This document shows positions 1 to 64,000 of a DNA stretch of 64,000 bases, in pieces (positions within the stretch are counted from its first letter, which is position 1; each line of letters opens with the position of its first letter). The position numbers were made by a program, and so were the translations under genes. The notes under the pieces are model-generated. The model searched no databases and was not told where the DNA came from. It saw only the letters and a list, made by a program, of their open reading frames with translations. The stretch comes from Trichobilharzia szidati. Lineage: Eukaryota; Platyhelminthes; Trematoda; Strigeidida; Schistosomatidae. The DNA lies in NCBI GenBank assembly GCA_944472155.2, contig OX235279.1:146032199-146096198 (forward strand). The letters run 5' to 3'.

Positions 1-390
1 ATACATGTAAATTTGTGTACACAGTTGGAGTTAACATGAGAGGGGTATCTGTCGACTTTTGACTGCACCAAAGAGCATGTTTTTCGATGGACAAGAACCA
101 ACTTAGCTGCAGGATAGCCTCTGGCTAGTGACGTACTCAGTCTTCTGTTGACCATTGCTGCAATGTTTTCACCTTCAAAATCTAGTTAAATGAAGACAGG
201 CTTTTTTCAACTGTGATTTGTTTGATATTTGAGCCTTCACATCTTCCATATTTGTTAATGAATTTTTGAGGATAACCGTTGTTTTTCAACACCTTTTCGA
301 GAATCGCAAATTCTTCCTGTAATTTCTCTGTAGAGCATATTCTCTTGTCTCTGTAATACAGAGTCTTGACTAGTGCTCGTTTATAGCCAT
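1..390 (-). pseudogene. Penelope-like element fragment, C-terminal RT/linker part
   Basis: Read on the minus strand, one frame gives KRALVKTLYYRDKRICS, then KVLKNNGYPQKFINKY, a stop, then a stretch ending NSNCVHKFTC at the window edge. The ICS plus NGYP.KFI pattern followed by a VH/VYKFTC motif is the segment joining reverse transcriptase to the GIY-YIG nuclease in Penelope-like retroelements. The nuclease itself would lie beyond base 1. There is at least one in-frame stop and no start, so this is a dead 5'-truncated piece. It abuts a hammerhead-type repeat at about 386. Confidence 0.7.
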
Positions 391-530
391 TTGTCCAAAA
401 CGAGCGAGACGACCAGCAGGTGTTCAGATCACTAGGATTCGGCTAAGTGGCAAGAGCTACAGGTCGATTTGAGCAGTATACAATTGTTCATCTCAGTCAA
501 TCAGTAGTGTATAGTTTAAGCAGAGGTGGC
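386..530 (+). repeat. Repeat family D, partial copy (hammerhead-type, 3' part)
   Basis: Carries CAAAACGAGCGAGACGACC and, further on, GTATACAATTGTTCATCTCAG. Both match the copy at 40215-40400 (same strand) and, in part, those at 1925-2065 and 45560-45790 (minus strand). The upstream CUGANGA box is missing, and the GAAA box has become GAGA, so no ribozyme activity is expected. Confidence 0.5.
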
Positions 531-689
531 TTTCGTGCGGATGAGGCAATATCTTAGACAATGCACTAGACTGCTTATTATCGGCACCACACAAAAGCGG
601 AGGACTTGAAGCTTAAAGTTTCTTATTTATAAGAATAATACGGATGGCTTCCAGGCAATTTCTACCCTGCCTTTTATGAAAAGTCCCAA
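531..689. other. No supported gene
   Basis: Short spacer between repeats. No open frame or recognised motif. Confidence 0.5.
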
Positions 690-1485
690 TCGATTTTGAT
701 GTCGTTGTATTCTCTGAGCTGGATAGTTAATTTGCGAAGCTTTCATCGCCCTACTAGGCGACATCTTCAGCGCATACTTCACTTTGAATTGAGCTTTAAG
801 ATTTCTCCACGAGTTTATTAATCATCTCTCCCGGTGACCTTGAACGTGAGTGGTTAATTTTGTGTGTTTTCAAACCTTCTAGGTTACTTGTATTGGAACT
901 GATTGTTTCTTTGACTTGAACTTTGGCCCTTTGTGTGTGAGGTTTCTTTCTTATCGGTTGATAAATTTTGTCAATCTCGATGTGTCTATTGATTGATGAT
1001 TCACTGGAATGCCAAGCTTCTAAAAATTCTCTAGTATTCTTGTTGTTTCCTCTGTCTAATATTTGAACGTTGTCTCAGTCGAATTGATGTCCGTGGTTGT
1101 CTGTATGGAGTGATATGAGGGAGTGGATATCATGTCTTTTGACGGCTAGCTTATGTTCGTGGATACGAAGACGAAGTGGACGTCCACTTTGGCCAATGTA
1201 GTGTTTTTCGCAGTTGTTAAAATTTATTTTGCAGATGATATTGGTTTTATCTTCCTTCGCTGCTGAGTCTTTTGTTTGACATAGAACTGAGTGAAGTGAT
1301 TTTGTTGGTTTGTGTGCAACGTCAATTCCCAAAGGTTTGAAGAGTCTTGCAGTGATTTCTGAGATATCCTTTACATATGGTAAGTCAATTTTCTTTGTGC
1401 TTTCCTTTGGGGCTTTTGGTTTGATAGGTTGGCTAGGGGGTATATGTCTTTTGATGAAATTCCGTGAATATCCATTCTTTTGAAA
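690..1485 (-). pseudogene. Penelope-like element 3' part with GIY-YIG nuclease motif
   Basis: The minus-strand frame runs from about 1485 (KNGYSRNFIKRHIPP) through CKINFNNCEKHYIGQSGRP and RLRIHEHKLAV, one stop near 1075, then DNVQILDRGNNKNTREFLEAWHS and on to a stop near 808. C..C upstream of HYIGQSGRP, with R and E/H further on, is the GIY-YIG layout that Penelope-like elements use for target cleavage. Only the last RT residues and the nuclease remain; the RT core is absent. The downstream noncoding part (690-800) carries a hammerhead-like pair of boxes at 741-770 and ends in a segment also found inverted at 1483-1530. One in-frame stop and no RT make it inactive. Confidence 0.72.
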
Positions 1486-1530
1486 GCTTCGCTAATTAAC
1501 TATCCAGCTCAGGGAACACAACCACATAAA
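1483..1530 (+). repeat. Inverted copy of the Penelope 3' terminal segment
   Basis: GAAAGCTTCGCTAATTAACT followed by ATCCAGCTCAG repeats, on the opposite strand, the segment at about 700-745 (GCAAATT instead of GCTAATT). The Penelope fragment is thus bracketed by inverted copies of one terminal motif. Penelope elements are known for direct or inverted pseudo-LTRs. Confidence 0.6.
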
Positions 1531-1657
1531 AATCATTCACCTGGGCTACAAATCTTCTCTATCATATCCAAAGCCCAATCGGTTGAACTACACATACCAT
1601 AAATGTGCATCACAATTTTGTCGTTACATTCTAGAAATATAAACAGATAAAGGATAC

Positions 1658-1659
<2 letters not shown>

Positions 1660-1722
<63 letters not shown>
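1660..1722. repeat. (TA)n microsatellite
   Basis: Near-uninterrupted TA dinucleotides over about 60 bases. It creates a spurious Ile-Tyr frame that is not a gene. Confidence 0.95.
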
Positions 1723-1726
<4 letters not shown>

Positions 1727-1924
1727 CCTGAAATGAAGTAACCAACTCTACATGACTATATACGTCCTTGAATTGTTCAGATTGATTTTGCGTGAATATT
1801 ATTATTATTATACATACGATTTAATGGGTTGATAAAATGAACATAAACTGTTAAAAACTACAGTAGTATGAAAAAATCATTGAGCTAGCTCAAATGAACT
1901 GAACAAATATACGCCTAGTGACTG

Positions 1925-2065
1925 GTTTCTACTGTCCACGATTGTAGCTAGTTGATAGTAACTTTTACATACTACTGAATGACTCAGATGAGTAGTTGAT
2001 AGTCAGATTAGAGTGGTCTAAGCATCAGGAGGCTGTTTCGCTCGTTTGGTTACCATCCATGATAT
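1925..2065 (-). repeat. Repeat family D, copy (hammerhead-type)
   Basis: The minus strand reads CCAAACGAGCGAAACAGCC, then GATGCTTAGACCACTC, then a tail with ATCAACTACTCATCTGAG. The GAGC-GAAAC half of a hammerhead core is intact. The expected CUGAUGA box is decayed to ATGGATGG. The tail matches the copy at 45560. Confidence 0.5.
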
Positions 2066-2069
2066 TAGA

Positions 2070-2885
2070 GAAATCTGAATAATTTCGGTTTCCAAAAGGA
2101 AGTGTTATGAGATTTCACTTTCTCTAACTGGATAAATTGTAAATTGTGAATTAATTCGCAGATTGCAAATTTGATTTGATAGCACCGTCATTTGTAAAAG
2201 AAAAGTAATTATTTGTGTGTATGTGTGTCGGTGAGTGGGTGGGTGGGTGTTTGAGTGAACTCAGTGAATGGATATAGACACATGAGATTATAGTTTGAGG
2301 AAGATACTTTACATCGCTGTAGCCGAAGAAAAATAATTCTGTCGATGGATTTATTTCGATTTAAGCAGGAAATGCGAACTCAAAAGTGAACTTAAGCAGA
2401 ATGTAACATCAGTTTAAAAAATTAGTGAGAAGAAAATACCACTATAGAATTACTTCCCTTGATATATATTCGAATAAACCAAAGAGAACATATTGAATAG
2501 GATAAAAACGAAATCATCATATTCCGTTGGTTTTTTCCAAGTGCATACAACTCTCAACAATTTAATATCAACCTAGAGAAAATATTTTAGTGTTGATGGA
2601 TGTTAATTAACTACACGTGCTAAAGCATATACATAGGGTGAACTGAAAGAAGGATTTGCAATCGTATACCTTGGCATATTCTGGGAAACTTACGTCTGAA
2701 AGGGGTATTAGTGTTTAGTAGTGCGACTGCTCACCACCTGTTAGACAGAGATAATGAAATCGATGCGTCCAAGACAATTCAAGACCGCTATGTATAACTA
2801 AAGCGATTGCAACCAAACTGTCGAAACCAAATTTATACACCCAAATGGAAACCTCTATAATCTTGCCTTAATTTTTATTTTGGCA
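2070..2885. other. No supported gene
   Basis: AT-rich, stops in all frames. Contains only a short GTGGGTGGGTGGGTG run near 2237. Confidence 0.5.
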
Positions 2886-2888
2886 AAT

Positions 2889-3775
2889 GCTATTATTATT
2901 CCTTTGGGTTCCGAGTGGAACAGAGAGCTTCAACAACACATCTCTACTTTGCTCGCTTCTCTGTAGTCCTCTTCAGCTGAGTAAACCATTCCCCATATTC
3001 TCTTATCTCCTCCTCGCCACACGATTTCCATCATATCAATCTCGCAACGACAACCCACTAGTCACTTCCCATTGAGGTCCCACTCGAGCGATGGCCTGCG
3101 TTGCCCACGATGTCATTCGACGGCCTCTTCAATGTATGCTCGATCCGTCTCCATTTTCTCCTACATATCTGTTGATCAATCGGCTCTTGCCTGTGAGTTT
3201 GTTCTCAGCCAGAGTTTCTTGTTACTAATTCTGGCTGGCTGGCTGGCCATTTGATCTTCAGTATGGAGACGGCGAAGGCAGCTGCTGATGAAGGTTTGCT
3301 CCAGCCTATCGGAAATCCTTTTCGTTACACGCTGGCCAAGTTGTTGACCCGTATAGAAGGACCGACTTGACATTGGTGTTCAAAATCCGAATCTTGTTCT
3401 CTATGCTGAGGCGGAGTGCAGAAGATTTCCAAATTGGTGTCTGGTTGATGAAGGCGTGTCTTGCCTTTCCGATTCTGGCTGGCTGTCTGGTTTTGACATC
3501 TTCATCCAATTCGAGTACCTGTGGTTGAAACCGTGGTTCCTAAATAAGTGAAGGAAGTAACTTCATTCAAATCTCTCTGGTTGATGGTGATTGGTGCTGA
3601 TTGTTGTTGCTGTTGCTGTTGGTTGGTTATCTTCATCACCTCCATCTTCTGTATGTTCACCTGAAGTCCTGTCTTCGCCGGCTTCTTCTTCAGCCAGTTT
3701 GTTGGTTTTCGCCTGTAATTCTTCTAGTTTGTGTGACATTAGACATAAATCATCCATGCGCGAGATAGAGATTTT
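2889..3775 (-). pseudogene. RTE-type LINE fragment a (RT C-terminal half and 3' end)
   Basis: On the minus strand, broken frames give DDLCLMSHKLEELQAKTNKL near 3750, IWKSSALRLSIENKIRILNT and NVKSVLLYGS near 3400. These are the post-catalytic RT and C-terminal signatures of schistosome RTE LINEs. The 3' end at 2889-2935 has the shared terminal segment (GTTCCACTCGGAACCCAAAG) and an AATAATAAT tail. Several frameshifts and stops are present, and the copy is truncated upstream of the ADD motif. Confidence 0.75.
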
Positions 3776-3779
3776 CTAT

Positions 3780-4195
3780 AATCATCTTATCGGATCGGTT
3801 GTATAATAATCATAATAATGTACAATCAATTTTCAGAAATAAAACTCCAGGTTATTCGTTATTAAGATTTCAATAAAAAAGTGCACAGTCGGGGTGAATA
3901 GAGTAGTTCAGTGTTTAAATAAATTATGAACTTAGCAGTTTAACGGTACATTTAGTTTTCATGAATAAAAATAAACACTCACCAACTGGTATTTATGTCC
4001 CTAAACATATTAGTAAAAATAATCATGAGTTAATGACCTTTATTTGTTGTAATTAACTAATTACTTAATAAAAGTATATGATTAGTTTGTTTTTCTTTGT
4101 CACAGTATTTGCCTATCGCGATAATTTATAAAAATACACAGGATCCGTAGTTTACTTTTTATCCTTCGTTCAAGGTCGATAAGTGAATTCATTTA
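3780..4195. other. No supported gene
   Basis: AT-rich spacer with no coherent frame or repeat I recognise. Confidence 0.5.
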
Positions 4196-4197
4196 AA

Positions 4198-4335
4198 CCT
4201 CATTTTGTTTTATTGCTGTGCTTTCTAAGTGGAATATAGGGCTTCAAGCTTGAGCTTTGCTGTGACAGTAACAGCGAAGTTTTTTCATTAGGTAGGTGGG
4301 GGTTTCCTGCCGCACGCCCAAGCAACCTTCCCTGA
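4198..4335 (-). repeat. SINE family B, 3' part
   Basis: The minus strand ends CTCAAGCTTGAAGCCCTATA then TTCCACTTAGAAAGCACAGC, the family B tail seen complete at 49912-50140. The tRNA-like head is missing. It lies directly beside the 3' end of RTE copy b, which carries the same terminal segment. Confidence 0.55.
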
Positions 4336-4346
4336 TTATTGAACTC

Positions 4347-5560
4347 ACTATTATTATCATTGTTCCCTTGAGTTCCTAGTGGAGCATAGGGCTTCAACTG
4401 CACGTCTCCACTTGCTTCTGTCTTCTGCTGTACTTTCCATCTGCATCCATATTATTCCATACTGTTTCAGCTCCTCTTCGCACGATCTCCTCCATGTCAC
4501 CCTTGCACTGACGTCCCACTCGCCGCTTCCCTTTCGGGTTCCACTCGACCTATGGCCGGACGCGCGATGTCACCCAGCGGCCTCTTCAGCTATTGTCCAA
4601 TCCATCTCCACTTTCTCCTGCATATTTGTTGGGCGATTGGTTCTTGTTTTGTTTTTTCCCATAGTTCCTTGTCGGTGATTCTTTCCGGCCGTCTGATCTT
4701 CAGTATAGAGCGAAGACAGTTAGTTGTTGATAAAGGTCTGAAACCTGTTGGAAATATTCTTTGTGACCCGCCAACTTTCTGATCCGTATAGAAGAACTGA
4801 CTGACTTGACGTTTGTATTGAAAATCCGAATTTTGTTGTTGATGCTGAGTAATGAAGATTTCCAGATTGGTTTCAGGTTGATGAATGTGTTTCTCGCCTC
4901 CCCGATTCTCGATTTGACATCCTCGCCCGTTCCTCCTGTAGTTGAGACAATGCTCCCTAGATAAGTGAATGAAGTAACTTCTTTCAAATCCCTCCCGTTA
5001 ATGGTGATTGGCACTGGATGTTGCTGTTTCTGTCGTTGTTGGTTGGTTATTTTCATAACCTCCGTCTTGTCTATGTTCACCTGGAATCCTGTCTTTGCTG
5101 CTTTTTCCACCAGTTTGTCGGTTTTCGCTTGTATGTCTTCGATTTTGTGTGACATCAAACATAAATCATCCACTCGCGAAATCCAGGTCTTCTAGATTCT
5201 TCGCGTCGGTCCAGGATATCTCTGTCTTCTCGTTTCCCACTGTCTGACGCATAATCCAGTCCACCACAATTAGGAATATCATTGGTGATAATAAGCACCC
5301 TTGTCTGACTCCTGTGTTTACTCCAAAAGACTCGCTGAGTTTTCAGTTGTGGATCACTTGACATGAGCCGTTGTCGTGCAGCTGTTGAATAAGGTTGATG
5401 AATATTTGGAGTACGCCGTAGTACTTCAGTGGTTTCCAAATTACTTCGCGGTCAACGCTGTCGAAGGCCTTCTCAAAGTCTATAAAGTTGAGGTAGAGGT
5501 TTGACTCACTACTAGCTAAGAGTATATTAGGAGTGCTTTGGGGGAGCGGGATCAAAGCAA
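4347..5560 (-). pseudogene. RTE-type LINE fragment b (RT palm to 3' end)
   Basis: From the 5' end (5560) the minus strand encodes LNFIDFEKAFDSVDREVIW (RT motif A), then a frame change, NTGVRQGCLLSP-type sequence near 5310, and a 157-codon frame (4700-5173). That frame starts at VDDLCLMSHKIEDIQAKTDK and includes NIDKTEVMKI, TYLGSIVSTTGG and NNKIRIFNTNVKSV. The catalytic ADD has become VDD or is split by the frame change. The 3' end at 4347-4400 is GCCCTATGCTCCACTAGGAA and an AATAATAGT tail. This is the best-preserved RTE RT segment in the window, but it is frameshifted and 5'-truncated. Confidence 0.8.
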
Positions 5561-6015
5561 GATGATCTGCGTGGTTGGTGAGGATTCTACTCTTGATCCA
5601 CTGATGAACTCATCTGGATACAGATTATACTGTATATCAATTGACAGTCTGTTTCAAATAGTTTTTTATACGTGCTATGCTGTTGTAAGGACAACTGCGG
5701 ACACATGAAAGCTTCGTTGACTAGTATTCATGAAATGAGATTGGAAGAAGTTAAAATCCCTCAGTCAGTTATGCTGGAATTCCAGTCAGATCGACTTATC
5801 ATTTTATCTCGCTGACTAATATCTAAAGTTATTGTGAAAAAGGAGCGAAATACGAGACTTGTCTACTTTTTACTGGAAAGACAATTTACCATGCTCAGCT
5901 CACTCTAGATCACTCAGTAAAATTCTCTATCTATTAGTGATTACTATTCCATAAAGCGACTTCCTTGAGGTGTTGAGGAGCAACAGTCAGAACGTATTTG
6001 TAGCATGTTTTGAAA
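5561..6015. other. No supported gene
   Basis: No coherent frame. Spacer between RTE copy b and a tRNA-headed SINE. Confidence 0.5.
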
Positions 6016-6235
6016 TGTACGTCGGTGGCACAGTGGTTACGACTCCGCCGACCATGCACATGGTCTGGGGTTCGATCCCCTGCCGACGCACACCTGATAT
6101 CTATGGTTGGCCTGCAAAATTTGGACTACCGATATCACATACTAAAAATTCCATACCTGTACCAGGAAAATAGGGTGTGGAATCAAGCTGTAGTCAAAAA
6201 TAAAAAAATAAAATTGTTCACAGAAGCATTGGTGT
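6016..6235 (+). repeat. tRNA-headed SINE (family B head, different tail)
   Basis: The head reads GTCGGTGGCACAGTGGTTAC (pol III A-box-like TGGCACAGTGG), then GGTCTGGGGTTCGATCCCCT (B box GGTTCGATCCC) and GCCGACGCAC. This is nearly the head of the copy at 49912. The tail (ACCTGATATCTATGGTTGGC onward, ending in AAAATAAAAAAATAAA) is unlike the family B tail, so two SINE types share one head. Short frames here are spurious. Confidence 0.65.
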
Positions 6236-6379
6236 ATTGAGTTATTGTCAGCATTCAGATCCCCAGTTATGCCTACTGTCTTATTATTTTAATCATCTTG
6301 TTATGTTTTTCGGTCTCTAAGGGAACTCATACATATTTTCAGTTTACCATCAACATAATGCAGACTGCTGCTTAAATGA

Positions 6380-7080
6380 AATGAGGGAAAAGTATCTTAG
6401 AGGATTAGGTATTGCTTCAGATGGAACAACAAACCATCATGCGATGAACTGCCGAATACAATTTTACTTGAAGATCTGGTACGAAGAGCAGATATTTTGC
6501 AATTTAAACAGGCTGAAAATTCTGCACTCTATGTTAATATATTGTCACTTCTTTCAATCATTTGGGAGGCATAAGACAAGGATGTGTATGTCAAAGGCAA
6601 GAAAGATCTTCGCTTATCTGAAAACAATCTGGAAATCAAGTGCACTCCATAGCATAAACAACAGGATCCGGACTTTCAACACGAATGTGAGGTCACTTCT
6701 TTCATACGGTTCAAACATTTCGAGTATTACGAAAAGTTTTTCCAACAGGCCACTGCAGACTTTCATCAACATCTGTCATACCTGCTTGGTAGTGAAAATC
6801 AGAAGGCTGGTTGGAAAGGATAAGTACCTCTGGGGAAGAACCAACCTACAAAACATCGCTCAGCAAATACACTTATGCAAGTGGAAGTGGATCGGATAGA
6901 TGCTGAAGAGACCACTGAGTGGCATTGCATGCCTGGCAACTGCTCGATGGTAACAGGATTTGGAAATGGCAAGTTGAGCGTCCAAGGTTGACATGGAGGA
7001 GATGGTGTGAGGTGGAGGTAAGAGCTTTTGGGAAAACATGGGTCCAGATAAACAGTGCAGACAACAGGACGGAATGTAGA
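6380..7080 (+). pseudogene. RTE-type LINE fragment d with internal deletion
   Basis: A 172-codon frame (6381-6899) contains TIWKSSALHSINNRIRTFNT, NVRSLLSYGS, RPLQTFINIC and RRLVGKDKYLWGRTN, all RTE C-terminal signatures. It continues past a stop as decayed WRRWCEVEVRAFGKTW. Just upstream, GGGAGGCATAAGACAAGGATG spells RT motif B (GGIRQGC) in another frame and joins directly to the post-palm KARKIF segment. The ADD palm and about 100 codons have therefore been deleted. The 5' 150 bases of the frame are not recognisable RTE. Confidence 0.72.
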
Positions 7081-7119
7081 CATGATATTGGAATTCCATT
7101 ATGGGTAACATCCATTATG

Positions 7120-7235
7120 GGTAACATGGGTGGGAACATCATCACTCACTGAGAAATGCAGGTACATCTAGCTGATGAGTCCCAAATAGGATGAAATGCG
7201 CATCCTGGATTCCACTGCTAGTCACTATCCACCAA
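7120..7235 (+). mobile_element. S-malpha-like SINE (5'-truncated)
   Basis: Contains the complete hammerhead domain, then TTCCACTGCTAGTCACTATC, as in the second copy at 47690-48105. The pol III-type head is missing. Confidence 0.7.
7166..7210 (+). ncRNA. Hammerhead ribozyme, S-malpha type, intact core
   Basis: Self-cleaving RNA fold. Stem I pairs AUCUAG (7166-7171) with CUGGAU (7205-7210), 6 bp with one G-U. The core boxes are CUGAUGA (7172-7178) and GAAA (7193-7196). Stem II is GUCC/GGAU closing a CAAAUA loop. Stem III is the minimal AUG-CG-CAU (7196-7203). Predicted cleavage falls after C7204. All invariant core positions are present. The base of stem II is G-U instead of the usual G-C, which should weaken activity. 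The very short stem III fits the schistosome satellite hammerheads, which may act as dimers. Confidence 0.82.
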
Positions 7236-7375
7236 TTAATTATATCAGTAAATATTACTGTATAACACTGTGAGACTCTATCAAAATAAAAATTTACCCA
7301 TAATGGAATTACATTCTACCACAGTGCCCAAGTTTTATTCTTATATCAATGATATTGAAACCCTTTGTTCCACTG

Positions 7376-7735
7376 GTAGCCTAAAGAAATAATAATATAA
7401 TAATAATCATTCTTTCACATCTATGTGCTCTTCTAGAAATTATGGAAAGTTTCGACGGATAGGCCTTTAAACAGACTTCTACTTTGATAAGAACAATCTT
7501 TGTGCATTTAAATTAAATTGTATACATTTACATTATACAGTTTTAATAATTCTCTCAGAAAATAGTATTGACCAGAACACGGATTAGCCACCGGTATGAC
7601 CTTTCCATTTACACATATCACTGTCTAGTTTTTGTGAACACTTGTTTAATTTCATGGCATATTTTGCCACTAATGGACACTGAAAATCAAGGAGCACTAG
7701 ATGACTGTTTCTTCCTGCGGTGAGACTCAATAAAA
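7376..7735. other. No supported gene
   Basis: AT-rich spacer; no gene or recognised repeat. Confidence 0.45.
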
Positions 7736-7739
7736 ATCC

Positions 7740-8526
7740 GGATTTCGTCAGAGATATATGTTTGATGTCACACAAACTCGAAGACCTAAAGGCAAAACCC
7801 AACAGGTTGTCAGAAGAGGCTAGCAAAGAAGACAAGAATTCAAGTGAACATAGAGAAGACAGCGGTGAAGAAGATACTTAGCCAACCGAAACAAGCACCA
7901 ATGACCATCAGTAGGAGGAATCTGAAGGGAGTCATCTCTTTCCCTTATCTAGGTAACATCATTTCGATTACAATCGGCTAGGTTGACCAACGTTGCCTAA
8001 TCTGAAGTCAATGTGAAAATCTTCTGTACTCAGCATGAGAGAAACAAGATCCGGATTTTCAGCACTAATGTCAAGTCAGTTTGCCTCTATATATTTCAGA
8101 TGATTGGCCAATGAGTTACGAAAAGTATTTCCGACAGCCTACTACAGACTTTCATCAACAACTGCCTACTCTGGCTCAATTCTGAAGAACAAATGGTAAG
8201 GGTAGGAGGAATAAGCGACCAGAAAACTCTGAAAACCAAGAACCTATTGCCCAACAAATATGTCGACGGAAATGGAGGTGGGATGGAAACACAGTAAGGA
8301 GACCATGCGCCAGGCCACCAATTTTGAGTGGAACGCGAATAAGAAAGGACAAACTGGGCGGGAATCTAACTGTGACAAGGAGGAGATCATGTTAAGAGGA
8401 AATGAAAGTTCATGGGCAGTCGTGGAGCCGGTTAAATAGGACTACACAAAACAGCGTGAGATGGAGATGTGGTGTTTGAAGGCCTTTGGTCCACTGGACA
8501 CCCAAGGGAATAATCTAATAGCAATA
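7740..8526 (+). pseudogene. RTE-type LINE fragment e
   Basis: Plus strand, in several frames: ICLMSHKLEDLKAKPNRLSE, a decayed TISRRNLKGVISFPYLGNII, RNKIRIFSTNVKSVCLYI, YRLSSTTAYYRLSST-type sequence, then the basic C-terminal part. It ends with the shared terminal segment (GGCCTTTGGTCCACTGGACA) and GGGAATAATCTAATAGC. Many frameshifts and no ADD motif. Confidence 0.72.
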
Positions 8527-8529
8527 CAC

Positions 8530-9115
8530 GTATTCCTTCATTGCATATCAGTAAATGAAATCATATATATATACATAAATTAAGAAAGCTAATGAACCCT
8601 GATTGGATTGTGATAATTCTACGAATACCAGTTCACTAACTTTTATGCCTTATTGAATAAATTTAGTCTATGATTGATTGTGATACATCTTCTCTCAATG
8701 TTTTAATGCCATCATATCGATAGCGCTTTTAACATCAGTCATTATTCTATTCATCTAATATCTGTCATACATTGAATGGCCTCTGTGTGAACTGAATGAA
8801 TGTAAATGACATTGAACCTATGTGAACTGATGAGAAACAATAAAAATTGTCTTCTTTCTTTATTTTCGCCGTTTCTCTACTTTCTGTTCATTTGTTATTT
8901 ATTTACTGCTAAGGTCATGTTTAAATTTCATTAGTTAATTGTTAATTGTAATTATTTCTTATCCACATCTATGTATTCTTTTCTCTCTGTGTGTGTTTGT
9001 AGTTAATGTATACACAAACGGACTAACTGTGAATTCAAACTGATTCAATTTGAGAGGTGAATTTAGGCAGATACATTATATTGAGGTATTCAATATTCAT
9101 TTTCGTAGTTCTCAG
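8530..9115. other. No supported gene
   Basis: AT-rich; stops in all frames. Confidence 0.5.
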
Positions 9116-9119
9116 GAAG

Positions 9120-10140
9120 ATTATTATCGCTATTGTTTAGTTGTGTTCCAAGCAGAACATAAGGCTTCAACAAAACACCTCCACTTATCATGTTCTGTGC
9201 ACCCATATACTCGCATCTCCTCTGTGTCACACTCAAACCCTCGCCCGACTCGTTGTTTTCCACCTGGGTTCCACTCGAACTATGGCCTGGTGCAAGATGT
9301 CATTCCAATGTCTCGTCACAGTGTCTATCCATCTCCATTTCCTTAGGAATGTTTGATGAACAATAGATTCTTAATTGGTTCGTTCCTAGGGTTTCTTGCT
9401 ACTAATTATTTCTGGCAGGCCAGCTGATCTCCAGGATGGAAACAGTGAAGACAACTGTTAATAAAAGTCTGCAGCCGGTTGTTGAAAATGCCTTTGAAAA
9501 CACATGGGTCCAGTCTCTGATCCATTTAGTAGCAGTGACTGACTTAATATTAGTGTTGAGAATCCGTATTTCGTTCTTTACGCTGATTGTGGAAGACTTC
9601 CACACTGAATGTTTGCGTTGACTTTCCGATTCTGGTCTCGACATTGTCATCTGTTCGGCGTGCCCGTAGTTGTAACGGCTGGGCGAAGATTAGTTGAGGA
9701 AGTGACCTCTTTCATATTTCTCCCGATGATAGTGATTATTACTTGCTGTCGTTAGTTGGCTGGTTATCTTCGTTACATCTTTATCCCCTGTGTTCACTTG
9801 AAGTCCCGGTTCTCCTGCCGGTTTGTTAGTTTTGAGTTTGTGTGACATTAAGCACAAACCCTCGGCGAAATCCAAGTCTTCTAGAGTCATCTTGTCGATA
9901 CAGTGTATTCCAGTCCTCTGACTGTCTACAATCACCCGCATAAGCCAATCCACTACAGTCAGTGATATCATCAGTGATAAGGGGCAGCCCTAACTTACTC
10001 CTGTATTCACTTGAAATGCTTCGCTGAGTTTTCCGTTGTGGCATTGTCATATATCTGTTGAATGAGGCTGACAAATTACTTCTCAGCCAATGCTATCAAA
10101 GGCCTTTCCAGAGTCGATGAAGTTGAGGTAGAGATTTAAC
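9120..10140 (-). pseudogene. RTE-type LINE fragment c
   Basis: Minus strand from 10140: motif A remains as FIDSGKAFDSIG, then GVSQG-like sequence, LEDLDFAEGLCLMSHKLKTN (the ADD motif is now AEG), decayed YLG and VWKSSTISVKNEIRILNT with NIKSVTATKWI. The 3' end at 9122-9175 is AAGCCTTATGTTCTGCTTGG followed by AATAATC. At least four frame changes. Confidence 0.75.
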
Positions 10141-10305
10141 TGCGATTTTATCCTTTTTTCGAAGGTACGTGACTCATTTTCGTGGTGCACTTTGAACCCA
10201 GGAATTTCCGCACTAAGGGTACACAGATAGTTAATCATCAATTCAGTGTGTCTGGTAATTGGAAATATAAATAATCAATTCCAAGTGTGATCATGAAATG
10301 ACTTC
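10141..10305. other. No supported gene
   Basis: Spacer; nothing recognised. Confidence 0.4.
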
Positions 10306-10309
10306 GGTT

Positions 10310-10500
10310 ATGAACCTATTGATAACCAACAGGAAATACTGGACAGCCGCTTCGTCCTATCTTGAGACTCCCCAGCAGTACGCATCCATGACCCCATCTG
10401 AGATCACGAGGCGAGCCAGTTGATCATTCAGCCACTGGTATGGGATCCAATGGCGCATGAATTCTAACTTTCGGGCAATACTGCCTGGTTTTCAGTGATC
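10310..10500 (-). repeat. SINE family A (hammerhead-like), copy
   Basis: The minus strand has the family A order: a 5' part (TAGAATTCATGCGCCATTGG), GGATCCCATACCAGTGGCTG (A box region), GCGTACTGCTGGGGAGTCTC, GATAGGACGAAGCGGCTGTC, then CAGTATTTCCTG. The hammerhead boxes are decayed (CUGGGGA, GAAG). Confidence 0.6.
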
Positions 10501-11155
10501 GTGCATGTACACTCATATGCGTCATTGGATTCGATGTGAGCAGACCTACTTACCTATTTTCGACTGATCGAACAAACATTTCTCGCCTTTCCGTGAAGCC
10601 GATCTCGCCGCAAGGAATGCCTCTCTCAGTTCACTTTTAAATTCTTTTCTTCATTCCTGGTGTTACTTAGCGTCTTACGTCTAAAAGACAGATGATGACT
10701 GGTTTCTTTGCAGCAGCTGCCAGTTTCGAGTTGAATGTTTGGTGTATTCTACAATTCAGGGTCAACTTCCTGAGGTATCCATTTTGCATAAGATTCTCTT
10801 CAAGAAGAATCCCGAGTTCCCCTTCAGTCTTTTTTCAGAACACAACGCCTTAGGTCTATTGAAAGACAATTTTGACTTCACTTTATCTGCAAATCATGGG
10901 GTTGGGAATTTCATGGCAAAAATAAGAATTAGCTCAGTTTTCTTTTCAGTGGATTGTTTGCCCAACTGTTTCATAATTTTTCTTGATTTATGTTACTGTC
11001 AAGACAGCTGAACTGGTTATCACGTCCATATTACACTATCAGCTTGATGTAGGAGTAAGCTAATGTTAGACTTGTGAAATACCTAAATATCATAATTCGT
11101 ATTACTACATACAATTTAATATGTCGTCAGCATAGGTTTAGTAGCATATAGTTTC
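10501..11155. other. No supported gene
   Basis: A 90-codon plus frame at 10739-11011 has no recognisable motif and no splice context. The minus strand of 10560-10640 gives an Ala/Lys/Arg-rich stretch (KSELREAFLAARSASRKGEK) that could be retroelement linker, but I cannot assign it. Confidence 0.4.
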
Positions 11156-11159
11156 TGAG

Positions 11160-11320
11160 ATGCAGACTCAGTAGCCCGATGGTTGAATACTCACCCCACC
11201 GACAAACTCCTCCTAAGCATCGCTTACCCGGCAGTAAGTCGGATACAGAGGGAAGGTTGAGCCTGAAGCTGGTAACCCCACCCCATAAAAATATATTTAA
11301 TAGAATTCAACACTTTCTGC
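11160..11320 (+). repeat. SINE family B, decayed copy
   Basis: ACTCAGTAGCCCGATGGTTG (A-box-like) and GGTTGAGCCTGAAGCTGGTA with ACCCCACCCCATAAAAATA match the middle of the family B unit (GGTTGGGCATGAGGCTAGCA, ACCCCATCCTGTAAAATA at 50035). B box and tail are degraded. Confidence 0.5.
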
Positions 11321-11623
11321 TTTTTGTTGCTTCAGTTCACATTTATTCAAAATTGGCTATGAAAATGTCGGCTGAGTAGAGTTTTCCGATGATATTGCAT
11401 AGTCACTTCATCGATTCACCCGTAGACTTCATTTTTAAGTGTTTGCAGCTGAAGGAAAGCTGTGAAATAAAATGCCTTCCATTTTAACGCGTAAATATTT
11501 CTCCTGCATGCTTAGTTCTGTAGATCATCTTCACAATGTGTCAGAAATTGTGTAATCCATCTATACAGATGAATAATTAAAGTATTTCCTTTAAGTAATA
11601 ACTCTCTATGTACTTTAGTGATT

Positions 11624-11756
11624 TAGGGTCCTGGTGGTTGAGTGGTCTATGAGCTCTCCCAGTAACCTGAAGGTCCTGTGCTCGAACCCCGGTGCGTGCA
11701 TACTAATAAAGTGTCCTAAACTAGAACGAAAAAGCTGTCCAGTACTCCCTCCCTAG
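11624..11756 (+). repeat. SINE family A (hammerhead-like), copy
   Basis: GGGTCCTGGTGGTTGAGTGG (A box region), GGTCCTGTGCTCGAACCCCG (B box), then AGTGTCCTAAACTAGAACGA, AAAAGCTGTCCAGTACTCCC. The hammerhead half-core reads ACGAAAAAGCTGTC. The CUGAUGA box is now CTAATAA. Confidence 0.68.
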
Positions 11757-11762
11757 TTCTAT

Positions 11763-11955
11763 ACACCATAGGTTCAGTGGTAGAGTGCTTGCCGGCCTTG
11801 CATACGGTCCAGAGTTCGACTCCTGGCCAATAGACTACTAAGCCTGGCTTAGATGGTAGTAAAGTTGGGTATGAAACTAGAGACCCCACTGAAACTTCAG
11901 AACTCAAGCTTGAATCCTGATGTTCCACTTGGAACTCAAAGAAATAAAAAAACAA
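11763..11955 (+). repeat. SINE family B, near-complete copy
   Basis: The tRNA-like head TAGGTTCAGTGGTAGAGTGC and GAGTTCGACTCCTGG (B box) is followed by GCCTGGCTTAGATGGTAGTA, GACCCCACTGAAACTTCAGA, and the tail GCTTGAATCCTGATGTTCCA with CTTGGAACTCAAAGAAATAA. The tail is the segment shared with RTE LINE 3' ends. It follows a family A SINE with almost no gap. Confidence 0.7.
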
Positions 11956-11959
11956 CAGG

Positions 11960-13650
11960 AACACATTTTCCATACTGCCATGCTTGTAGTTCATTTTTTC
12001 CTGTAATCCTTAACATGAGCGAAAGCATCACATGCCACTTTCGTATACAATTTTATGTGTATGTATGCATGTGTTATATACCCCTAGTTTTGTTGTCATA
12101 TGCCCTTAATTCCTTGTTGATTTGAAGAGCTATATTTAGAATATCAAATGGTCTTAACTTTTTCAGTACTGCCTGCTAAGTGACATTTGATCGATATTTA
12201 GTCTATTGATTGATTTCTATCTTCTTAAACTTCCCTGTGTATTATGTATTAGATGATATTAATGCTATGTTCTAGTTTGAACTACTACTTGAGACAGTAA
12301 ACGCTGTCAGTAACAGTTCATTTTCTGTCTTATTTCGTGTGCAAGTACATTATTGTTGTAATGGTAGTCAATCTTGTAGTTGTTAATAGTGTGATGGGTT
12401 GTATTATCGCTCATAACAGTATGGTGACACATGCATCAGGAGGACCCATCAGTCTTCGCACTGTCACATCATACAGACGGGTTTCAACATTTCTTTTTAA
12501 ACCTATCTATAAAATGTGCTTGGGTCACATGCTTAAGTTAGCAAAACGTCTAGCCACTTAAAGCTTATATATATCATTTAATATGATCAGAAATTATTTG
12601 CTATCACACACTATTCTAGCTTTAAGACCAAAGCCGATGTACATATATGCTAATATTTTTTTAATCTTTACTATTTTTTATTAACATCACATCTGATCTG
12701 ATCGCGAAATTGACATTGTGATCCAGTCTTGAATGAATTTAGGCATTTTTTTTTTACTCTGTAAAGTATTTTGTGAATATTTGCGTCAGTTACGTGTGCG
12801 TGTATGCGATCATAATACTCCAAATGGGTGTTGCATAAATGGGTAAATGAATTTCAATATCTGAGTACCTTTGAAGAGTTCTTAAGTGGCACGAAACAGC
12901 TGTTCAGTACTGTTTGGTTAACGATCTTATCTAGATTATATCGGTTCCTGGTCTTACCTAATGTATATATATAGGCTTAAGCGTATATGCCTAAAAGTAA
13001 TAATATCAGCAATATTCACGTAAAAAACTGAATTCATAAAATAATTTAGTTTTGTATTTTTCTTCATCAGCAGCTCCGTCTTTTCTTCCAATATTAAGTG
13101 ATATTTCCACATATAAATATATGTCGATTCACACTGATTTACATTGCCACGCACGAACACACGCACGCACGCACGCACGCATACAGTTATGTGGATGAAT
13201 ACACTCACGTAAGCGTTCACACAAATACACGAACAAGCACATTCTACACGATGCAATTAAATTAGATGCAAAAAATATAAAAAAATATTACTGATACAAT
13301 TGATTAATTTTCAAGTGTTAATTCACACTCTGATAGACTTATGCACCAACTTACCATTGAACAGGTGAATATATATGTGTCTATTTGCTACTGAAGACTG
13401 TTTTTGCTTTCATTCTTTTTCTTTCCTCAGCAGAAAACATCCTATGACGTAACTAAACTTAAACTTAATTAGCTAGACAGAAGTAATGCCTTACGTGATT
13501 TACTGTCCCATTTTAGCCGTAGAATATATATATTTGTATCAGTTTGAATTATAATTGTGGAAAGTGATAAGCAGCTCTTTCACTTACTTATAATTTTATT
13601 CCTTTGCAGTGCCAGTAGTGTTTTCCTTCTCAAAGCCAGAGCTTTGTCTT
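11960..13650. other. No supported gene; (GCAC)n at 13150-13180
   Basis: AT-rich. Several sub-100-codon frames on both strands lack motifs. A CACACGCACGCACGCACGCA microsatellite lies near 13155 and explains the Cys/Val-rich minus frame there. Confidence 0.5.
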
Positions 13651-13654
13651 CATC

Positions 13655-13770
13655 GGACTTGCTATCGGCTAAGCGAGGTTTAGGAGGAGTTTGTCCGCCG
13701 GGAATCTAACCCTGGATCACATGTGTGGTTGGAGAGTATCCTACCGTTAAACAACCTACTCAATGTTCGG
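13655..13770 (-). repeat. SINE family B head, copy
   Basis: The minus strand reads GGATACTCTCCAACCACACA, TGTGATCCAGGGTTAGATTC (B box decayed), CCGGCGGACAAACTCC and CTTAGCCGATAGCAAG, matching the head and middle of family B. Confidence 0.5.
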
Positions 13771-13794
13771 AAAACCGAGGGATAGTGGAGATCT

Positions 13795-13905
13795 CTTTCA
13801 TCCTAGCTTTGGACTCGTCAATAGTTTGCATCCATCGGGGTTCGAACGCAGGACCTTCTGGTTACAAGGTGAGCTTGTAGATCATCCAGCTAGCCGGACC
13901 ATGTT
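13795..13905 (-). repeat. SINE family A (hammerhead-like), copy
   Basis: The minus strand carries AGCTGGATGATCTACAAGCT, CCTTGTAACCAGAAGGTCCT, GCGTTCGAACCCCGATG (B box), then TATTGACGAGTCCAAAGCTA and GGATGAAAGAG. The hammerhead boxes are nearly kept (UUGACGA, GAAAG). The 3' tail is lost. Confidence 0.62.
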
Positions 13906-13909
13906 TCAC

Positions 13910-14740
13910 TGCACAGAATTAATAGATTTTGACCGATAAAAAGTGGTTATCATCTGGTGATCGGTTCGCGTCGATCAATCGGAGTCTTACAAGAGGTCGA
14001 CTGTGACATTAGTATATATATATTCATATATATATCCGTGATAAAGTTTTTAATTTCATCAATGAATAATGCTAGTAGAAATCTCTTTGTTGTTTTATCT
14101 TTCTGATTAATACCGTTGAGCTTGAAATAATAATCAAAGCAGCCTGACAAACAATGAACTGACTGAACTGATTTCATCAAGTAATCAGTACTACACAGAA
14201 TCCTTCGATGTTAAAGGGGATTACCACTAGTCAGAATTACTCTTATGGTCAGTGGGAATTGATTCACTTGATATTTACACAGCAAAGGTTGAAAATCGAA
14301 AAGGGAGAATTGATGTTTCACTGTCATCCTCTCCCGTTTTTTGAATGATGATACCAGCAAAACTTTTGTGTGATTTGCACAACATTATTCTGAAATTACA
14401 GCTTTCCAGCTTTCAGAGATGCTCACCTGACAGATTTGATTTTCTACGCGAAATAAGTGAGGAAAAAACAACAACAGCAATGACAAAAAAACTTCATACC
14501 CTTGACTGAATTTTGTACAGAGAAATAACAATCAGGAAAAAGACTTTCAGGCATAAAATATGTCAGCCCACATTATTTGTATCCCATTGATACTAATTTC
14601 GTTTGAAAGCATTGCTTTCTTTTTGATTTTTTTCGAGCATAGAGCTGACAATAGCTTTATTGCTGATATTTAGAATAAAACAGCCTACTATCATTTTATA
14701 AATACATAATTGAGGGAAATATGTGGTCTGATTCGCGTCG
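13910..14740. other. No supported gene
   Basis: No coherent frame. Includes poly-A/T runs. Confidence 0.5.
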
Positions 14741-14830
14741 AGGGTAGCTGCTACCGCTGGAATCTAGGATGTGCATTTCTTTCTGTTTGGGACCCATTAG
14801 CTGGATATACCTATATTCTCTGTGAATGAC
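14740..14830 (-). repeat. S-malpha-like hammerhead, degenerate copy
   Basis: The minus strand reads CTAATGG (14794-14800, from CTGATGA), GTCCCAAACAGAAAGAAATG, CACATCCTAGATTCCAGCGG. Two core positions are changed (G5 to A, A9 to G), which should abolish cleavage. GAAA and the CAUC cleavage context remain. Confidence 0.65.
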
Positions 14831-15865
14831 ACTCAAATCTTGAATTCATCGTCTCAAACGCACTATTAGTCACCATCAACCAATATAAAATCAAGCTAAT
14901 CCCTAGACATCGTTTAAGTGTCTGCACTAGGCACCAGAATGTCAGAGGAGACCGAAATTTCCTGTCTAACATAATCAATCAAGTGGAAATTTTTCCAGTT
15001 TTTACAATTCATCAGTAAGACCAAAAAGAAAGTGAATGGACTGAGCTGGAGAGTTACAAAGGCTTAATTTATTGATGACTGACTACAGGATAGACTTCCA
15101 GGAGTTGAGGTGGGAAGTCGTGATTGGTGGGATTCGTTGATACAATTGGATGACAATAGAGAGAGAGATATATATCTAATGAACTGACAACAGTAGGAAT
15201 TCAATATCTACTGGATTTCTACTCAGCAACTGAATAGTAATCTGTTCATCTAGTAACCTGATGGTCTTTGATTAGATTTCCGGTGGATAAAACAAGCGTC
15301 CTGAATGGTTTTGATTTTTTCTCTCAACCTACACTAGTTGATGATAGAATCTACTACGAAACTAACTGTCCAGTTCGAACTTTTCAGGAAATTCTATATG
15401 AATAAATTTTGTTAGCCTATTCGATAAATAAGAAATTTGGAAGAAGGTTGCGTCAAGGACCAAAATCACTCAGTCAATGTTTTGACCGATACTAAGACCT
15501 ATCAAATATTTCAGTATTACAACGTAAACCACAGTCGTAACAATGTCCCTGCACGTGAAGTATGACAGAAGGTGAACTGTTGGTAAGAGCTTCTACTGCC
15601 TTAATTTACACTTCAAACTATTACGTAGTAATAATATCATCTAATGTATATATATATTTATATATTATATATAATACAGAAAGGTTATAGAAGACAGAAA
15701 TCAATCAACAGACTAAATATAGATCAAAAATCGTTTAGCAGGCACCATTTAAAAAAAAATAAGATGAACAGACATGCTAAATATAGATATTCATATCAAG
15801 ATGGAATTAAGGTGATATTAGAACAAAACTAGGGGCATATAACAGATAATTACTAATGATCAAGG
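14831..15865. other. No supported gene; trace of family A near 15250-15330
   Basis: At 15250-15300, AGTAACCTGATGGTCTTTGA and TTTCCGGTGGATAAAAC resemble the family A head around its B box, weakly. The rest is AT-rich without a gene. Confidence 0.4.
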
Positions 15866-15867
15866 AG

Positions 15868-16005
15868 TGGTGGAAAGCTGTTTCGTCTTCTTTTGGGGCT
15901 CTTTATCAGTGCGTTCCATTAGCATCACGAGGGATCGATCTCACACATGTATTCAGCGAGGTCAGCCTGACAACCATCTAGTCTTTGGGTTGAAATTCAT
16001 CGACT
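15868..16005 (-). repeat. SINE family A (hammerhead-like), copy
   Basis: The minus strand has the B-box-like GTGTGAGATCGATCCCTCGT, then GCACTGATAAAGAGCCCCAA, AAGAAGACGAAACAGCTTTC. The boxes are CUGAUAA and GAAAC, one change from consensus. Confidence 0.6.
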
Positions 16006-16009
16006 TGTG

Positions 16010-17330
16010 AATTCTAGTTTATGTCCATTCACTGTATAGCGTTGACGCCAACCAATGCCATCGATGGGTATCCACTCCAACCTGACCATCTCATCAGAAC
16101 TTCAGGACATCTATTCAGTAGCCACTAGTGGGCTTTTCAGATATTTCTTTTTGTTGGGAGCACTAGATGTTCATTTTGTTCTAGTTTGGAACTCTTCATC
16201 AGTGTGTAGGATGAGAGAGGTGCTTATTACTTCATTAAGTCTCAGTGATTCTGTGACTGGTATCTACTGGTGACAGAACCTACACTGAAGTTGGTCACAA
16301 CCCTTATAAAACATCTTCCTTAAGGAGAAACAGGAAATTGTCAAATTGGAATTAGTGATTTTTTTCTCTCTATTCTTAATGTTGAGGCCTTGAAAAAATG
16401 GAACTCTCAAGTCATAAACTAGTCACATTTTGGTCTGCACGTTTTTGGTGATTTCTAACAACACTGTCAGTCACATTCTTTGTATTGATTAATTAAATAC
16501 AGTGACATTTAAGTGGGATCAGTCATTTCAGGATTGTTTTGTTCTTTCACTGAAAATAACAATAATAATAACAATTAAAAGTCAGTTTTAAGGTAATTTA
16601 TCGTGTGATTGTGCGCATCTTCATTTTCAATTTTCAGTCATTTATAAACCATCCAACATTGAAAGTGTTCTTTAAAAAAGATAAAGAACACCTACAGATG
16701 GCATTTCAGTCATCGTGTTCAGTTAAAGCTGAAGGCTGCTTGCGACTGTACGTTTCTATCATAAAAATAATTGTCTATCAACAAAATCTGTGCTATGAAT
16801 ATTTCATTCATACATTTGCATGAATGATCGTATTTGTCTTTTGAGCGATTTCATTGGATAATTGTGTTTCGGTGATAAGTTTATTGATTAGGCGTGCATT
16901 GAGCAAATTCTTTCAGTCATGTTTGTAATTTGGTCACCAAGTTAGCTGAGTAATAACGTCTGTGACTGTAATACTGGGTGACATGGATTTGAATATCCAA
17001 CTGAGCGCTAGTTCCATAGAGGTTAATGATACAGTGCACAATGTCCAATCGTAAAATGAACAAATCAGAACTGACCTACGTAAAATAACGCCCACTATGT
17101 TATCGATCATGATTACAGAATGATTGACCAATCCTTGATGGCATTTTGAATTATATATTATTATTGTGTAAAATATACTTTGTGGCTCGCATCGCAGTGT
17201 GTTCTCGTTTAAGTAGTACATGCTGAAGAGCAGACAGGTAGCTATTTTATGATATTGCTGACGTCATCAAGCGGTATTCATGATAAACGCATCTTCCTCC
17301 AATTCGACATCCCTATTTCAGTCTTGACGT
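16010..17330. other. No supported gene
   Basis: A splice-acceptor-like TTTTCAATTTTCAG at about 16640 precedes a 60-codon open stretch (SFINHPTLKVFFKKDKEH), but there is no matching donor or second exon. I do not call an exon. Confidence 0.35.
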
Positions 17331-17334
17331 ATTG

Positions 17335-17415
17335 CCAAACATAATAGTTAAGGGTGAGCCCTCCTGAGGAGTGCCAGCAAGCACGAAACTTGCATCCTTT
17401 ATTCTCAGCCAATTA
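17335..17415 (+). repeat. Repeat family C, hammerhead core copy
   Basis: GAGCCCTCCTGAGGAGTGCC and AGCAAGCACGAAACTTGCAT. The boxes CUGAGGA and GAAAC enclose a perfect GUGC/GCAC stem with a CAGCAA loop. Position 7 (G) is a permitted variant. Stem I is not evident, so activity is doubtful. Confidence 0.6.
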
Positions 17416-18100
17416 TCATATCAGTGAATTGTTTGTCTTCCAGTTGTTGATTTGGAATGTTTTCATTCTGAGATGCTTCTGTCAAGTTAATTGATTTCGT
17501 TATTCTTGAGAAGTTCGGCAAACAATGTGTTTACGTTCCCCCCCCCATTTTGATGCCTTTTTAAATTGAAATGTATTCAGCCTTATCTTATTTGTGTATA
17601 ATATCTGAACCCTCAAGTATGTTGATTACACCTCTATATGTGAATAATCTTCACTTAGAACTTACCTTGGAATTGTTTATTTTACACTTCTGAAGTGTTT
17701 CTAACCCACATGCAAAAGGATTAAAGTTTATTTGAGATTCTTAGATAGACAGTATCGTGTTATGCAGGCTGATTATCTTACCATCACTTGTGGAATAAAT
17801 GTTTAATTTATCATTCTCCAATAGTGAGTCTTTTAATTATCTTGGTAATGTTGCAGCTATTTGCTTGCTTCTTTAGCTACCTGTTTTTTCTGAAGTATCT
17901 CCGAAGGATTGAGCTCAGTCATTTTGTCTTCTGAATCATTAGAAATCAAATGATTCGTCTTGGTTTGAGACTCTTCTCAGAGTGTGCCTATGACCTCACC
18001 AAGGACGGAGGCCACAAACTTTAGGCCACAGTGTCAGTTCGCTGAATACTGAGCCTGTGATTTGGTGTTCAATTACCTGTGAATTGTAGCTTCTGTAAAT
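17416..18100. other. No supported gene
   Basis: AT-rich with a C8 run near 17540; no gene. Confidence 0.5.
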
Positions 18101-18102
18101 TT

Positions 18103-18690
18103 AATAATAATAATAAAACAGTTCTTATAATACAGTATGGAATTCTGAGCATTTGTCACAATATTGCGTCTAATTTACTCAAAATATAAATAAAAATTAA
18201 CCACAGGAATCTGTCCACATTTACGGTAGGAATATGATCAAAAATGTGCACAGTATAATATGAGAATAATAACTATAATAATAATAACAGTGGGTTTGTT
18301 TCAAACAGTTTGTATATACAGCATGGAAACTTTAGCATGTTATAGAGTATTGAGTCCAATGTTCGCGTGATATCGCATGGGTGAAGGGAAAAACAAAAAT
18401 AGAAAATGATTACGGAGCTTAAATGATGTTTACACTAATGAGGAAATAAACAAAACAAGATGAGCGGATTATGAATATAAGAAGAATAATAACAGTCAAG
18501 CTTGGTGGAATAAGGATGGAGAAAATGGTTTATTTACTAGTGCAAAGAAGGTTAGTTAGTTCGTGTCTGACACTACTTTCACTACATAAAATACTTGCCA
18601 AATATGGTATCGTGGAATTTTTATACTTAGACGTGTGCGCATATAGTCTTTTGAAATGACTTCTTGTTTTACCTGAGGAGACATAAGGTG
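18103..18690 (-). pseudogene. CR1/Jockey-type LINE, 3' end copy
   Basis: The minus strand encodes SSGKTRSHFKRLYAHTSKYK, NSTIPYLASILCSESSVRHE and LTNLLCTSK, ending in a stop at 18530. This is almost the C terminus of the 435-aa RT at 28175-29482. The 3' UTR (AAATGCTCAGAATTCCAT, TATTATAAGAACTGTTTTAT) and an ATT tail follow down to 18103. The copy is 5'-truncated just upstream of the SSGKTRS segment, and its reading frame is still open. Confidence 0.8.
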
Positions 18691-19660
18691 AAAGCTAGGG
18701 TTGCTGCGGTGGATGCTCACACTTTGCGAAATCCCTTTAGCACATTTGTCGCGTAAATCAAGTGCCTATCAATGACGATTTAGTGTCCAATTCCACCGCC
18801 AAACGCCCTAATTGTTTATGTGAAGGATATATAGTTCCGACCCGATGAAGAGTGCAATAAATTCATCTCGATATTGCATCACATCCTCAGTTATTTGTCC
18901 AGAATAGAATAATAATAATAATCCCATGACTTCATGTCTTCTGATGTTCAGGATTTACTTGTTTATGAATATTTATGACATGATTATTCCAAACTGTATA
19001 AAGATTTTATAAAATTGTTGGCTGAATAACATGAATTCATTTGAGAACTAGACTGATGAATTATTGAAGGAGTCTTCCGTGCAGGCATAATCCAACAATT
19101 TTCCCCCCAAGCCTATTTTGTCTACATCCCAGTTAATGTTAATCAATCTTTATTCAAGCTGATACAGTTATACGTGATGCCTCAAGTTACATAAATGATT
19201 ATTTTCCAGGCTTTAATGAAGCGGATGAATTGTGATGTCTTAAATCCTTAGATCGATCACATAGCTTATATTCTGATGGTGCATCAAGCATCTTACTTCA
19301 GAAGTTTGCCCTTATTTTGTATCATTCTCTTACGCAAATCTTTAATGCATCATTCCTGAGAGATACTGTACCTATTTCGCAGAAAGAAATAAAGATTGTT
19401 ATAAGAACAGAACTTGAGCAGTGTGGGAGAGTGTTTACTCAATAAAGTCTCCCAGTATTATACAGCATTAATTACTGATAACAGCTTGAGTAAAAATGAT
19501 TATTCATAATCATAATCAATTTGTTCCTTATGTATATAAACGAATTTGGAACGAGTCTAGTATTCATTTCTTCTATAGGAACTTATCAAGGAGGACCGAT
19601 GGAACTCTGAAGAGATTGATTTAAAGAAAATTGTCATAGAATGGCCAACTGACACATCTT
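18691..19660. other. No supported gene
   Basis: AT-rich spacer with no recognised frame or repeat. Confidence 0.45.
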
Positions 19661-19669
19661 ACCCATTGG

Positions 19670-20120
19670 TCGAAAACGAAACTTGATCCGGTCGCTTGCC
19701 ACTCGTATTCGGCGCATATGTAGTCCTGATACTGTGGAAAAAAAGTTAAATCCTTTAAGAGAAATCCTAATAGAAAATGGATTTCCACCACGTTTTATTG
19801 ACAAGAATATACAGTCGAATCCTACGAAATGTGACCTATCATCTGTGCCCAAGAAAATAATGTATATGAGCTTCTAATTCGAAGGTGACTTAGCTTCTGA
19901 TATCATTAAAAGAACGATCTCACAGTCCCTGAAAAGGCCAATCACTGCTGTATTTTTGACACTGGCGTTTTCCAGTCAACCATTATTGCTCAGTAACCTG
20001 AAGGACAAGATCCCGCAGTTGATCAACTCTGTGTGAGTTTATCAATTCACCTGCTCGGTTGATCGACTAGAGATTTGTTCAAGAGGGTGCAAGAACACTA
20101 TCCTGTGTAGTTACGAAGAA
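19670..20120 (+). pseudogene. Penelope-like element fragment (RT thumb to pre-nuclease)
   Basis: The frame gives GRKRNLIRSLATRIRRICSP, LNPLREILIENGFPPRFIDK, a stop, DIIKRTISQSLKRPITAVF, then KDKIPQLINSV, a stop where Cys is expected, and VYQFTCSVD. The ICS, NGFPPRFIDKN and VYQFTC motifs are the Penelope C-terminal series. The next residues diverge, so the GIY-YIG nuclease is gone. Confidence 0.75.
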
Positions 20121-20139
20121 GTGGAATTGGGGCAATAAG

Positions 20140-20240
20140 AAGAGCTGATCACGGATTGATATCAGTTAGAGAACCATTGAAAACCAGGGAGTACTGGACA
20201 GCTGCTGTTTCATCCTGTTACAGGATGGAGTTTCCTGCAG
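20140..20240 (-). repeat. SINE family A tail, inverted partner
   Basis: 20158-20216 is the exact reverse complement of 20465-20523 (59 of 59). The match extends outward to about 80 bases with few mismatches. It contains the family A tail (CCAGTACTCCCTGGTTTTCA in the opposite sense) and the GAAACAGCAGCTGTC box. Confidence 0.8.
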
Positions 20241-20541
20241 TTCTAGTGAGAAGTCGTGACCAGTGAGGTCCAATTAGATGTCACGTGTGTGGATGGATTT
20301 CCCACCAACGACAATGGCTGGGGTCGCGCTAAAATCACGAATTGGTAGAAGTTAGAATTCATGAGCCATTGAATCGGGTCCCAGTGGCTGAATGGTATAC
20401 GAGCTTGCCTTGTAACCGGAAGGTCGAATCCAAGTGGGTACGTATTGCCGATGATTCCCAAACTAGGATGAAACAGCAGCTGTCCAGTACTCCCTGGTTT
20501 TCAATGGTTCTCTAACTGATATCAATCCATGATCAACTCTT
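20230..20541 (+). repeat. SINE family A, near-complete copy
   Basis: The 5' part has TCTAGTGAGAAGTCGTGACC, TCGCGCTAAAATCACGAATT and GTTAGAATTCATGAGCC. The head follows at 20376 (GGGTCCCAGTGGCTGAATGG, A box; AAGGTCGAATCCAAG, weak B box). Then come the hammerhead-like GCCGATGATTCCCAAACTAG, GATGAAACAGCAGCTGTCC and the tail AGTACTCCCTGGTTTTCAAT. This defines the family order: flank, tRNA-like head, hammerhead boxes, tail. Confidence 0.75.
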
Positions 20542-20544
20542 AAA

Positions 20545-21425
20545 AAAGTAAGTAACCCTTACAAACCAAACTATAGAAAATAGGAAGAGCAGTCACTGAA
20601 CAGCTGTCCGATACTGATCACCCTATCTCTACAGCCTCCACCTTTAAAGTCATCTGCAAGACAAAAAGCAATGCGCCCAAATCACTACGTATCCGGCTCA
20701 TCTGTATTGCTGAAGCTTTGGCCATCAAAGCAGAAAAACCAGATCTCTGTATACAGAGAAAGTTCGTTCAACCCCTCCAACTTTCATGGTCTTAATCCCT
20801 CTATGCTAAAGTATGATAATCCCTAATCATATATTGACTCTACTTATTTTTTCGTTTTGTTTATTCCCTTTGTATACTGTTCCTTTATTACATCAATTGT
20901 TACAGTAAATATTCTCACTTTGAATTATTTCCGATATTATTTCACTTGTTCCACTTGTCATTATAAATCAGTTTTGTTTTACAACGTCAACTCCTAAGTT
21001 ATCAAATTTCACACAGTGTTGCTTGACGTTTTTATTTTTATTCTGTTTGTCTACTAATCCTATAACTGCACACCCCTTCCAAGTTCTATATATTCTATTA
21101 ATTATTCCATAAATGACATTAGCTGATTTGCCACTTGACATTTAACTCTGATTATAATCACAAATATTTTAATTACGTTTCAAACTACTATTTTATTTTA
21201 TGTATTCACACCGATGATTCATTTCCCTCACCGGATATAGTTTCTTGAAAACCAATTATGTATACGATTGTAAAGCTTGATAATAAATTCGTTGAAAAGA
21301 GTCGCTTCACAGAATCACTTATTTTTTGATTTTTTAGATGTGTGAGTGCGATGATGTGATTGTGAGAAGCAATAAATTGTGCTTGAAACATCATCTGTAG
21401 ATGATACTGTGTAACACTGCGGGAT
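20545..21425. other. No supported gene
   Basis: No convincing frame; moderately pyrimidine-rich. Confidence 0.45.
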
Positions 21426-21826
21426 TTGATCAAACAAATTTACTTTGTGGTGTGCACCAGAACGATGTTCTAGATCAGGTTTAAAGTTTGAGCTAATCAC
21501 CATCAAGTCTCCATTTTTGAAAACCATTGAGAAGTTTCTCTTGTTTGTCCTTAAACCTTCTTTAAATCCTTCAGTGACCCGAAGCAACTCGCTTATAAAT
21601 AAAGTTGAAGCATTTTTGATGCTGTCACTGGACTCCACCATAATACTGTTTGGAGTCTAGATAAAGGTGCAAAGTTTGTTCACTGCTCTTTTTTAGACTA
21701 TAGTGCTGTTTTTGATCCTATCTTTAGGGCACTTATACTGAGCCAGGTGACTTCAGCACTCACTGAGACCAAAGTACAAGGTGATTGTCGTCATATGGTT
21801 TCAAGTAGGAAACAACATTATATATA

Positions 21827-22500
21827 TTTATTCCTGTTTATGCAGGAACATACCAATTGTACAGGCATGGATAAGTTATTATATAAATTACACATGTTTC
21901 GATGTATGTTGAATTTACAGTTTGTTTGTTCTTTCTGACATTAGAGTCAGTCGGAACAGTCTGCAAAATAGTCTGTCTGTGTAACACACAAAGAGATATA
22001 GAAATATTGTCTTCGCATTAACAAAAAACCCAGACATCAGATGAATGTAATAAAAATATCTGGGAAAAATAAAGCTTGAAGTCAATTCTTCTATATAACT
22101 TTGTTGTGAACAGCATCCTTGAGTTAAAGTTTATTGATGTATTATTTTGAGGTCAGTGATGTATTTATTCCATTTTTTTCAGCAGTCTAATCGTAGTTTT
22201 ATAATAGGAAAGAAATTTGATTGTGGATACGAAAACTAGATAAGGCCATGTTGGATTGTTTTACTGTATCAAATGGGGCCGAGGTCGATTCTAGAACTAT
22301 CCATTGGCGCCATTTGTGTCAGCATGGCAGACTGTACATGTAAGTTGAGTAATACGTTGAAAACTGTTTGAAAACCAGTTGCTTCTTTATTTCAGATCAA
22401 GAGTACTCCTTGTACAGAATGTTGGCCAGCGTTTTCAAATGGTAACATCGGATCGTTCATAGAATCTGAGTTTGAATTTACTTAAATGGTCATTTCAATT
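21827..22500. other. Insertion of unknown type inside the LINE; possible short spliced segment
   Basis: RT homology stops after SSRKQHY and resumes near 22505. Inside, GTAAGT at about 22338 and TTCTTTATTTCAG ending near 22397 would bound a 58-base intron of schistosome-like small size. Joining the flanks gives a short open stretch (AICVSMADCTYQEYSLYRML). No terminal repeats were found, and the frame ends quickly. Confidence 0.3.
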
Positions 22501-23072
22501 TAAATGTTGGGTTGTTAGACCTCTCACACATGTCTTGAGTGGAACACTCACTAGTGCACCTCAAGGTGCTGTACTTCCTCCATTCCTTTTTTATTTCCTT
22601 TTGAATGACCTACCGTATTCTTCGAAAGTTAATTTTATTAAATGTGATAATAATATGACAACTGATGTTCCAGTCATTTCTGCATTGAACTGTTCTGCTG
22701 TGATTAGATTCTTACCTGAGGTTAACCAATGGTCTTAAACTAAAACCCTCTAAATATAATACTGTTGACCTTAGTTTCAGATGCGAACAAGATTTGAGTC
22801 GAGTGATTCACTCTCACGACTTTGTGATAGGAAATAGATCGAATATCACCTATCTTGGCGTCGGTTTCTCTTCAAATCTCTGGTGGTCGTCTCATATCCT
22901 ATTGATTTCAAAGAAAATGTATCGTTTGCCTTGATGCATAAAGAAGTTAAAACTTTCCTGCACAACTCAACCTCTTCTCTTGCAGTTTATTAACTCATGT
23001 ATTCTGCCCATTCTCCTTTTTACTTTTGGTCATTATTCTTCCCTTGACTTCTCAAGAACGAGTATGCCATAT

Positions 23073-23392
23073 TGTAACAACAGAAGACAAGGGCCAGGCA
23101 ACAGATCAGTTTTATTACGAAAATCAACAGGTATTTATATGTATTTTACGTACATTAATAGGCTTCTGCCCGCAGAAAGAAGGCGGTCTTCTGATTGGTT
23201 GATTGCAAACAAAACGCAGTCTTCTGCTTTCTCGTTTTCGATATTTCTCGGAAATGCGAGCCACTTGTCTGCGAATCATATTTGTCCACGTCTAGGTCAG
23301 CTGTGATCGGTTGTTGAATCAGCCTAGATTAATTTCCACCAATCAGCGTAGATCAATGTCTACCAATTGGCTAGCAGCTTGCTCTCACCACA
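23073..23392. mobile_element. Solo LTR of an LTR retrotransposon (320 bp)
   Basis: Starts TGTAACAACAGAAGACAAGG and ends CTTGCTCTCACCACA, i.e. TG...CA ends. It is flanked by ATAT on both sides (23069-23072 and 23393-23396). Removing it and one ATAT restores the LINE reading GCC ATA TTA CAT, which matches the A/V-I-L-H of the intact RT. The length is close to schistosome Gypsy-type LTRs such as Boudicca, but I cannot assign the family. Orientation is not determined. Confidence 0.75.
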
Positions 23393-23939
23393 ATATTACA
23401 TGAGACTACTGAAGGCTATACACAGGGTTAGTGGTGTGTCTGTGACTCAACTGACTGACATGGTTGTTCTAAGGTATTTTAATTCTTACAAGCTGCTGGC
23501 TAAAATTATCTTATCTGATACTTAGCATACTCATTATTCGCAACTTTGTCCCTTTGTCTCCTCTAGTAAAACCCACATAAAATTTCATGAGAATATGTTA
23601 TGTGCTGCTCGTATAACAAAATATAAAAATTCAACTATGCCATATTTAGTTAGACGACTGTCAGATAAGAGTTCATAGACTTTTTTAATCAGTAAATAAA
23701 CTGAAAATTACTACCCAAACTATTATTAGATATATTATTCTTTCCATAGGCTTCCAGTTTTTCTGGTTTCCGCTATTTTTAGCTGTTTTACGTATTTTTT
23801 TTATATGTTTAATAATTCCCATTTTAGCATTAAGAACACATAAAGGGGACTAAATTGTTATAATATGCAAAAACATTGAAAACTCCAATCACTGTAATTA
23901 TTATTGTTGTTTGGAATAAAGTGAGTAAATTAGTATAAC

Positions 23940-24590
23940 ATGATTATTATTCAATCAGATGGTACATTGGTAATATGATCAGAGGGAAAAGAGAGGAGGG
24001 GTGAGTGGTGCTGAGAAGTCGTTAATCTCTAAGTAATTTTCATAATGCAAATATTACTTCGCACTGATGAAAAGTTTCAAATTTCCCTATGAATATTTGT
24101 GAAGTTAAGTAGAATTGTATATAGCAAAGCGGTAAGAAGTGTACTGAAAATATTTACAGGCTTATTTTTAACTTATCATCTTTCTTTAGGGTACAAATAG
24201 AAAATTATAGATTATTCTTTAGGTAAATTCAACGGTTAGTATGTAACAGATTTATCCTGAAACGAGGTTCAGAATACCAGATAGAATAACAGTTTATCAT
24301 GATTGGCTATGTCGAAAGTTGGGATGTTAAAGCTTCTTTAGGTTAAATTAGTTGTAGTGCTTTATGCAGAGGATTCGTGTTTCAGTCACGTAAGCTGTCA
24401 GGTATGCTGTTGACGTACAATCAGCACAGATAACCTTGTCAATAAAAATCATCTTAAGTTCTTTCGTATTAGCAGTCTGATCAACGCCTCTTTCTCTTTA
24501 AAAATGTAATCATCACTGGTTTTCCATTTTGACACAACTAATTTTATTTCTAAATAGTAAGTCAGGACTAGATACACTACACTGATTATT
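23940..24590. other. No supported gene
   Basis: AT-rich. An 82-codon minus frame at 24449-24697 has no motif and overlaps a SINE head. Confidence 0.45.
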
Positions 24591-24599
24591 CCCTGTTGA

Positions 24600-24800
24600 A
24601 CACTCAGTGTATCCACTATGATCTTACAAGAGGCTGACTGGTGACCGGACAACCCTCGGAAGTGTCTCTGACCACAGTATAGTGAGACCCAGTTCAAATC
24701 ACCGGTGGGATATCACTTCTTTTGGTGTAACAGATACGCTTTGCGGACGAGTGCTAGTCAGCAGGAGACCTAGCTCCATGGTTAAATAAGGATGGCATCC
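24600..24800 (+). repeat. Repeat family C with tRNA-like head and hammerhead remnant
   Basis: A B-box-like GAGACCCAGTTCAAATCACC (about 24686) is followed by TTTGCGGACGAGTGCTAGTC and AGCAGGAGACC. This is a hammerhead core with CGGACGA for CUGACGA and GAGAC for GAAAC around a GUGC...GCAG stem. Confidence 0.5.
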
Positions 24801-24989
24801 AGCCAACTAACGTCAGACTGTAAACACTATGAAGTTGCATGTACAGAAACAAAACAGATTCCAGAGCCATATGTGAGATTATCTATCCCACATTAAAGAC
24901 TGAATAATAGAATCACTCGGTCAATTAGTAATTTGTCACTAGAATATATGATTTCAACCTGTTGGACAAGAAATAGAGAAGAGGAGCAG

Positions 24990-26215
24990 ATGTCAAATCA
25001 GAATGTTGTTAAGTCTAAGGGGTAATCAAAGTGAAGCTGGAAGCTATCGAAGAAGCTGGAGAGAGACCACAATCCAAGTTCAACACTCACAATATCATGG
25101 ATGATATCACAACGACCAAATTCTCTGCAACCATCAACCAAACCTCAGTAAAACTATGCATCAACATCATCAACAAGGAAAACTGCGTAAACGAAGACTA
25201 GAAGAACTCACCGAAAGTGATGTGGAGGGAAACACGTTCAACTGTCTTCTAAACAGGAAGAACAGGCGAAACAACGAATACCTCTCTACAAAGACCTGTA
25301 AGCTAATAGAGGAGAGGGTGATGGTGAAACGGAAGATGAATGCGTGCAGAGATAAACAACGAAACCACGATTCGAGTTCAATATACAACATGTGGAATGA
25401 AGGAAAGCTAACTACTAACGAGTGGAAATGCAGTGAACGCTGGCACTTCACAACTCACCTCCAAATGACACTCTGAGAAATACTGCCACCAACAACAGAC
25501 TCGAAACCACTAGTGAAGATAAAGCCACCGACAACACCAGAATCCATGAATGCCATAAACGTACTGAAGGCAACACGGAGAAGCAGAGGGATAAAATGGA
25601 TTTCTTCAACAGACACTGGAAAGGGATCCTGACACTTCTACTAATATGGTAACTCCATAATTGCAGACAATGTTAAAGGAGGAGAAGGTGATCTTCGTTT
25701 CAATGAAGTGTTTTCGTGTGTATCTTCCAACCAGATCGACTTAAGGAAATGATGCCAAATCAGTCTCCTGACCACCCGAACCTATATGTTAAGTGGTATG
25801 ATCCTAAGGAGGTTGGGAGATGCTGTGCATGTAGATATCCCATAGGAACAACTCTGAAGATTCAGAAGAAGCAGATCAAATTACTACGCTATACGTCATC
25901 ATAGAAGAGAGCATAGATTGGCAGTCAAATCTCTACCTCAACTCTGTAGACTTTAAAGAGCGCGTCAACAGTGTGTACCGCACAGTTATTTGATAACTGC
26001 TTCAATATCACTGAGTGCAGTTGAGCAGACATCTATACACCTCATTCGGCAAGTAAATGATAACTCCAGATGACAACTGATTCACAATGGGACACTCAAC
26101 GAAGCCTTTGAAGGGAAAACAGGAGTAAATAAGCTACCTACCATCACCGATGATATTCCTGATTGTCGTGGACTGGACCATGCAAAGACTGTGGAGATAT
26201 AGAGGACTTAATGCT
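24990..26215 (+). pseudogene. RTE-type LINE fragment k (endonuclease-RT linker and early RT)
   Basis: A 106-codon frame (25156-25476) with NTFNCLLNRKNRRNNEYLST and KLIEERVMVKRKMNACRDKQ is the basic linker between endonuclease and RT. Downstream in broken frames come TRSLK/FKERVNSVYRT-like remnants of RT motif A (near 25950) and KTGVNKLPTITDDIPDCRGL near 26120 (motif B region, decayed). 25063-25555 is nearly identical to the minus strand of 31103-31593. Confidence 0.72.
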
Positions 26216-26379
26216 TAGGTATACCTACAGCCTACAGAAAGATTCATTTCGTATCCACAGTTCCGATATTCATTCCATTAGATGTACAATGTGAAGAATA
26301 AGATTGAAAGACTAAGAAAAAAAGTAATTCCACTATCTTAAAACATATATACATATATAACTGTTGAGGAGTCACCAAT

Positions 26380-26640
26380 GTCACTAGTCTAGTCCTTTGT
26401 GGTGTTGACTGAGTTACATCGTTCAATCCCAGTTGACTCACTATCGCGATGCACTTGGACATAATGTTAGATGGTTACAAGGGGTCGGTATGAAGGTCTG
26501 GACCCAAGATCTAGGAGAATCTCCAAGGTCAGATCAGTTCCTTCAACATTTTTGATATGCCATGCTGTTGAGCTGTTCTAGCAAGCACGAAACCTGAAGG
26601 TATGGCTCCCTGCCAATTGCCTCCAACTGTCGTATATATA
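26380..26640 (+). repeat. Repeat family C, copy, followed by (TA)n
   Basis: A B-box-like CGTTCAATCCCAGTTG near 26412. Further on, CATGCTGTTGAGCTGTTCTA and GCAAGCACGAAACCTGAAGG keep the GCAC-GAAAC half of the family C hammerhead core, while the first box is CUGUUGA. A (TA)n run at 26635-26657 closes it. Confidence 0.5.
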
Positions 26641-26659
26641 TATATATATATATATTGCC

Positions 26660-27300
26660 TATGCATGCAAGTCTAACCATAGTCACACATCCTCAGACAC
26701 ATAAAAATGCAAATTGCACCCAGGTATGTAATAACAGACATATTTTATGTTTTCTCAATAAACAGAATTATCTTATATAACCCTGAACAAAATGAATATG
26801 CATATATATATATATATATATTTGTGTGTATGTTTATGCATGTACACAAACATCTCTTTCATTTACACAGAGACTTTTATCCTTAATTCTTTTTCTGTTA
26901 CTTTTCGCCTCTTATCAATTTGGTTTATGCATGCAAAGATGTGAAAGAGAAAGAATACATAAAAAAATAACAATCTCCTGTTAAAATTACATCCTTTAAC
27001 CAATGAAGATTTAGTTATTATTTTATTATTACTATTATTTGTATATTCCCATAGTATGTGATTAATGAAGACGGATCAATAAAAGTGACCAGTGAATATT
27101 CATTCACAAATAATACAGTTTGAATTCTCAATATTTGATTAAATTGTTTCAATGATTCCGAGGTTGATTTAAACAATAAGATATGCAGACATTTTGGTAT
27201 GAATACAGTTACTTTATCAATATGAATAATGCAAATAACAACAACTTTTTTAGGATAAGAAAAATTGATTTTATTATTTCACTGGTTTTCCGTTTTCCTC
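26660..27300. other. No supported gene; (TA)n at about 26800-26821
   Basis: AT-rich with TA and ATT simple repeats. Confidence 0.5.
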
Positions 27301-27301
27301 C

Positions 27302-27491
27302 CCATTAAGCCACTGGGACCCAATCCAATGGCCACCGCATGAATTCTAACTTCTGCCAACTCACAATATAGCGCGACCACTTCGCAATGTCTTCGATGAG
27401 TAACTGTCCTCACCTTCAACCTTCTACACCTTACTGATCACGGCTTCCTACTAGAACCCCAGACGACTGCCTGAATAGGGCCAGTCGCCAG
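27302..27491 (-). repeat. SINE family A 5' part, left arm of a 190-bp inverted repeat
   Basis: Reads in antisense from the A-box region (CCATTAAGCCACTGGGACCC) into the family A 5' flank (TCACAATATAGCGCGACCAC). By hand count about 172 of 190 bases pair with 27561-27750, with no indels needed. Confidence 0.85.
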
Positions 27492-27560
27492 TGAGCATCA
27501 GATCAGTTTTCAGGTATTGGTTTGTGTGGGTTTTGTTTGATTGACTGGAGGATTTCATCA

Positions 27561-27900
27561 CTAGCGATTGGCTCTATTCAGGCAGTCGTCTGGGATTCTA
27601 GTAGGAAGCTGTGACCAGTAGGGTGCAGCAGGTTGAAGGTGAGGACAGTTACTCATCGAAGACATTGCGAAGTGGTCGCGCTATATTGTGAGTTGGCAGA
27701 AGCTAGAATTCATAGGGTTACCACTGGATCGGGTCCCAACGGCTTAATGGTCTATTAGGTAGCTCGCCTTGTAACCAGAACGTCCTGGGTTCGAAATCCG
27801 TGGTGTGTGTGCGTACTGATGAAGAGTCACAAACTAGGATGAAACAGCTATCCAGTACTCTCAGGTTCTCTAACTTATGTCAGCTTACGATGAAATCTAC
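27561..27900 (+). repeat. SINE family A, near-complete copy and right arm of inverted repeat
   Basis: The 5' flank is 27561-27730. The head starts at 27731 (GGGTCCCAACGGCTTAATGG) and the B box is GTCCTGGGTTCGAAATCC. The hammerhead boxes are CUGAUGA (27816-27822) and GAAA (27841-27844) around GUCACAAACUAGGAU, then ACAGCTATC and the tail CAGTACTCTCAGGTTCTCTA. Both core boxes are perfect here. However, GUACUG, which overlaps the first box, is complementary to CAGUAC after the cleavage context, so the usual stem I register conflicts with the core. Confidence 0.78.
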
Positions 27901-27904
27901 CAAC

Positions 27905-28000
27905 AGATTACAGAGTTGGTTGGAACATCAAGATAAACATAAATATTGTAATTAGATGGTTTAGGAGGGATTTTCCAAACAATGTTTTCGTTACAAAAGA
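27905..28000 (+). repeat. Unclassified repeat shared with 37310-37400
   Basis: CAGAGTTGGTTGGAACATCA, ATAAATATTGTAATTAGATG and TTTTCCAAACAATGTTTTCG closely match 37310-37400 on the same strand. Family unknown. Confidence 0.55.
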
Positions 28001-28174
28001 AGTGTTAATTATTACGAAGAACTGCGCTGTAGTTAAAGCTGACGATTGCATTCTGAGTCGGGATTTGCAAAGCAGACAGAATTACTCAAGTCCATTAATG
28101 ATCGGTGACTGATTTCAAGGAGGATTCGTCAGGGTTATGAAAAGAACTTGTTTCGATTGAAGTAGTGAATTTAA

Positions 28175-29482
28175 GTGCCAGCAGCTTGGAAGGACATTAA
28201 AATTGTACCTATTCCTAAGTCGTCTACTGCGACAAGTTTTAAATTCAGACCCATTGCTATTACTTCCCCTTTTCTAAAAGCTATGGAAAAGTTGCTCTTA
28301 CTTAATCTTCAACCTTCACTTAAAGCCTTTAATGATCCCAAACAATTCGCCTACAAACATAGTAGAAGTACTTTGGACGCAGCTGCAGTCCTGTATCATA
28401 ACATTGTCTCCAGCTTAGACAAGGGGGCTAAATTTGTTCGCTGCACCTTTCTAGATTATACATCTGCTTTCGACTCAGTACCTAGAGACATTTTACTAAA
28501 CAAGCTTGCTGAAACTGAAACTGAATGTTGGGTAGTCAAATGGCTCCATTCTTATTTCTCAGAAAGAAAGCAATACACTGTATGTCAGGGAAAGCCGTCC
28601 ACTTCACTGCTTACTGAGGCTGGTGTCCCTCAAGGCGCTGTCCTTTCTCCTTTTCTGTTCTCTTTCTTCTTGCATGACTTGCCTCACTCCGATGAAATGA
28701 ACTTTGTTAAGTATGCCGATGATCTAACTATCTCAATGTCTGTTAACTCTCAACTTGACTGTATTAAGATTAACAATTTTCTATCAGAAATTAGCAAATG
28801 GTCTTCGTCTAACGGCCTTAAACTTAATCCTTCCAAATGTCAGACTGTCAATTTCAGTTTCCGATGTAAACGAAAGTTAAATGAAGCCGTTGGTTCCTAT
28901 GACCCTTGCAAAATCGATGATACCGATATAGAAAGCAAGTCTGAAGTTAAGTATCTTGGATTAGTTCTCTCTTCTGACCTATCTTGGTCTTCTCATGTCT
29001 TAGCGATTTCTAAAAGAATATTTCTTCTGACTTTTTACATTAAGAAGTTGAGGCACTCAGGCATAACCCAACCACTCCTCTTACAGTTTGTCAACTCGTG
29101 TATTTTACCTATTCTTCTTTACTGTTCACCATTATTCTTTCCTGGATTGCTAAAAAAGGACTATGTCATACTTCATAGAACTCTGAACACTGTCAGTAGG
29201 ACGAGTGGTATCCCATTGGGCCATATCGTTGGCATTGTCACCGATAGGCATTTGATGTCATGCAACAGATTCGCTAGAGGAATTTTGTCTGACTCTGAGT
29301 ACCCACTCTACCAGCAGCTCCTACCTTGTGTCTCCTCAGGTAAAACAAGAAGTCTTTTCAGAAGACTTTATGCACGTACGTCTAAGTATAAAAATTCCAC
29401 TATACCATATTTAGCACGTACTCTATGTGATGAAGATAGTGTCAGAAATGAACTAACTAACCTTCTTAGCACCACTAAATAG
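28175..29482 (+). CDS. Reverse transcriptase of a CR1/Jockey-type LINE (5'-truncated, frame open)
   Basis: A 435-residue frame without stops. It copies LINE RNA into target DNA by target-primed reverse transcription. The fingers contain FRPIAITSPFLKAMEKLLL (residues 24-42). Motif A is FLDYTSAFDSVP (92-103, catalytic Asp 94). Motif B is GVPQGAVLSPFLF (150-162). Motif C is KYADDLT (179-185) with both catalytic Asp present. After that come LNPSKCQTVNFS, VKYLGLVLSSDLSWSSHV, a thumb and a C-terminal tail ending LTNLLSTTK. All RT catalytic motifs survive, but the endonuclease and N-terminal RT are missing. The start is simply where homology begins (no ATG; a GTG-like codon), so it is not an independent gene. 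Two other copies (18103, 21430) align to it. Its intact frame suggests it is the youngest of the three. Confidence 0.88.
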   Translation: MPAAWKDIKIVPIPKSSTATSFKFRPIAITSPFLKAMEKLLLLNLQPSLKAFNDPKQFAYKHSRSTLDAAAVLYHNIVSSLDKGAKFVRCTFLDYTSAFDSVPRDILLNKLAETETECWVVKWLHSYFSERKQYTVCQGKPSTSLLTEAGVPQGAVLSPFLFSFFLHDLPHSDEMNFVKYADDLTISMSVNSQLDCIKINNFLSEISKWSSSNGLKLNPSKCQTVNFSFRCKRKLNEAVGSYDPCKIDDTDIESKSEVKYLGLVLSSDLSWSSHVLAISKRIFLLTFYIKKLRHSGITQPLLLQFVNSCILPILLYCSPLFFPGLLKKDYVILHRTLNTVSRTSGIPLGHIVGIVTDRHLMSCNRFARGILSDSEYPLYQQLLPCVSSGKTRSLFRRLYARTSKYKNSTIPYLARTLCDEDSVRNELTNLLSTTK

Positions 29483-29931
29483 ACCATTTCCCTCAACCTT
29501 ACAGCATCATACTTTATTGTTATTGTATTTCTTATATTTATAATCCTCTCAATATTTTCGTTTTGTTTGTACTATTTTTCATAAGTGTGGACATAATTTT
29601 AAGCTGTATTATGACTGCTAACTTTGTATTTCACCTCACTATACCATATCAACAGAACATTACACCCAATTATCCATAACATGCTAAAGTTTCCAAACTG
29701 AATCGACAATACCGTTTGAAACAAACTCACTGTTATTAGTATTTATTATTATTATATCTAATAATTATGTCGTTAATGTGGACAAATTCCTCCGATTAAT
29801 TTTTGTTTTAATTTTTAATTTTATATACACTTTGAGTAAATCAGATGCAATATTTTGACAAATGCTGAGAATTCCATTCTGTATTATAAGTACTGTTTTT
29901 GGAATAAAGTAAATTATTATTATTATTATTA
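29483..29931 (+). repeat. 3' UTR and tail of the CR1/Jockey-type LINE
   Basis: Contains GAAACAAACTCACTGTTATT, GTGGACAAATTCCTCCG, AAATGCTGAGAATTCCATTC and TGTATTATAAGTACTG, a poly(A)-signal-like TTTGGAATAAAGTAAA (about 29898) and an (ATT)n tail. The copies ending at 18103 and 23935 show the same order. Confidence 0.8.
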
Positions 29932-29934
29932 AAT

Positions 29935-30235
29935 GGGTTTGCTGGTTGTTCATCCGCTGTTTGAATAGCTGATTAGAGCCAAAAACCATAAATCATTGGA
30001 TTTTGACACAGTGACTAGACCTTCAACTTGATAGCTTCCTAATCCATCATTCACAAATTACGGACTCTTAATATGCAGATGTGTTCTTCCTATAGATTGT
30101 CAATAGTCCATCAATTTATCTGAATTCATGACACATACTATTTACCATTAGTAAGGCCCCTTAAACCAGCATGTTTTTAATAGAATTACAGTGAGAAAAG
30201 TTATAATTCTGTATTGAAATAAATTGGAAAACTAC
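29935..30235. other. No supported gene
   Basis: AT-rich spacer. Confidence 0.45.
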
Positions 30236-30237
30236 AG

Positions 30238-30610
30238 AATTTCCAAAAGGCAAATAAAGGATATCATCAGCACCTGTATTCGCTGCATCAACACTGGAGA
30301 TTGTATGGCCACTGAGAAAGGATAAGCAACAAGGGACTTTAGTAAGACGAAGAGACCGACCAAGAGACGAGACCTACCAAACATTTGCTGAGGAACATGT
30401 AGATGAGTTGGACATACTCTGAGGATACATTCACGTGACACCACATGTCACCAGGCCCTCAACTGGAACTCGAAAGAAAAGTAGTGAGTTGAACGTGAAT
30501 CCAACAGTGACACGGGTAAATGATATGAAGAAGACATGAGGGCTTGTGAGCTCTCGTAGAGCTAGTTGAAATTGATGACGGAGAACCAGGTTTTCACTAC
30601 AAATCTATAG
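30238..30610 (+). pseudogene. RTE-type LINE fragment m (C-terminal zinc/basic tail)
   Basis: Plus strand: LRKDKQQGTLVRRRDRPRDE, then GAGTTGGACATACTCTGAGG (the WxxxHTLR segment), CCAGGCCCTCAACTGGAACT (RPSTGT, equivalent of the tail's RQALxWNP) and a decayed WRRDxExDMKKT. This is the C-terminal end of the RTE protein, with a frameshift and no recognisable 3' UTR. Confidence 0.6.
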
Positions 30611-30614
30611 CAGT

Positions 30615-31100
30615 CAAAAAACTATGAGAAATTAAGGAGTAATGAACAGATAATTCATGCCACTTTGGAACAATTCATTGATACGCACTAGTAAATACAA
30701 TCATGGTCAAACTCAGGACTTAAAGATTACACGCTGAACACATCTACCATTCAGTGATAAAGCTGAAGTACAGTGACTCACTAATCTTAACCTTTATTGA
30801 TTCGTTATTCATGAATTCAACAGCAATCATTGTTGTTAATAAGTAAATGTCGTCACGCTCACCTTTTCCGACTACATAATTAACACTGGAATCCATTATT
30901 TCTCTGCATGTCCAACTTCTTATTTGCAATTAACAGCTTAATTTAGATCACGAAAAGTGTGGTTAGTGAAGTGCGTGTGGAATGAAGAGATTCCGCATCA
31001 TATCGTCGTTTACCTATATTCTTTACGGTTGTTTTTTTAGATCACCACGCGATTGTCCAGAAGCCTTCATTTCTCCCTGACGCGATTTCATTAGTAAGTT
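30615..31100. other. No supported gene
   Basis: No coherent frame. Confidence 0.45.
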
Positions 31101-31650
31101 CATGGCATTCATGGATTCTGGTGTTGTCGGTGGCTTTATCTTCACTAGTGGTTTCGAGTCTGTTGTTGGTGGCAGTATTTCTCAGAGTGTCATTTGGAGG
31201 TGAGTTGTGAAGTGCCAGCGTTCACTGCATTTCCACTCGTTAGTAGTTAGCTTTCCTTTATTCCACATGTTGTATATTGAACTCGAATCGTGGTTTCGTT
31301 GTTCATCTCCACACGCATTCATCTTCCGTTTCACCATCACCCTCTCCTCTATAAGCTTACAGGTCTCTGTAGAGAGGTATTCGTTGTTTCGCCTGTTCTT
31401 CCTGTTTAGAAGACAGTTGAACGTGTTTCCCTCCACATCAGTTTCGGCGAGTTCTAGTCTTCCTTTACGCAGTTTACCTTGTTGATGATGTTGATGCATA
31501 GTTTTACTGAGGTTTGGTTGATGGTTGCAGAGAATTTGGTCGTTGTGATATCATCCATGATATTGTGAGTGTTGAACTTGGATTGTGGTCTCTTTCCATC
31601 TTCTTTTTTTACTGCCTTCAAGTTGACCTTGAGTATCTCTGGGACTATAT
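31100..31650 (-). pseudogene. RTE-type LINE fragment l (linker), near-duplicate of fragment k
   Basis: A 105-codon minus frame (31182-31499) shares NTFNCLLNRKNRRNNEYLST and KLIEERVMVKRKMNACGDEQ with fragment k. At DNA level 31103-31593 is about 97% identical to 25063-25555 in reverse complement by hand comparison. Homology ends sharply on both sides. Confidence 0.75.
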
Positions 31651-31699
31651 AGCAGTTATTTCTGCCTCTGTTGCCAACTTCTTGTCCACCAGGTTGCAG

Positions 31700-34080
31700 T
31701 GAAGTTTTTCTTAATTATGTTGCGTCCATCTAGTGAAACCCATGTTGCATTATATATGTCTTTGTGTTTTACATACTGTTTCCAATGAGGAGATCTTCAG
31801 AGACTAAGAAGTCAGCAAGGATGTTTGTTTGTTCAAATGTAAAGACACAAATGTTGAATGAATCAGGTAAATTCTATTGCATAAATTTGTAAATATGGGT
31901 CATTGGTGGGTGTGGCGGGGTGTAGAATGCAGACATACAGAAGGTAGGGTCACACCTATAAGGTATAAAGTGATGCAGTATTAATCCAGAGAATTCACAG
32001 CACTGCATAGTGGCAAATGATGACAATCATAAATCCGCTAGCTTTGTGTGTATTATCACATACGCAGACGATGAAGATTAATCTAGCAACAATCTACTCA
32101 CGTATACCCTTCTGACATAAAACTATTAAGTTCATTGATATTAGGGATTTGAATTCATAAAAAACGCATGAATGTCCTAGATTCTGTCCCTAGTTGGGTT
32201 GAGAGTGCACACTTCTGCAAAGTCTTAAACTAATACGAAACATCTATCTTGTAGTGTTTGGTTTCCATTATGGTTAGTAATAGTAAGCACTGCTCACCTA
32301 CAACTACAGGATCCGAAGAAGTGGAAGATTTGATTAATGGAAAGAATGTTCGCTGTTCACTCAGCAATCAGTATATTTTTCGCCTGTTTAGAATGAATAC
32401 TTCCCAAATGAAAGAAATAAGTGATTGACCAACAACAAATATCATAATACTTTAGATTATTGAGTAGATGTCAGCTAACCTACATAGTATGACACAGTAG
32501 TAATGACAAGAATGAACGTTGATACAATCAACTAATTTATTGATAGGTTATGTCATGTTGTCATAAACTAAACTGGAATAGAACAGAAGGTAACAAAACC
32601 ACTAGTGATGGTAACATGGAAAGGCAAGGCATCGTCCAAAATGTAAATCAATCAGTCTGTGAATCTGTCAGTTATAATAATAATCTGAAAAGAAAGAAGA
32701 AAAAAGTCTACATTGGAGAAATTAATTACTGTAGGCTCACTGCTGGATATAAGGGGAGAAAAAAAGAAAATGCACACACGGTGCTTCTTCACAATTATTA
32801 TCATCATTTTTATCCAACATTAGTTCATGTGTGTTTTTTTAAATTATGATTGGCAGAGTGCACGCAGGAAAAGCAGCAAAAAAAAGAAAGCCAGACAACA
32901 AACGGTCTATTGAATCGACAACAGTTTATAAGAAAAATATGCCACAGTCTACATTTATGTATGTATAATAAAGAAGATTTGTAGATTGTCTGGATGTATT
33001 TAGTGTTGTGCAGTGGATGGCTGAATCAGGTGGCCTCCGTCGTCTTTCTAGACAACACCTTCAGCACTGACGTACATTAAATAAACACGGAAAAGATATC
33101 CAAGGGTCACCGATCATAGTCAATATCTCCAGAAAAGGAGGATATTTTGTCCTTAGAGAATTCGCTAAAGTTCGCTTTACACTGAATTCAGTGGTGACGA
33201 TGTTATCTGGAAAGATGATGAAAGTTCGCAATCACGCTATTAACGTCAGAGAACTTAACTATATATATTTTTTCTTGATTTCCCCAAGCTCCTCGAACAG
33301 CTGTGAAAGTCATCAGTGATTTCTGATGTTTTTGAAGGATCTCAACAACAGAAATGTTCGCCTTTGTATACAAGTAAGACAGAATTCATTGAGTAATGGA
33401 GAGATCTTCATTTCAGTTATTTCATTGTGAATTTGTAGAACCTTATGTAGACATGTAAGTTATCTAACCAAACAAAATAACATTTAGAATAGAAAAAATC
33501 CCCATTTAGACATTTAGAAAACAGAAGGACTGAGAGAAAAAAATTTACTTTTCAGTTGGATCCTCACCTCTGGCTCTACTCTAATATATATAGCATTTTT
33601 ATTACAACACACAACAATTTACCAATCGAGTGGCAATATGTTTGTTAACAATAATTAAACAGTGTCAGTATGACAATGAGGTGATAATTAACGAATAAAA
33701 TTAATACACACAATTAAAAGGTAGAAATGGGTGCAACACATGGATTGAGTAATGCACAATTTTGGGAAAATAAACAGTAATTAAGGAATATGCGTGTGCA
33801 CAGGTTGATTACGTAACGGATTGTTAAAAAAAAGTAAAAAGATTTGGACAATGGTAACTTGTAACTAGGGATGAAGTGGTCATAAGAATAAATTAATTTT
33901 ACAAAGATAACAAGTAATTAAAGATGAAAGTCAGGAGAAATAATAAAATAATTTGGACAATTATAATTTTCATAATTTTTAAAGGCTTAGGGGGAGGGGG
34001 CGAAGTGGACCAGTTTATACATTCATTTCACAATGGCCAAGGCAAGGAAAGTGGCTGTACAGATTTCTTCTAAACACACA
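31700..34080. other. No supported gene; family A trace at 32165-32285
   Basis: At about 32215-32275, CAAAGTCTTAAACTAATACG, AAACATCTATCTTGTAGTGT and TTGGTTTCCA fit the family A hammerhead half-core and tail in plus orientation. A 99-codon plus frame at 32550-32849 has no motif. The remainder is AT-rich. Confidence 0.45.
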
Positions 34081-34083
34081 GGT

Positions 34084-34975
34084 TTAGCTTCTGCAGGTGG
34101 ATTCCTAGTGCTTCAGCTGCATGTAGAAGACGAACTCGTAGAGCAAAATTAAGGTTAGTAGGAATGCGATAAATCATTTTAAGTACTGTATTAACGTCAA
34201 CCTTATGCTCACTATCCACAAGGTATGCCAAAATAGAGCTACGAATAGATCTTGTTTGTCTCTTGCTTAACCATGCTGGATGATATTCGGAAAGATGATG
34301 ATGAACCTAACTAATTGTACGCCCGATGTAGCTGGCTCCGCAGTTGCGGTCAAACTGGTAGAGACACATAGAGGAGGCAAATTTAGGTAGTTTATCCTTA
34401 TTTCTCAAACGTAGAACATGGGTGGTAGTGAAGAGACAGCGTACCTCTACCGTATAATAAGCTCTTTTAACTGCATTCTTCAGGCGCTGTGTTATTATTT
34501 CGCTGTTGTCACCGGGGAACTGCAGTTTTATGAACAGTGGGTTTTTTGGAACTGTTACTATACTGACTTTCCTAGGTGCTGAATTCATATTTTTCTCGGT
34601 GAATTTATCTGGATAGCGATTTTTTCTAAGTAATTCTCTAATAATCTTAAGCTCCTCATTGAGGCAGTCGTCTGAACAGATTGACCTGGCTCTATGAACC
34701 TGGCACTTTATATTTCAAAGGTACGAAACTCAAAAATGAGTGTACTGACCTGTTGTTGTAGGTTTCCTATACACACTCCTTATTAGTGTGCCATCTTCTT
34801 TCCTTGCCATGATGACGTCTAGGAATGAGATACTATCATTACTTTCTTCCTCTATGGTTAAGTTTATTGCTGAATATGCATCATTAAACTTGTCAAGGAC
34901 ATATGTTTTCTGATACCTTAACAGATTAGCGGTAGTGAAAACCACATAGGGATACAACGATAAATGGTTCAACAC
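34084..34975 (-). pseudogene. Penelope-like element, RT thumb plus GIY-YIG nuclease
   Basis: The minus strand from 34975 has SISFLDVIMARKEDGTLI and RSVYRKPTTTGQYTHF (the Penelope RT signature after the palm). A frame break follows, then LLRKNRYPDKFTEKN, VSIVTVPKNPLFIKLQFPG, NKDKLPKFASSMCLYQFDRN and CGASYIGRTIS. A single in-frame TAG (34305-34307) then interrupts VHHHLSEYHPAWLSKRQTRS, and the frame continues to SILAYLVDSEHKVDVNTVLK and a stop near 34085. The YIGRT motif, the downstream H/E-rich part and the Cys ligand are those of a GIY-YIG nuclease. The RT palm is missing. Confidence 0.8.
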
Positions 34976-35479
34976 GACACATATTCGTCAAAGCAAGAAC
35001 AGAAATTCCAGTGTAAAATGTGCACATGTTTCATTTTGAGGCTCCTCTTCTGTTCAAATGAAGACAGCCTAAAATATCCCCAGTATTCACAAAATTCAAT
35101 CACATTTTTTTAGATTTGTTAGTAGAGGCTTGTGATGAAGATCGTATTTCAAGGAGACAACAATGACTTAACTGTTATGAATGCAAGAATATTCAACAGG
35201 TCTTGGTGGTTAACCTAACAACAGAAACCATGAATGGACCAACATCATACAGGGAAAAGCAGGGATTACGCAATATTTCCTTCAGTAAGGATTTGTAAGT
35301 GATTCGAAATCAGTCGCGTGAGCTAACATCAGATGGTCAGAAAAAGCCAATAATGACAATAATGACAAAAAAAAATCGAAAAACACACTGCACTATCAGA
35401 TAATAAGTGAAAAAAATTGTTACTGGGGTGAGCTAAAATTAATCAATTTTTCTTTTTGTATAGATGAGTGTGGTTTGAG

Positions 35480-35965
35480 TTGCTTGATGGTAACAGATTC
35501 AGAAAATCGAAGTGAGGTCTGTTTTTCTTTGTTTTTTAATAATACTAAAAGCTGTTTGAATATCCACTTTGTGTCGTGATTAGATTAGATATTGGTGAAT
35601 AGCGCTAGTAAGAGAATGTAGATCTTTGCGTATCAAGCTTTTCCGAATATGTTCAAAGAAATGAGAGGAATTCCATCTTTCTGTCCTTCCACTATCCTTC
35701 CTCTGGAATATACATGTGAATTCGTAAACACAGCTGAAAGTAACTTCACATGGTAACATATCTGTTATGGCTTGATAAAGTATATGACTACTGCTGTGAA
35801 TATGATCAAGTTTGGCTGCCGGATAAGTTGTGACGAGCGGAATTGTTAGTCTCTTGTTTATACGGTGTGATATATCATCTCATTTAAAGGTGAGCTGAAT
35901 GAATGTAGACTTCTTCTCAACTGTAACAATTTCTTCACTCATTGCATAATTATGCTGTCTGTTTT
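35480..35965 (-). pseudogene. Penelope-like element fragment, pre-nuclease and nuclease tail
   Basis: The minus strand from about 35890 has DDISHRINKRLTIPLVTTYP, AAKLDHIHSS, CEVTFSCVYEFTC, then RTERWNSSHFFEHIRKSLIR, SAIHQYLI, a stop and SRHKVDIQTAFSIIKK. The CVYEFTC motif and the SRHKVD ending mirror the element at 34084 and the fragment at 1-390. The YIGRT core itself is deleted. Confidence 0.68.
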
Positions 35966-36074
35966 TCAATTATTTTACCATTTTCGTCATTATTCTTACT
36001 ATGGCTTTTCCTGACCACCTGATGTTAACTCACGCAACTGGTTTCGAATCACTTAAAAACGCTTACTGGTTTTT

Positions 36075-36310
36075 TTCATTCCTTTATATTTCAAGTGGAA
36101 CATAGAGCTTCAAGCTAGAGGCTTGAAGTTTCGGTAGAAGTGGTGTTTATTTTTACGAGATGAGGTTGCTAGCCTCATGCCCAACCTTTCCTCTTTACCA
36201 GTTTTATTACTGGCTTGACGAGGTAAAGGAGTGCGTTGGTGGCCAGGGATCGAACCCCGGACCACCTGCGTGGTTGGCGAACATTCTACTGCTGTGCCAC
36301 TAACTCACGC
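36075..36310 (-). repeat. SINE family B, near-complete copy
   Basis: The minus strand head is TTAGTGGCACAGCAGTAGAA with CCGGGGTTCGATCCCTGGCC (B box). Then come CTCCTTTACCTCGTCAAGCC, AGAGGAAAGGTTGGGCATGA, GGCTAGCAACCTCATCTCGT, AACTTCAAGCCTCTAG and the tail GCTTGAAGCTCTATGTTCCA, CTTGAAATATAAAGG. It is nearly collinear with 49912-50140. Confidence 0.78.
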
Positions 36311-36314
36311 TTAC

Positions 36315-38555
36315 TGGGCCAGTATTGCGTAATCCTTGCTTTTCCCCGGTATGTTGCTGGGTCACCTAACAAAACTTCTCAGAAATTCTTGCAAAATTAT
36401 GATAAATAAAGCACTACTTTCTCCGCTGTCGTAATTGTAACTGGTTATGCCATCATCAACATCATCATCATCGCTGTTCAACCATTGTTGTCTCCTTAAA
36501 CTGCGATCTTCATGCTAAATTTCTGTTAATAGATTCTAAAGATGCATATTTTCTTATTTTGTTAATACTGTGTATACCTGAGGCTTCGTCACTAGAAGAG
36601 AAGCTTTGAAATAAATGGTGTAGACATTTTATAATGGGAATTTCGCTCTTCTTCCTTTGACAAAGATGATCAAGGAAACACACTGTCTTAATTCCTGGAA
36701 CAATACATATTTATGGTTGATATAAGCAGTTGGAGAATGTTGAAGTTAAACTGTACTTTACGCAAAGTAGATCAAGTTTATCTAAATACCAAGTGATCAC
36801 TGTTACGACTGAAATCGACTTACTGTCCTATGAACTCAGGGAACCAGCCTCCATGTCCTACTGTATAACTGGCAAAACTTTATTTTAGACACGTACAGTA
36901 ACAAAACGCTCCAGTGACAGCAAAAAGGCAATTATTCTTGGTTAAATCTTTTTGCTGCTGTTAACAGTACCATTGCGCAGCTGCTTAGGCGAAATAATTC
37001 TCTGAGTACAGAACAAGTACTTAGAATCAAGTAGAATATTGTCAAAAGGTTGGGGTCAAAAACTCTGTTCACAGGAATGGCATTCCAACTCTTGCCACAG
37101 ACAGTCCAAGGTCAGAATCACCTTGAGTCCCTCAAGTAAAATGACATCGTAAAACAACACACTATCAGTGCATCGCACAATCATTCAGAGAGGCATTAAA
37201 ACTAGAGATTAAACAGGGACAAAGACAAATAATAAGGACCAAGTTAACATATGATATTGAAATGTCGGCAAAATTATACAGAGTCAAGAATAAAAGCGGG
37301 TAATAATTACAGAGTTAGTTGAAACATTCAAATAAATATAAATATTGTGATTAGATGGTTCAGCAGGGGACTTTTGTAAACAATTTTTCCGTTATAAATA
37401 TCTCACTCGGCTAAGCTAACTAGAACACAGAGCGTCGATAAAGTTTAAATGAAGCCACCAAGTACCAATGGTCGATGTAAGCAATCTCCAGCTTCATATA
37501 TATATATGTATCAGTAACATGCGTCGTAGAACTCACATTTTCTGCCGTCTTAGTATTAGATACACCGTCAAATAGACGTTGTAAAGATTCTGAATTTGAA
37601 TGAGAAACTTTGATGTTTTTTCCCCTGAAATAGTATCTCATTTTGCTGCGGTCAATATCTTTTGCTGCTAAGAGTCATTTGGCAAGTTGTTTTTTTCGAT
37701 TTTGTTACTATTTTGTTACTGTTATTGAATTGTGTTCTATGACAATGTTTTGATTTATTATGAATTTCGAGAGAGTGTAACGCACACCTGATCGTTTGAT
37801 TCGATGAAAATCACTTAGTCTGTGTTTTTGACAGATTGTGGTAAACATAGTGTACTTTTGTGTAAAGGGCACGTGTGATCTGCTTAGAATCGATTCGGGA
37901 TAAAACGTGATTATCATTATAGAATAGTATTCATTCAGTTCCACCCCCCTCTTTCTCTCTCTCTCCCTTCCTCTGACCAGGTGACACTGTTTTGATGACT
38001 GATTAAGCTTTCATCAACCATCTAGTTGAAATCTCTCTTATAATAAGCATAGTTAATCTATCAGAAGTTTGAGATAATGAGAAATCTGACAACTACATAA
38101 TATTTGTTTATATTACACATAAATGCTGAACTTTTGCAAATGTCATCAGAGTAAGGTTTGAATCTACATACAGTATTGGTTTTTTCTTGAACTGTCTCTT
38201 CAAATATTCTCATAAATTTATGTAAATGTGAGATGTCAGTAGTAAGTTCATTTTGCATTTGTCAGTATCCATCGACAGAGTGGATTCGCAATCATATGGA
38301 AGCGGATTTCGCCTTCAAGATTTGAATCGATATTACTTGTTACAATGGTTAACGGTAACCACCACCTTAGATACAGGGAATCATAATGCGTGACGCTATT
38401 GTATAATTTAGTCGCCTAAATTCATCTAAAATGAAACCACTTAACACAAAACAAAATAGCTCTGTAAGCAAGAGGTATAACCGGATATAATGAGTTAAAT
38501 GCATGAATAACAGACCACTATTTACCTTGACTGGTCACTAGGCATTAAAGACCTG
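36315..38555. other. No supported gene; unclassified repeat at 37130-37400
   Basis: 37310-37400 matches 27905-28000. Upstream (37080-37310) an open stretch (REALKLEIKQGQRQIIRTKL) looks like a decayed retroelement C terminus of unknown family. Other small frames lack motifs; a short (TA)n is at 37497. Confidence 0.4.
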
Positions 38556-38559
38556 CCTT

Positions 38560-39420
38560 CGGTCCACAAAAGCCACCATAGAATTGCCAATGAACAAAAT
38601 CTTTCGGCAATAGCAGAAGTCTTGAAGGCCATAAAGTCATTGAAAAACACATGGGAAAGCAAAAGTACCAGATGGAGAGAATGTGAATACTACAGAAAAT
38701 AAACCAACGAATGGGGTGGACCAGACGTAAAGTAAATTGTGGAAAGCGATTCCTAATCAGAAGAAACCTCAGACACCAAAAACCATCAACGAGAGAAATG
38801 TGACGTAAACTAAGTCTTTCAAGTATCTAGGCAGAAATATTTCAGCTAAAGGCAGACAGAACAGATAAGAATGTTAAAGGCAGAATGGGGGATACAAGGC
38901 AAACCCTCATTAACCTTAAATCAGTGCAAAAATCCATAAAAGATATAAGATTTGGATCTTCAGGACAAATGTCAAGTCAGACAGCGCTTCCATGTGGTTC
39001 AGCGATTCGGTGCTAGAGTCACAAAAAGCATTTATAACAGGCTGCGAATGTTCAGCATCAGATACATCTTCTGTCTCAATACTGAATGTCATTTGACCGA
39101 CTGAGAAGAATAGTCAACAGAGAATCCTGTCAAGGACCTAACCTAAGACATAACCAGCAAATATGTAGAAGGAAATGGAGATGGATTGAACATACTCTGA
39201 AGAGACGGCTAAGTTATATCACACTTCAGACCTACTAGTGTAACCCTAGCATCTAGTGACTTGTTGGACACGCGAGGATGAATTGGAAGAAGTCGTGTGG
39301 TGAGAAGATGAAAACCTATAGGCAATCGCTGAGCCAGTTAATAAAGACTCTGGAGAGTAGGGTGAAATGACACCGTACTGTTGAAGCCTTATGTTCTATT
39401 CAGGACTAGAAGGGATATCT
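38560..39420 (+). pseudogene. RTE-type LINE fragment f with internal deletion
   Basis: The 5' part (38600-38700) has AEVLKAIKSLKNTWESKSTR (the linker before RT). It then jumps to TINERNVT near 38785, SFKYLGRNISAKGRQNR and a decayed C-terminal tail, with AAGAGACGGCTAAGTTATAT and CCTAGCATCTAG. The 3' end has the shared terminal segment GTTGAAGCCTTATGTTCTAT. The RT palm is absent. Confidence 0.68.
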
Positions 39421-39424
39421 TTCA

Positions 39425-40025
39425 TGTAATTAGCACAAAACCTTGGTTTACGTTTCCTAGCCGGCCACCCCTAACATAAACCTATTCATCTGATTTGTCG
39501 GAAAAGTAAAGATAACTTGCACGGGTTAATGATGCTGAAATCAAAGTCTTATTGTCAGTAGCAATACTACCTCGGCGCTCACATAGATCAAAACGGTGCA
39601 GCCCTGGTTTAACACCCTGCAAGCTTCTACTTCGGATCACACTAGGATCTAGGTCAGGAGTTCATCTGTAAACATTATTAATTACATCAAAACATTTTCG
39701 TTTTTCAAGATTACGATTGCATAAGTTATCAAAACTAAAACCCCTCTCTTTTATTCACCAAATTGGAAAATATATTTGATGTAAATGTTTGTGTTTTTTA
39801 TTAAAAGAGCATTTCAAACGGTTTTGCTTTATTTAAAAATGCCATGATGTTTCTTTCTCACATTTCTGTGAACAGCAGTAGAAAGAACCTACGGGAAGTT
39901 TCAACAAAGCAAGAATGGCAGATTCCTAGGACTTCCTGACATTAATATGTATCTCGCTGGTTCTCTTCAGCTGCATACAACTTGAATTTTAATGTCAGTA
40001 TAGGAAATAAATTGTTGAAGTTAGA
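39425..40025. other. No supported gene
   Basis: Small fragments only. GGTTTACGTTTCCTAG near 39450 may be a trace of family C. Confidence 0.4.
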
Positions 40026-40029
40026 TGGT

Positions 40030-40170
40030 TGGACGTAATCGGTAGGAAGCTTTGGATTTACGTTTCGTGCTTGTTTGCATTCATCAGCAAGGCGTATCTG
40101 CAACCTTGAAGAGACTCATGTCCCTTCTGAGATACGAACCCCCGTCAGCAAACAGAGGACTAAACACATC
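40030..40170 (-). repeat. Repeat family C with tRNA-like B box and hammerhead core
   Basis: Minus strand: GACGGGGGTTCGTATCTCAG (B-box-like), then CUGAUGA (40081-40087), AUGCAAACAAGCAC and GAAA (40063-40066), then CGTAAATCC. Both core boxes are perfect. Stem II is UGC/GCA with an A-C mismatch at its base. Stem III would be AC-GUAA-AU with one mismatch. Confidence 0.62.
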
Positions 40171-40214
40171 ACACTAGTAACTAGTGTCCAATCATAGAAA
40201 ATAAATCAATTTCG

Positions 40215-40400
40215 AAATGCGTGAATTAATTCTCTGATGAGCTCAGCTCCAAACGAGTGAAACGACCTTCCGGTGCTTAGATCATTTCGTTCTGGCTAGC
40301 AAGCGCTGCTGGTTGGTGTGAACGGTATACAAATGTTCATCTCAATCAGTATAGTGTCAGTATACAAATAATATTCTCAGTAATGTTCTCCGATCTTCTC
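40215..40400 (+). repeat. Repeat family D with intact hammerhead boxes
   Basis: CUGAUGA (40234-40240), stem II GCUC (40241-40244) with GAGU (40255-40258), GAAA (40259-40262), then CGACCTTCCGGTGCTTAGAT. The tail CGGTATACAAATGTTCATCT matches 386-530. A matching stem I is not obvious, so cleavage in this copy is uncertain. Confidence 0.6.
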
Positions 40401-40714
40401 ACTGAAAGTGTCAACAAGCCCGAGGAAGAAATGTTCAGAAAGAAATACCAGTCTTCGAGAACAGTAAATAATCGTCGTCATCATTCTGAGCAACCAGTCA
40501 TTGGAATTATTTAAGCAACAAAAATCATTGTAAATCTTCATTCAGGTATTAGTTAGTTAAATGCAAACTTTTAGTTTTAACATACTGAAGATTACATTTT
40601 CAGTGTTAGTGAACGCGAAACGTTTATCTGGATAAGTTTTCTGAATTCTTTTACAAACTGTTCGTTCTCCTTAACGCAAATCCCTCAACTTCATTTAATT
40701 GGTACTGGAACCGT

Positions 40715-40830
40715 GGTTGAGTACTTATGAACGGCGTCAGACTATGATGAGACAGTCTTTCAACACTCAGTGGTTTTCAGTAGTTCTTTGACTAATATTA
40801 GTTCATAATGGGATCTACTTTAGAATTTAA
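40715..40830 (+). repeat. SINE family A, 3' part
   Basis: GGCGTCAGACTATGATGAGA (compressed hammerhead region), CAGTCTTTCAACACTCAGTG, GTTTTCAGTAGTTCTTTGAC and TAATATTAGTTCATAATGGG follow the family A tail order. Confidence 0.55.
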
Positions 40831-41042
40831 TTGAATCCCTGCAAACTAAACATTTGTAAGTCAAACATATTTATGTTTCGTTGACACACTGTCATTCAGA
40901 AGTCTAGTTTTCAGCTCAGTTTCACATTACTGTCATCTTTCGAGACTTTTAACAATGAAAGCAGTTTATATTTTGCTTCTCAAAACCAATGTAAATCCCT
41001 CTCACATCTGATTGGTTAGTTAAAATTATTCTTTAAGTATTG

Positions 41043-41052
41043 TTGTATATAT

Positions 41053-41106
<54 letters not shown>
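41043..41106. repeat. (TA)n microsatellite
   Basis: About 60 bases of TA, broken once near 41063. Confidence 0.95.
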
Positions 41107-41111
<5 letters not shown>

Positions 41112-41635
41112 CATCACTGTCTGAAATATTGATCGAAATTTATTGACTGCTTCTTAAGATACGAAGATTAAGCTGAATAAAAATTTACAGGACACTGTAA
41201 ATATGATAACATCTAGTTGGCTTTTGTCTACCTACACAGTAGTGAGGTAAGCAGTTTTGAATATTGACAGGCCTTTAATTTTACTGCTATTTTTTTTTTA
41301 AGGAAAAGAGACGAGAGGAGTGATAATCATTTAGCAGAATAGTGTATCAGTGATATGGAAGTGTAACACCTATGAAAATGATGACGACAATAAGGATGAT
41401 AATGGTATGTTTTACTACACCTCTCATAAAGGCATAGATGAGGGAAATGCAAAGAAACTATAATGAAGGGAAATGTGTAGCAGAAAAAATAATAGTAATA
41501 ATGTTATGATGTTACCATTCTTATATTTAGCAATATGTTGAGTTTATTAGGGACGCTGAGCTGGACACAGACGTGATGACCACTCACATCGCTTGTTCAG
41601 CCTCAACAACATGCAATGGCTACTTGGTCCCCAGC
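41107..41635. other. No supported gene
   Basis: AT-rich; no gene. Confidence 0.45.
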
Positions 41636-41639
41636 CCAC

Positions 41640-42654
41640 TCAGCTTAAGCCAGAAAACACAGCGACGTCGGACCGAAAGTATACTTCAGTATCAGCCATA
41701 GTATATTTACGTAAGGAAACATATATATAGGCAGTGGTGTAAGCGTGACAGATGTCCATAAAAGGATGTATAACCACAGATGGTTTCATCTCCAGAGTGA
41801 CCTTAATCATCATATCAGTATAAAGGGATAATCTATTGCTTGTCTGTCTACATATCACCTCCACCTTTAAAAGAGATGTATCAACCTGAAACAGCACAGT
41901 CCATTTTCTGCACGTGAAAGAATGACACCGTGGGAGTGGTCTGTTGTTGACTGGAAGGTCTGGAGTATAAATGTCCTTCTTCCCGTCAGTGAGTGTGATA
42001 TGCATGAGAGCATCCTGTTGTGTGAAACTGGAGTGTTCGGCATCAATCTATGGTAATGAAGCAGATGGCTCTGGTCTTTTTGGCTGGGAAACCAGCTTAG
42101 CACCATCTTGGGGGCGTAGAGTTCGGATATTGACGACTGTTTGACTGGCAGGTGCTGACTGGATCCGGCGTCTGCAGCGATTTATCATGCATGACTATTG
42201 AGAGTGCCATTATGTGTGCTGCTGGTTCAAACTATTTTTATGTCCAGATTTATTGTAGTGTTGACGCCGATGTTGTTTATATGAACAAGATTCGACAAAA
42301 TGCCAAACAAAATTATGCCGGCAGGATGATGGAGGTTTCATCCTCTAGGTATCGATAGGTATTATATGAGTAACTGGGACGATGGACCAGGAGGTGTTTG
42401 GCCAGAGGCTGAGAGGTCTGGTAAACTTCACTGATTTCGGGACCACCGGTCATCCATACTCGACTAAACTGATTGTTCGAGAAATTTGTCCAACAACCCC
42501 GTCGCCAATATGTTACGATGTGTTGTGTTGAGCAGGGAAATGAGGATATATTGAATCTGAACTTTATCACCAGCAGTCTCTAAAGTATTCCAATCTGGCA
42601 GCCCCTCCCCTGTTATATACCAACAGTCAATGACTGAATACAATGATGACATTT
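41640..42654 (-). mobile_element. Possible LTR retrotransposon 5' end (LTR, primer site, leader)
   Basis: On the minus strand 42654-42510 starts TGTCATCATTGTATTCAGTC, has a TATA-like GGTATATAACAGG and ends CATCGTAACA. It is followed by TATTGGCGACGGGGTTG, which looks like a tRNA primer-binding site (TGG start, CGACGG). An ATG at 42457-42459 begins MDDRWSRNQ but stops soon. A 121-codon frame lies further in (41640-42005) with no recognisable gag motif. No second LTR was found. It could also be unrelated unique DNA. Confidence 0.38.
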
Positions 42655-42659
42655 TCTGA

Positions 42660-43500
42660 TTTAACTACCCTTCAGTCTTTTCCAGACTAATCTTTATGTC
42701 GAGGAAGCATAACTCCCTAAATGTATGTGCAATACAAACAGAGTGAAATTTCTTTTCTTTTCTTTATTCATGGTTAACCTTCTTTTTTTTTTAAATATAG
42801 TTTCTTAGCTATTACGTAATACACTTCGAAAAGAAAAAGTATGAGAAGTTGAAGAGATTTATGACTTGCTAGTCAGGAATAATCCGTGCTTCCTATTTGA
42901 ACAGTTAAGTCATGTGCGGACTGAATAATTTCTGAAAAACTGTCTAGACATTGGATAATTAGCAATAATTACCACTTTCATTTAACTTTCCAACTTTCTT
43001 CTTATTGGCAAAAATAAAACATTATTGTTTTCTTAAGAATGATTCATCGCGAATTGCAGTTAGAAGTAAAATATTTAACTTCAATACATCCAGATTTCTG
43101 CTAGATTGCTGTGTTCTCAATGTGAAGCTCCGTCAGATTCCTTCTTAAGGTTCACAAGTTCAGTGGATGTATGGATGACGACTATCAGTTTTGAAGCGAT
43201 GTAAGATATTCAAGTATTTCGGTGACTAGCAGCGAAATCAAGGATGCGAATTTCCTCCTGTTTGAGACTCGTCATCTGGATGTGCCTGCACTTCAAGTTA
43301 AATCCCCAGACATCGTCGAAGCACCTGCCCAAACAGCTGACATGTCAACAGACGTCAAACACTTCAGTCCAATCAATCAGTAGGAAAATTCAAACTAAAT
43401 TAAATAAACAGTAAATTACCTAAAGTTTTAATGTTCATGTATTTATGAGCTAAAATTACTGAAAATGTTTTAAAACAAGACGTTCAACTGTTATTTTTCA
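42660..43500. other. No supported gene
   Basis: AT-rich; no coherent frame. Confidence 0.45.
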
Positions 43501-43504
43501 AGTG

Positions 43505-43735
43505 TGAACGCGGGTTGATATCAGTTTGAAAACCAATAAAAATCAAGAAGTACTGGACAACCCACTGTTCTGTCCTAGGTTGGGACTCATCGCTAGTACA
43601 CACACACACACACACACCACATATGTTCGAACCCAGCACTGTCCGGTTACAAGTCAAGCTCGCAGATAATTCAACCACTGGGATTCGACTTAATTACAAG
43701 CTTATGAATCCTAACGTCTACTAATTCGTGTAACT
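43505..43735 (-). repeat. SINE family A (hammerhead-like), copy
   Basis: Minus strand: CCCAGTGGTTGAATTATCTG (A box), GTGCTGGGTTCGAACATATG (B box), a (GT)n run, GCGATGAGTCCCAACCTAGG, ACAGAACAGTGGGTTGTCCA, GTACTTCTTGATTTTTATTG. The boxes are GCGAUGA and AGAAC. The stem GUCC-CAACCUA-GGAC is perfect. Confidence 0.72.
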
Positions 43736-43744
43736 GTCTCTTTC

Positions 43745-44150
43745 CACAAGATCAGTTAAATGTATAAATGCACACTGAGGTGGCCAGACTTGGTAGCTTA
43801 TCCTTCACCTGCATTTGAATAATACAACGATTGATGAAGTTTAAACATACTGTTATGGCAGAAAATGTCTTAGCTATTATTTTTTGGAGTTTCAATACCA
43901 GTAGTTTATCGGCTGTATCTCCTTTGACGGTTAAGTCATGTATATTTACGTTTCTTCTGTACAGTTTGCATGCATTTCTGTCTTTCTGTTCCCATCACAG
44001 AGACTTTAACGAACTCCCCTGGATATCCGTTCTCATACAGTAGGTTTTCTATTTTCCTTATCTCATCTTCAGGAGTATCGGTTGTGTAGCTTTTTCTAGG
44101 ATACTCATAAGATTTCGTTTGCGAGGATACAAACGACGCGGGCACCGAGC
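43745..44150 (-). pseudogene. Penelope-like element fragment
   Basis: The minus strand frame EDEIRKIENLLYENGYPGEF (43936-44145) is the NGYP segment. After frame changes, MQVKDKLPSLATSVCIYTFN appears near 43790, the pre-nuclease motif also seen at 34380 and 20010. No nuclease core. Confidence 0.65.
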
Positions 44151-44154
44151 CTCT

Positions 44155-44560
44155 GAACCATTTGGCAACACTGACTGTCTTAACACTACTAGTAAGAGTT
44201 TGGATCTTGTTCCTTGTAGATCTTCACATGAATTTCAGCGTAATGAACGTCTATCTTGCTTTCCCAATCCTGGCTTTGACGTCAGCATCATCCTTGAGGT
44301 AAGTGAAACAGCCAGCTGTTTCAAGATTTCTCCCGTTGGTAGTGATTGGCGCTTACTGTAAGTGCTCATTTGGTATCTTCATCACCTCCATCTTCCCCAA
44401 GTCCAGCTGAAGCCCTATCTGTTCTGCCTTTTCTTCCAAATTGTTGGTTTTGTCTTGTATCTCTACTAAATGGTGCAATATGACACAGACACCTACAGAA
44501 TCAAGATGTTTTAAGGCCATTTTATCGGTCCAACGTGTGCCTGTCACTTCACACCCCTTG
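44155..44560 (-). pseudogene. RTE-type LINE fragment g
   Basis: The minus strand has MALKHLDSVGVCVILHHLVE (the ADD region decayed), KTNNLEEKAEQIGLQLDLGK, MEVMKIPNEHLQ, a frame change, then TTNGRNLETAGCFTYLKDDA and KARIGKARQTFITLKFM-like remnants. The 3' half and tail are missing; the Penelope fragment abuts it. Confidence 0.68.
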
Positions 44561-44569
44561 GCCTGAACT

Positions 44570-45555
44570 CATCTCAGTACGTAGATGATATTTTTCCAGC
44601 TTATTCGAAGAAAAAGAAAATTATGATGAAATCCTTAGCTTATTAAATTTCTTCGATTGATTTAAGCATTTATTTGTGCTATAAAGTAATCAATATCATC
44701 ACATGAACATGTAGACAGTTTGTCTGTTCTTCTAAGACAAAAAAAAAATACTGAACAGGATAAAACAATGCAGAGAATAAACAAAAGGATGATAAAGAAA
44801 CAGTCTTTTGTTTTATTTCTCCTCCTACTCATAGAATAAATATTGACAGGAATAGTTTATTTTGTCAAGCATGATCTTTGGATTGTATGCATGTGTGTGT
44901 GTGTGTATTTATGTGTTTTCGTGCCTGTCTTTCTCATCTCAGAAAGTAAAACAAAAAGAGTAAAGAGTTCTTCTGTATATTGTACTTAATAATATTGAAA
45001 TAATGCTCATGTTAGTTCTACAATGATCACAATAATATTAGAAAATGGAAAGTTAAACAATATAAAAGAAGACAGAATGCGCAAGTATAAAATACAGATT
45101 GCGAGTGTGTGTATATGTGTGTGAGCGTGAGTGCGTACATGCGTGCGTACCTATTCCTGCGCATGTGAGTTCGCTAGACAAATGAAGAGAGCGAGAGAAC
45201 GAGAGAGAGAGAGAGAAAGAGGAAAAGAGGATGGTTTTTCCTTTCTAATGAAAATGGGTGGTTAAGGAAGGGAAAAGTGTGTGTGTGTGTCTCTTTGTCT
45301 TGAAGAATTCCATATACTTCTAGTTTTGTATCTGTCAGCTTAATATTGAATGCAGTAGATATTTATAGAGCGAAATCAAGCGAAATTCCAGTGCATCGAT
45401 TTTTGATTTAAAATTTTATGAATATGGGTAAATGGTGCATGAATAGACGTCACTATTTAATGATTTGAATGAAACAATACCATGTGAGAAATATTAAAAA
45501 GTCAGCTGCAGTCAACTAACGTTCTCGCGTGTTGACGCAAGAGGCAATCATTAAA
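44570..45555. other. No supported gene; GT and GA simple repeats
   Basis: Contains (GT)n near 44888 and 45275 and (GA)n at 45190-45225. Confidence 0.55.
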
Positions 45556-45559
45556 GGTG

Positions 45560-45790
45560 TGATGATACTATCATTCTATATGCTACTGATTGATTCATAT
45601 GAGTAGTGTCTGCTAGTTATGTTGAAGCGATCTAAACACTATACGGCCATCTCGCTCGTTTGACACCTAATTCGTCAGCGGTGTTCCTCGCTTGACTCAG
45701 CTCACAAAGCTGAGTTCTGGCCAGACACTTGGGGGCGAACCGGCAAACTGGTTGATGTTCAGCTCTCTCCAGCTGCTCATGCTAGTCTGT
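45560..45790 (-). repeat. Repeat family D with tRNA-like head and hammerhead boxes
   Basis: The minus strand runs TTTGCCGGTTCGCCCCCAAG (B-box-like), an ACTCAGCTTTGTGAGCTGAG hairpin, CUGACGA (45672-45678), AUUAGGUGUCAAACGAGC, GAGA (45650-45653) and GTGTTTAGATCGCTTC. It ends in the family D tail. This copy shows that family D also has a pol III-type head upstream of the hammerhead. Confidence 0.6.
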
Positions 45791-45794
45791 AGCA

Positions 45795-46280
45795 TACACC
45801 ATCATGATTGTCACTTATGGTATCAGGCAGACAATATATTGTGATGTGAATGTTTTTTTTTTCTATTTCCAACGGAAATTGTGGTCAGTTTTTGCAGCGA
45901 AGTGCGAATTTCGTTTGTCAAAACTAATTCAGTCGGTTCCATGACGTTAACTGCTGGTCATAATTATTTGCAAAGAAGAAAAGAAAAGTACTGCCTGGTA
46001 TTCGTCGTATTTTGGGCAAAAGATCCATTGAAATTGATAATATTTGATGTACTATGAAGTAATACAGTAATAACACACACAGAATGTTTATTTATGCACC
46101 CAAAAACCTGTCACTATTCGTTTGCTTTTCAGTGAGAAGACAAACACTATACTGCTGTGAAGAGAATACTAGTTAACTTCTCAATTTCTTCATCAGTGTA
46201 TACAATTCCATTCCTTTCAGTGTTATACGTTCTGCTTATTCATAAGTCTTGAGTGCAGAGACGCTTTTCATTTCGTCATA
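45795..46280. other. No supported gene
   Basis: AT-rich spacer. Confidence 0.45.
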
Positions 46281-46284
46281 CAAC

Positions 46285-46400
46285 GAGGGCATTCAAAGAA
46301 CCACTGAAATCCAGGGGTTACTAGACAGGTTTTCTGTACTGCGACTCTTCAACAATGAGGCACCATGATGGATCAAAGTACGCCGCTTCAGGTGGGTGTG
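46285..46400 (-). repeat. SINE family A, 3' part
   Basis: Minus strand: GTTGAAGAGTCGCAGTACAG, AAAACCTGTCTAGTAACCCC, TGGATTTCAGTGGTTCTTTG. This is the family A order from the stem II region to the tail. Confidence 0.58.
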
Positions 46401-46639
46401 TTGACTATTCAGTAACTGACTTGCTATCCAGTGATATTCGAATGCTAATTTCTTTTAACTGTGCTCACACACGCTTTGGTAAACCTCACAGTTTGTGACT
46501 TCTTATTATTAGAACAGAATAAAATCCATCTTGTAGTCATGGGATATCATTTTATTTCGCTGGGTGACGCTGGAAATAGTTATAAAAGAATATATTGATT
46601 TTTCCACTTCAAACTCCATATACTTATGCACGTCGGCTG

Positions 46640-46860
46640 TTCAAATTGGAACATAGGATTTGATTCTTGAGCTTTGAAGTTTTAGTAACGGTGGTATTGT
46701 TTCCTCATGCAGCAGGATCGCTAGCTAGCCCTACTGCCAACTTTCTCTGTTTAACAAGCTTACTTTAGGCTAGTTTTGACTCTTTAAAGTACGTCGTCCC
46801 GGAACCAAACCCGCACCACTTCTGAGATTGTCAAGCATCTTACCACTGAACCTCTGACTC
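46640..46860 (-). repeat. SINE family B, near-complete decayed copy
   Basis: Minus strand: GTCAGAGGTTCAGTGGTAAG (A box), GGTGCGGGTTTGGTTCCGGG (B box), AGAGAAAGTTGGCAGTAGGG, GCTAGCGATCCTGC and a tail CAAGAATCAAATCCTATGTT, CCAATTTGAACAGC. Confidence 0.65.
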
Positions 46861-46864
46861 ACAA

Positions 46865-47680
46865 TAATGAAGTGTAATCTACCGTTAAGTATGCCTTATC
46901 CCCACTATTACCAGTCTGTTGTCCACTGGCTTACATCTTTCCGACTTTTGTGTTGTGTTTCTTTTGTGTTTTGTGGCTGATTCAAACAACAGTTGTAATA
47001 ATGCAAAGACAGCATGTAAACGAATATTTAACTTAAAGGATTTAGCGCAGAAATAATCAGTTTCTTATTAGAAGAGTATGCTTTTCTACTTGAGCAGAAA
47101 AATAAGTATTCAAATGAAATGTTTGACTTTCTTCTCCTTTCTATTTTTTTTAACTCCCTCCAGATTCATTGATTGTTTTAATGTATTGAAAAATAAGCGG
47201 GAATATGAATAAAAGTGAGTAGGAGGAGGGATTTTCAAACTTTTATCGTATAACTTACGAAAGCATGAAAAGACCATAGTCACAGTATGTAAGCGTAGAT
47301 AAATCCATATGGATTTATATGTCATTTAAAATATGCAGAAAACGATAGAATTCATGTTGGATAACTAGGGAAAAAACTGGGGAGATCAATTTAGTTTTAT
47401 GTTTCATTGATTTGTACGTAAAAGTATTTCTCTTTTAATGAGAAAGAAAGTTTTTTCTATCAATTTTGTTTTTTAAATGGACGTCGGAAAGTCCATTTTG
47501 TAAAATAAGGAGGATGTTTTTCATTATTTTTAAAAGTTTTAACAAAGTTTAATTTTGTCAATTGATTTTAACAAAATAAAATAATGGCTGTATTTGAGTT
47601 CAGCCTACTTCAACATTTGTGTTCGCCTCCATCTCATTTCAATACCATTTGGGTTAAAATGTAGAAATGTCGCTTATTGA
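46865..47680. other. No supported gene
   Basis: AT-rich; no gene. Confidence 0.45.
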
Positions 47681-47689
47681 CTTAAGCGG

Positions 47690-48105
47690 TCAACGTCCAG
47701 TCGAGTTGTACAGGGTTCGAATCTTGATCTACCTGTTTCAATCTGGGCAACTAGGAGTTATAATTAGCTTTCACACAACCAGTAGGGATAACCACCTGGC
47801 ACATGAACAATCTGTTAAGGGGAAGCATTACGGGTGGCGAACATAGCTGTACATGTATTATAAACAACACAGATGACATTCGCTTAACCTTGGCCTCTGG
47901 ATTAGTAAATCGGCTACGAAACCCAGGGGGATACCAGGAGTAGTCTGCTGCATAACTCTTTGGCATATAAAACAATGAGTCCTGGGTTTGAGTGTCAATG
48001 AGAACTCAATCAATCACCAAGGATTTCAAATACACCCAGCTGACGAATCCCGAATAGAGCGAAATGCATATCCTGGATTCCACTACTAATAGCCATCCAC
48101 TAAAG
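47690..48105 (+). mobile_element. S-malpha-like SINE, near-complete copy
   Basis: A B-box-like ACAGGGTTCGAATCTTGATC (47709) and a second GAGTCCTGGGTTTGAGTGTC (47977) lie upstream of the hammerhead domain at 48034-48078. The unit ends in ATTCCACTACTAATAGCCAT. Much longer on the 5' side than the copy at 7120. Confidence 0.6.
48034..48078 (+). ncRNA. Hammerhead ribozyme, S-malpha type, stem II damaged
   Basis: Core CUGACGA (48040-48046; position 7 C is allowed) and GAAA (48061-48064) are intact. Stem III is AUG-CA-UAU and the cleavage context is AUAUC before CUGGAU. Stem I keeps 4 bp. Stem II reads AUCCCGAAUAGAGC, where two of four pairs are mismatched. Little or no activity is expected. Confidence 0.72.
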
Positions 48106-48109
48106 AACA

Positions 48110-49905
48110 TCAGATTTAATTTCATGCCTGAAATCAAGAATCACTGATAATACTAAAATTTCCAAATCTGATTTAACATTCTTATGCCCGTAGTTAACAT
48201 TTATCAATGCATAGTCAAGCATATATGTGGAATTACTCAAATAATCCGCAAGATTGTTACATCCAGTTAGAAAAAGCGTATAGTTCAAGTTGACTTATTC
48301 CTTTCAATTTAAAAAAAAGAAAAGCAATTAAAGAAGAGAGAGAAAAAATGACTAATTTTGATTAATTTCCCAAAGTTCATGTCAATAACATTAGCTATTT
48401 TCGTTCTTGAGGCTTTCAGAATTGATTAGGCTAAACTGCTAATACTGCCTTTACCAATGAATTGTTTCTGTTTTCATAGACGAACCCTTATTGATTTCTC
48501 AAATCGCGAAATAAGAAAACGTGATACTGCTTAATTTTTGCTAGATTTCTTTCAATGTAATTGCTAAGATAGCTTTTTTTTACGCCATTCATCCTCCTGT
48601 TATGTCATTTGTTAAAATTGTTACTCTGATTATCGACTGTAGCAGTGTTATTTTACTTCCTATTTTGTTTCAAAAACATAGAAGCAGAAGAAAAAAAAAT
48701 TGAGTTGTATCGCATACTCAACTTTTATTTTTGTCGACACATTTAATAAGCCGATAAGATCTTGAGTTAGTGAGGATTTAATTCATCCATTTCAACGCGA
48801 AATATATCATGAACTGATCGACATAAATAAATGGGACCTTTAAAAACTAGGAAGGCCTATACAACTATCTTACCTCAATTTAGGACTCTTCTTTCACATC
48901 TACAAACTCAAAACACAACAAGGCCACTGGCCACAATATTTGTTTAAATTTACCGCCTGTGTTTGTGAACCGTTAAAACATCCCAGATTGGAATTTTTTA
49001 ATGATATTCATTAGCTCTGATGTCACTTCCTCACAAAGCTTGCGCCACTATGATGATTGGGTCGATGGTGAGAACTGTTGAACCAAATTTCTACTGAAAA
49101 TTGGAATTTTTAAATTTAAGAAACTCTATTTCTTTATAACTTAAGGTATATTAATGAAAGTAAAAATCGATTCAGAAAATTTTTAGAAGTCACTGTGCAC
49201 TATGTTCATCCTCCAGTCGATGATGTGAACGATAAGTTGATAGAAAGGTAAAAAATGTTGTTAAGTCATAAGGAAACAGCACATAGAATTTAGAGGGAAA
49301 AAAATAGAATTTTTATATGTTTATTCTCATGCATTTCAATAGACAAGCCCAGCCAATATGCTTTATACCATCCCTATCAATCTCATAAAGTATAATTTAG
49401 ATTATACCTGATTTCGTGATTACATTGGTCAATTGCTAAGTTTTCTTTAAGAACTAGAGTTAACTTTAGTTCCAAAGGATCGGAAAGGGTATATGCTGAG
49501 GCGTGAGACATGAAATGCCATACAGGCTATCTATTGGAATCCGAATGCGAAGCAAGGAACTGGGCACGCAATACGGATACATAAATAAGATCATGTGGAG
49601 ATGAAACTGAAGCTGTGAACAGGTGTAAAACCAGCTAAAACTGACGGCACAGAATCAAGTGTTATGGACGTGTACCACTGACGTTTTTTGAATAGATTTA
49701 ATTAAACGGCACTTTTTTCTGTATCAGTGGAAGCAGTGTTATCCAGACGAGTATAACTTTCCCATAGTCTGGAAGACAAAGTTATTATGATTCCTAGATA
49801 TTTGCATGAGTGTTAACCACAATGAACAACTGACAATTTCCTAGTATATTTTCCTGTTTCTAATTAGTAATTCAAAAGACTTACATAATTATGGTGGAAT
49901 ATCTG
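48110..49905. other. No supported gene
   Basis: AT-rich with poly-A/T runs. No coherent frame, no repeat recognised. Confidence 0.5.
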
Positions 49906-49911
49906 TGCTAA

Positions 49912-50140
49912 AGTGCGTCGGTGGCATAGTGGTTAGGACGCTCGCCGACCATGCGAATGGTCCGGGGTTCGATCCCCGGCCGACGCACTCCTTTACCTCG
50001 CTAAGCCAGAAATAATGCTGGTGAAGAGGAAAGGTTGGGCATGAGGCTAGCAACCCCATCCTGTAAAATAAACACTGCTACAGAAACTTCAAGTAACTAG
50101 CTTGAAGCCCTATGTTCCACTGGGGAACGTGAAGGAAAAC
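49912..50140 (+). repeat. SINE family B, best-preserved copy (tRNA-like head, RTE-like tail)
   Basis: The head (49914-49987) folds like a tRNA. GTGCGTC pairs with GACGCAC (7 bp). The A box is TGGCATAGTGG, and a GACCA/TGGTC anticodon-like hairpin carries too few loop bases. The T arm CGGGG-TTCGATC-CCCG holds a perfect B box. The body follows (CTCGCTAAGCCAGAAATAAT, GAGGCTAGCAACCCCATCCT), then the tail AGCTTGAAGCCCTATGTTCC, ACTGGGGAACGTGAAGGAAA. The abnormal anticodon loop argues for a SINE head, not a working tRNA gene. Confidence 0.85.
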
Positions 50141-50144
50141 AAAA

Positions 50145-50875
50145 TCTGTGCTAAAAAGCAAGCGTAAGAAAAAATTCAATTTAATAATAATAATAATAAT
50201 TTGAGACTGCCTGATGGAAACTAACTTTGATGCGGCATGGGCCGAGTAGTGGGCGTCTATCAATGTGGTGTAATCTTATTGGTCGTTTACCTGACTTACT
50301 AAAGGACAGTCAATATTTACACAATTTAAATCTTGATCGATAGTGACTGTCGAGTAGGTCTACGATTGCATATAATGAAGCTCTCATACTTGTCTGACAG
50401 CATGTGTGAATGTTTCTGTTTGCAGCTGAAGGTAAGTTTCACCTTGAGAAACAACAACAGCAGCACAACGTTTTGCACATTTTAAAGAAATTTCCGGATT
50501 TATTGTTATCACAATACTGTGATATTTTCTAAATGCAAAGTTAAAATTTCTAATTGCTATTTTACATCCATGATAGTTTCACGTTTTATTCATTTACAAT
50601 ATGACACCATCACACTGGGGAAAACAGTCACAATAGCAACAAAAATCGATTTGAATAAAAGTTGTAAATGGGTATATGGATTATTTATTGCAACGAAATT
50701 TCAATGCTTACATGTCTGTGAATAATTTACACGCTACCTGACTGGTGGACAAGGTACTATCCATTATGCGAAGAAAGACAAAATCGTGTTCACAAATAAT
50801 TTATTTTTGTATAGGAAGTGGTTAAATGTAATGACGGCTTTTAATGATGCAAATTTAAGAATAATATGGTAGGCT
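50145..50875. other. No supported gene
   Basis: (AAT)n near 50185; otherwise AT-rich with no motif in its small frames. Confidence 0.45.
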
Positions 50876-50877
50876 TA

Positions 50878-51745
50878 TTTATTATTATTGTCTCTTTTAG
50901 TTCCTAGAGAAACATAGGGCTTCAGCTTCACGTCTCCATTGCGTTCGGTTCTCTGCCAACGTTTTCACCTGGCTCCACGTCTGCCCACATCCGCCCATCT
51001 CCTCTTCACATGACTTCCTCCATGTCACCCTCGCAATTATGACCAAATCGCGGCTTTTCATTCCGGTTCCACTCGAGCAATGGCCTGGTGTGCGATGTCA
51101 CTCACTTGATGGTTTTCTCAGAGTATGGTCAATCCAATCCACCTCCATTTCTTCCTGCATATTTGTTGCACAGTTGGCTGATACTGGGTTGGTTCACTCA
51201 TTGACAGAGATCTCTGTTGCTGATCTTTTCTGGACAGTCATCTGATCTTGAGTGGTATTGAGCGAAGACAGCTGTTGATGAAGGTCTGTAGTTTGTCCGA
51301 AGTGCCCTTCGTGACGCGCCAAGTCTCTGATCCATAAAGTAGCACTGATTTCATATTAAAGTTGAAAACCTGGATCTTATTTTCCATGCTGAGTGCTGTT
51401 GACCTCCACACAGACTTCAGAGTAATGAAAGCTTGCCTTGCTTTCCCAACCCTTGCTTTCAAATCCTCATCAGTTCCGTCTGCCTGTAGTTGAAGCGATG
51501 CTTCCCAGGTAGGTAAAGGAGTTTGCTTCTTTCAGATTTCTTCCATTATCCTGGCTGATTGTTGTCTGTTGTTGGCCAGGAATCTTCATCACCTCTGTTT
51601 TCTCTATGTTCACCTGAAGTCCTATCTTTGATGCTTCTTCTGCCAACTTGTTGCTTTTAACTTGCACATCTTCCAGTTTGTGGGAAATCAGTCATATATC
51701 ATTGGCGAAGTCCAGATCCTCCAAGGTTGTAGGCTCAGTCGTATT
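50878..51745 (-). pseudogene. RTE-type LINE fragment h
   Basis: From 51745 the minus strand has LEDLDFANDI (the ADD motif is now AND), LISHKLEDVQVKSNKLAEEA, NIEKTEVMKIPGQQQTTIS and TYLGSIASTTG. After a frame change come MKARVGKARQAFITLKSVWR, IQVFNFNMKSVLLYGSETWR and LQTFINSCLRSIPLKIR. The 3' end at 50884-50930 is GAAGCCCTATGTTTCTCTAG, then AATAATAAT. Only a few lesions, so a fairly young copy. Confidence 0.8.
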
Positions 51746-51749
51746 CTAT

Positions 51750-52790
51750 TTCCAACTCATTTATAAAGTAATATTAGTTCAGTCTAATCTGATACACTTT
51801 TAATGCTTTCAGCTGTAAAGGAATGAAACATCAATCTATTATTTCACACCATCTCAATCCAGTTTAACGTGAATAGTTTCTAACTAATTATCTGAATCAG
51901 TAGTGGTGTTCATCATTGAAATGTTTTGTTCACAGTACAATTCCTAATAAAACAGGTGATGAAGTGGTCAATCAACATCTAATTCATCTGGTGCATACAG
52001 GTATTTCCTAAATTTAGTGTACTTGACATCTGCATTCTCAGATCGCTTATCTACAGGTAATGATGAAAAGATGTCAAGTAATTTCATTTTCGCGAATTCT
52101 AAGATTAATTTGTTTAAATCTAATGGTCGAATTATTTTTTAAAAACACGCACACACACACTCACACGCATGAATTTAACATTTACTAGTCATTAATACCA
52201 TCTGACAGCTTTATTTTTTACGAAATTCGTATATTATCATGAGTGGACTAGTTTCTTATTGCCGAAAAGTTCATAATAATCGAAAATTAATGTTTTCATA
52301 TAAACTGAATACATTATGAAGGTAGGTTTTATACATAAAATACAGTTCATATAAATGGATACTTAAATAATGAAGAAAGATGACATGGATAGGATGTATA
52401 TCATTTTTTAGCCAGAATGCAATAAACTATGATGTTATCTGGTCGGTGATAGCTAGGAGTGAAATTTAGAAGGAGCATTTCAGACTCGTCAGCTTGATGT
52501 AACTGTATGCCGGTAAATAAAACAGCAGAGGTTATTGCAATTCGCCTCAAACAACCAGTGCTCTGTGTTCAAAAGAAGCAAGTCCAGCTCCTTCTACTGC
52601 CTTGGCCTTCAGTAGAGACAATGAATTCATGAATTTGTAATATTATCTCTCCTAATTTTTTTGACATCCAGCTTATTTTATGTTGATACTACTGAGCTGT
52701 AATCTATCAATATTATTAATTCAATGTTATTTAAACAAAATTAATGTTGTGAATAACACTAATTCATTCATTCACTTTAATGTATATATA
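51750..52790. other. No supported gene
   Basis: AT-rich; (AC)n near 52145. Confidence 0.45.
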
Positions 52791-52797
52791 ACTGTAG

Positions 52798-52936
52798 AGC
52801 CTGATGATGAAGTTATCGAAAAGAGTACTGTTTGTTCAGTATCCATTCTTCTGAATAATGTAATTCCTACTGAAACTTCAACACATACTAAGAGGCAACA
52901 GGATAACACAGAGATGGAGCGATTTCGTACACGGAG
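52798..52936 (+). CDS. Candidate internal exon, unknown gene
   Basis: A 139-base open segment is bounded by an acceptor-like TATATATAACTGTAG and a donor-like CGGAG/GTGAAA. Read in the open frame it gives PDDEVIEKSTVCSVSILLNN and VIPTETSTHTKRQQDNTEME, ending RFRTRR. The base composition is more coding-like than the flanks. No family recognised, no partner exon identified, and the upstream frame start is arbitrary. It may be chance. Confidence 0.3.
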
Positions 52937-52939
52937 GTG

Positions 52940-55655
52940 AAAGGATGGCAAATTTAAAATAGTTTTAATAACTGTATTAGTCATATTTGACGCCGAATAT
53001 TTTTGGAGAAAATGACTATCAGAAAAATTCTAAGGATAAGCGTTATACTATTTGAGATGTATCGACAAGATGCATGCAGTTGATCGCAAGAAATATAATT
53101 ATAAGTTTTTCGATTTGCTTTCAGAAGTATGCAGATTTTGACAGACAGTTAGTTAAGGATCTAAATGTGTAGCGCCAAAATAAGTAGACTACTGAGATAA
53201 AACGGAATTTTGTGGCTTAAATAATAGTAATATTCTAAAAATGCGTTTACACACAGTACTTCAACATTCCACAACATGTGCCATTGCAAGGCATTTCCAC
53301 CTTGTTCGGGATTTTAAAGTAACATTATAATCGATAATATTTCATTTGAAGTGGTACTGTTCTATGCAAAGCACTTTTTAATATTCTGCAATTATTTTTC
53401 CTCTTCATTTCCTTCAAAAAATGTACACTAGTAGGTTGAAATCCATTGGAAAATGGGCGTGAATATAGATTGCCATTCAACAATGTAATTGGATAATTAA
53501 AACCATGTGAGTAAAAATCTGATGCATTTAATGGATGGGAAATTAGGCAGCCAAGTGGTTTGAACAAGCCTCCGATATTATTGTATTTCGATTTCCGGAT
53601 AACTTATTCATAAGGCTTTCAGTGTCATTTAAAGCAAGGATATTGTAGTTTTACTGGAAATTATATCGAACAGAATTTCCTATCCTGTCCTTATCTCTCT
53701 CTTTCTCCTTCTTTATGTTTACTCCCCCCCCCCTTATATCCAACGGAAATTTCATTCAGTCCTGTTGCTTTTGTGCCAGAACTGAAGTTTACTTATGCGA
53801 GAGAGAATCATTTTCTGATGTACAAGTATTAGTTAAATTGACTGAATTTCAAATTGTTTTCTTACCCCATGAATTTTTTCTCAATTTGAGGTATTCGATT
53901 CTTTCCAAATGAATCCATATTTGAATAACACTGTGTAAGACAGAATTTCTTCAGTATTTTGAGATGTAATCACTAGATTAGCTCTTAGGCCTCCATCCAT
54001 ATAGTCTCGTCAATCCTGTAACTAGGTGAGCATGATGGCTACCGAATGTATAGTAGGCCTACGAATGATTGCTTAGTTTCCTTTCAACCATAAACACAAA
54101 AAATAACAGTAGAGTATTATAGCTCAGAAATGTGTTTACAAAAGGAAATTAGTACTTTACATTAAACAGTGTGAATTGTTTTTTAACAGCTCATACTTTC
54201 GATTAGTTAAACCTTAACTCTTGGTTGTTTAGATGATCCTATGACACCGTGAATAAAAGTAAAGTGTATATACTGGTCGAACATAGTTCAGCAATTGAAA
54301 ATAGAATTTTGTGTTTAAATATTTTCAAACATTCAGCATATTCATAGTTTAGACTTTCATATTCCTCAGACAATGCTTGCTAGTAGAATACTCCAATTTT
54401 ATAGGCAGAGTTAAACGACTTTATATTCTTACCAGCAGAGAATAGATTAAAGCCGAATATCTGTGGGGAAAGGGGAGCATTAAACATACGTTTAATTTCA
54501 GTCTGCCACTGGGCAGCAGTGTAAATACATGACCGTATGAAATGCTGAGTCCACGAAAATCACGCTTTCAGATCAACACATTTCTGTCCAGCTGATGAGC
54601 TACAATCTAGTACCCTATGATTTCTAGTCCGCTGCTGGTCGAGTGCGTTGTTATTTGTCATATGTTGCGCTAGCGTGTAATTCGACTGGCTTCTTAGAAC
54701 AAAACATCTCATTGATAGATTCAGATAATTTGATAGTTAAACAGAGAGAGAGAGAGAATAAACTGTACTCATTATTAGGCTTACAAAGATTCGATTTATT
54801 CATTTCCGGATAGATTTCATCGTATTCTCTAACTGACAATGTTTCCTAACTTTATTCGTATTTGGAATCAATAAATTAATTCCTGAAAGCAACTAAAAAT
54901 AACTAGTGGAGCGTTTTATTTCCCTTTTGGTTGAAAAAGAAATATGTTCAGCTTCAAGTAAAAATTTAATACAAAAAGCAATACCAACAACAACAACAAT
55001 AACAACAAGGACAACAGCAAAAACAGCAACAAAAACTGCAATCAAATTGTTATTCAGTCTGCAGGAAAAAAACCCACTTTACACAAGTTTTAACTGATAG
55101 TTTTTCGGGAATGCAAACTTAAAAATAGATAGGGAGAAAAGTGAACAAAGCAAATAACAATCACAAAAATAAAATTTTTTGAAAAAGAAACGCAAGAAAA
55201 GATGTTTGGGGGGTGGGGTGGGGTTATTATGAATACCGACATCAAAAAATAAAATCACTTTAGATCCAATGTGATCGGACGATCTTTCGTTGTACTCCCA
55301 ATGATCATCAAATAAATGTCAGGAAAACAGACAGATGATTTTAAAAGAGACAGTCATGTAAGAGAAACAGAACAACAGATAAATACACATAATATTAAAA
55401 GAACAAAAATTCAAAGTGACAAATCGATAGAAATTGCAGACGCACACAAATAAACATATACACTCCTCAAAAACATAGAATATGAAGTAATTCATCTCCT
55501 CTGGATAACTAGACATGCTTTAGAGTAACTGACGGACAATAATCTTGTCAATTGATACTACTACTATTACTGTTAGTATCTTCTCAAAATATGGCAAAAT
55601 TATTGTTACCAGTCAAGTTAATAGGTGCTAAATGACCAACAAACAGACAAACAAA
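52940..55655. other. No supported gene
   Basis: No repeat or gene recognised. Contains a C10 run near 53725, (GA)n near 54740, (AAC)n near 54985-55035 and a G-rich patch at 55205. Relatively unique sequence downstream of the 394-codon gene. Confidence 0.5.
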
Positions 55656-55658
55656 GCT

Positions 55659-56843
55659 TTAAGAATTTGACCATGTTTTCAACCATGATTCACACTTACT
55701 TACTGTTTCATGTGACATTCTCGAGGTGGTAGCGTTTTGTTCGGTATTCCCGCCAGCATCAACACTATCATTATTATCATCATCATCATTGTTGCCTTTG
55801 GTCACCGCTTGATCAGCATTTTCAATCGATATCGACGGAGTATTCTCAATGCGCTTATTATATGTTAAAGTATAAGACATATGATTGTTATTATTATTTT
55901 CAAACTCAGTTGACGTTATCATCATACTGCTGTCGTCTAGACTGGTTAAACATGGTAAACTAAGTGATGTCGTCAGATTGACGTCAGGTTTATTATGACT
56001 GATATGTTTGGATGCACTGAAGCGTTTGCTTAGATTCTGATGAAAATAGCAGAAATTTCTCGGAGAATTCGCTGAGAACGATTCAAGTATATCCCATAAT
56101 CTTGATGTATTCACATTATTACTAATATTATTGTTATTATTATTATTACTGCTGCTTATGCTACTGTTTTCATTATTAGTAATACTACCAGTGTCAGTAT
56201 TTACATTGATTGCTGATAAGCTAAGAAATCTTTTATCCTGAACTTCATCAATTTGTTGTTGTAGATCTGTATATAGAATATTACAGATTGGACAATTTCG
56301 ACTACGATGAGTATCACTTATATCGGAGCGTAGAAAATCATTATCTGATCGATCATCGTCGATTTGTTCACTGACATAAGATAAACTAGGCACATGTACA
56401 ATCAGTGATGCTGTGGATGCAGTGAAGTCGTGCCTTTCTGGTAGTTTTATATAAAATGATGTATTGGAATCGACTGTATTACAGTTGCTGCTGCTGTTGG
56501 TGTTGTTCTTGTTGTTTTTGTTAGTACATATCTTTGAAAATTTATCCAAGTGAATAAAATCTGTTAGCGGAAAATTTAAACGTTTCTCTTGCAGGCTGGA
56601 TTTCCCACTACCACTATGCTGCTGTTGTGTTTTATAATCAGGACGCATTAATGCTTTGCGATTAGACACTAGTGCATTTGAATACTTGTTTGGTTCAAGA
56701 TTATTTAACGATGAAGTTAAACTGGATACACCAGAATTCGGGTCTTTTTCACTTCTACTGACATCATCTGAATTTGATGTTAATAAGTCCAATTTTAAGC
56801 CAAGCTTATTCGATGCTGGAGGTTTATGCGTATACACAGACAT
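55659..56843 (-). CDS. Asn/Ser-rich protein of unknown function (394 aa), single-exon frame
   Basis: The longest non-transposon frame in the window. The start is well fixed: an in-frame TGA lies two codons before the ATG and no AG acceptor lies between them. The stop is at 55659. The protein is mostly low complexity and probably disordered: Asn/Ser-rich at 107-130 and 215-248 (with seven Asn at 233-239), Asn at 316-320, and an acidic Asp/Asn tract at 351-360. Ordered-looking islands are YIKLPERHDFTASTASLIVH (131-150) and NCPICNILYTDLQQQIDEVQ (183-202). CPIC (184-187) and CYFH (265-268) could bind a metal together, but this is speculation. No signal peptide or membrane segment. Trinucleotide expansions encode the Asn runs. 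No family recognised; no promoter or poly(A) signal identified. Confidence 0.72.
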   Translation of the reverse strand: MSVYTHKPPASNKLGLKLDLLTSNSDDVSRSEKDPNSGVSSLTSSLNNLEPNKYSNALVSNRKALMRPDYKTQQQHSGSGKSSLQEKRLNFPLTDFIHLDKFSKICTNKNNKNNTNSSSNCNTVDSNTSFYIKLPERHDFTASTASLIVHVPSLSYVSEQIDDDRSDNDFLRSDISDTHRSRNCPICNILYTDLQQQIDEVQDKRFLSLSAINVNTDTGSITNNENSSISSSNNNNNNNISNNVNTSRLWDILESFSANSPRNFCYFHQNLSKRFSASKHISHNKPDVNLTTSLSLPCLTSLDDSSMMITSTEFENNNNNHMSYTLTYNKRIENTPSISIENADQAVTKGNNDDDDNNDSVDAGGNTEQNATTSRMSHETVSKCESWLKTWSNS

Positions 56844-56859
56844 GGATCATTTGTAAAAT

Positions 56860-57575
56860 TCAATAGATAGTAAATATTATTAATAATAATACTGGTAATC
56901 AGTTAAATGTTAATAACATCCAAGACATGTGAGAATTGAGAAAATCTACACTTCTTTCAATTTCTGTATAATTTGTGTCTGTCTGTAATAAGTGTCAGAA
57001 TTAGTCAATCAATACTATTGGTTGAAATTATTCATCAGATCAATCAGTTTTTCGCTAAACCAATGAAAATTAAACCTAATTCACTAAAGCTCATTTTTGA
57101 TTGGAAGAATTGTTTATTACTTTGACCATGAACATTTTACTATTTGTCTTATGAAATTAATCATTATATCACTTAAACATGGGGACTGGAATGTTTCCTT
57201 TGTCATCATGGATCAAATGACAGGATTCCGTAGTACCTTGGTCTCAGATTTCTTCACCTCAAGTATGATATTCACAGTATGAGTCAAATGCAATACGTGG
57301 TCTACAGTCTTACACTGATTGAGTTAGTTGTAGTGTTTCTCTACATCGAAGGTTAAGGATTAATGATTAAAGACCAAACACCGAAGGTGTGTTGCTAAAA
57401 ACAGATCATTCAAGTCGATAATATGATCAGTATGACATAGGACTGATTATGTGGTGTACGAGGTTGCAATCAAGTATGAAATGCAAGGCTGCCTTTCAAC
57501 TGACACCCAATATATCAGACTGAAGTGATTCCATCCTACATACATACACACATAGAGATGTACTAACTATTTAAT
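56860..57575. other. No supported gene
   Basis: Upstream of the 394-codon gene; would hold its promoter. (ATT)n near 56880. No clear TATA or initiator identified. Confidence 0.4.
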
Positions 57576-57579
57576 AATT

Positions 57580-57890
57580 CTTGGCATTATTGATATAAAG
57601 ATAAAACTTGGGCACTGTGGTAGGGTATAACTCCATTATGGATAAGTATTTTCATTTTCATAAAGTCTCACACAGTGTTTTACAGTAATATTTACTGATG
57701 ACCACGTTTCGAGCACAAATTATTGCTCATAATCATATCAAGGCATTTACACAACTTTTTTGCTTCATTTATATGCATAAGTGAAAATTGATCAGACATT
57801 TATGCTCGAAATGTGGTCTTCAGTAAATATTACTGTATAACACTGTGTGAGACTTTATCAAAATAAAAAAATTTATCCATAATGGAATTC
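57580..57890. repeat. Fold-back repeat with 86-base arms
   Basis: 57630-57715 and 57803-57888 are inverted copies (CAGTAATATTTACTGATGAC against GTCTTCAGTAAATATTACTG, and CTCCATTATGGATAA against TTATCCATAATGGAAT), separated by 87 bases. The outer part (AACTTGGGCACTGTGG) is found only on the left. The same unit occurs at 7236-7375. It has no coding capacity. Confidence 0.72.
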
Positions 57891-57894
57891 TTGA

Positions 57895-58530
57895 CAGATT
57901 ATGGCTTCTTGTATTCTTAAATTGAAATGTATTGTCTGACTTACTGGTATGTTCATCAGAAATTTAGTATTAATAAGATACACGTTGTATGATCAAAGCA
58001 TTCTGCAGATTCTCTACAAATAACTTTACAACTGTCATGATTAACAAACAACAATGATAAAATAGAGTGTTTGGTAACTAATCAGTTATATAAAATAAAA
58101 GTACATATTAATAACCAATAGTATTTTGAATAGGTTGAGTGAAGTCTATTGTTTTCTGTACACATAGTTTTGGATGCATGTGATCAATCCAAACTGTTTC
58201 CATCATCTTTAATAATCTTGAATTAAAGTTTTCTGAAATAATTGAGCAGTAGTCACTAATACCGACTTCGTAAAAAAAGAAATTTTTCTTCACTTTAAAC
58301 GACTTTTAAATACTGATTTTATAAATAAACATTAGTAAATGCTTTGCAGTGGATGATGCTGGATTTCTATTCAGGTTAAGTTTATTTGAATTTTCTGTTT
58401 GACTTAATAACCACTGGGAAACATGCGCCTTCCAGTAACATGGGAGTATTCCAATGGTTCAGCATATCTATGCGATACTGCGACTGCAAATGAAATTATA
58501 GATACAGTGTGAAGTAGAGTCGCAAGTTTG
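57895..58530. other. No supported gene
   Basis: AT-rich spacer. Confidence 0.45.
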
Positions 58531-58534
58531 ACAG

Positions 58535-58735
58535 CGAATCAACGCCAGTTAGAGAAGAATTCAAAACCAGGTAGTACTGGATATCTGTTTCGTCCTGGGC
58601 CGGTACTCCTTGGCAATGTACTCCTTACGGCGTTCGAACCCAGGACTTTCCAGTTACAAGTAAAGCTTGTAGACCATTCAGCCACTGCGGCACAACTCAG
58701 CAACCCATGAACACTTGAAGTAGAGACCACAGAAT
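58535..58735 (-). repeat. SINE family A (hammerhead-like), copy
   Basis: Minus strand: GCCGCAGTGGCTGAATGGTC (A box), CTACAAGCTTTACTTGTAAC, CCTGGGTTCGAACGCCG (B box), GCCAAGGAGTACCGGCCCAG, GACGAAACAGATATCCAGTA, CTACCTGGTTTTGAATTCTT. The GAAAC box is kept; the first box is lost. A 63-codon minus frame through it is spurious. Confidence 0.72.
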
Positions 58736-58739
58736 TTCA

Positions 58740-59085
58740 TCATTAAATCACAAGTAAATGAGTCGAAAGTTTTTGACATGTAAGGCAAAGAGATGTGGCG
58801 TGGGATGTGCTCTTGAAAGCTGACTGAAGCTTTTGAGCTATGAACTACATGATTTGGTCACCCTTGAATGGTAGTTTAATAAATACACCTTCCTTTGGTA
58901 CTCAAACTGTGTTCTTAATGACTGCTTTATAATTATTTCAGAAGTTGTTAAGCTATTGTAGAGAATCTGCAGAATGCTTTGATCATACAATGTATGTTCT
59001 CCTAATGTCTTACTTAAATTTCTCCTGGAGACTAATGTTTATATATTCATTTTTGCAGCCATCTATTATCCGACAAATAAGCATT
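58740..59085. other. No supported gene
   Basis: An acceptor-like TAATTATTTCAG at about 58940 precedes an open stretch without motifs. Not called. Confidence 0.35.
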
Positions 59086-59089
59086 TTGA

Positions 59090-59145
59090 ACCAGGGTCTT
59101 GCTATGTGCTATCCAACTGAGCTACTACAGCATGCGACTGTGAAC
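59090..59145 (-). repeat. tRNA-like pol III head (SINE fragment or tRNA pseudogene)
   Basis: Minus strand: TAGTAGCTCAGTTGGATAGC (good A box TAGCTCAGTTGG) and GACCCTGGTTCAAAATGCTT (B box GGTTCAAAA). The acceptor stem and anticodon arm do not close, so it is not a working tRNA. Different from the heads of families A and B. Confidence 0.5.
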
Positions 59146-59149
59146 CCAC

Positions 59150-61595
59150 TATCTGTTATTTCGAATCTTTTCACGACACATATATTCATTTCAGCTTCAA
59201 TCATCCCCCCTACTGCATAACCAGCAGTTGGTCAGTGAAAGACTGGTGGAAAGGTAAGCACTTTGAATGCTGCCGTACATCGTAGGACAGATGATTCTCT
59301 TGAAGGAATATGATTTACTTTAATTCCTAAAGTTTTCGCTGACTGAGCCCAGACGAAAATCTAGCAATGATTATTTCACAGAGCTAAAGTAACATGTGTG
59401 GCATTGATAAACTTGAAGATGAAATAGGAATCATTAAGAAGTATTTGCTGACCAACTGATATCCAAGACATTCATTAGCATATTTGGATATGTTTGAAGT
59501 TGACGAATAGCCTGTATCTTTTCGTCACACACTTAAATGTGATGACGTAGCAAGCGGAGTATGGATAACACTGACTGTTTCAAATTCTTATGCAATCAAC
59601 TTGATTTCTTTATGCCGAACAATACGTCTGTCAATTAAATTTACTTGCCTTTACGTATACCAATACACATGTGGAAGCGGGAACACTGACAGAGCAGGGT
59701 GAAGGTCATGTATACAATCTCAGGTTAGACATTCTAAAGTGTTTCAGACTTAAACAGAATCGAGTTATGGAAAGTCCCCTGGTGAAATGGGGCATTAAGT
59801 AAACCTTATCAGTTCTTTCAAGATAATGAATAAACAAAGAAACTCGCTCAAGCCTCAAATCTAACCACTCTGTTAACTTGATTGCTTCAATTTTAATAAT
59901 AGTAATTATAGTAATGATATTTATTACTAAATATAGATATTGACTTTTGTTCTCTCTTATATATTCATGTCATCATGTCTTCCTAAACCCTACGTCTTAA
60001 ACAGAGTTCAGCCGATTTTTGAACAGTTAGAAACGTATTGTGCTTGTAAAATCGTGACATAGTGGGCAAGATTTGTTGCTGACATGGAGGCTTTGGGTGA
60101 ATTTGAACTCTCTGATTCTGGGCGATATCACTGAGAATCTTGAACTGCCCTTCCTTCAACGCTTGCTTCAGTATGGGTTGAGTTTTTGTAATTCCTGAAG
60201 ACCACTGGCATAGATCAGCTTTACGAACAAACAAAGAGCAAGACACACGATGAACTGTTCGAAAATTAGGTCAGTGAAGCAATCAGCATCAGTGAGAATT
60301 AACATAAGGATAACACAAAATTTCTAAAGACAGTCTCTCGTAATCAGTGTCATCAGGAGAGACATTTATAGCATTCATGCAGACTTCTCAAGTATTTACC
60401 TCACACTGAAGTAAGAGCTGAAGGTTTTGTCTACACAGTTAAACGACGTAACGTGGAGGATATCTTATTCTGCTGGATTACATGTATATCAAAATTTATA
60501 TGTGATGAATCATGCCTTATAGATTCTTCTGTTAGCCATCACGAAGGGAATAACGTGTTAATCTTAAGGCACTATCAAAGCGTTCCTGCTATGTGTCAAC
60601 ATGCTGTTCCAATAAAATCAATGAAAACGGAATTCAAATAATCACAGTAATAATTTTAACAAGTGGTAAGGAGTTGACAAGATGTCAGAGAAATAAAACA
60701 GATCCATGTTTTTCTCCGCAAATTCAGGTGTTCTTATTGATTTTTTCAAAGACTAATTAACTGTCCTTTGTATTCACTTGATGTTTTTTATGCATCAATA
60801 ATTGTGAAAACTTGACTGCTCTGTGTTTGCCATCATCCTCAGGTATTTTCACCTGGATGTCTATCAGTGAATCGAGTGAATTTTGAAACTATGCTTTTTT
60901 GCAATCGTTCGTTTTCGCACATTTTCATGGTCAATTTATGCTTATGGAAGTAAAAAATTCAAACTACTTTAGAGACATTTCACCTTATTTTTCCTTATTA
61001 TCGTAGGATGAGGACTGAATGTGACTGTGATAGAAGCACCATGTGAATTGTTGAAAATCTCAGCCTAGAGTATTGAGGGAAAAATCCAGGTCAGCAGATG
61101 ATAGGATTGTGTTATTTTTTCTCTTAACGATTGGAATGTTGGAGAGAAACGCTACAATTTCGACTGATAATTCAGTTAATCTGAGATGCCACACAAGTTG
61201 TTGTAGCCTGTTGTCCTAAGAGAAAAGCTGTACAGAAGGCAAATGGAGAACATTAAAGTTATTACCTGGTTGGCTAGTAGTGACCTGCAAAGAAGCCCAA
61301 GATGCCTATTTCGACTTACTTGACACTTATCAAATAGGCGTGTACCTGCATCTCCAATAAGCTGCGTGTCAGTGAAACTTGATTCTTAAGACTCTTTATT
61401 CTACCTATTCAGTTTCCTTTTCAAATATTTTTTCAACTAAAACTGAAGACGTTAGAAACACAGCTCAAATGAATCTACACAAACCAGACAATATTAGTAA
61501 GTAAGTGATAGTACGATTAATCCCTAGTTAGCCAGGAAATATTTCACTTCAAATTAATTTGTTTTGTTATGCTTTGAAGTTGCTGTATAGACTTG
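59150..61595. other. No supported gene
   Basis: An 87-codon minus frame (59983-60246) and a 62-codon plus frame (60453-60641) lack motifs and splice context. No repeat recognised. Confidence 0.45.
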
Positions 61596-61599
61596 GTTG

Positions 61600-62110
61600 G
61601 TGGCTAGCTCGACGCCCTACCTTCCCTTTTTCCAAGCGTAGGACTGGCCAGTAAAGAGCATCTGGACTTTGTGGATGATTTATGTTTAATGTCACACAAA
61701 ATCGAAGATCTACAGGCGAAAACCAATAACTTGACTGTGGAAGGAGTGAAGGCAGGAGTTCGAGTGGATATAGAGAAGACAGAAGTGGTGAAAGTAATCA
61801 ACCAATCAACCAACTAACAACGAACACTAATCACCATCACCTGGGGGGACTTCAAGAAGTTATTACTTTCACTTATCTAGACAGCATCATTGCAACTACA
61901 GGTGGTGGGCACGAATGAATATCTGTAAGCCAAGATTAGGTTGAGAAATTAAGACAGGCCTGAAACAAGTGTGTGAAAATCTCTTGCATTCAATATAAGG
62001 AATAAGATTCGAGTTCTTAACACTAACGTAAAATTAGCACTTCTATACTGGTTCAGAGACTTAACCTGAGCGTCGTGATTAACATATTCAAAAGGCCACA
62101 GACTTCTATC
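61600..62110 (+). pseudogene. RTE-type LINE fragment i
   Basis: Plus strand: LDFVDDLCLMSHKIEDLQAK (ADD is VDD), TNNLTVEGVKAGVRVDIEKT, EVVKVINQ, a stop, FTYLDSIIATTGGG, RNKIRVLNTNVKLALLYWFR. The 3' half and terminal segment are missing. Confidence 0.72.
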
Positions 62111-62149
62111 AGTGACCTTCTTGGTTCCTTTTTAGATACGTTTATTTTA

Positions 62150-62275
62150 ATTATCACACAGGGATGCAGTATTAACAACTGGATGACGTCTCCAGCATAA
62201 ATTATTTCACATAATCATATCAATTTAGTCACACAATTTCACAATTTGTCATATATATATATATATATTCTCGCT
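62150..62275. repeat. Decayed repeat plus (TA)n
   Basis: 62195-62235 (CATAAATTATTTCACATAAT, CATATCAATTTAGTCACACA) resembles the loop of the fold-back repeat at 57720-57760. A TA run follows at 62251-62268. Confidence 0.4.
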
Positions 62276-62434
62276 TTCTGTCTCTCCAACTTCCCCTTGT
62301 TGTTTGTTGCCACTTTCCATATCACCGGTATAGGCGTTGCGTTATTCCGATTGTACGTGTACAGTGTTGAATCGATAAACAAAGCTTCAATGATTAACCT
62401 CTCTATATCTTCCCTTAAACCTTGCCTAGCTAAC

Positions 62435-62560
62435 TAGCTTGCTAGCTTTCTAGCAGGTCCCGAACCTGAGTAAAGAGGGAGGACTGGGTGTGGGGCTAGC
62501 AGCCCTACACCAGAAAACCAATCAAACTGCTAGAGAAATTTCAATGAATAGAAAATATAT
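62435..62560 (+). repeat. SINE family B, middle part
   Basis: GAGTAAAGAGGGAGGACTGG, GTGTGGGGCTAGCAGCCCTA and AAACTGCTAGAGAAATTTCA match the body of the copy at 50020-50090. Confidence 0.55.
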
Positions 62561-62629
62561 TGAAAATATAAAAAATTCAAATAACAATCCTATTCGTTGC
62601 TGGAATCGAAAAGGCGAAATGACATAGCA

Positions 62630-64000
62630 CGCTGGTGAAAGCCAGCCTTCGGGAAGCCAGTCAGCCAGCCGGTGTCTTCTCTCGATGAAAGCAAGAATAA
62701 GAATGCTGAGGTGGAATGTAAGTACGATATAAGAAACTGGCTGGGAATGCTGCCCAAGTAGGCAAAGAGATGCTAAGATATGGCTTAGAAGTGCTGGTTA
62801 TCCGCGAGAGTAGATGGAATGGTTGCGGATTGTCAAAATTGCCAACGGCAGAGTCAGTAATCTATTCCAATCTGTTCACCCAAACGACAGCCACGATCAC
62901 AATGAGTCAGTGATTGGCCATCATGATTTCACCAGTGGCAGCCGAATCCCTAATGTAGTGGGAACCAATTTCAACTCGAAAGGAAAGAAGAAAGGAAGGT
63001 CACAATTATTCAATGCTACGCAGAACGCTACAGACAATGCAGAACAAGAGAAGAAGAAGGAATATTTCTACAGACAACTACAAACAGTAATGGACAACAT
63101 CACAAATCGTGACATCAAAATCCTCATGGGCGACATGAATGCCAGCTCAACTGAAAGCAGATAATGCAGGAAGAAAACTCCTCATGGGTCAAAAGGCTCT
63201 CATTCGGCGAAATAAATGAGAACGGAGAATTACTCGTAGACTTCTGCGCTTTTAATGATTTGGTGATCGGAGGCAGCGTGTACAAACACAAGGATATACA
63301 CTAGGCAACATGGATTTCGCCTGATGGACACACCACAAACCAGATAGACGTCGTCTGAATGCTGCTCAGTGAAGTGGAGACGCAGCCTGCTGGACAAAAA
63401 GTCAGGAAGGGGAACAGATGTGGGCTCATACCATCATCTAGCTCAAGGAAGCTTCAAGGTGAAGCTGAAATCCCCCAAATCAACTTGAGACAGATCACAA
63501 CTGAAGTTCGACATTCGGAAACTGAAGGGCAAAACTACAAGGGATACCTACCTTCACTACAGATCAAACCAACGCATAGTTGGATAGACTACGTGGAATG
63601 ACTGAGGAAAGCAGCGTGGAAGAACATTGGAACTAGGTCTCTGAGGGTGACGTTCAAAGAAACATGTACAACTGTTCTGGGAAGAAAGAAGAGACAAGAC
63701 AATGAATAGCTGTCAACGGACACTTACCTGGAAGCTAATAGAAGAAAGGGGAGGAGGATGGTGAAAGAGAAGATCACTCGATGTAAAGATGGGTGACAGA
63801 GGGAGAAGCTGAGCCCAAGGTACGTATCTCACTGAATGGAAAAGTAAAGAGGAGTGATAGGAGAGACTAAAGACAATTCTACAACACACTGGCTATCGAC
63901 TGAAGCAGAACATGCAGGTGGGCCGCAGGCAAAAGAGACCTCAGGACATTATATCAGATAACCAAGCTGCTCGCTATCCGAGGAGAAATCAACCGAGATG
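62630..64000 (+). pseudogene. RTE-type LINE fragment j (APE endonuclease and linker)
   Basis: The N-terminal half of an RTE protein, running off the window. AGGTGGAATGTAAGTACGAT keeps the start of the APE fold (LRWNVSTI). RESRWNG follows in place of ETRWNG. Then a 116-codon frame (62814-63164) ends QLQTVMDNITNRDIKILMGD, MNA, the GDFNA catalytic segment. LVDFCAFNDLVIGGSVYKHK and ATWISPDGHTTNQID follow in other frames, with the DH of the active site replaced. From 63600 the basic linker (RKGRRMVKEKITRC) resembles fragments k and l. At least five frame breaks and stops. If intact it would nick DNA at the insertion site. Confidence 0.82.

Follow-up and report, generated by a model that had tools for sequence, protein, structure and literature searches.

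Hammerhead-bearing repeats in the window

The window, the whole 64,000-nt stretch of Trichobilharzia szidati DNA that was analysed, contains 25 registered copies of four short repeat families (16 A, 3 C, 2 D and 4 S), an RVT_1 reverse-transcriptase frame at 28175-29479 and a GIY-YIG ORF fragment (Table 1). The fragment gave no match to Pfam; we take it to belong to the Penelope-like class. Four type I hammerheads scored above the Rfam Hammerhead_1 cut-off of 34 bits. A family-blind scan of the window, compared with 100 dinucleotide shuffles, returned 11 strong candidates with scores >26, ten from families S, A and C and one from D, against 0.77 expected, and 8 candidates with scores >28, against 0.15 expected. 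Four further matches scored 24–26, of which two were D and C copies and two (57959, 14103) were unrelated. Genome-wide, the pattern CTGANGAN{4,30}GAAAC occurred 102,435 times and the reversed pattern 23,040 times (whole counts). A chance motif is ruled out as an explanation by these two excesses, over the shuffles and over the reversed pattern. No matches were found in viral and prokaryotic contigs for families A and C, or for A/S-like cores, and the two matches there to an 18-base D motif were probably due to chance.

Table 1. Repeat copies and associated features in the window
Position	Strand	Family	Feature	Evidence
398..519	+	D	Copy without recognisable CTGANGA	
1075..1491	-		GIY-YIG ORF fragment	91% identical over 84% to Trichobilharzia regenti 'GIY-YIG domain-containing protein'
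1953..2049	-	D	Copy without recognisable CTGANGA	
7166..7210	+	S	Hammerhead, CTGATGA at 7172	Rfam Hammerhead_1, 60.6 bits
10288..10465	-	A	Core CTGGGGA	Rfam, 35.9 bits; nhmmer
11619..11763	+	A	Core ATAAAGT	nhmmer; A+S model; register
13743..13920	-	A	Core TTGACGA	nhmmer; A+S model; register
14762..14806	-	S	Hammerhead, core CTAATGG	Rfam, 31.7 bits (under cut-off of 34)
15843..16208	-	A	Two hammerheads in direct order with 293-nt spacing, A 5′ module between	nhmmer; A+S model
17358..17402	+	C	Hammerhead, core CTGAGGA, stems I and III decayed	Family-blind scan; low A+S model score (12.9 bits, E 0.52)
20354..20535	+	A	Core CCGATGA at 20448	nhmmer; register
24738..24782	+	C	Hammerhead, decayed core CGGACGA	Family-blind scan; C relatives
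26517..26638	+	C	Core CTGTTGA	C relatives
27302..27750	.	A	Head-to-head inverted arms with A 5′ module, 27302-27433 and 27619-27750, 91%	
27705..27893	+	A	tRNA-like head with B box, core ATGAAGA at 27819	nhmmer; Rfam, 28.8 bits; register
40049..40093	-	C	Hammerhead, CTGATGA at 40087, stem I GCCTTG/CAAAGC	A+S model, 26.1 bits; C relatives
40234..40350	+	D	CTGATGA GCTC...GAGT GAAAC	Genome-wide D family, alignment
43237..43281	-	S	Hammerhead, core ATGACGA	Rfam, 39.9 bits
43505..43712	-	A	Core GCGATGA	nhmmer; A+S model; register
45569..45699	-	D	Core CTGACGA, stem III ATGG/CCGT, stem I ACACCG/TAGTGT, second core GAGA	
48034..48078	+	S	Hammerhead, first core intact, stems II and III damaged	Rfam, 45.7 bits
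58529..58714	-	A	Core CCAAGGA	nhmmer; A+S model; register

The first-pass annotation had assigned hammerhead boxes to all four families. The fold was indeed found in A, S, C and D, although individual claims about register, core and head required correction. The S hammerhead proposed at 7172-7196 was confirmed with cores and stems intact, and no other copy among the 25 combines exact cores with pairing in every stem. The Smalpha hammerhead sequence was restricted to family S, in which three of four window copies passed the Hammerhead_1 cut-off. The exact first core was present in 6/25 registered copies and in none of the 16 from family A. Elsewhere in the genome, the Rfam cut-off was exceeded by the A array (54.1 bits) and by the C copy L013 (43.3 bits), and copies of A (L011), S (L041) and C (L012) had intact cores and 14/14 pairs.

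The A copy annotated at 27816-27844 does contain a hammerhead, but neither the proposed register nor its CTGATGA was upheld, as Rfam (28.8 bits, E 0.0056, under the cut-off) and the family alignment both place a mutated core, ATGAAGA, at 27819. The register with CTGATGA at 27816 was rejected on these two placements; ATGAAGA sits directly 5′ of stem II, GTCA...GGAT. The 3′ part of the A copy at 20354 recurs inverted at 20140-20216 (97%). Across 17 unselected dispersed A copies with ≥80% similarity to the array unit, one had an exact CUGANGA, while A was the first core base in 11. This tally comprised window and L031-L050 copies with identity ≥0.80 and no more than 4 gaps in the ribozyme, motif-chosen loci being excluded; six of the 17 are arms of three inverted pairs, and are thus not independent. 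The changed form is GTACTGATGANGAGTCCCAAACTAGGACGAAAC, its share being based on these 17 sampled copies, and exact intact A copies number 2,797 genome-wide. Change of the first core base to A would cause loss of hammerhead activity. As most of the sampled dispersed copies carry a mutated core, cutting is probably not required in every lineage that amplifies.

The minus-strand C hammerhead predicted at 40063-40087 was found by a model built from A and S alone, with E 5.5 × 10−5, and scored 11.7 bits (E 0.022) when base pairs were left out. The same structure model, with neither C nor D in its building set, scored the C copy L012 at 47.2 bits and the D locus L028 at 18.9 bits. A genome-wide D search (40 of 791 candidates scored) reported 42 matches, including 41 non-self, and 39 of the latter start at query position 7–16; CTGATGA starts at position 10. 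The idea that the D block starts only at CCAAACGAGC was dropped for most copies in the genome, which align from CTGATGA onward; it remains valid for two window copies (398 and 2049) and several copies in L014, L036, L038 and L050. CTGATGA was exact in 5/8 fetched D loci and GAAA in 7/10 aligned D rows, with both exact together in L054, L055, L028 and the copy at 40234. No D copy among those read combined both exact cores with all pairs; L051 and L058 paired 14/14, but with GGAA.

The two D hammerheads of the first-pass annotation were sustained in part. At 40234-40262, the CTGATGA block recurs genome-wide, but stem I pairs at only 2/6 places and the copy was not listed by the A+S model at E ≤ 5. 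At 45650-45678 (minus strand), the structure model gave a match (17.8 bits, E 0.017; unlisted at E ≤ 5 without structure), although GAGAT stands in place of the expected GAAAC and the expected good stem II was not seen.

Stem pairing and compensatory change

Between families, pairing was examined in representative copies that included four of ~15 D places outside the window, selected for exact CTGATGA and with L054 and L028 omitted. In this set (one A, one S, one C, four D), 93.9% of cells were paired and 11/14 pairs showed changes on both sides. Double-change cells numbered 23 in these selected copies, against 6.8 after shuffling, a count reached in 0/500 shuffles, and slid controls gave 1–4. 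Loss of the core or absence of stem covariation had been named at the outset as grounds for abandoning the proposal. Neither was found in this set: CUGANGA was present in 7/7 representatives, and stems I–III changed in a compensating manner between families. The accompanying claim, that the core is kept while stems differ, was borne out for CUGANGA and for the stems, which vary yet remain complementary, but not for the second core, as GAAA was exact in only 4/7 (A, S, C and D_L055), with GGAA in D_L051 and D_L058 and GAAG in D_L057. That the stems differ between families and still pair calls for selection on RNA at some stage.

RNAalifold returned no consensus structure for 12 copies, and double-change pairs did not exceed shuffles in the better preserved 12 of the 25 registered window copies (9 vs 7.8, 138/500). 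Within family A, no covariation was detected over the 16 registered copies (p 0.24 and 0.36), nor over 10 A copies not chosen for the model (0.88 and 0.95).

Pol III-type heads

A B box matching at ≥8/10 places within 130 nt upstream was found in 4/16 A, 1/3 C, 1/2 D and 0/4 S window copies; a random place scores 8 in 3.8% of cases. Clear B boxes accompany intact ribozymes in A (L011) and C (L012), which we take to be GGGTTCGAATCCC and GGGTTCGAATCTC, respectively, with TAGCTCAGTGG as the presumed A box in C. ARAGORN detected no tRNA in L011, L012, L013, L020 or L028. The pol III-type head described upstream of the hammerhead in every family is thus clear for A and C, but weak or absent in the S and D copies of the window.

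Relationships among the families

C and S were collinear across 163 nt (61% identity, E 3.7 × 10−6), a stretch that takes in the flanks and runs through head, ribozyme and tail, and a C query recovered S copies over 118–177 nt. The four families had been described as converging on one design; with C and S homologous outside the ribozyme, this 'convergence' is, at least in part, common descent; A and D may be of separate origin. A and S have stem II in common and a nearly identical loop. From stem I through stem III, A, C and S have near-identical geometry, with one extra loop base in A. Once the ribozyme was masked, profiles built on the heads and tails of S, C and A gave no cross-matches in the window, and no in-register cross-family match was found for D. 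Among 182 head/tail pairs, five C–S pairs and one D–A pair reached p < 0.02 in uncorrected pairwise tests.

Tandem arrays and head-to-head pairs

Intact A occurs in 394-bp tandem arrays, the units of which were 100% identical over the 4 kb read. Among the first 100 exact matches listed, 64 A cores lie at 394-bp steps on C1, and 35 are scattered along C1 outside this array. In C, a 198-bp sequence is directly repeated without change at a distance of 345 bp. Both A and C therefore show a retrozyme trait, namely short tandem units with a type I hammerhead.

Close pairs in an unselected 200-kb sample were divergent in 10 cases, convergent in 1 and on the same strand in 3. Ten divergent pairs were reached by 0/2000 random placements, and the arms were inverted copies in 10/10. 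Head-to-head pairs were seen for A, S and D, those of D comprising two pairs on C4 and one in L014. An inverted leader followed by direct units was present at C1:1661067-1686210 and C1:23300932-23302308, among the first 100 matches listed. For the window itself, 18 of the 36 listed model hits (those with E ≤ 0.017) were counted, and they included no divergent pair within 1 kb, with 1 convergent and 3 same-strand pairs. A check of 10 pairs for target-site duplication found a 13-nt flank match in 1/10; the remaining pairs matched over 7 nt or not at all.

Direct repeats with a head-to-head inverted copy correspond to the layout of Penelope elements. The reading frame for reverse transcriptase and GIY-YIG that also marks such elements was not found, the 394-bp A units holding no reverse transcriptase gene. 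Units of A (394 bp) and C (345 bp) are too short for such a gene, so the resemblance is one of layout only, and no sequence link between the units and any particular Penelope was found.

Discussion

The sequence itself shows the cores, the pairing of the stems, B boxes in A and C, the A arrays, the C direct repeat and the head-to-head excess. With moderate confidence, we propose that all four families (A, C, D and S) consist of short, non-autonomous Trichobilharzia retroelements built around a type I hammerhead and cycled via cutting and a Penelope-type reverse transcriptase. In A and C, the tRNA-like pol III head just upstream of the ribozyme would drive transcription across tandem units, and the hammerhead would cut the resulting concatemer to unit-length RNAs. 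A Penelope-type enzyme may then insert these, leaving an inverted leader, a partial copy in head-to-head orientation, followed by direct units. Because the first core base is changed to A in 11/17 sampled dispersed A copies, part of the amplification seems not to need catalysis.

The tRNA-like heads of A and C, the mutated core of dispersed A copies and the presence of other reverse transcriptase frames in the window, such as RVT_1, would suit ordinary tRNA SINEs moved by a LINE, with the hammerhead an inherited passenger and the inverted pairs arising later by template switching or palindromic duplication. We regard this as rather unlikely, since close pairs in A, S and D are mostly head-to-head and rarely tail-to-tail, and since the inverted leader precedes direct units at both C1 loci, among the first 100 matches listed. 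True convergence, in which four unrelated repeats acquired hammerheads independently, would account for the missing cross-matches in the window between the masked profiles of S, C and A, for heads as for tails, and for the absence of an in-register cross-family match of D. It appears improbable in view of the collinearity of C and S through head, ribozyme and tail, the stem II and nearly identical loop common to A and S, and the near-identical stem geometry of A, C and S, one loop base in A apart. Spread by DNA-level amplification alone, through unequal exchange of repeats whose RNA fold has no function, fits the homogeneous 64-unit A array, among the first 100 matches listed, but hardly the 35 of the first 100 exact copies listed that are scattered along C1 outside it. 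It would also leave stems that differ between families and stay complementary, for which selection at the RNA level is needed, and we consider it very unlikely.

Several hammerhead repeat families of schistosomes are already published. Schistosoma Smalpha and Sjalpha are described as very-high-copy short repeats with a type I hammerhead, and tRNA-Gln-related SINEs similar to Smalpha have been reported (PMC2770079, PMC8490949). Family S resembles Smalpha in its Hammerhead_1 match with identical stem II and loop; A, C and D differ from Smalpha and Sjalpha in stems and flanks, and the present case differs in genus and in its arrays with an inverted leader. The S. mansoni W-element families W25.2, W26.2, W27.2 and W36.2 are described as bearing hammerheads, and three of five tested candidates (W25.2 and W36.2 variants) as cutting in vitro (PMC8490949). 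By description, the likeness lies in several weakly similar repeats per schistosome, each with a type I hammerhead. The closest Rfam match of the C L012 copies was Hammerhead_HH9 (46.2 bits, under its cut-off of 52 bits), including an extended stem I with internal loop, a likeness confined to the ribozyme.

Animal non-LTR retrozymes, as described in PMC7229834, have a type I hammerhead in ~300-bp units, run from dimers to long arrays and include those of platyhelminths. A pol III head and a head-to-head leader do not figure in that description. G+C is 0.505 in the A unit and 0.484 in the C unit, thus not below 45%; the value given for retrozymes is below 45–50%. The combination of direct units and a head-to-head inverted copy is closer to the Penelope-like elements of Adineta vaga, described as having direct terminal repeats next to an inverted copy that is often shorter and mostly in head-to-head orientation (PMC3846280); unlike those elements as described there, the present units are short and code for neither reverse transcriptase nor endonuclease. 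No earlier description of the head-to-head excess or of the 394-bp A arrays was found in the literature searched.

The T. szidati case bears on the function of genomic hammerheads and on the enzyme that moves repeats such as Smalpha. Within one genome, four families with ribozymes occur together with intact arrays, with dispersed copies that carry one core change and with an insertion layout pointing to one enzyme class. Natural copies can thus be compared, and the need of cutting for spread becomes testable.

Hammerhead repeats in the window

Rfam matches (Table) and a family-blind scan agreed that the hammerhead-like repeats of the window (C8:146032199-146096198, in a genome of 1.11 Gb) are real, largely as the first-pass annotation had read them. 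The scan used hammerhead geometry alone, with expectations from 100 shuffles, and returned 15 matches scoring above 24, 11 above 26 and 8 above 28, against 2.8, 0.77 and 0.15 expected, respectively. Ten of the 11 matches above 26 were copies of families A, S (Smalpha-like) or C, and the remaining one was D 45678. Two further copies, D 40234 (24.6) and C 24744 (24.5), fell in the zone above 24, where two unrelated places reached 25.5 and 25.8. Profile searches gave 20 places for family A at E < 1e-4 in the third round, all found with a self-trained profile and some covering just the head or the tail, and four places for C, four for D and at least four for S, with profiles built from copies that they then recovered. 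A fifth S place lies at 52581-52419 (E 2e-9). Two details of the first reading were revised: the core read as CTGATGA at 27816 is ATGAAGA, 3 bases downstream, as the Rfam and family alignments agree, and the second box at 45678 reads GAGAT rather than GAAAC.

Table. Predicted hammerheads and protein-related features in the window
Feature	Position	Strand	Evidence
type I hammerhead	7166-7210	+	Rfam, above cut-off
type I hammerhead	48034-48078	+	Rfam, above cut-off
type I hammerhead	43281-43237	-	Rfam, above cut-off
type I hammerhead	10381-10336	-	Rfam, above cut-off
type I hammerhead	14806-14762	-	Rfam, E <0.01, not among four above cut-off
type I hammerhead	27813-27858	+	Rfam, E <0.01, not among four above cut-off
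open frame	55659-56846	-	Trichobilharzia szidati protein, 100% identical over 96% of length
GIY-YIG fragment	1075-1491	-	T. regenti GIY-YIG protein, 91% identical

The two protein matches point to a bird schistosome, in all likelihood T. szidati. Near the GIY-YIG fragment lie 54-nt inverted arms (692-745 and 1481-1534, 91% alike), each 3′ of a D copy (398, plus strand; 2049, minus strand). A link between family D and a Penelope element is possible. A frame at 34307-34714 (minus strand), which we take to resemble a Penelope C-terminus, had no Pfam match. tRNA-Gly-like heads were seen on repeats at 49915-49988 (called as a tRNA by ARAGORN, anticodon ACC), 5990-6100, 36244-36303 and 11771-11839. 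Some have related sequence downstream, and no hammerhead was seen by eye in the stretches inspected; these repeats could serve as a control SINE when orientations are compared.

Compensatory changes in the stems

Covariation of the stems was present between families and absent within A. Across one A, one S, one C and four D copies, pairing was 93.9%, and double changes occurred at 11 of the 14 pairs, giving 23 double-changed cells against 6.8 in shuffles (0/500); slid controls gave 1 to 4. These copies were chosen as well preserved and are thus biased toward pairing. An initial count over 12 selected window copies had given 32 double-changed cells against 14.3 shuffled, with nine pairs showing a double change, a number not unusual against shuffles. 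Among the registered window copies of A, covariation was not above shuffles, as expected where copies are decaying.

A search with a structure model built from A and S copies only is free of the well-preserved-copy bias. Its score for the window C copy was 26.1 bits, falling to 11.7 once pairs were removed; D 45678 scored 17.8 bits and was not listed in the search lacking pairs. At other genome loci it found C (L012, the reference copy) at 47.2 bits and D (L028) at 18.9 bits; C 17364 was weak (12.9 bits), and D 40234 was not listed in the window search. RNAalifold found no structure; programs of this type cannot fold a stem lacking a loop. Because no loop closes stem III as drawn, a dimer may be the active form.

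Common descent or convergence

The four families had been proposed to converge on one design. For C and S, the evidence argues, at least in part, for descent from a common source: the C copy at 40087 is collinear with S 48040 over 163 nt at matching offsets (E 3.7e-6, or 1.8e-5 when the comparison was enlarged), and the full C query recovered S copies. Masked head and tail profiles gave no C-S link in the window. A and S shared one in-register match, across the ribozyme, and D had none with any other family in the same pairwise comparison. Cross-family in-register matches numbered five in one real set and five over 10 random sets of 22 stretches. By eye, S seems to have a GCAG...CTGC outer stem in common with C.

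The reference C locus carries a 198-bp sequence as two identical copies spaced by 345 bp, with B box and A box present and 14/14 hammerhead pairs. Its copies (652-725 and 997-1070) best matched Hammerhead_HH9 at 46.2 bits, below the cut-off of 52, in an alignment that takes in an outer stem I with an internal loop, and another C copy (L013) exceeded the Hammerhead_1 cut-off at 43.3 bits. CUGANGA was kept in five of six unselected C copies with identity of 75% or more to the reference.

Family D had at least 42 genome matches (40 scored of 791 candidates). Among the matches listed, 39 of 41 non-self alignments start at query 7-16, with the core at query 10. Exact CTGATGA occurred in 5/8 fetched loci; GCTC/GAGC, ACGGCCGT and ACACC/GGTGT were common to the loci. 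L051 and L058 form 14/14 pairs, but GGAA replaces GAAA; L055, L057 and L028 form 11/14 each. Judged by this common sequence, D is a hammerhead family, with no perfect copy among those examined.

Decay and arrays of family A

The commonest-base sequence of 16 registered window copies of A forms 14/14 pairs, and exact CUGANGA occurs in none of them; the first core base is A in six, C in five, T in four and G in one. Among 17 unselected copies with identity of 80% or more to the unit, one kept CUGANGA and 11 had A at the first core place. First core base A was also seen in 6/20 S rows (L031-L050 and window); both families carry this change at the identical ribozyme position.

The half of A spanning stem I to GAAAC was present 2,797 times in the genome with its core intact (control, 0). 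On contig C1, at least 64 intact-core copies are spaced at 394-bp steps, in an array whose 394-bp units were 100% identical across the 4 kb read, with an inverted copy in front. At 15843-16208 (minus strand) of the window, two A hammerheads stand in direct order 293 nt apart with an A 5′ module in between, like a decayed tandem dimer.

Abundance and orientation

The pattern CTGANGAN{4,30}GAAAC occurred 50,807 + 51,628 times genome-wide, against 11,646 + 11,394 for the reversed pattern. In an unselected sample of C1, made up of 20 evenly spaced 10-kb stretches, the A and S model found 51 hammerheads (E<=0.05), or about 1 per 3.9 kb on that contig. Neighbours within 450 bp were divergent in 10 cases, convergent in one and same-strand in three, against 2.2, 2.2 and 4.4 under random placement (0/2000 trials attained 10 divergent). 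The arms were inverted copies in all 10 divergent pairs (64-94% identical), with a likely target duplication in one. In one pair (L041), the arms were 94% alike against 0.80-0.82 to the family unit, so that a joint origin or conversion is probable.

Of the first 100 exact intact A copies listed, all on C1, 35 lay outside the array; their close pairs were four divergent, none convergent and four same-strand, all four at 394 bp. None of the 18 model matches in the window itself formed a divergent pair within 1 kb. The inverted pairs that the window does have, at 20140-20541 and 27302-27750, include partial copies; C 40087 lies head to head with D 40234, but their arms do not resemble each other. 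At L006 1500 (plus strand), another repeat, CTGAAGAAGTTCGG...CCGAACGAAAC, occurs together with an inverted copy, on both strands of one 3-kb locus, and may be one more stem-loop family.

Relation to known elements

The layout is similar to that of Penelope elements, whereas the Trichobilharzia units are short and gene-less. In Adineta vaga, Penelope elements have terminal repeats in direct orientation and, next to them, a shorter inverted copy, mostly head to head, with 8-10 bp duplications in some elements (PMC3846280). A lizard Penelope element has a tandem organisation and carries a hammerhead, and mutants of the hammerhead core retain insertion in vitro (PMC11167929). By analogy, a Penelope-type enzyme would move the hammerhead repeats, and the hammerhead would trim tandem transcripts.

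The phenomenon first noted is real, largely right and of a kind already known. Earlier reports cover hammerheads of Smalpha and Sjalpha, about 38,500 hammerhead matches in S. mansoni and a relative of Smalpha derived from tRNA-Gln (PMC2770079), hammerheads in four W-element families of S. mansoni, where 3/5 candidates tested cut (PMC8490949), and animal retrozymes with type I hammerheads (PMC7229834). Our search, mostly outside subscription journals, found no paper on Trichobilharzia and hammerheads, and none joining hammerhead ribozyme, head-to-head and retrotransposon. As far as this literature reaches, the new points are that a single genome holds four families whose stems show compensatory changes, that copies are laid out both head to head and in tandem, and that A copies in which the first core base has changed have spread.
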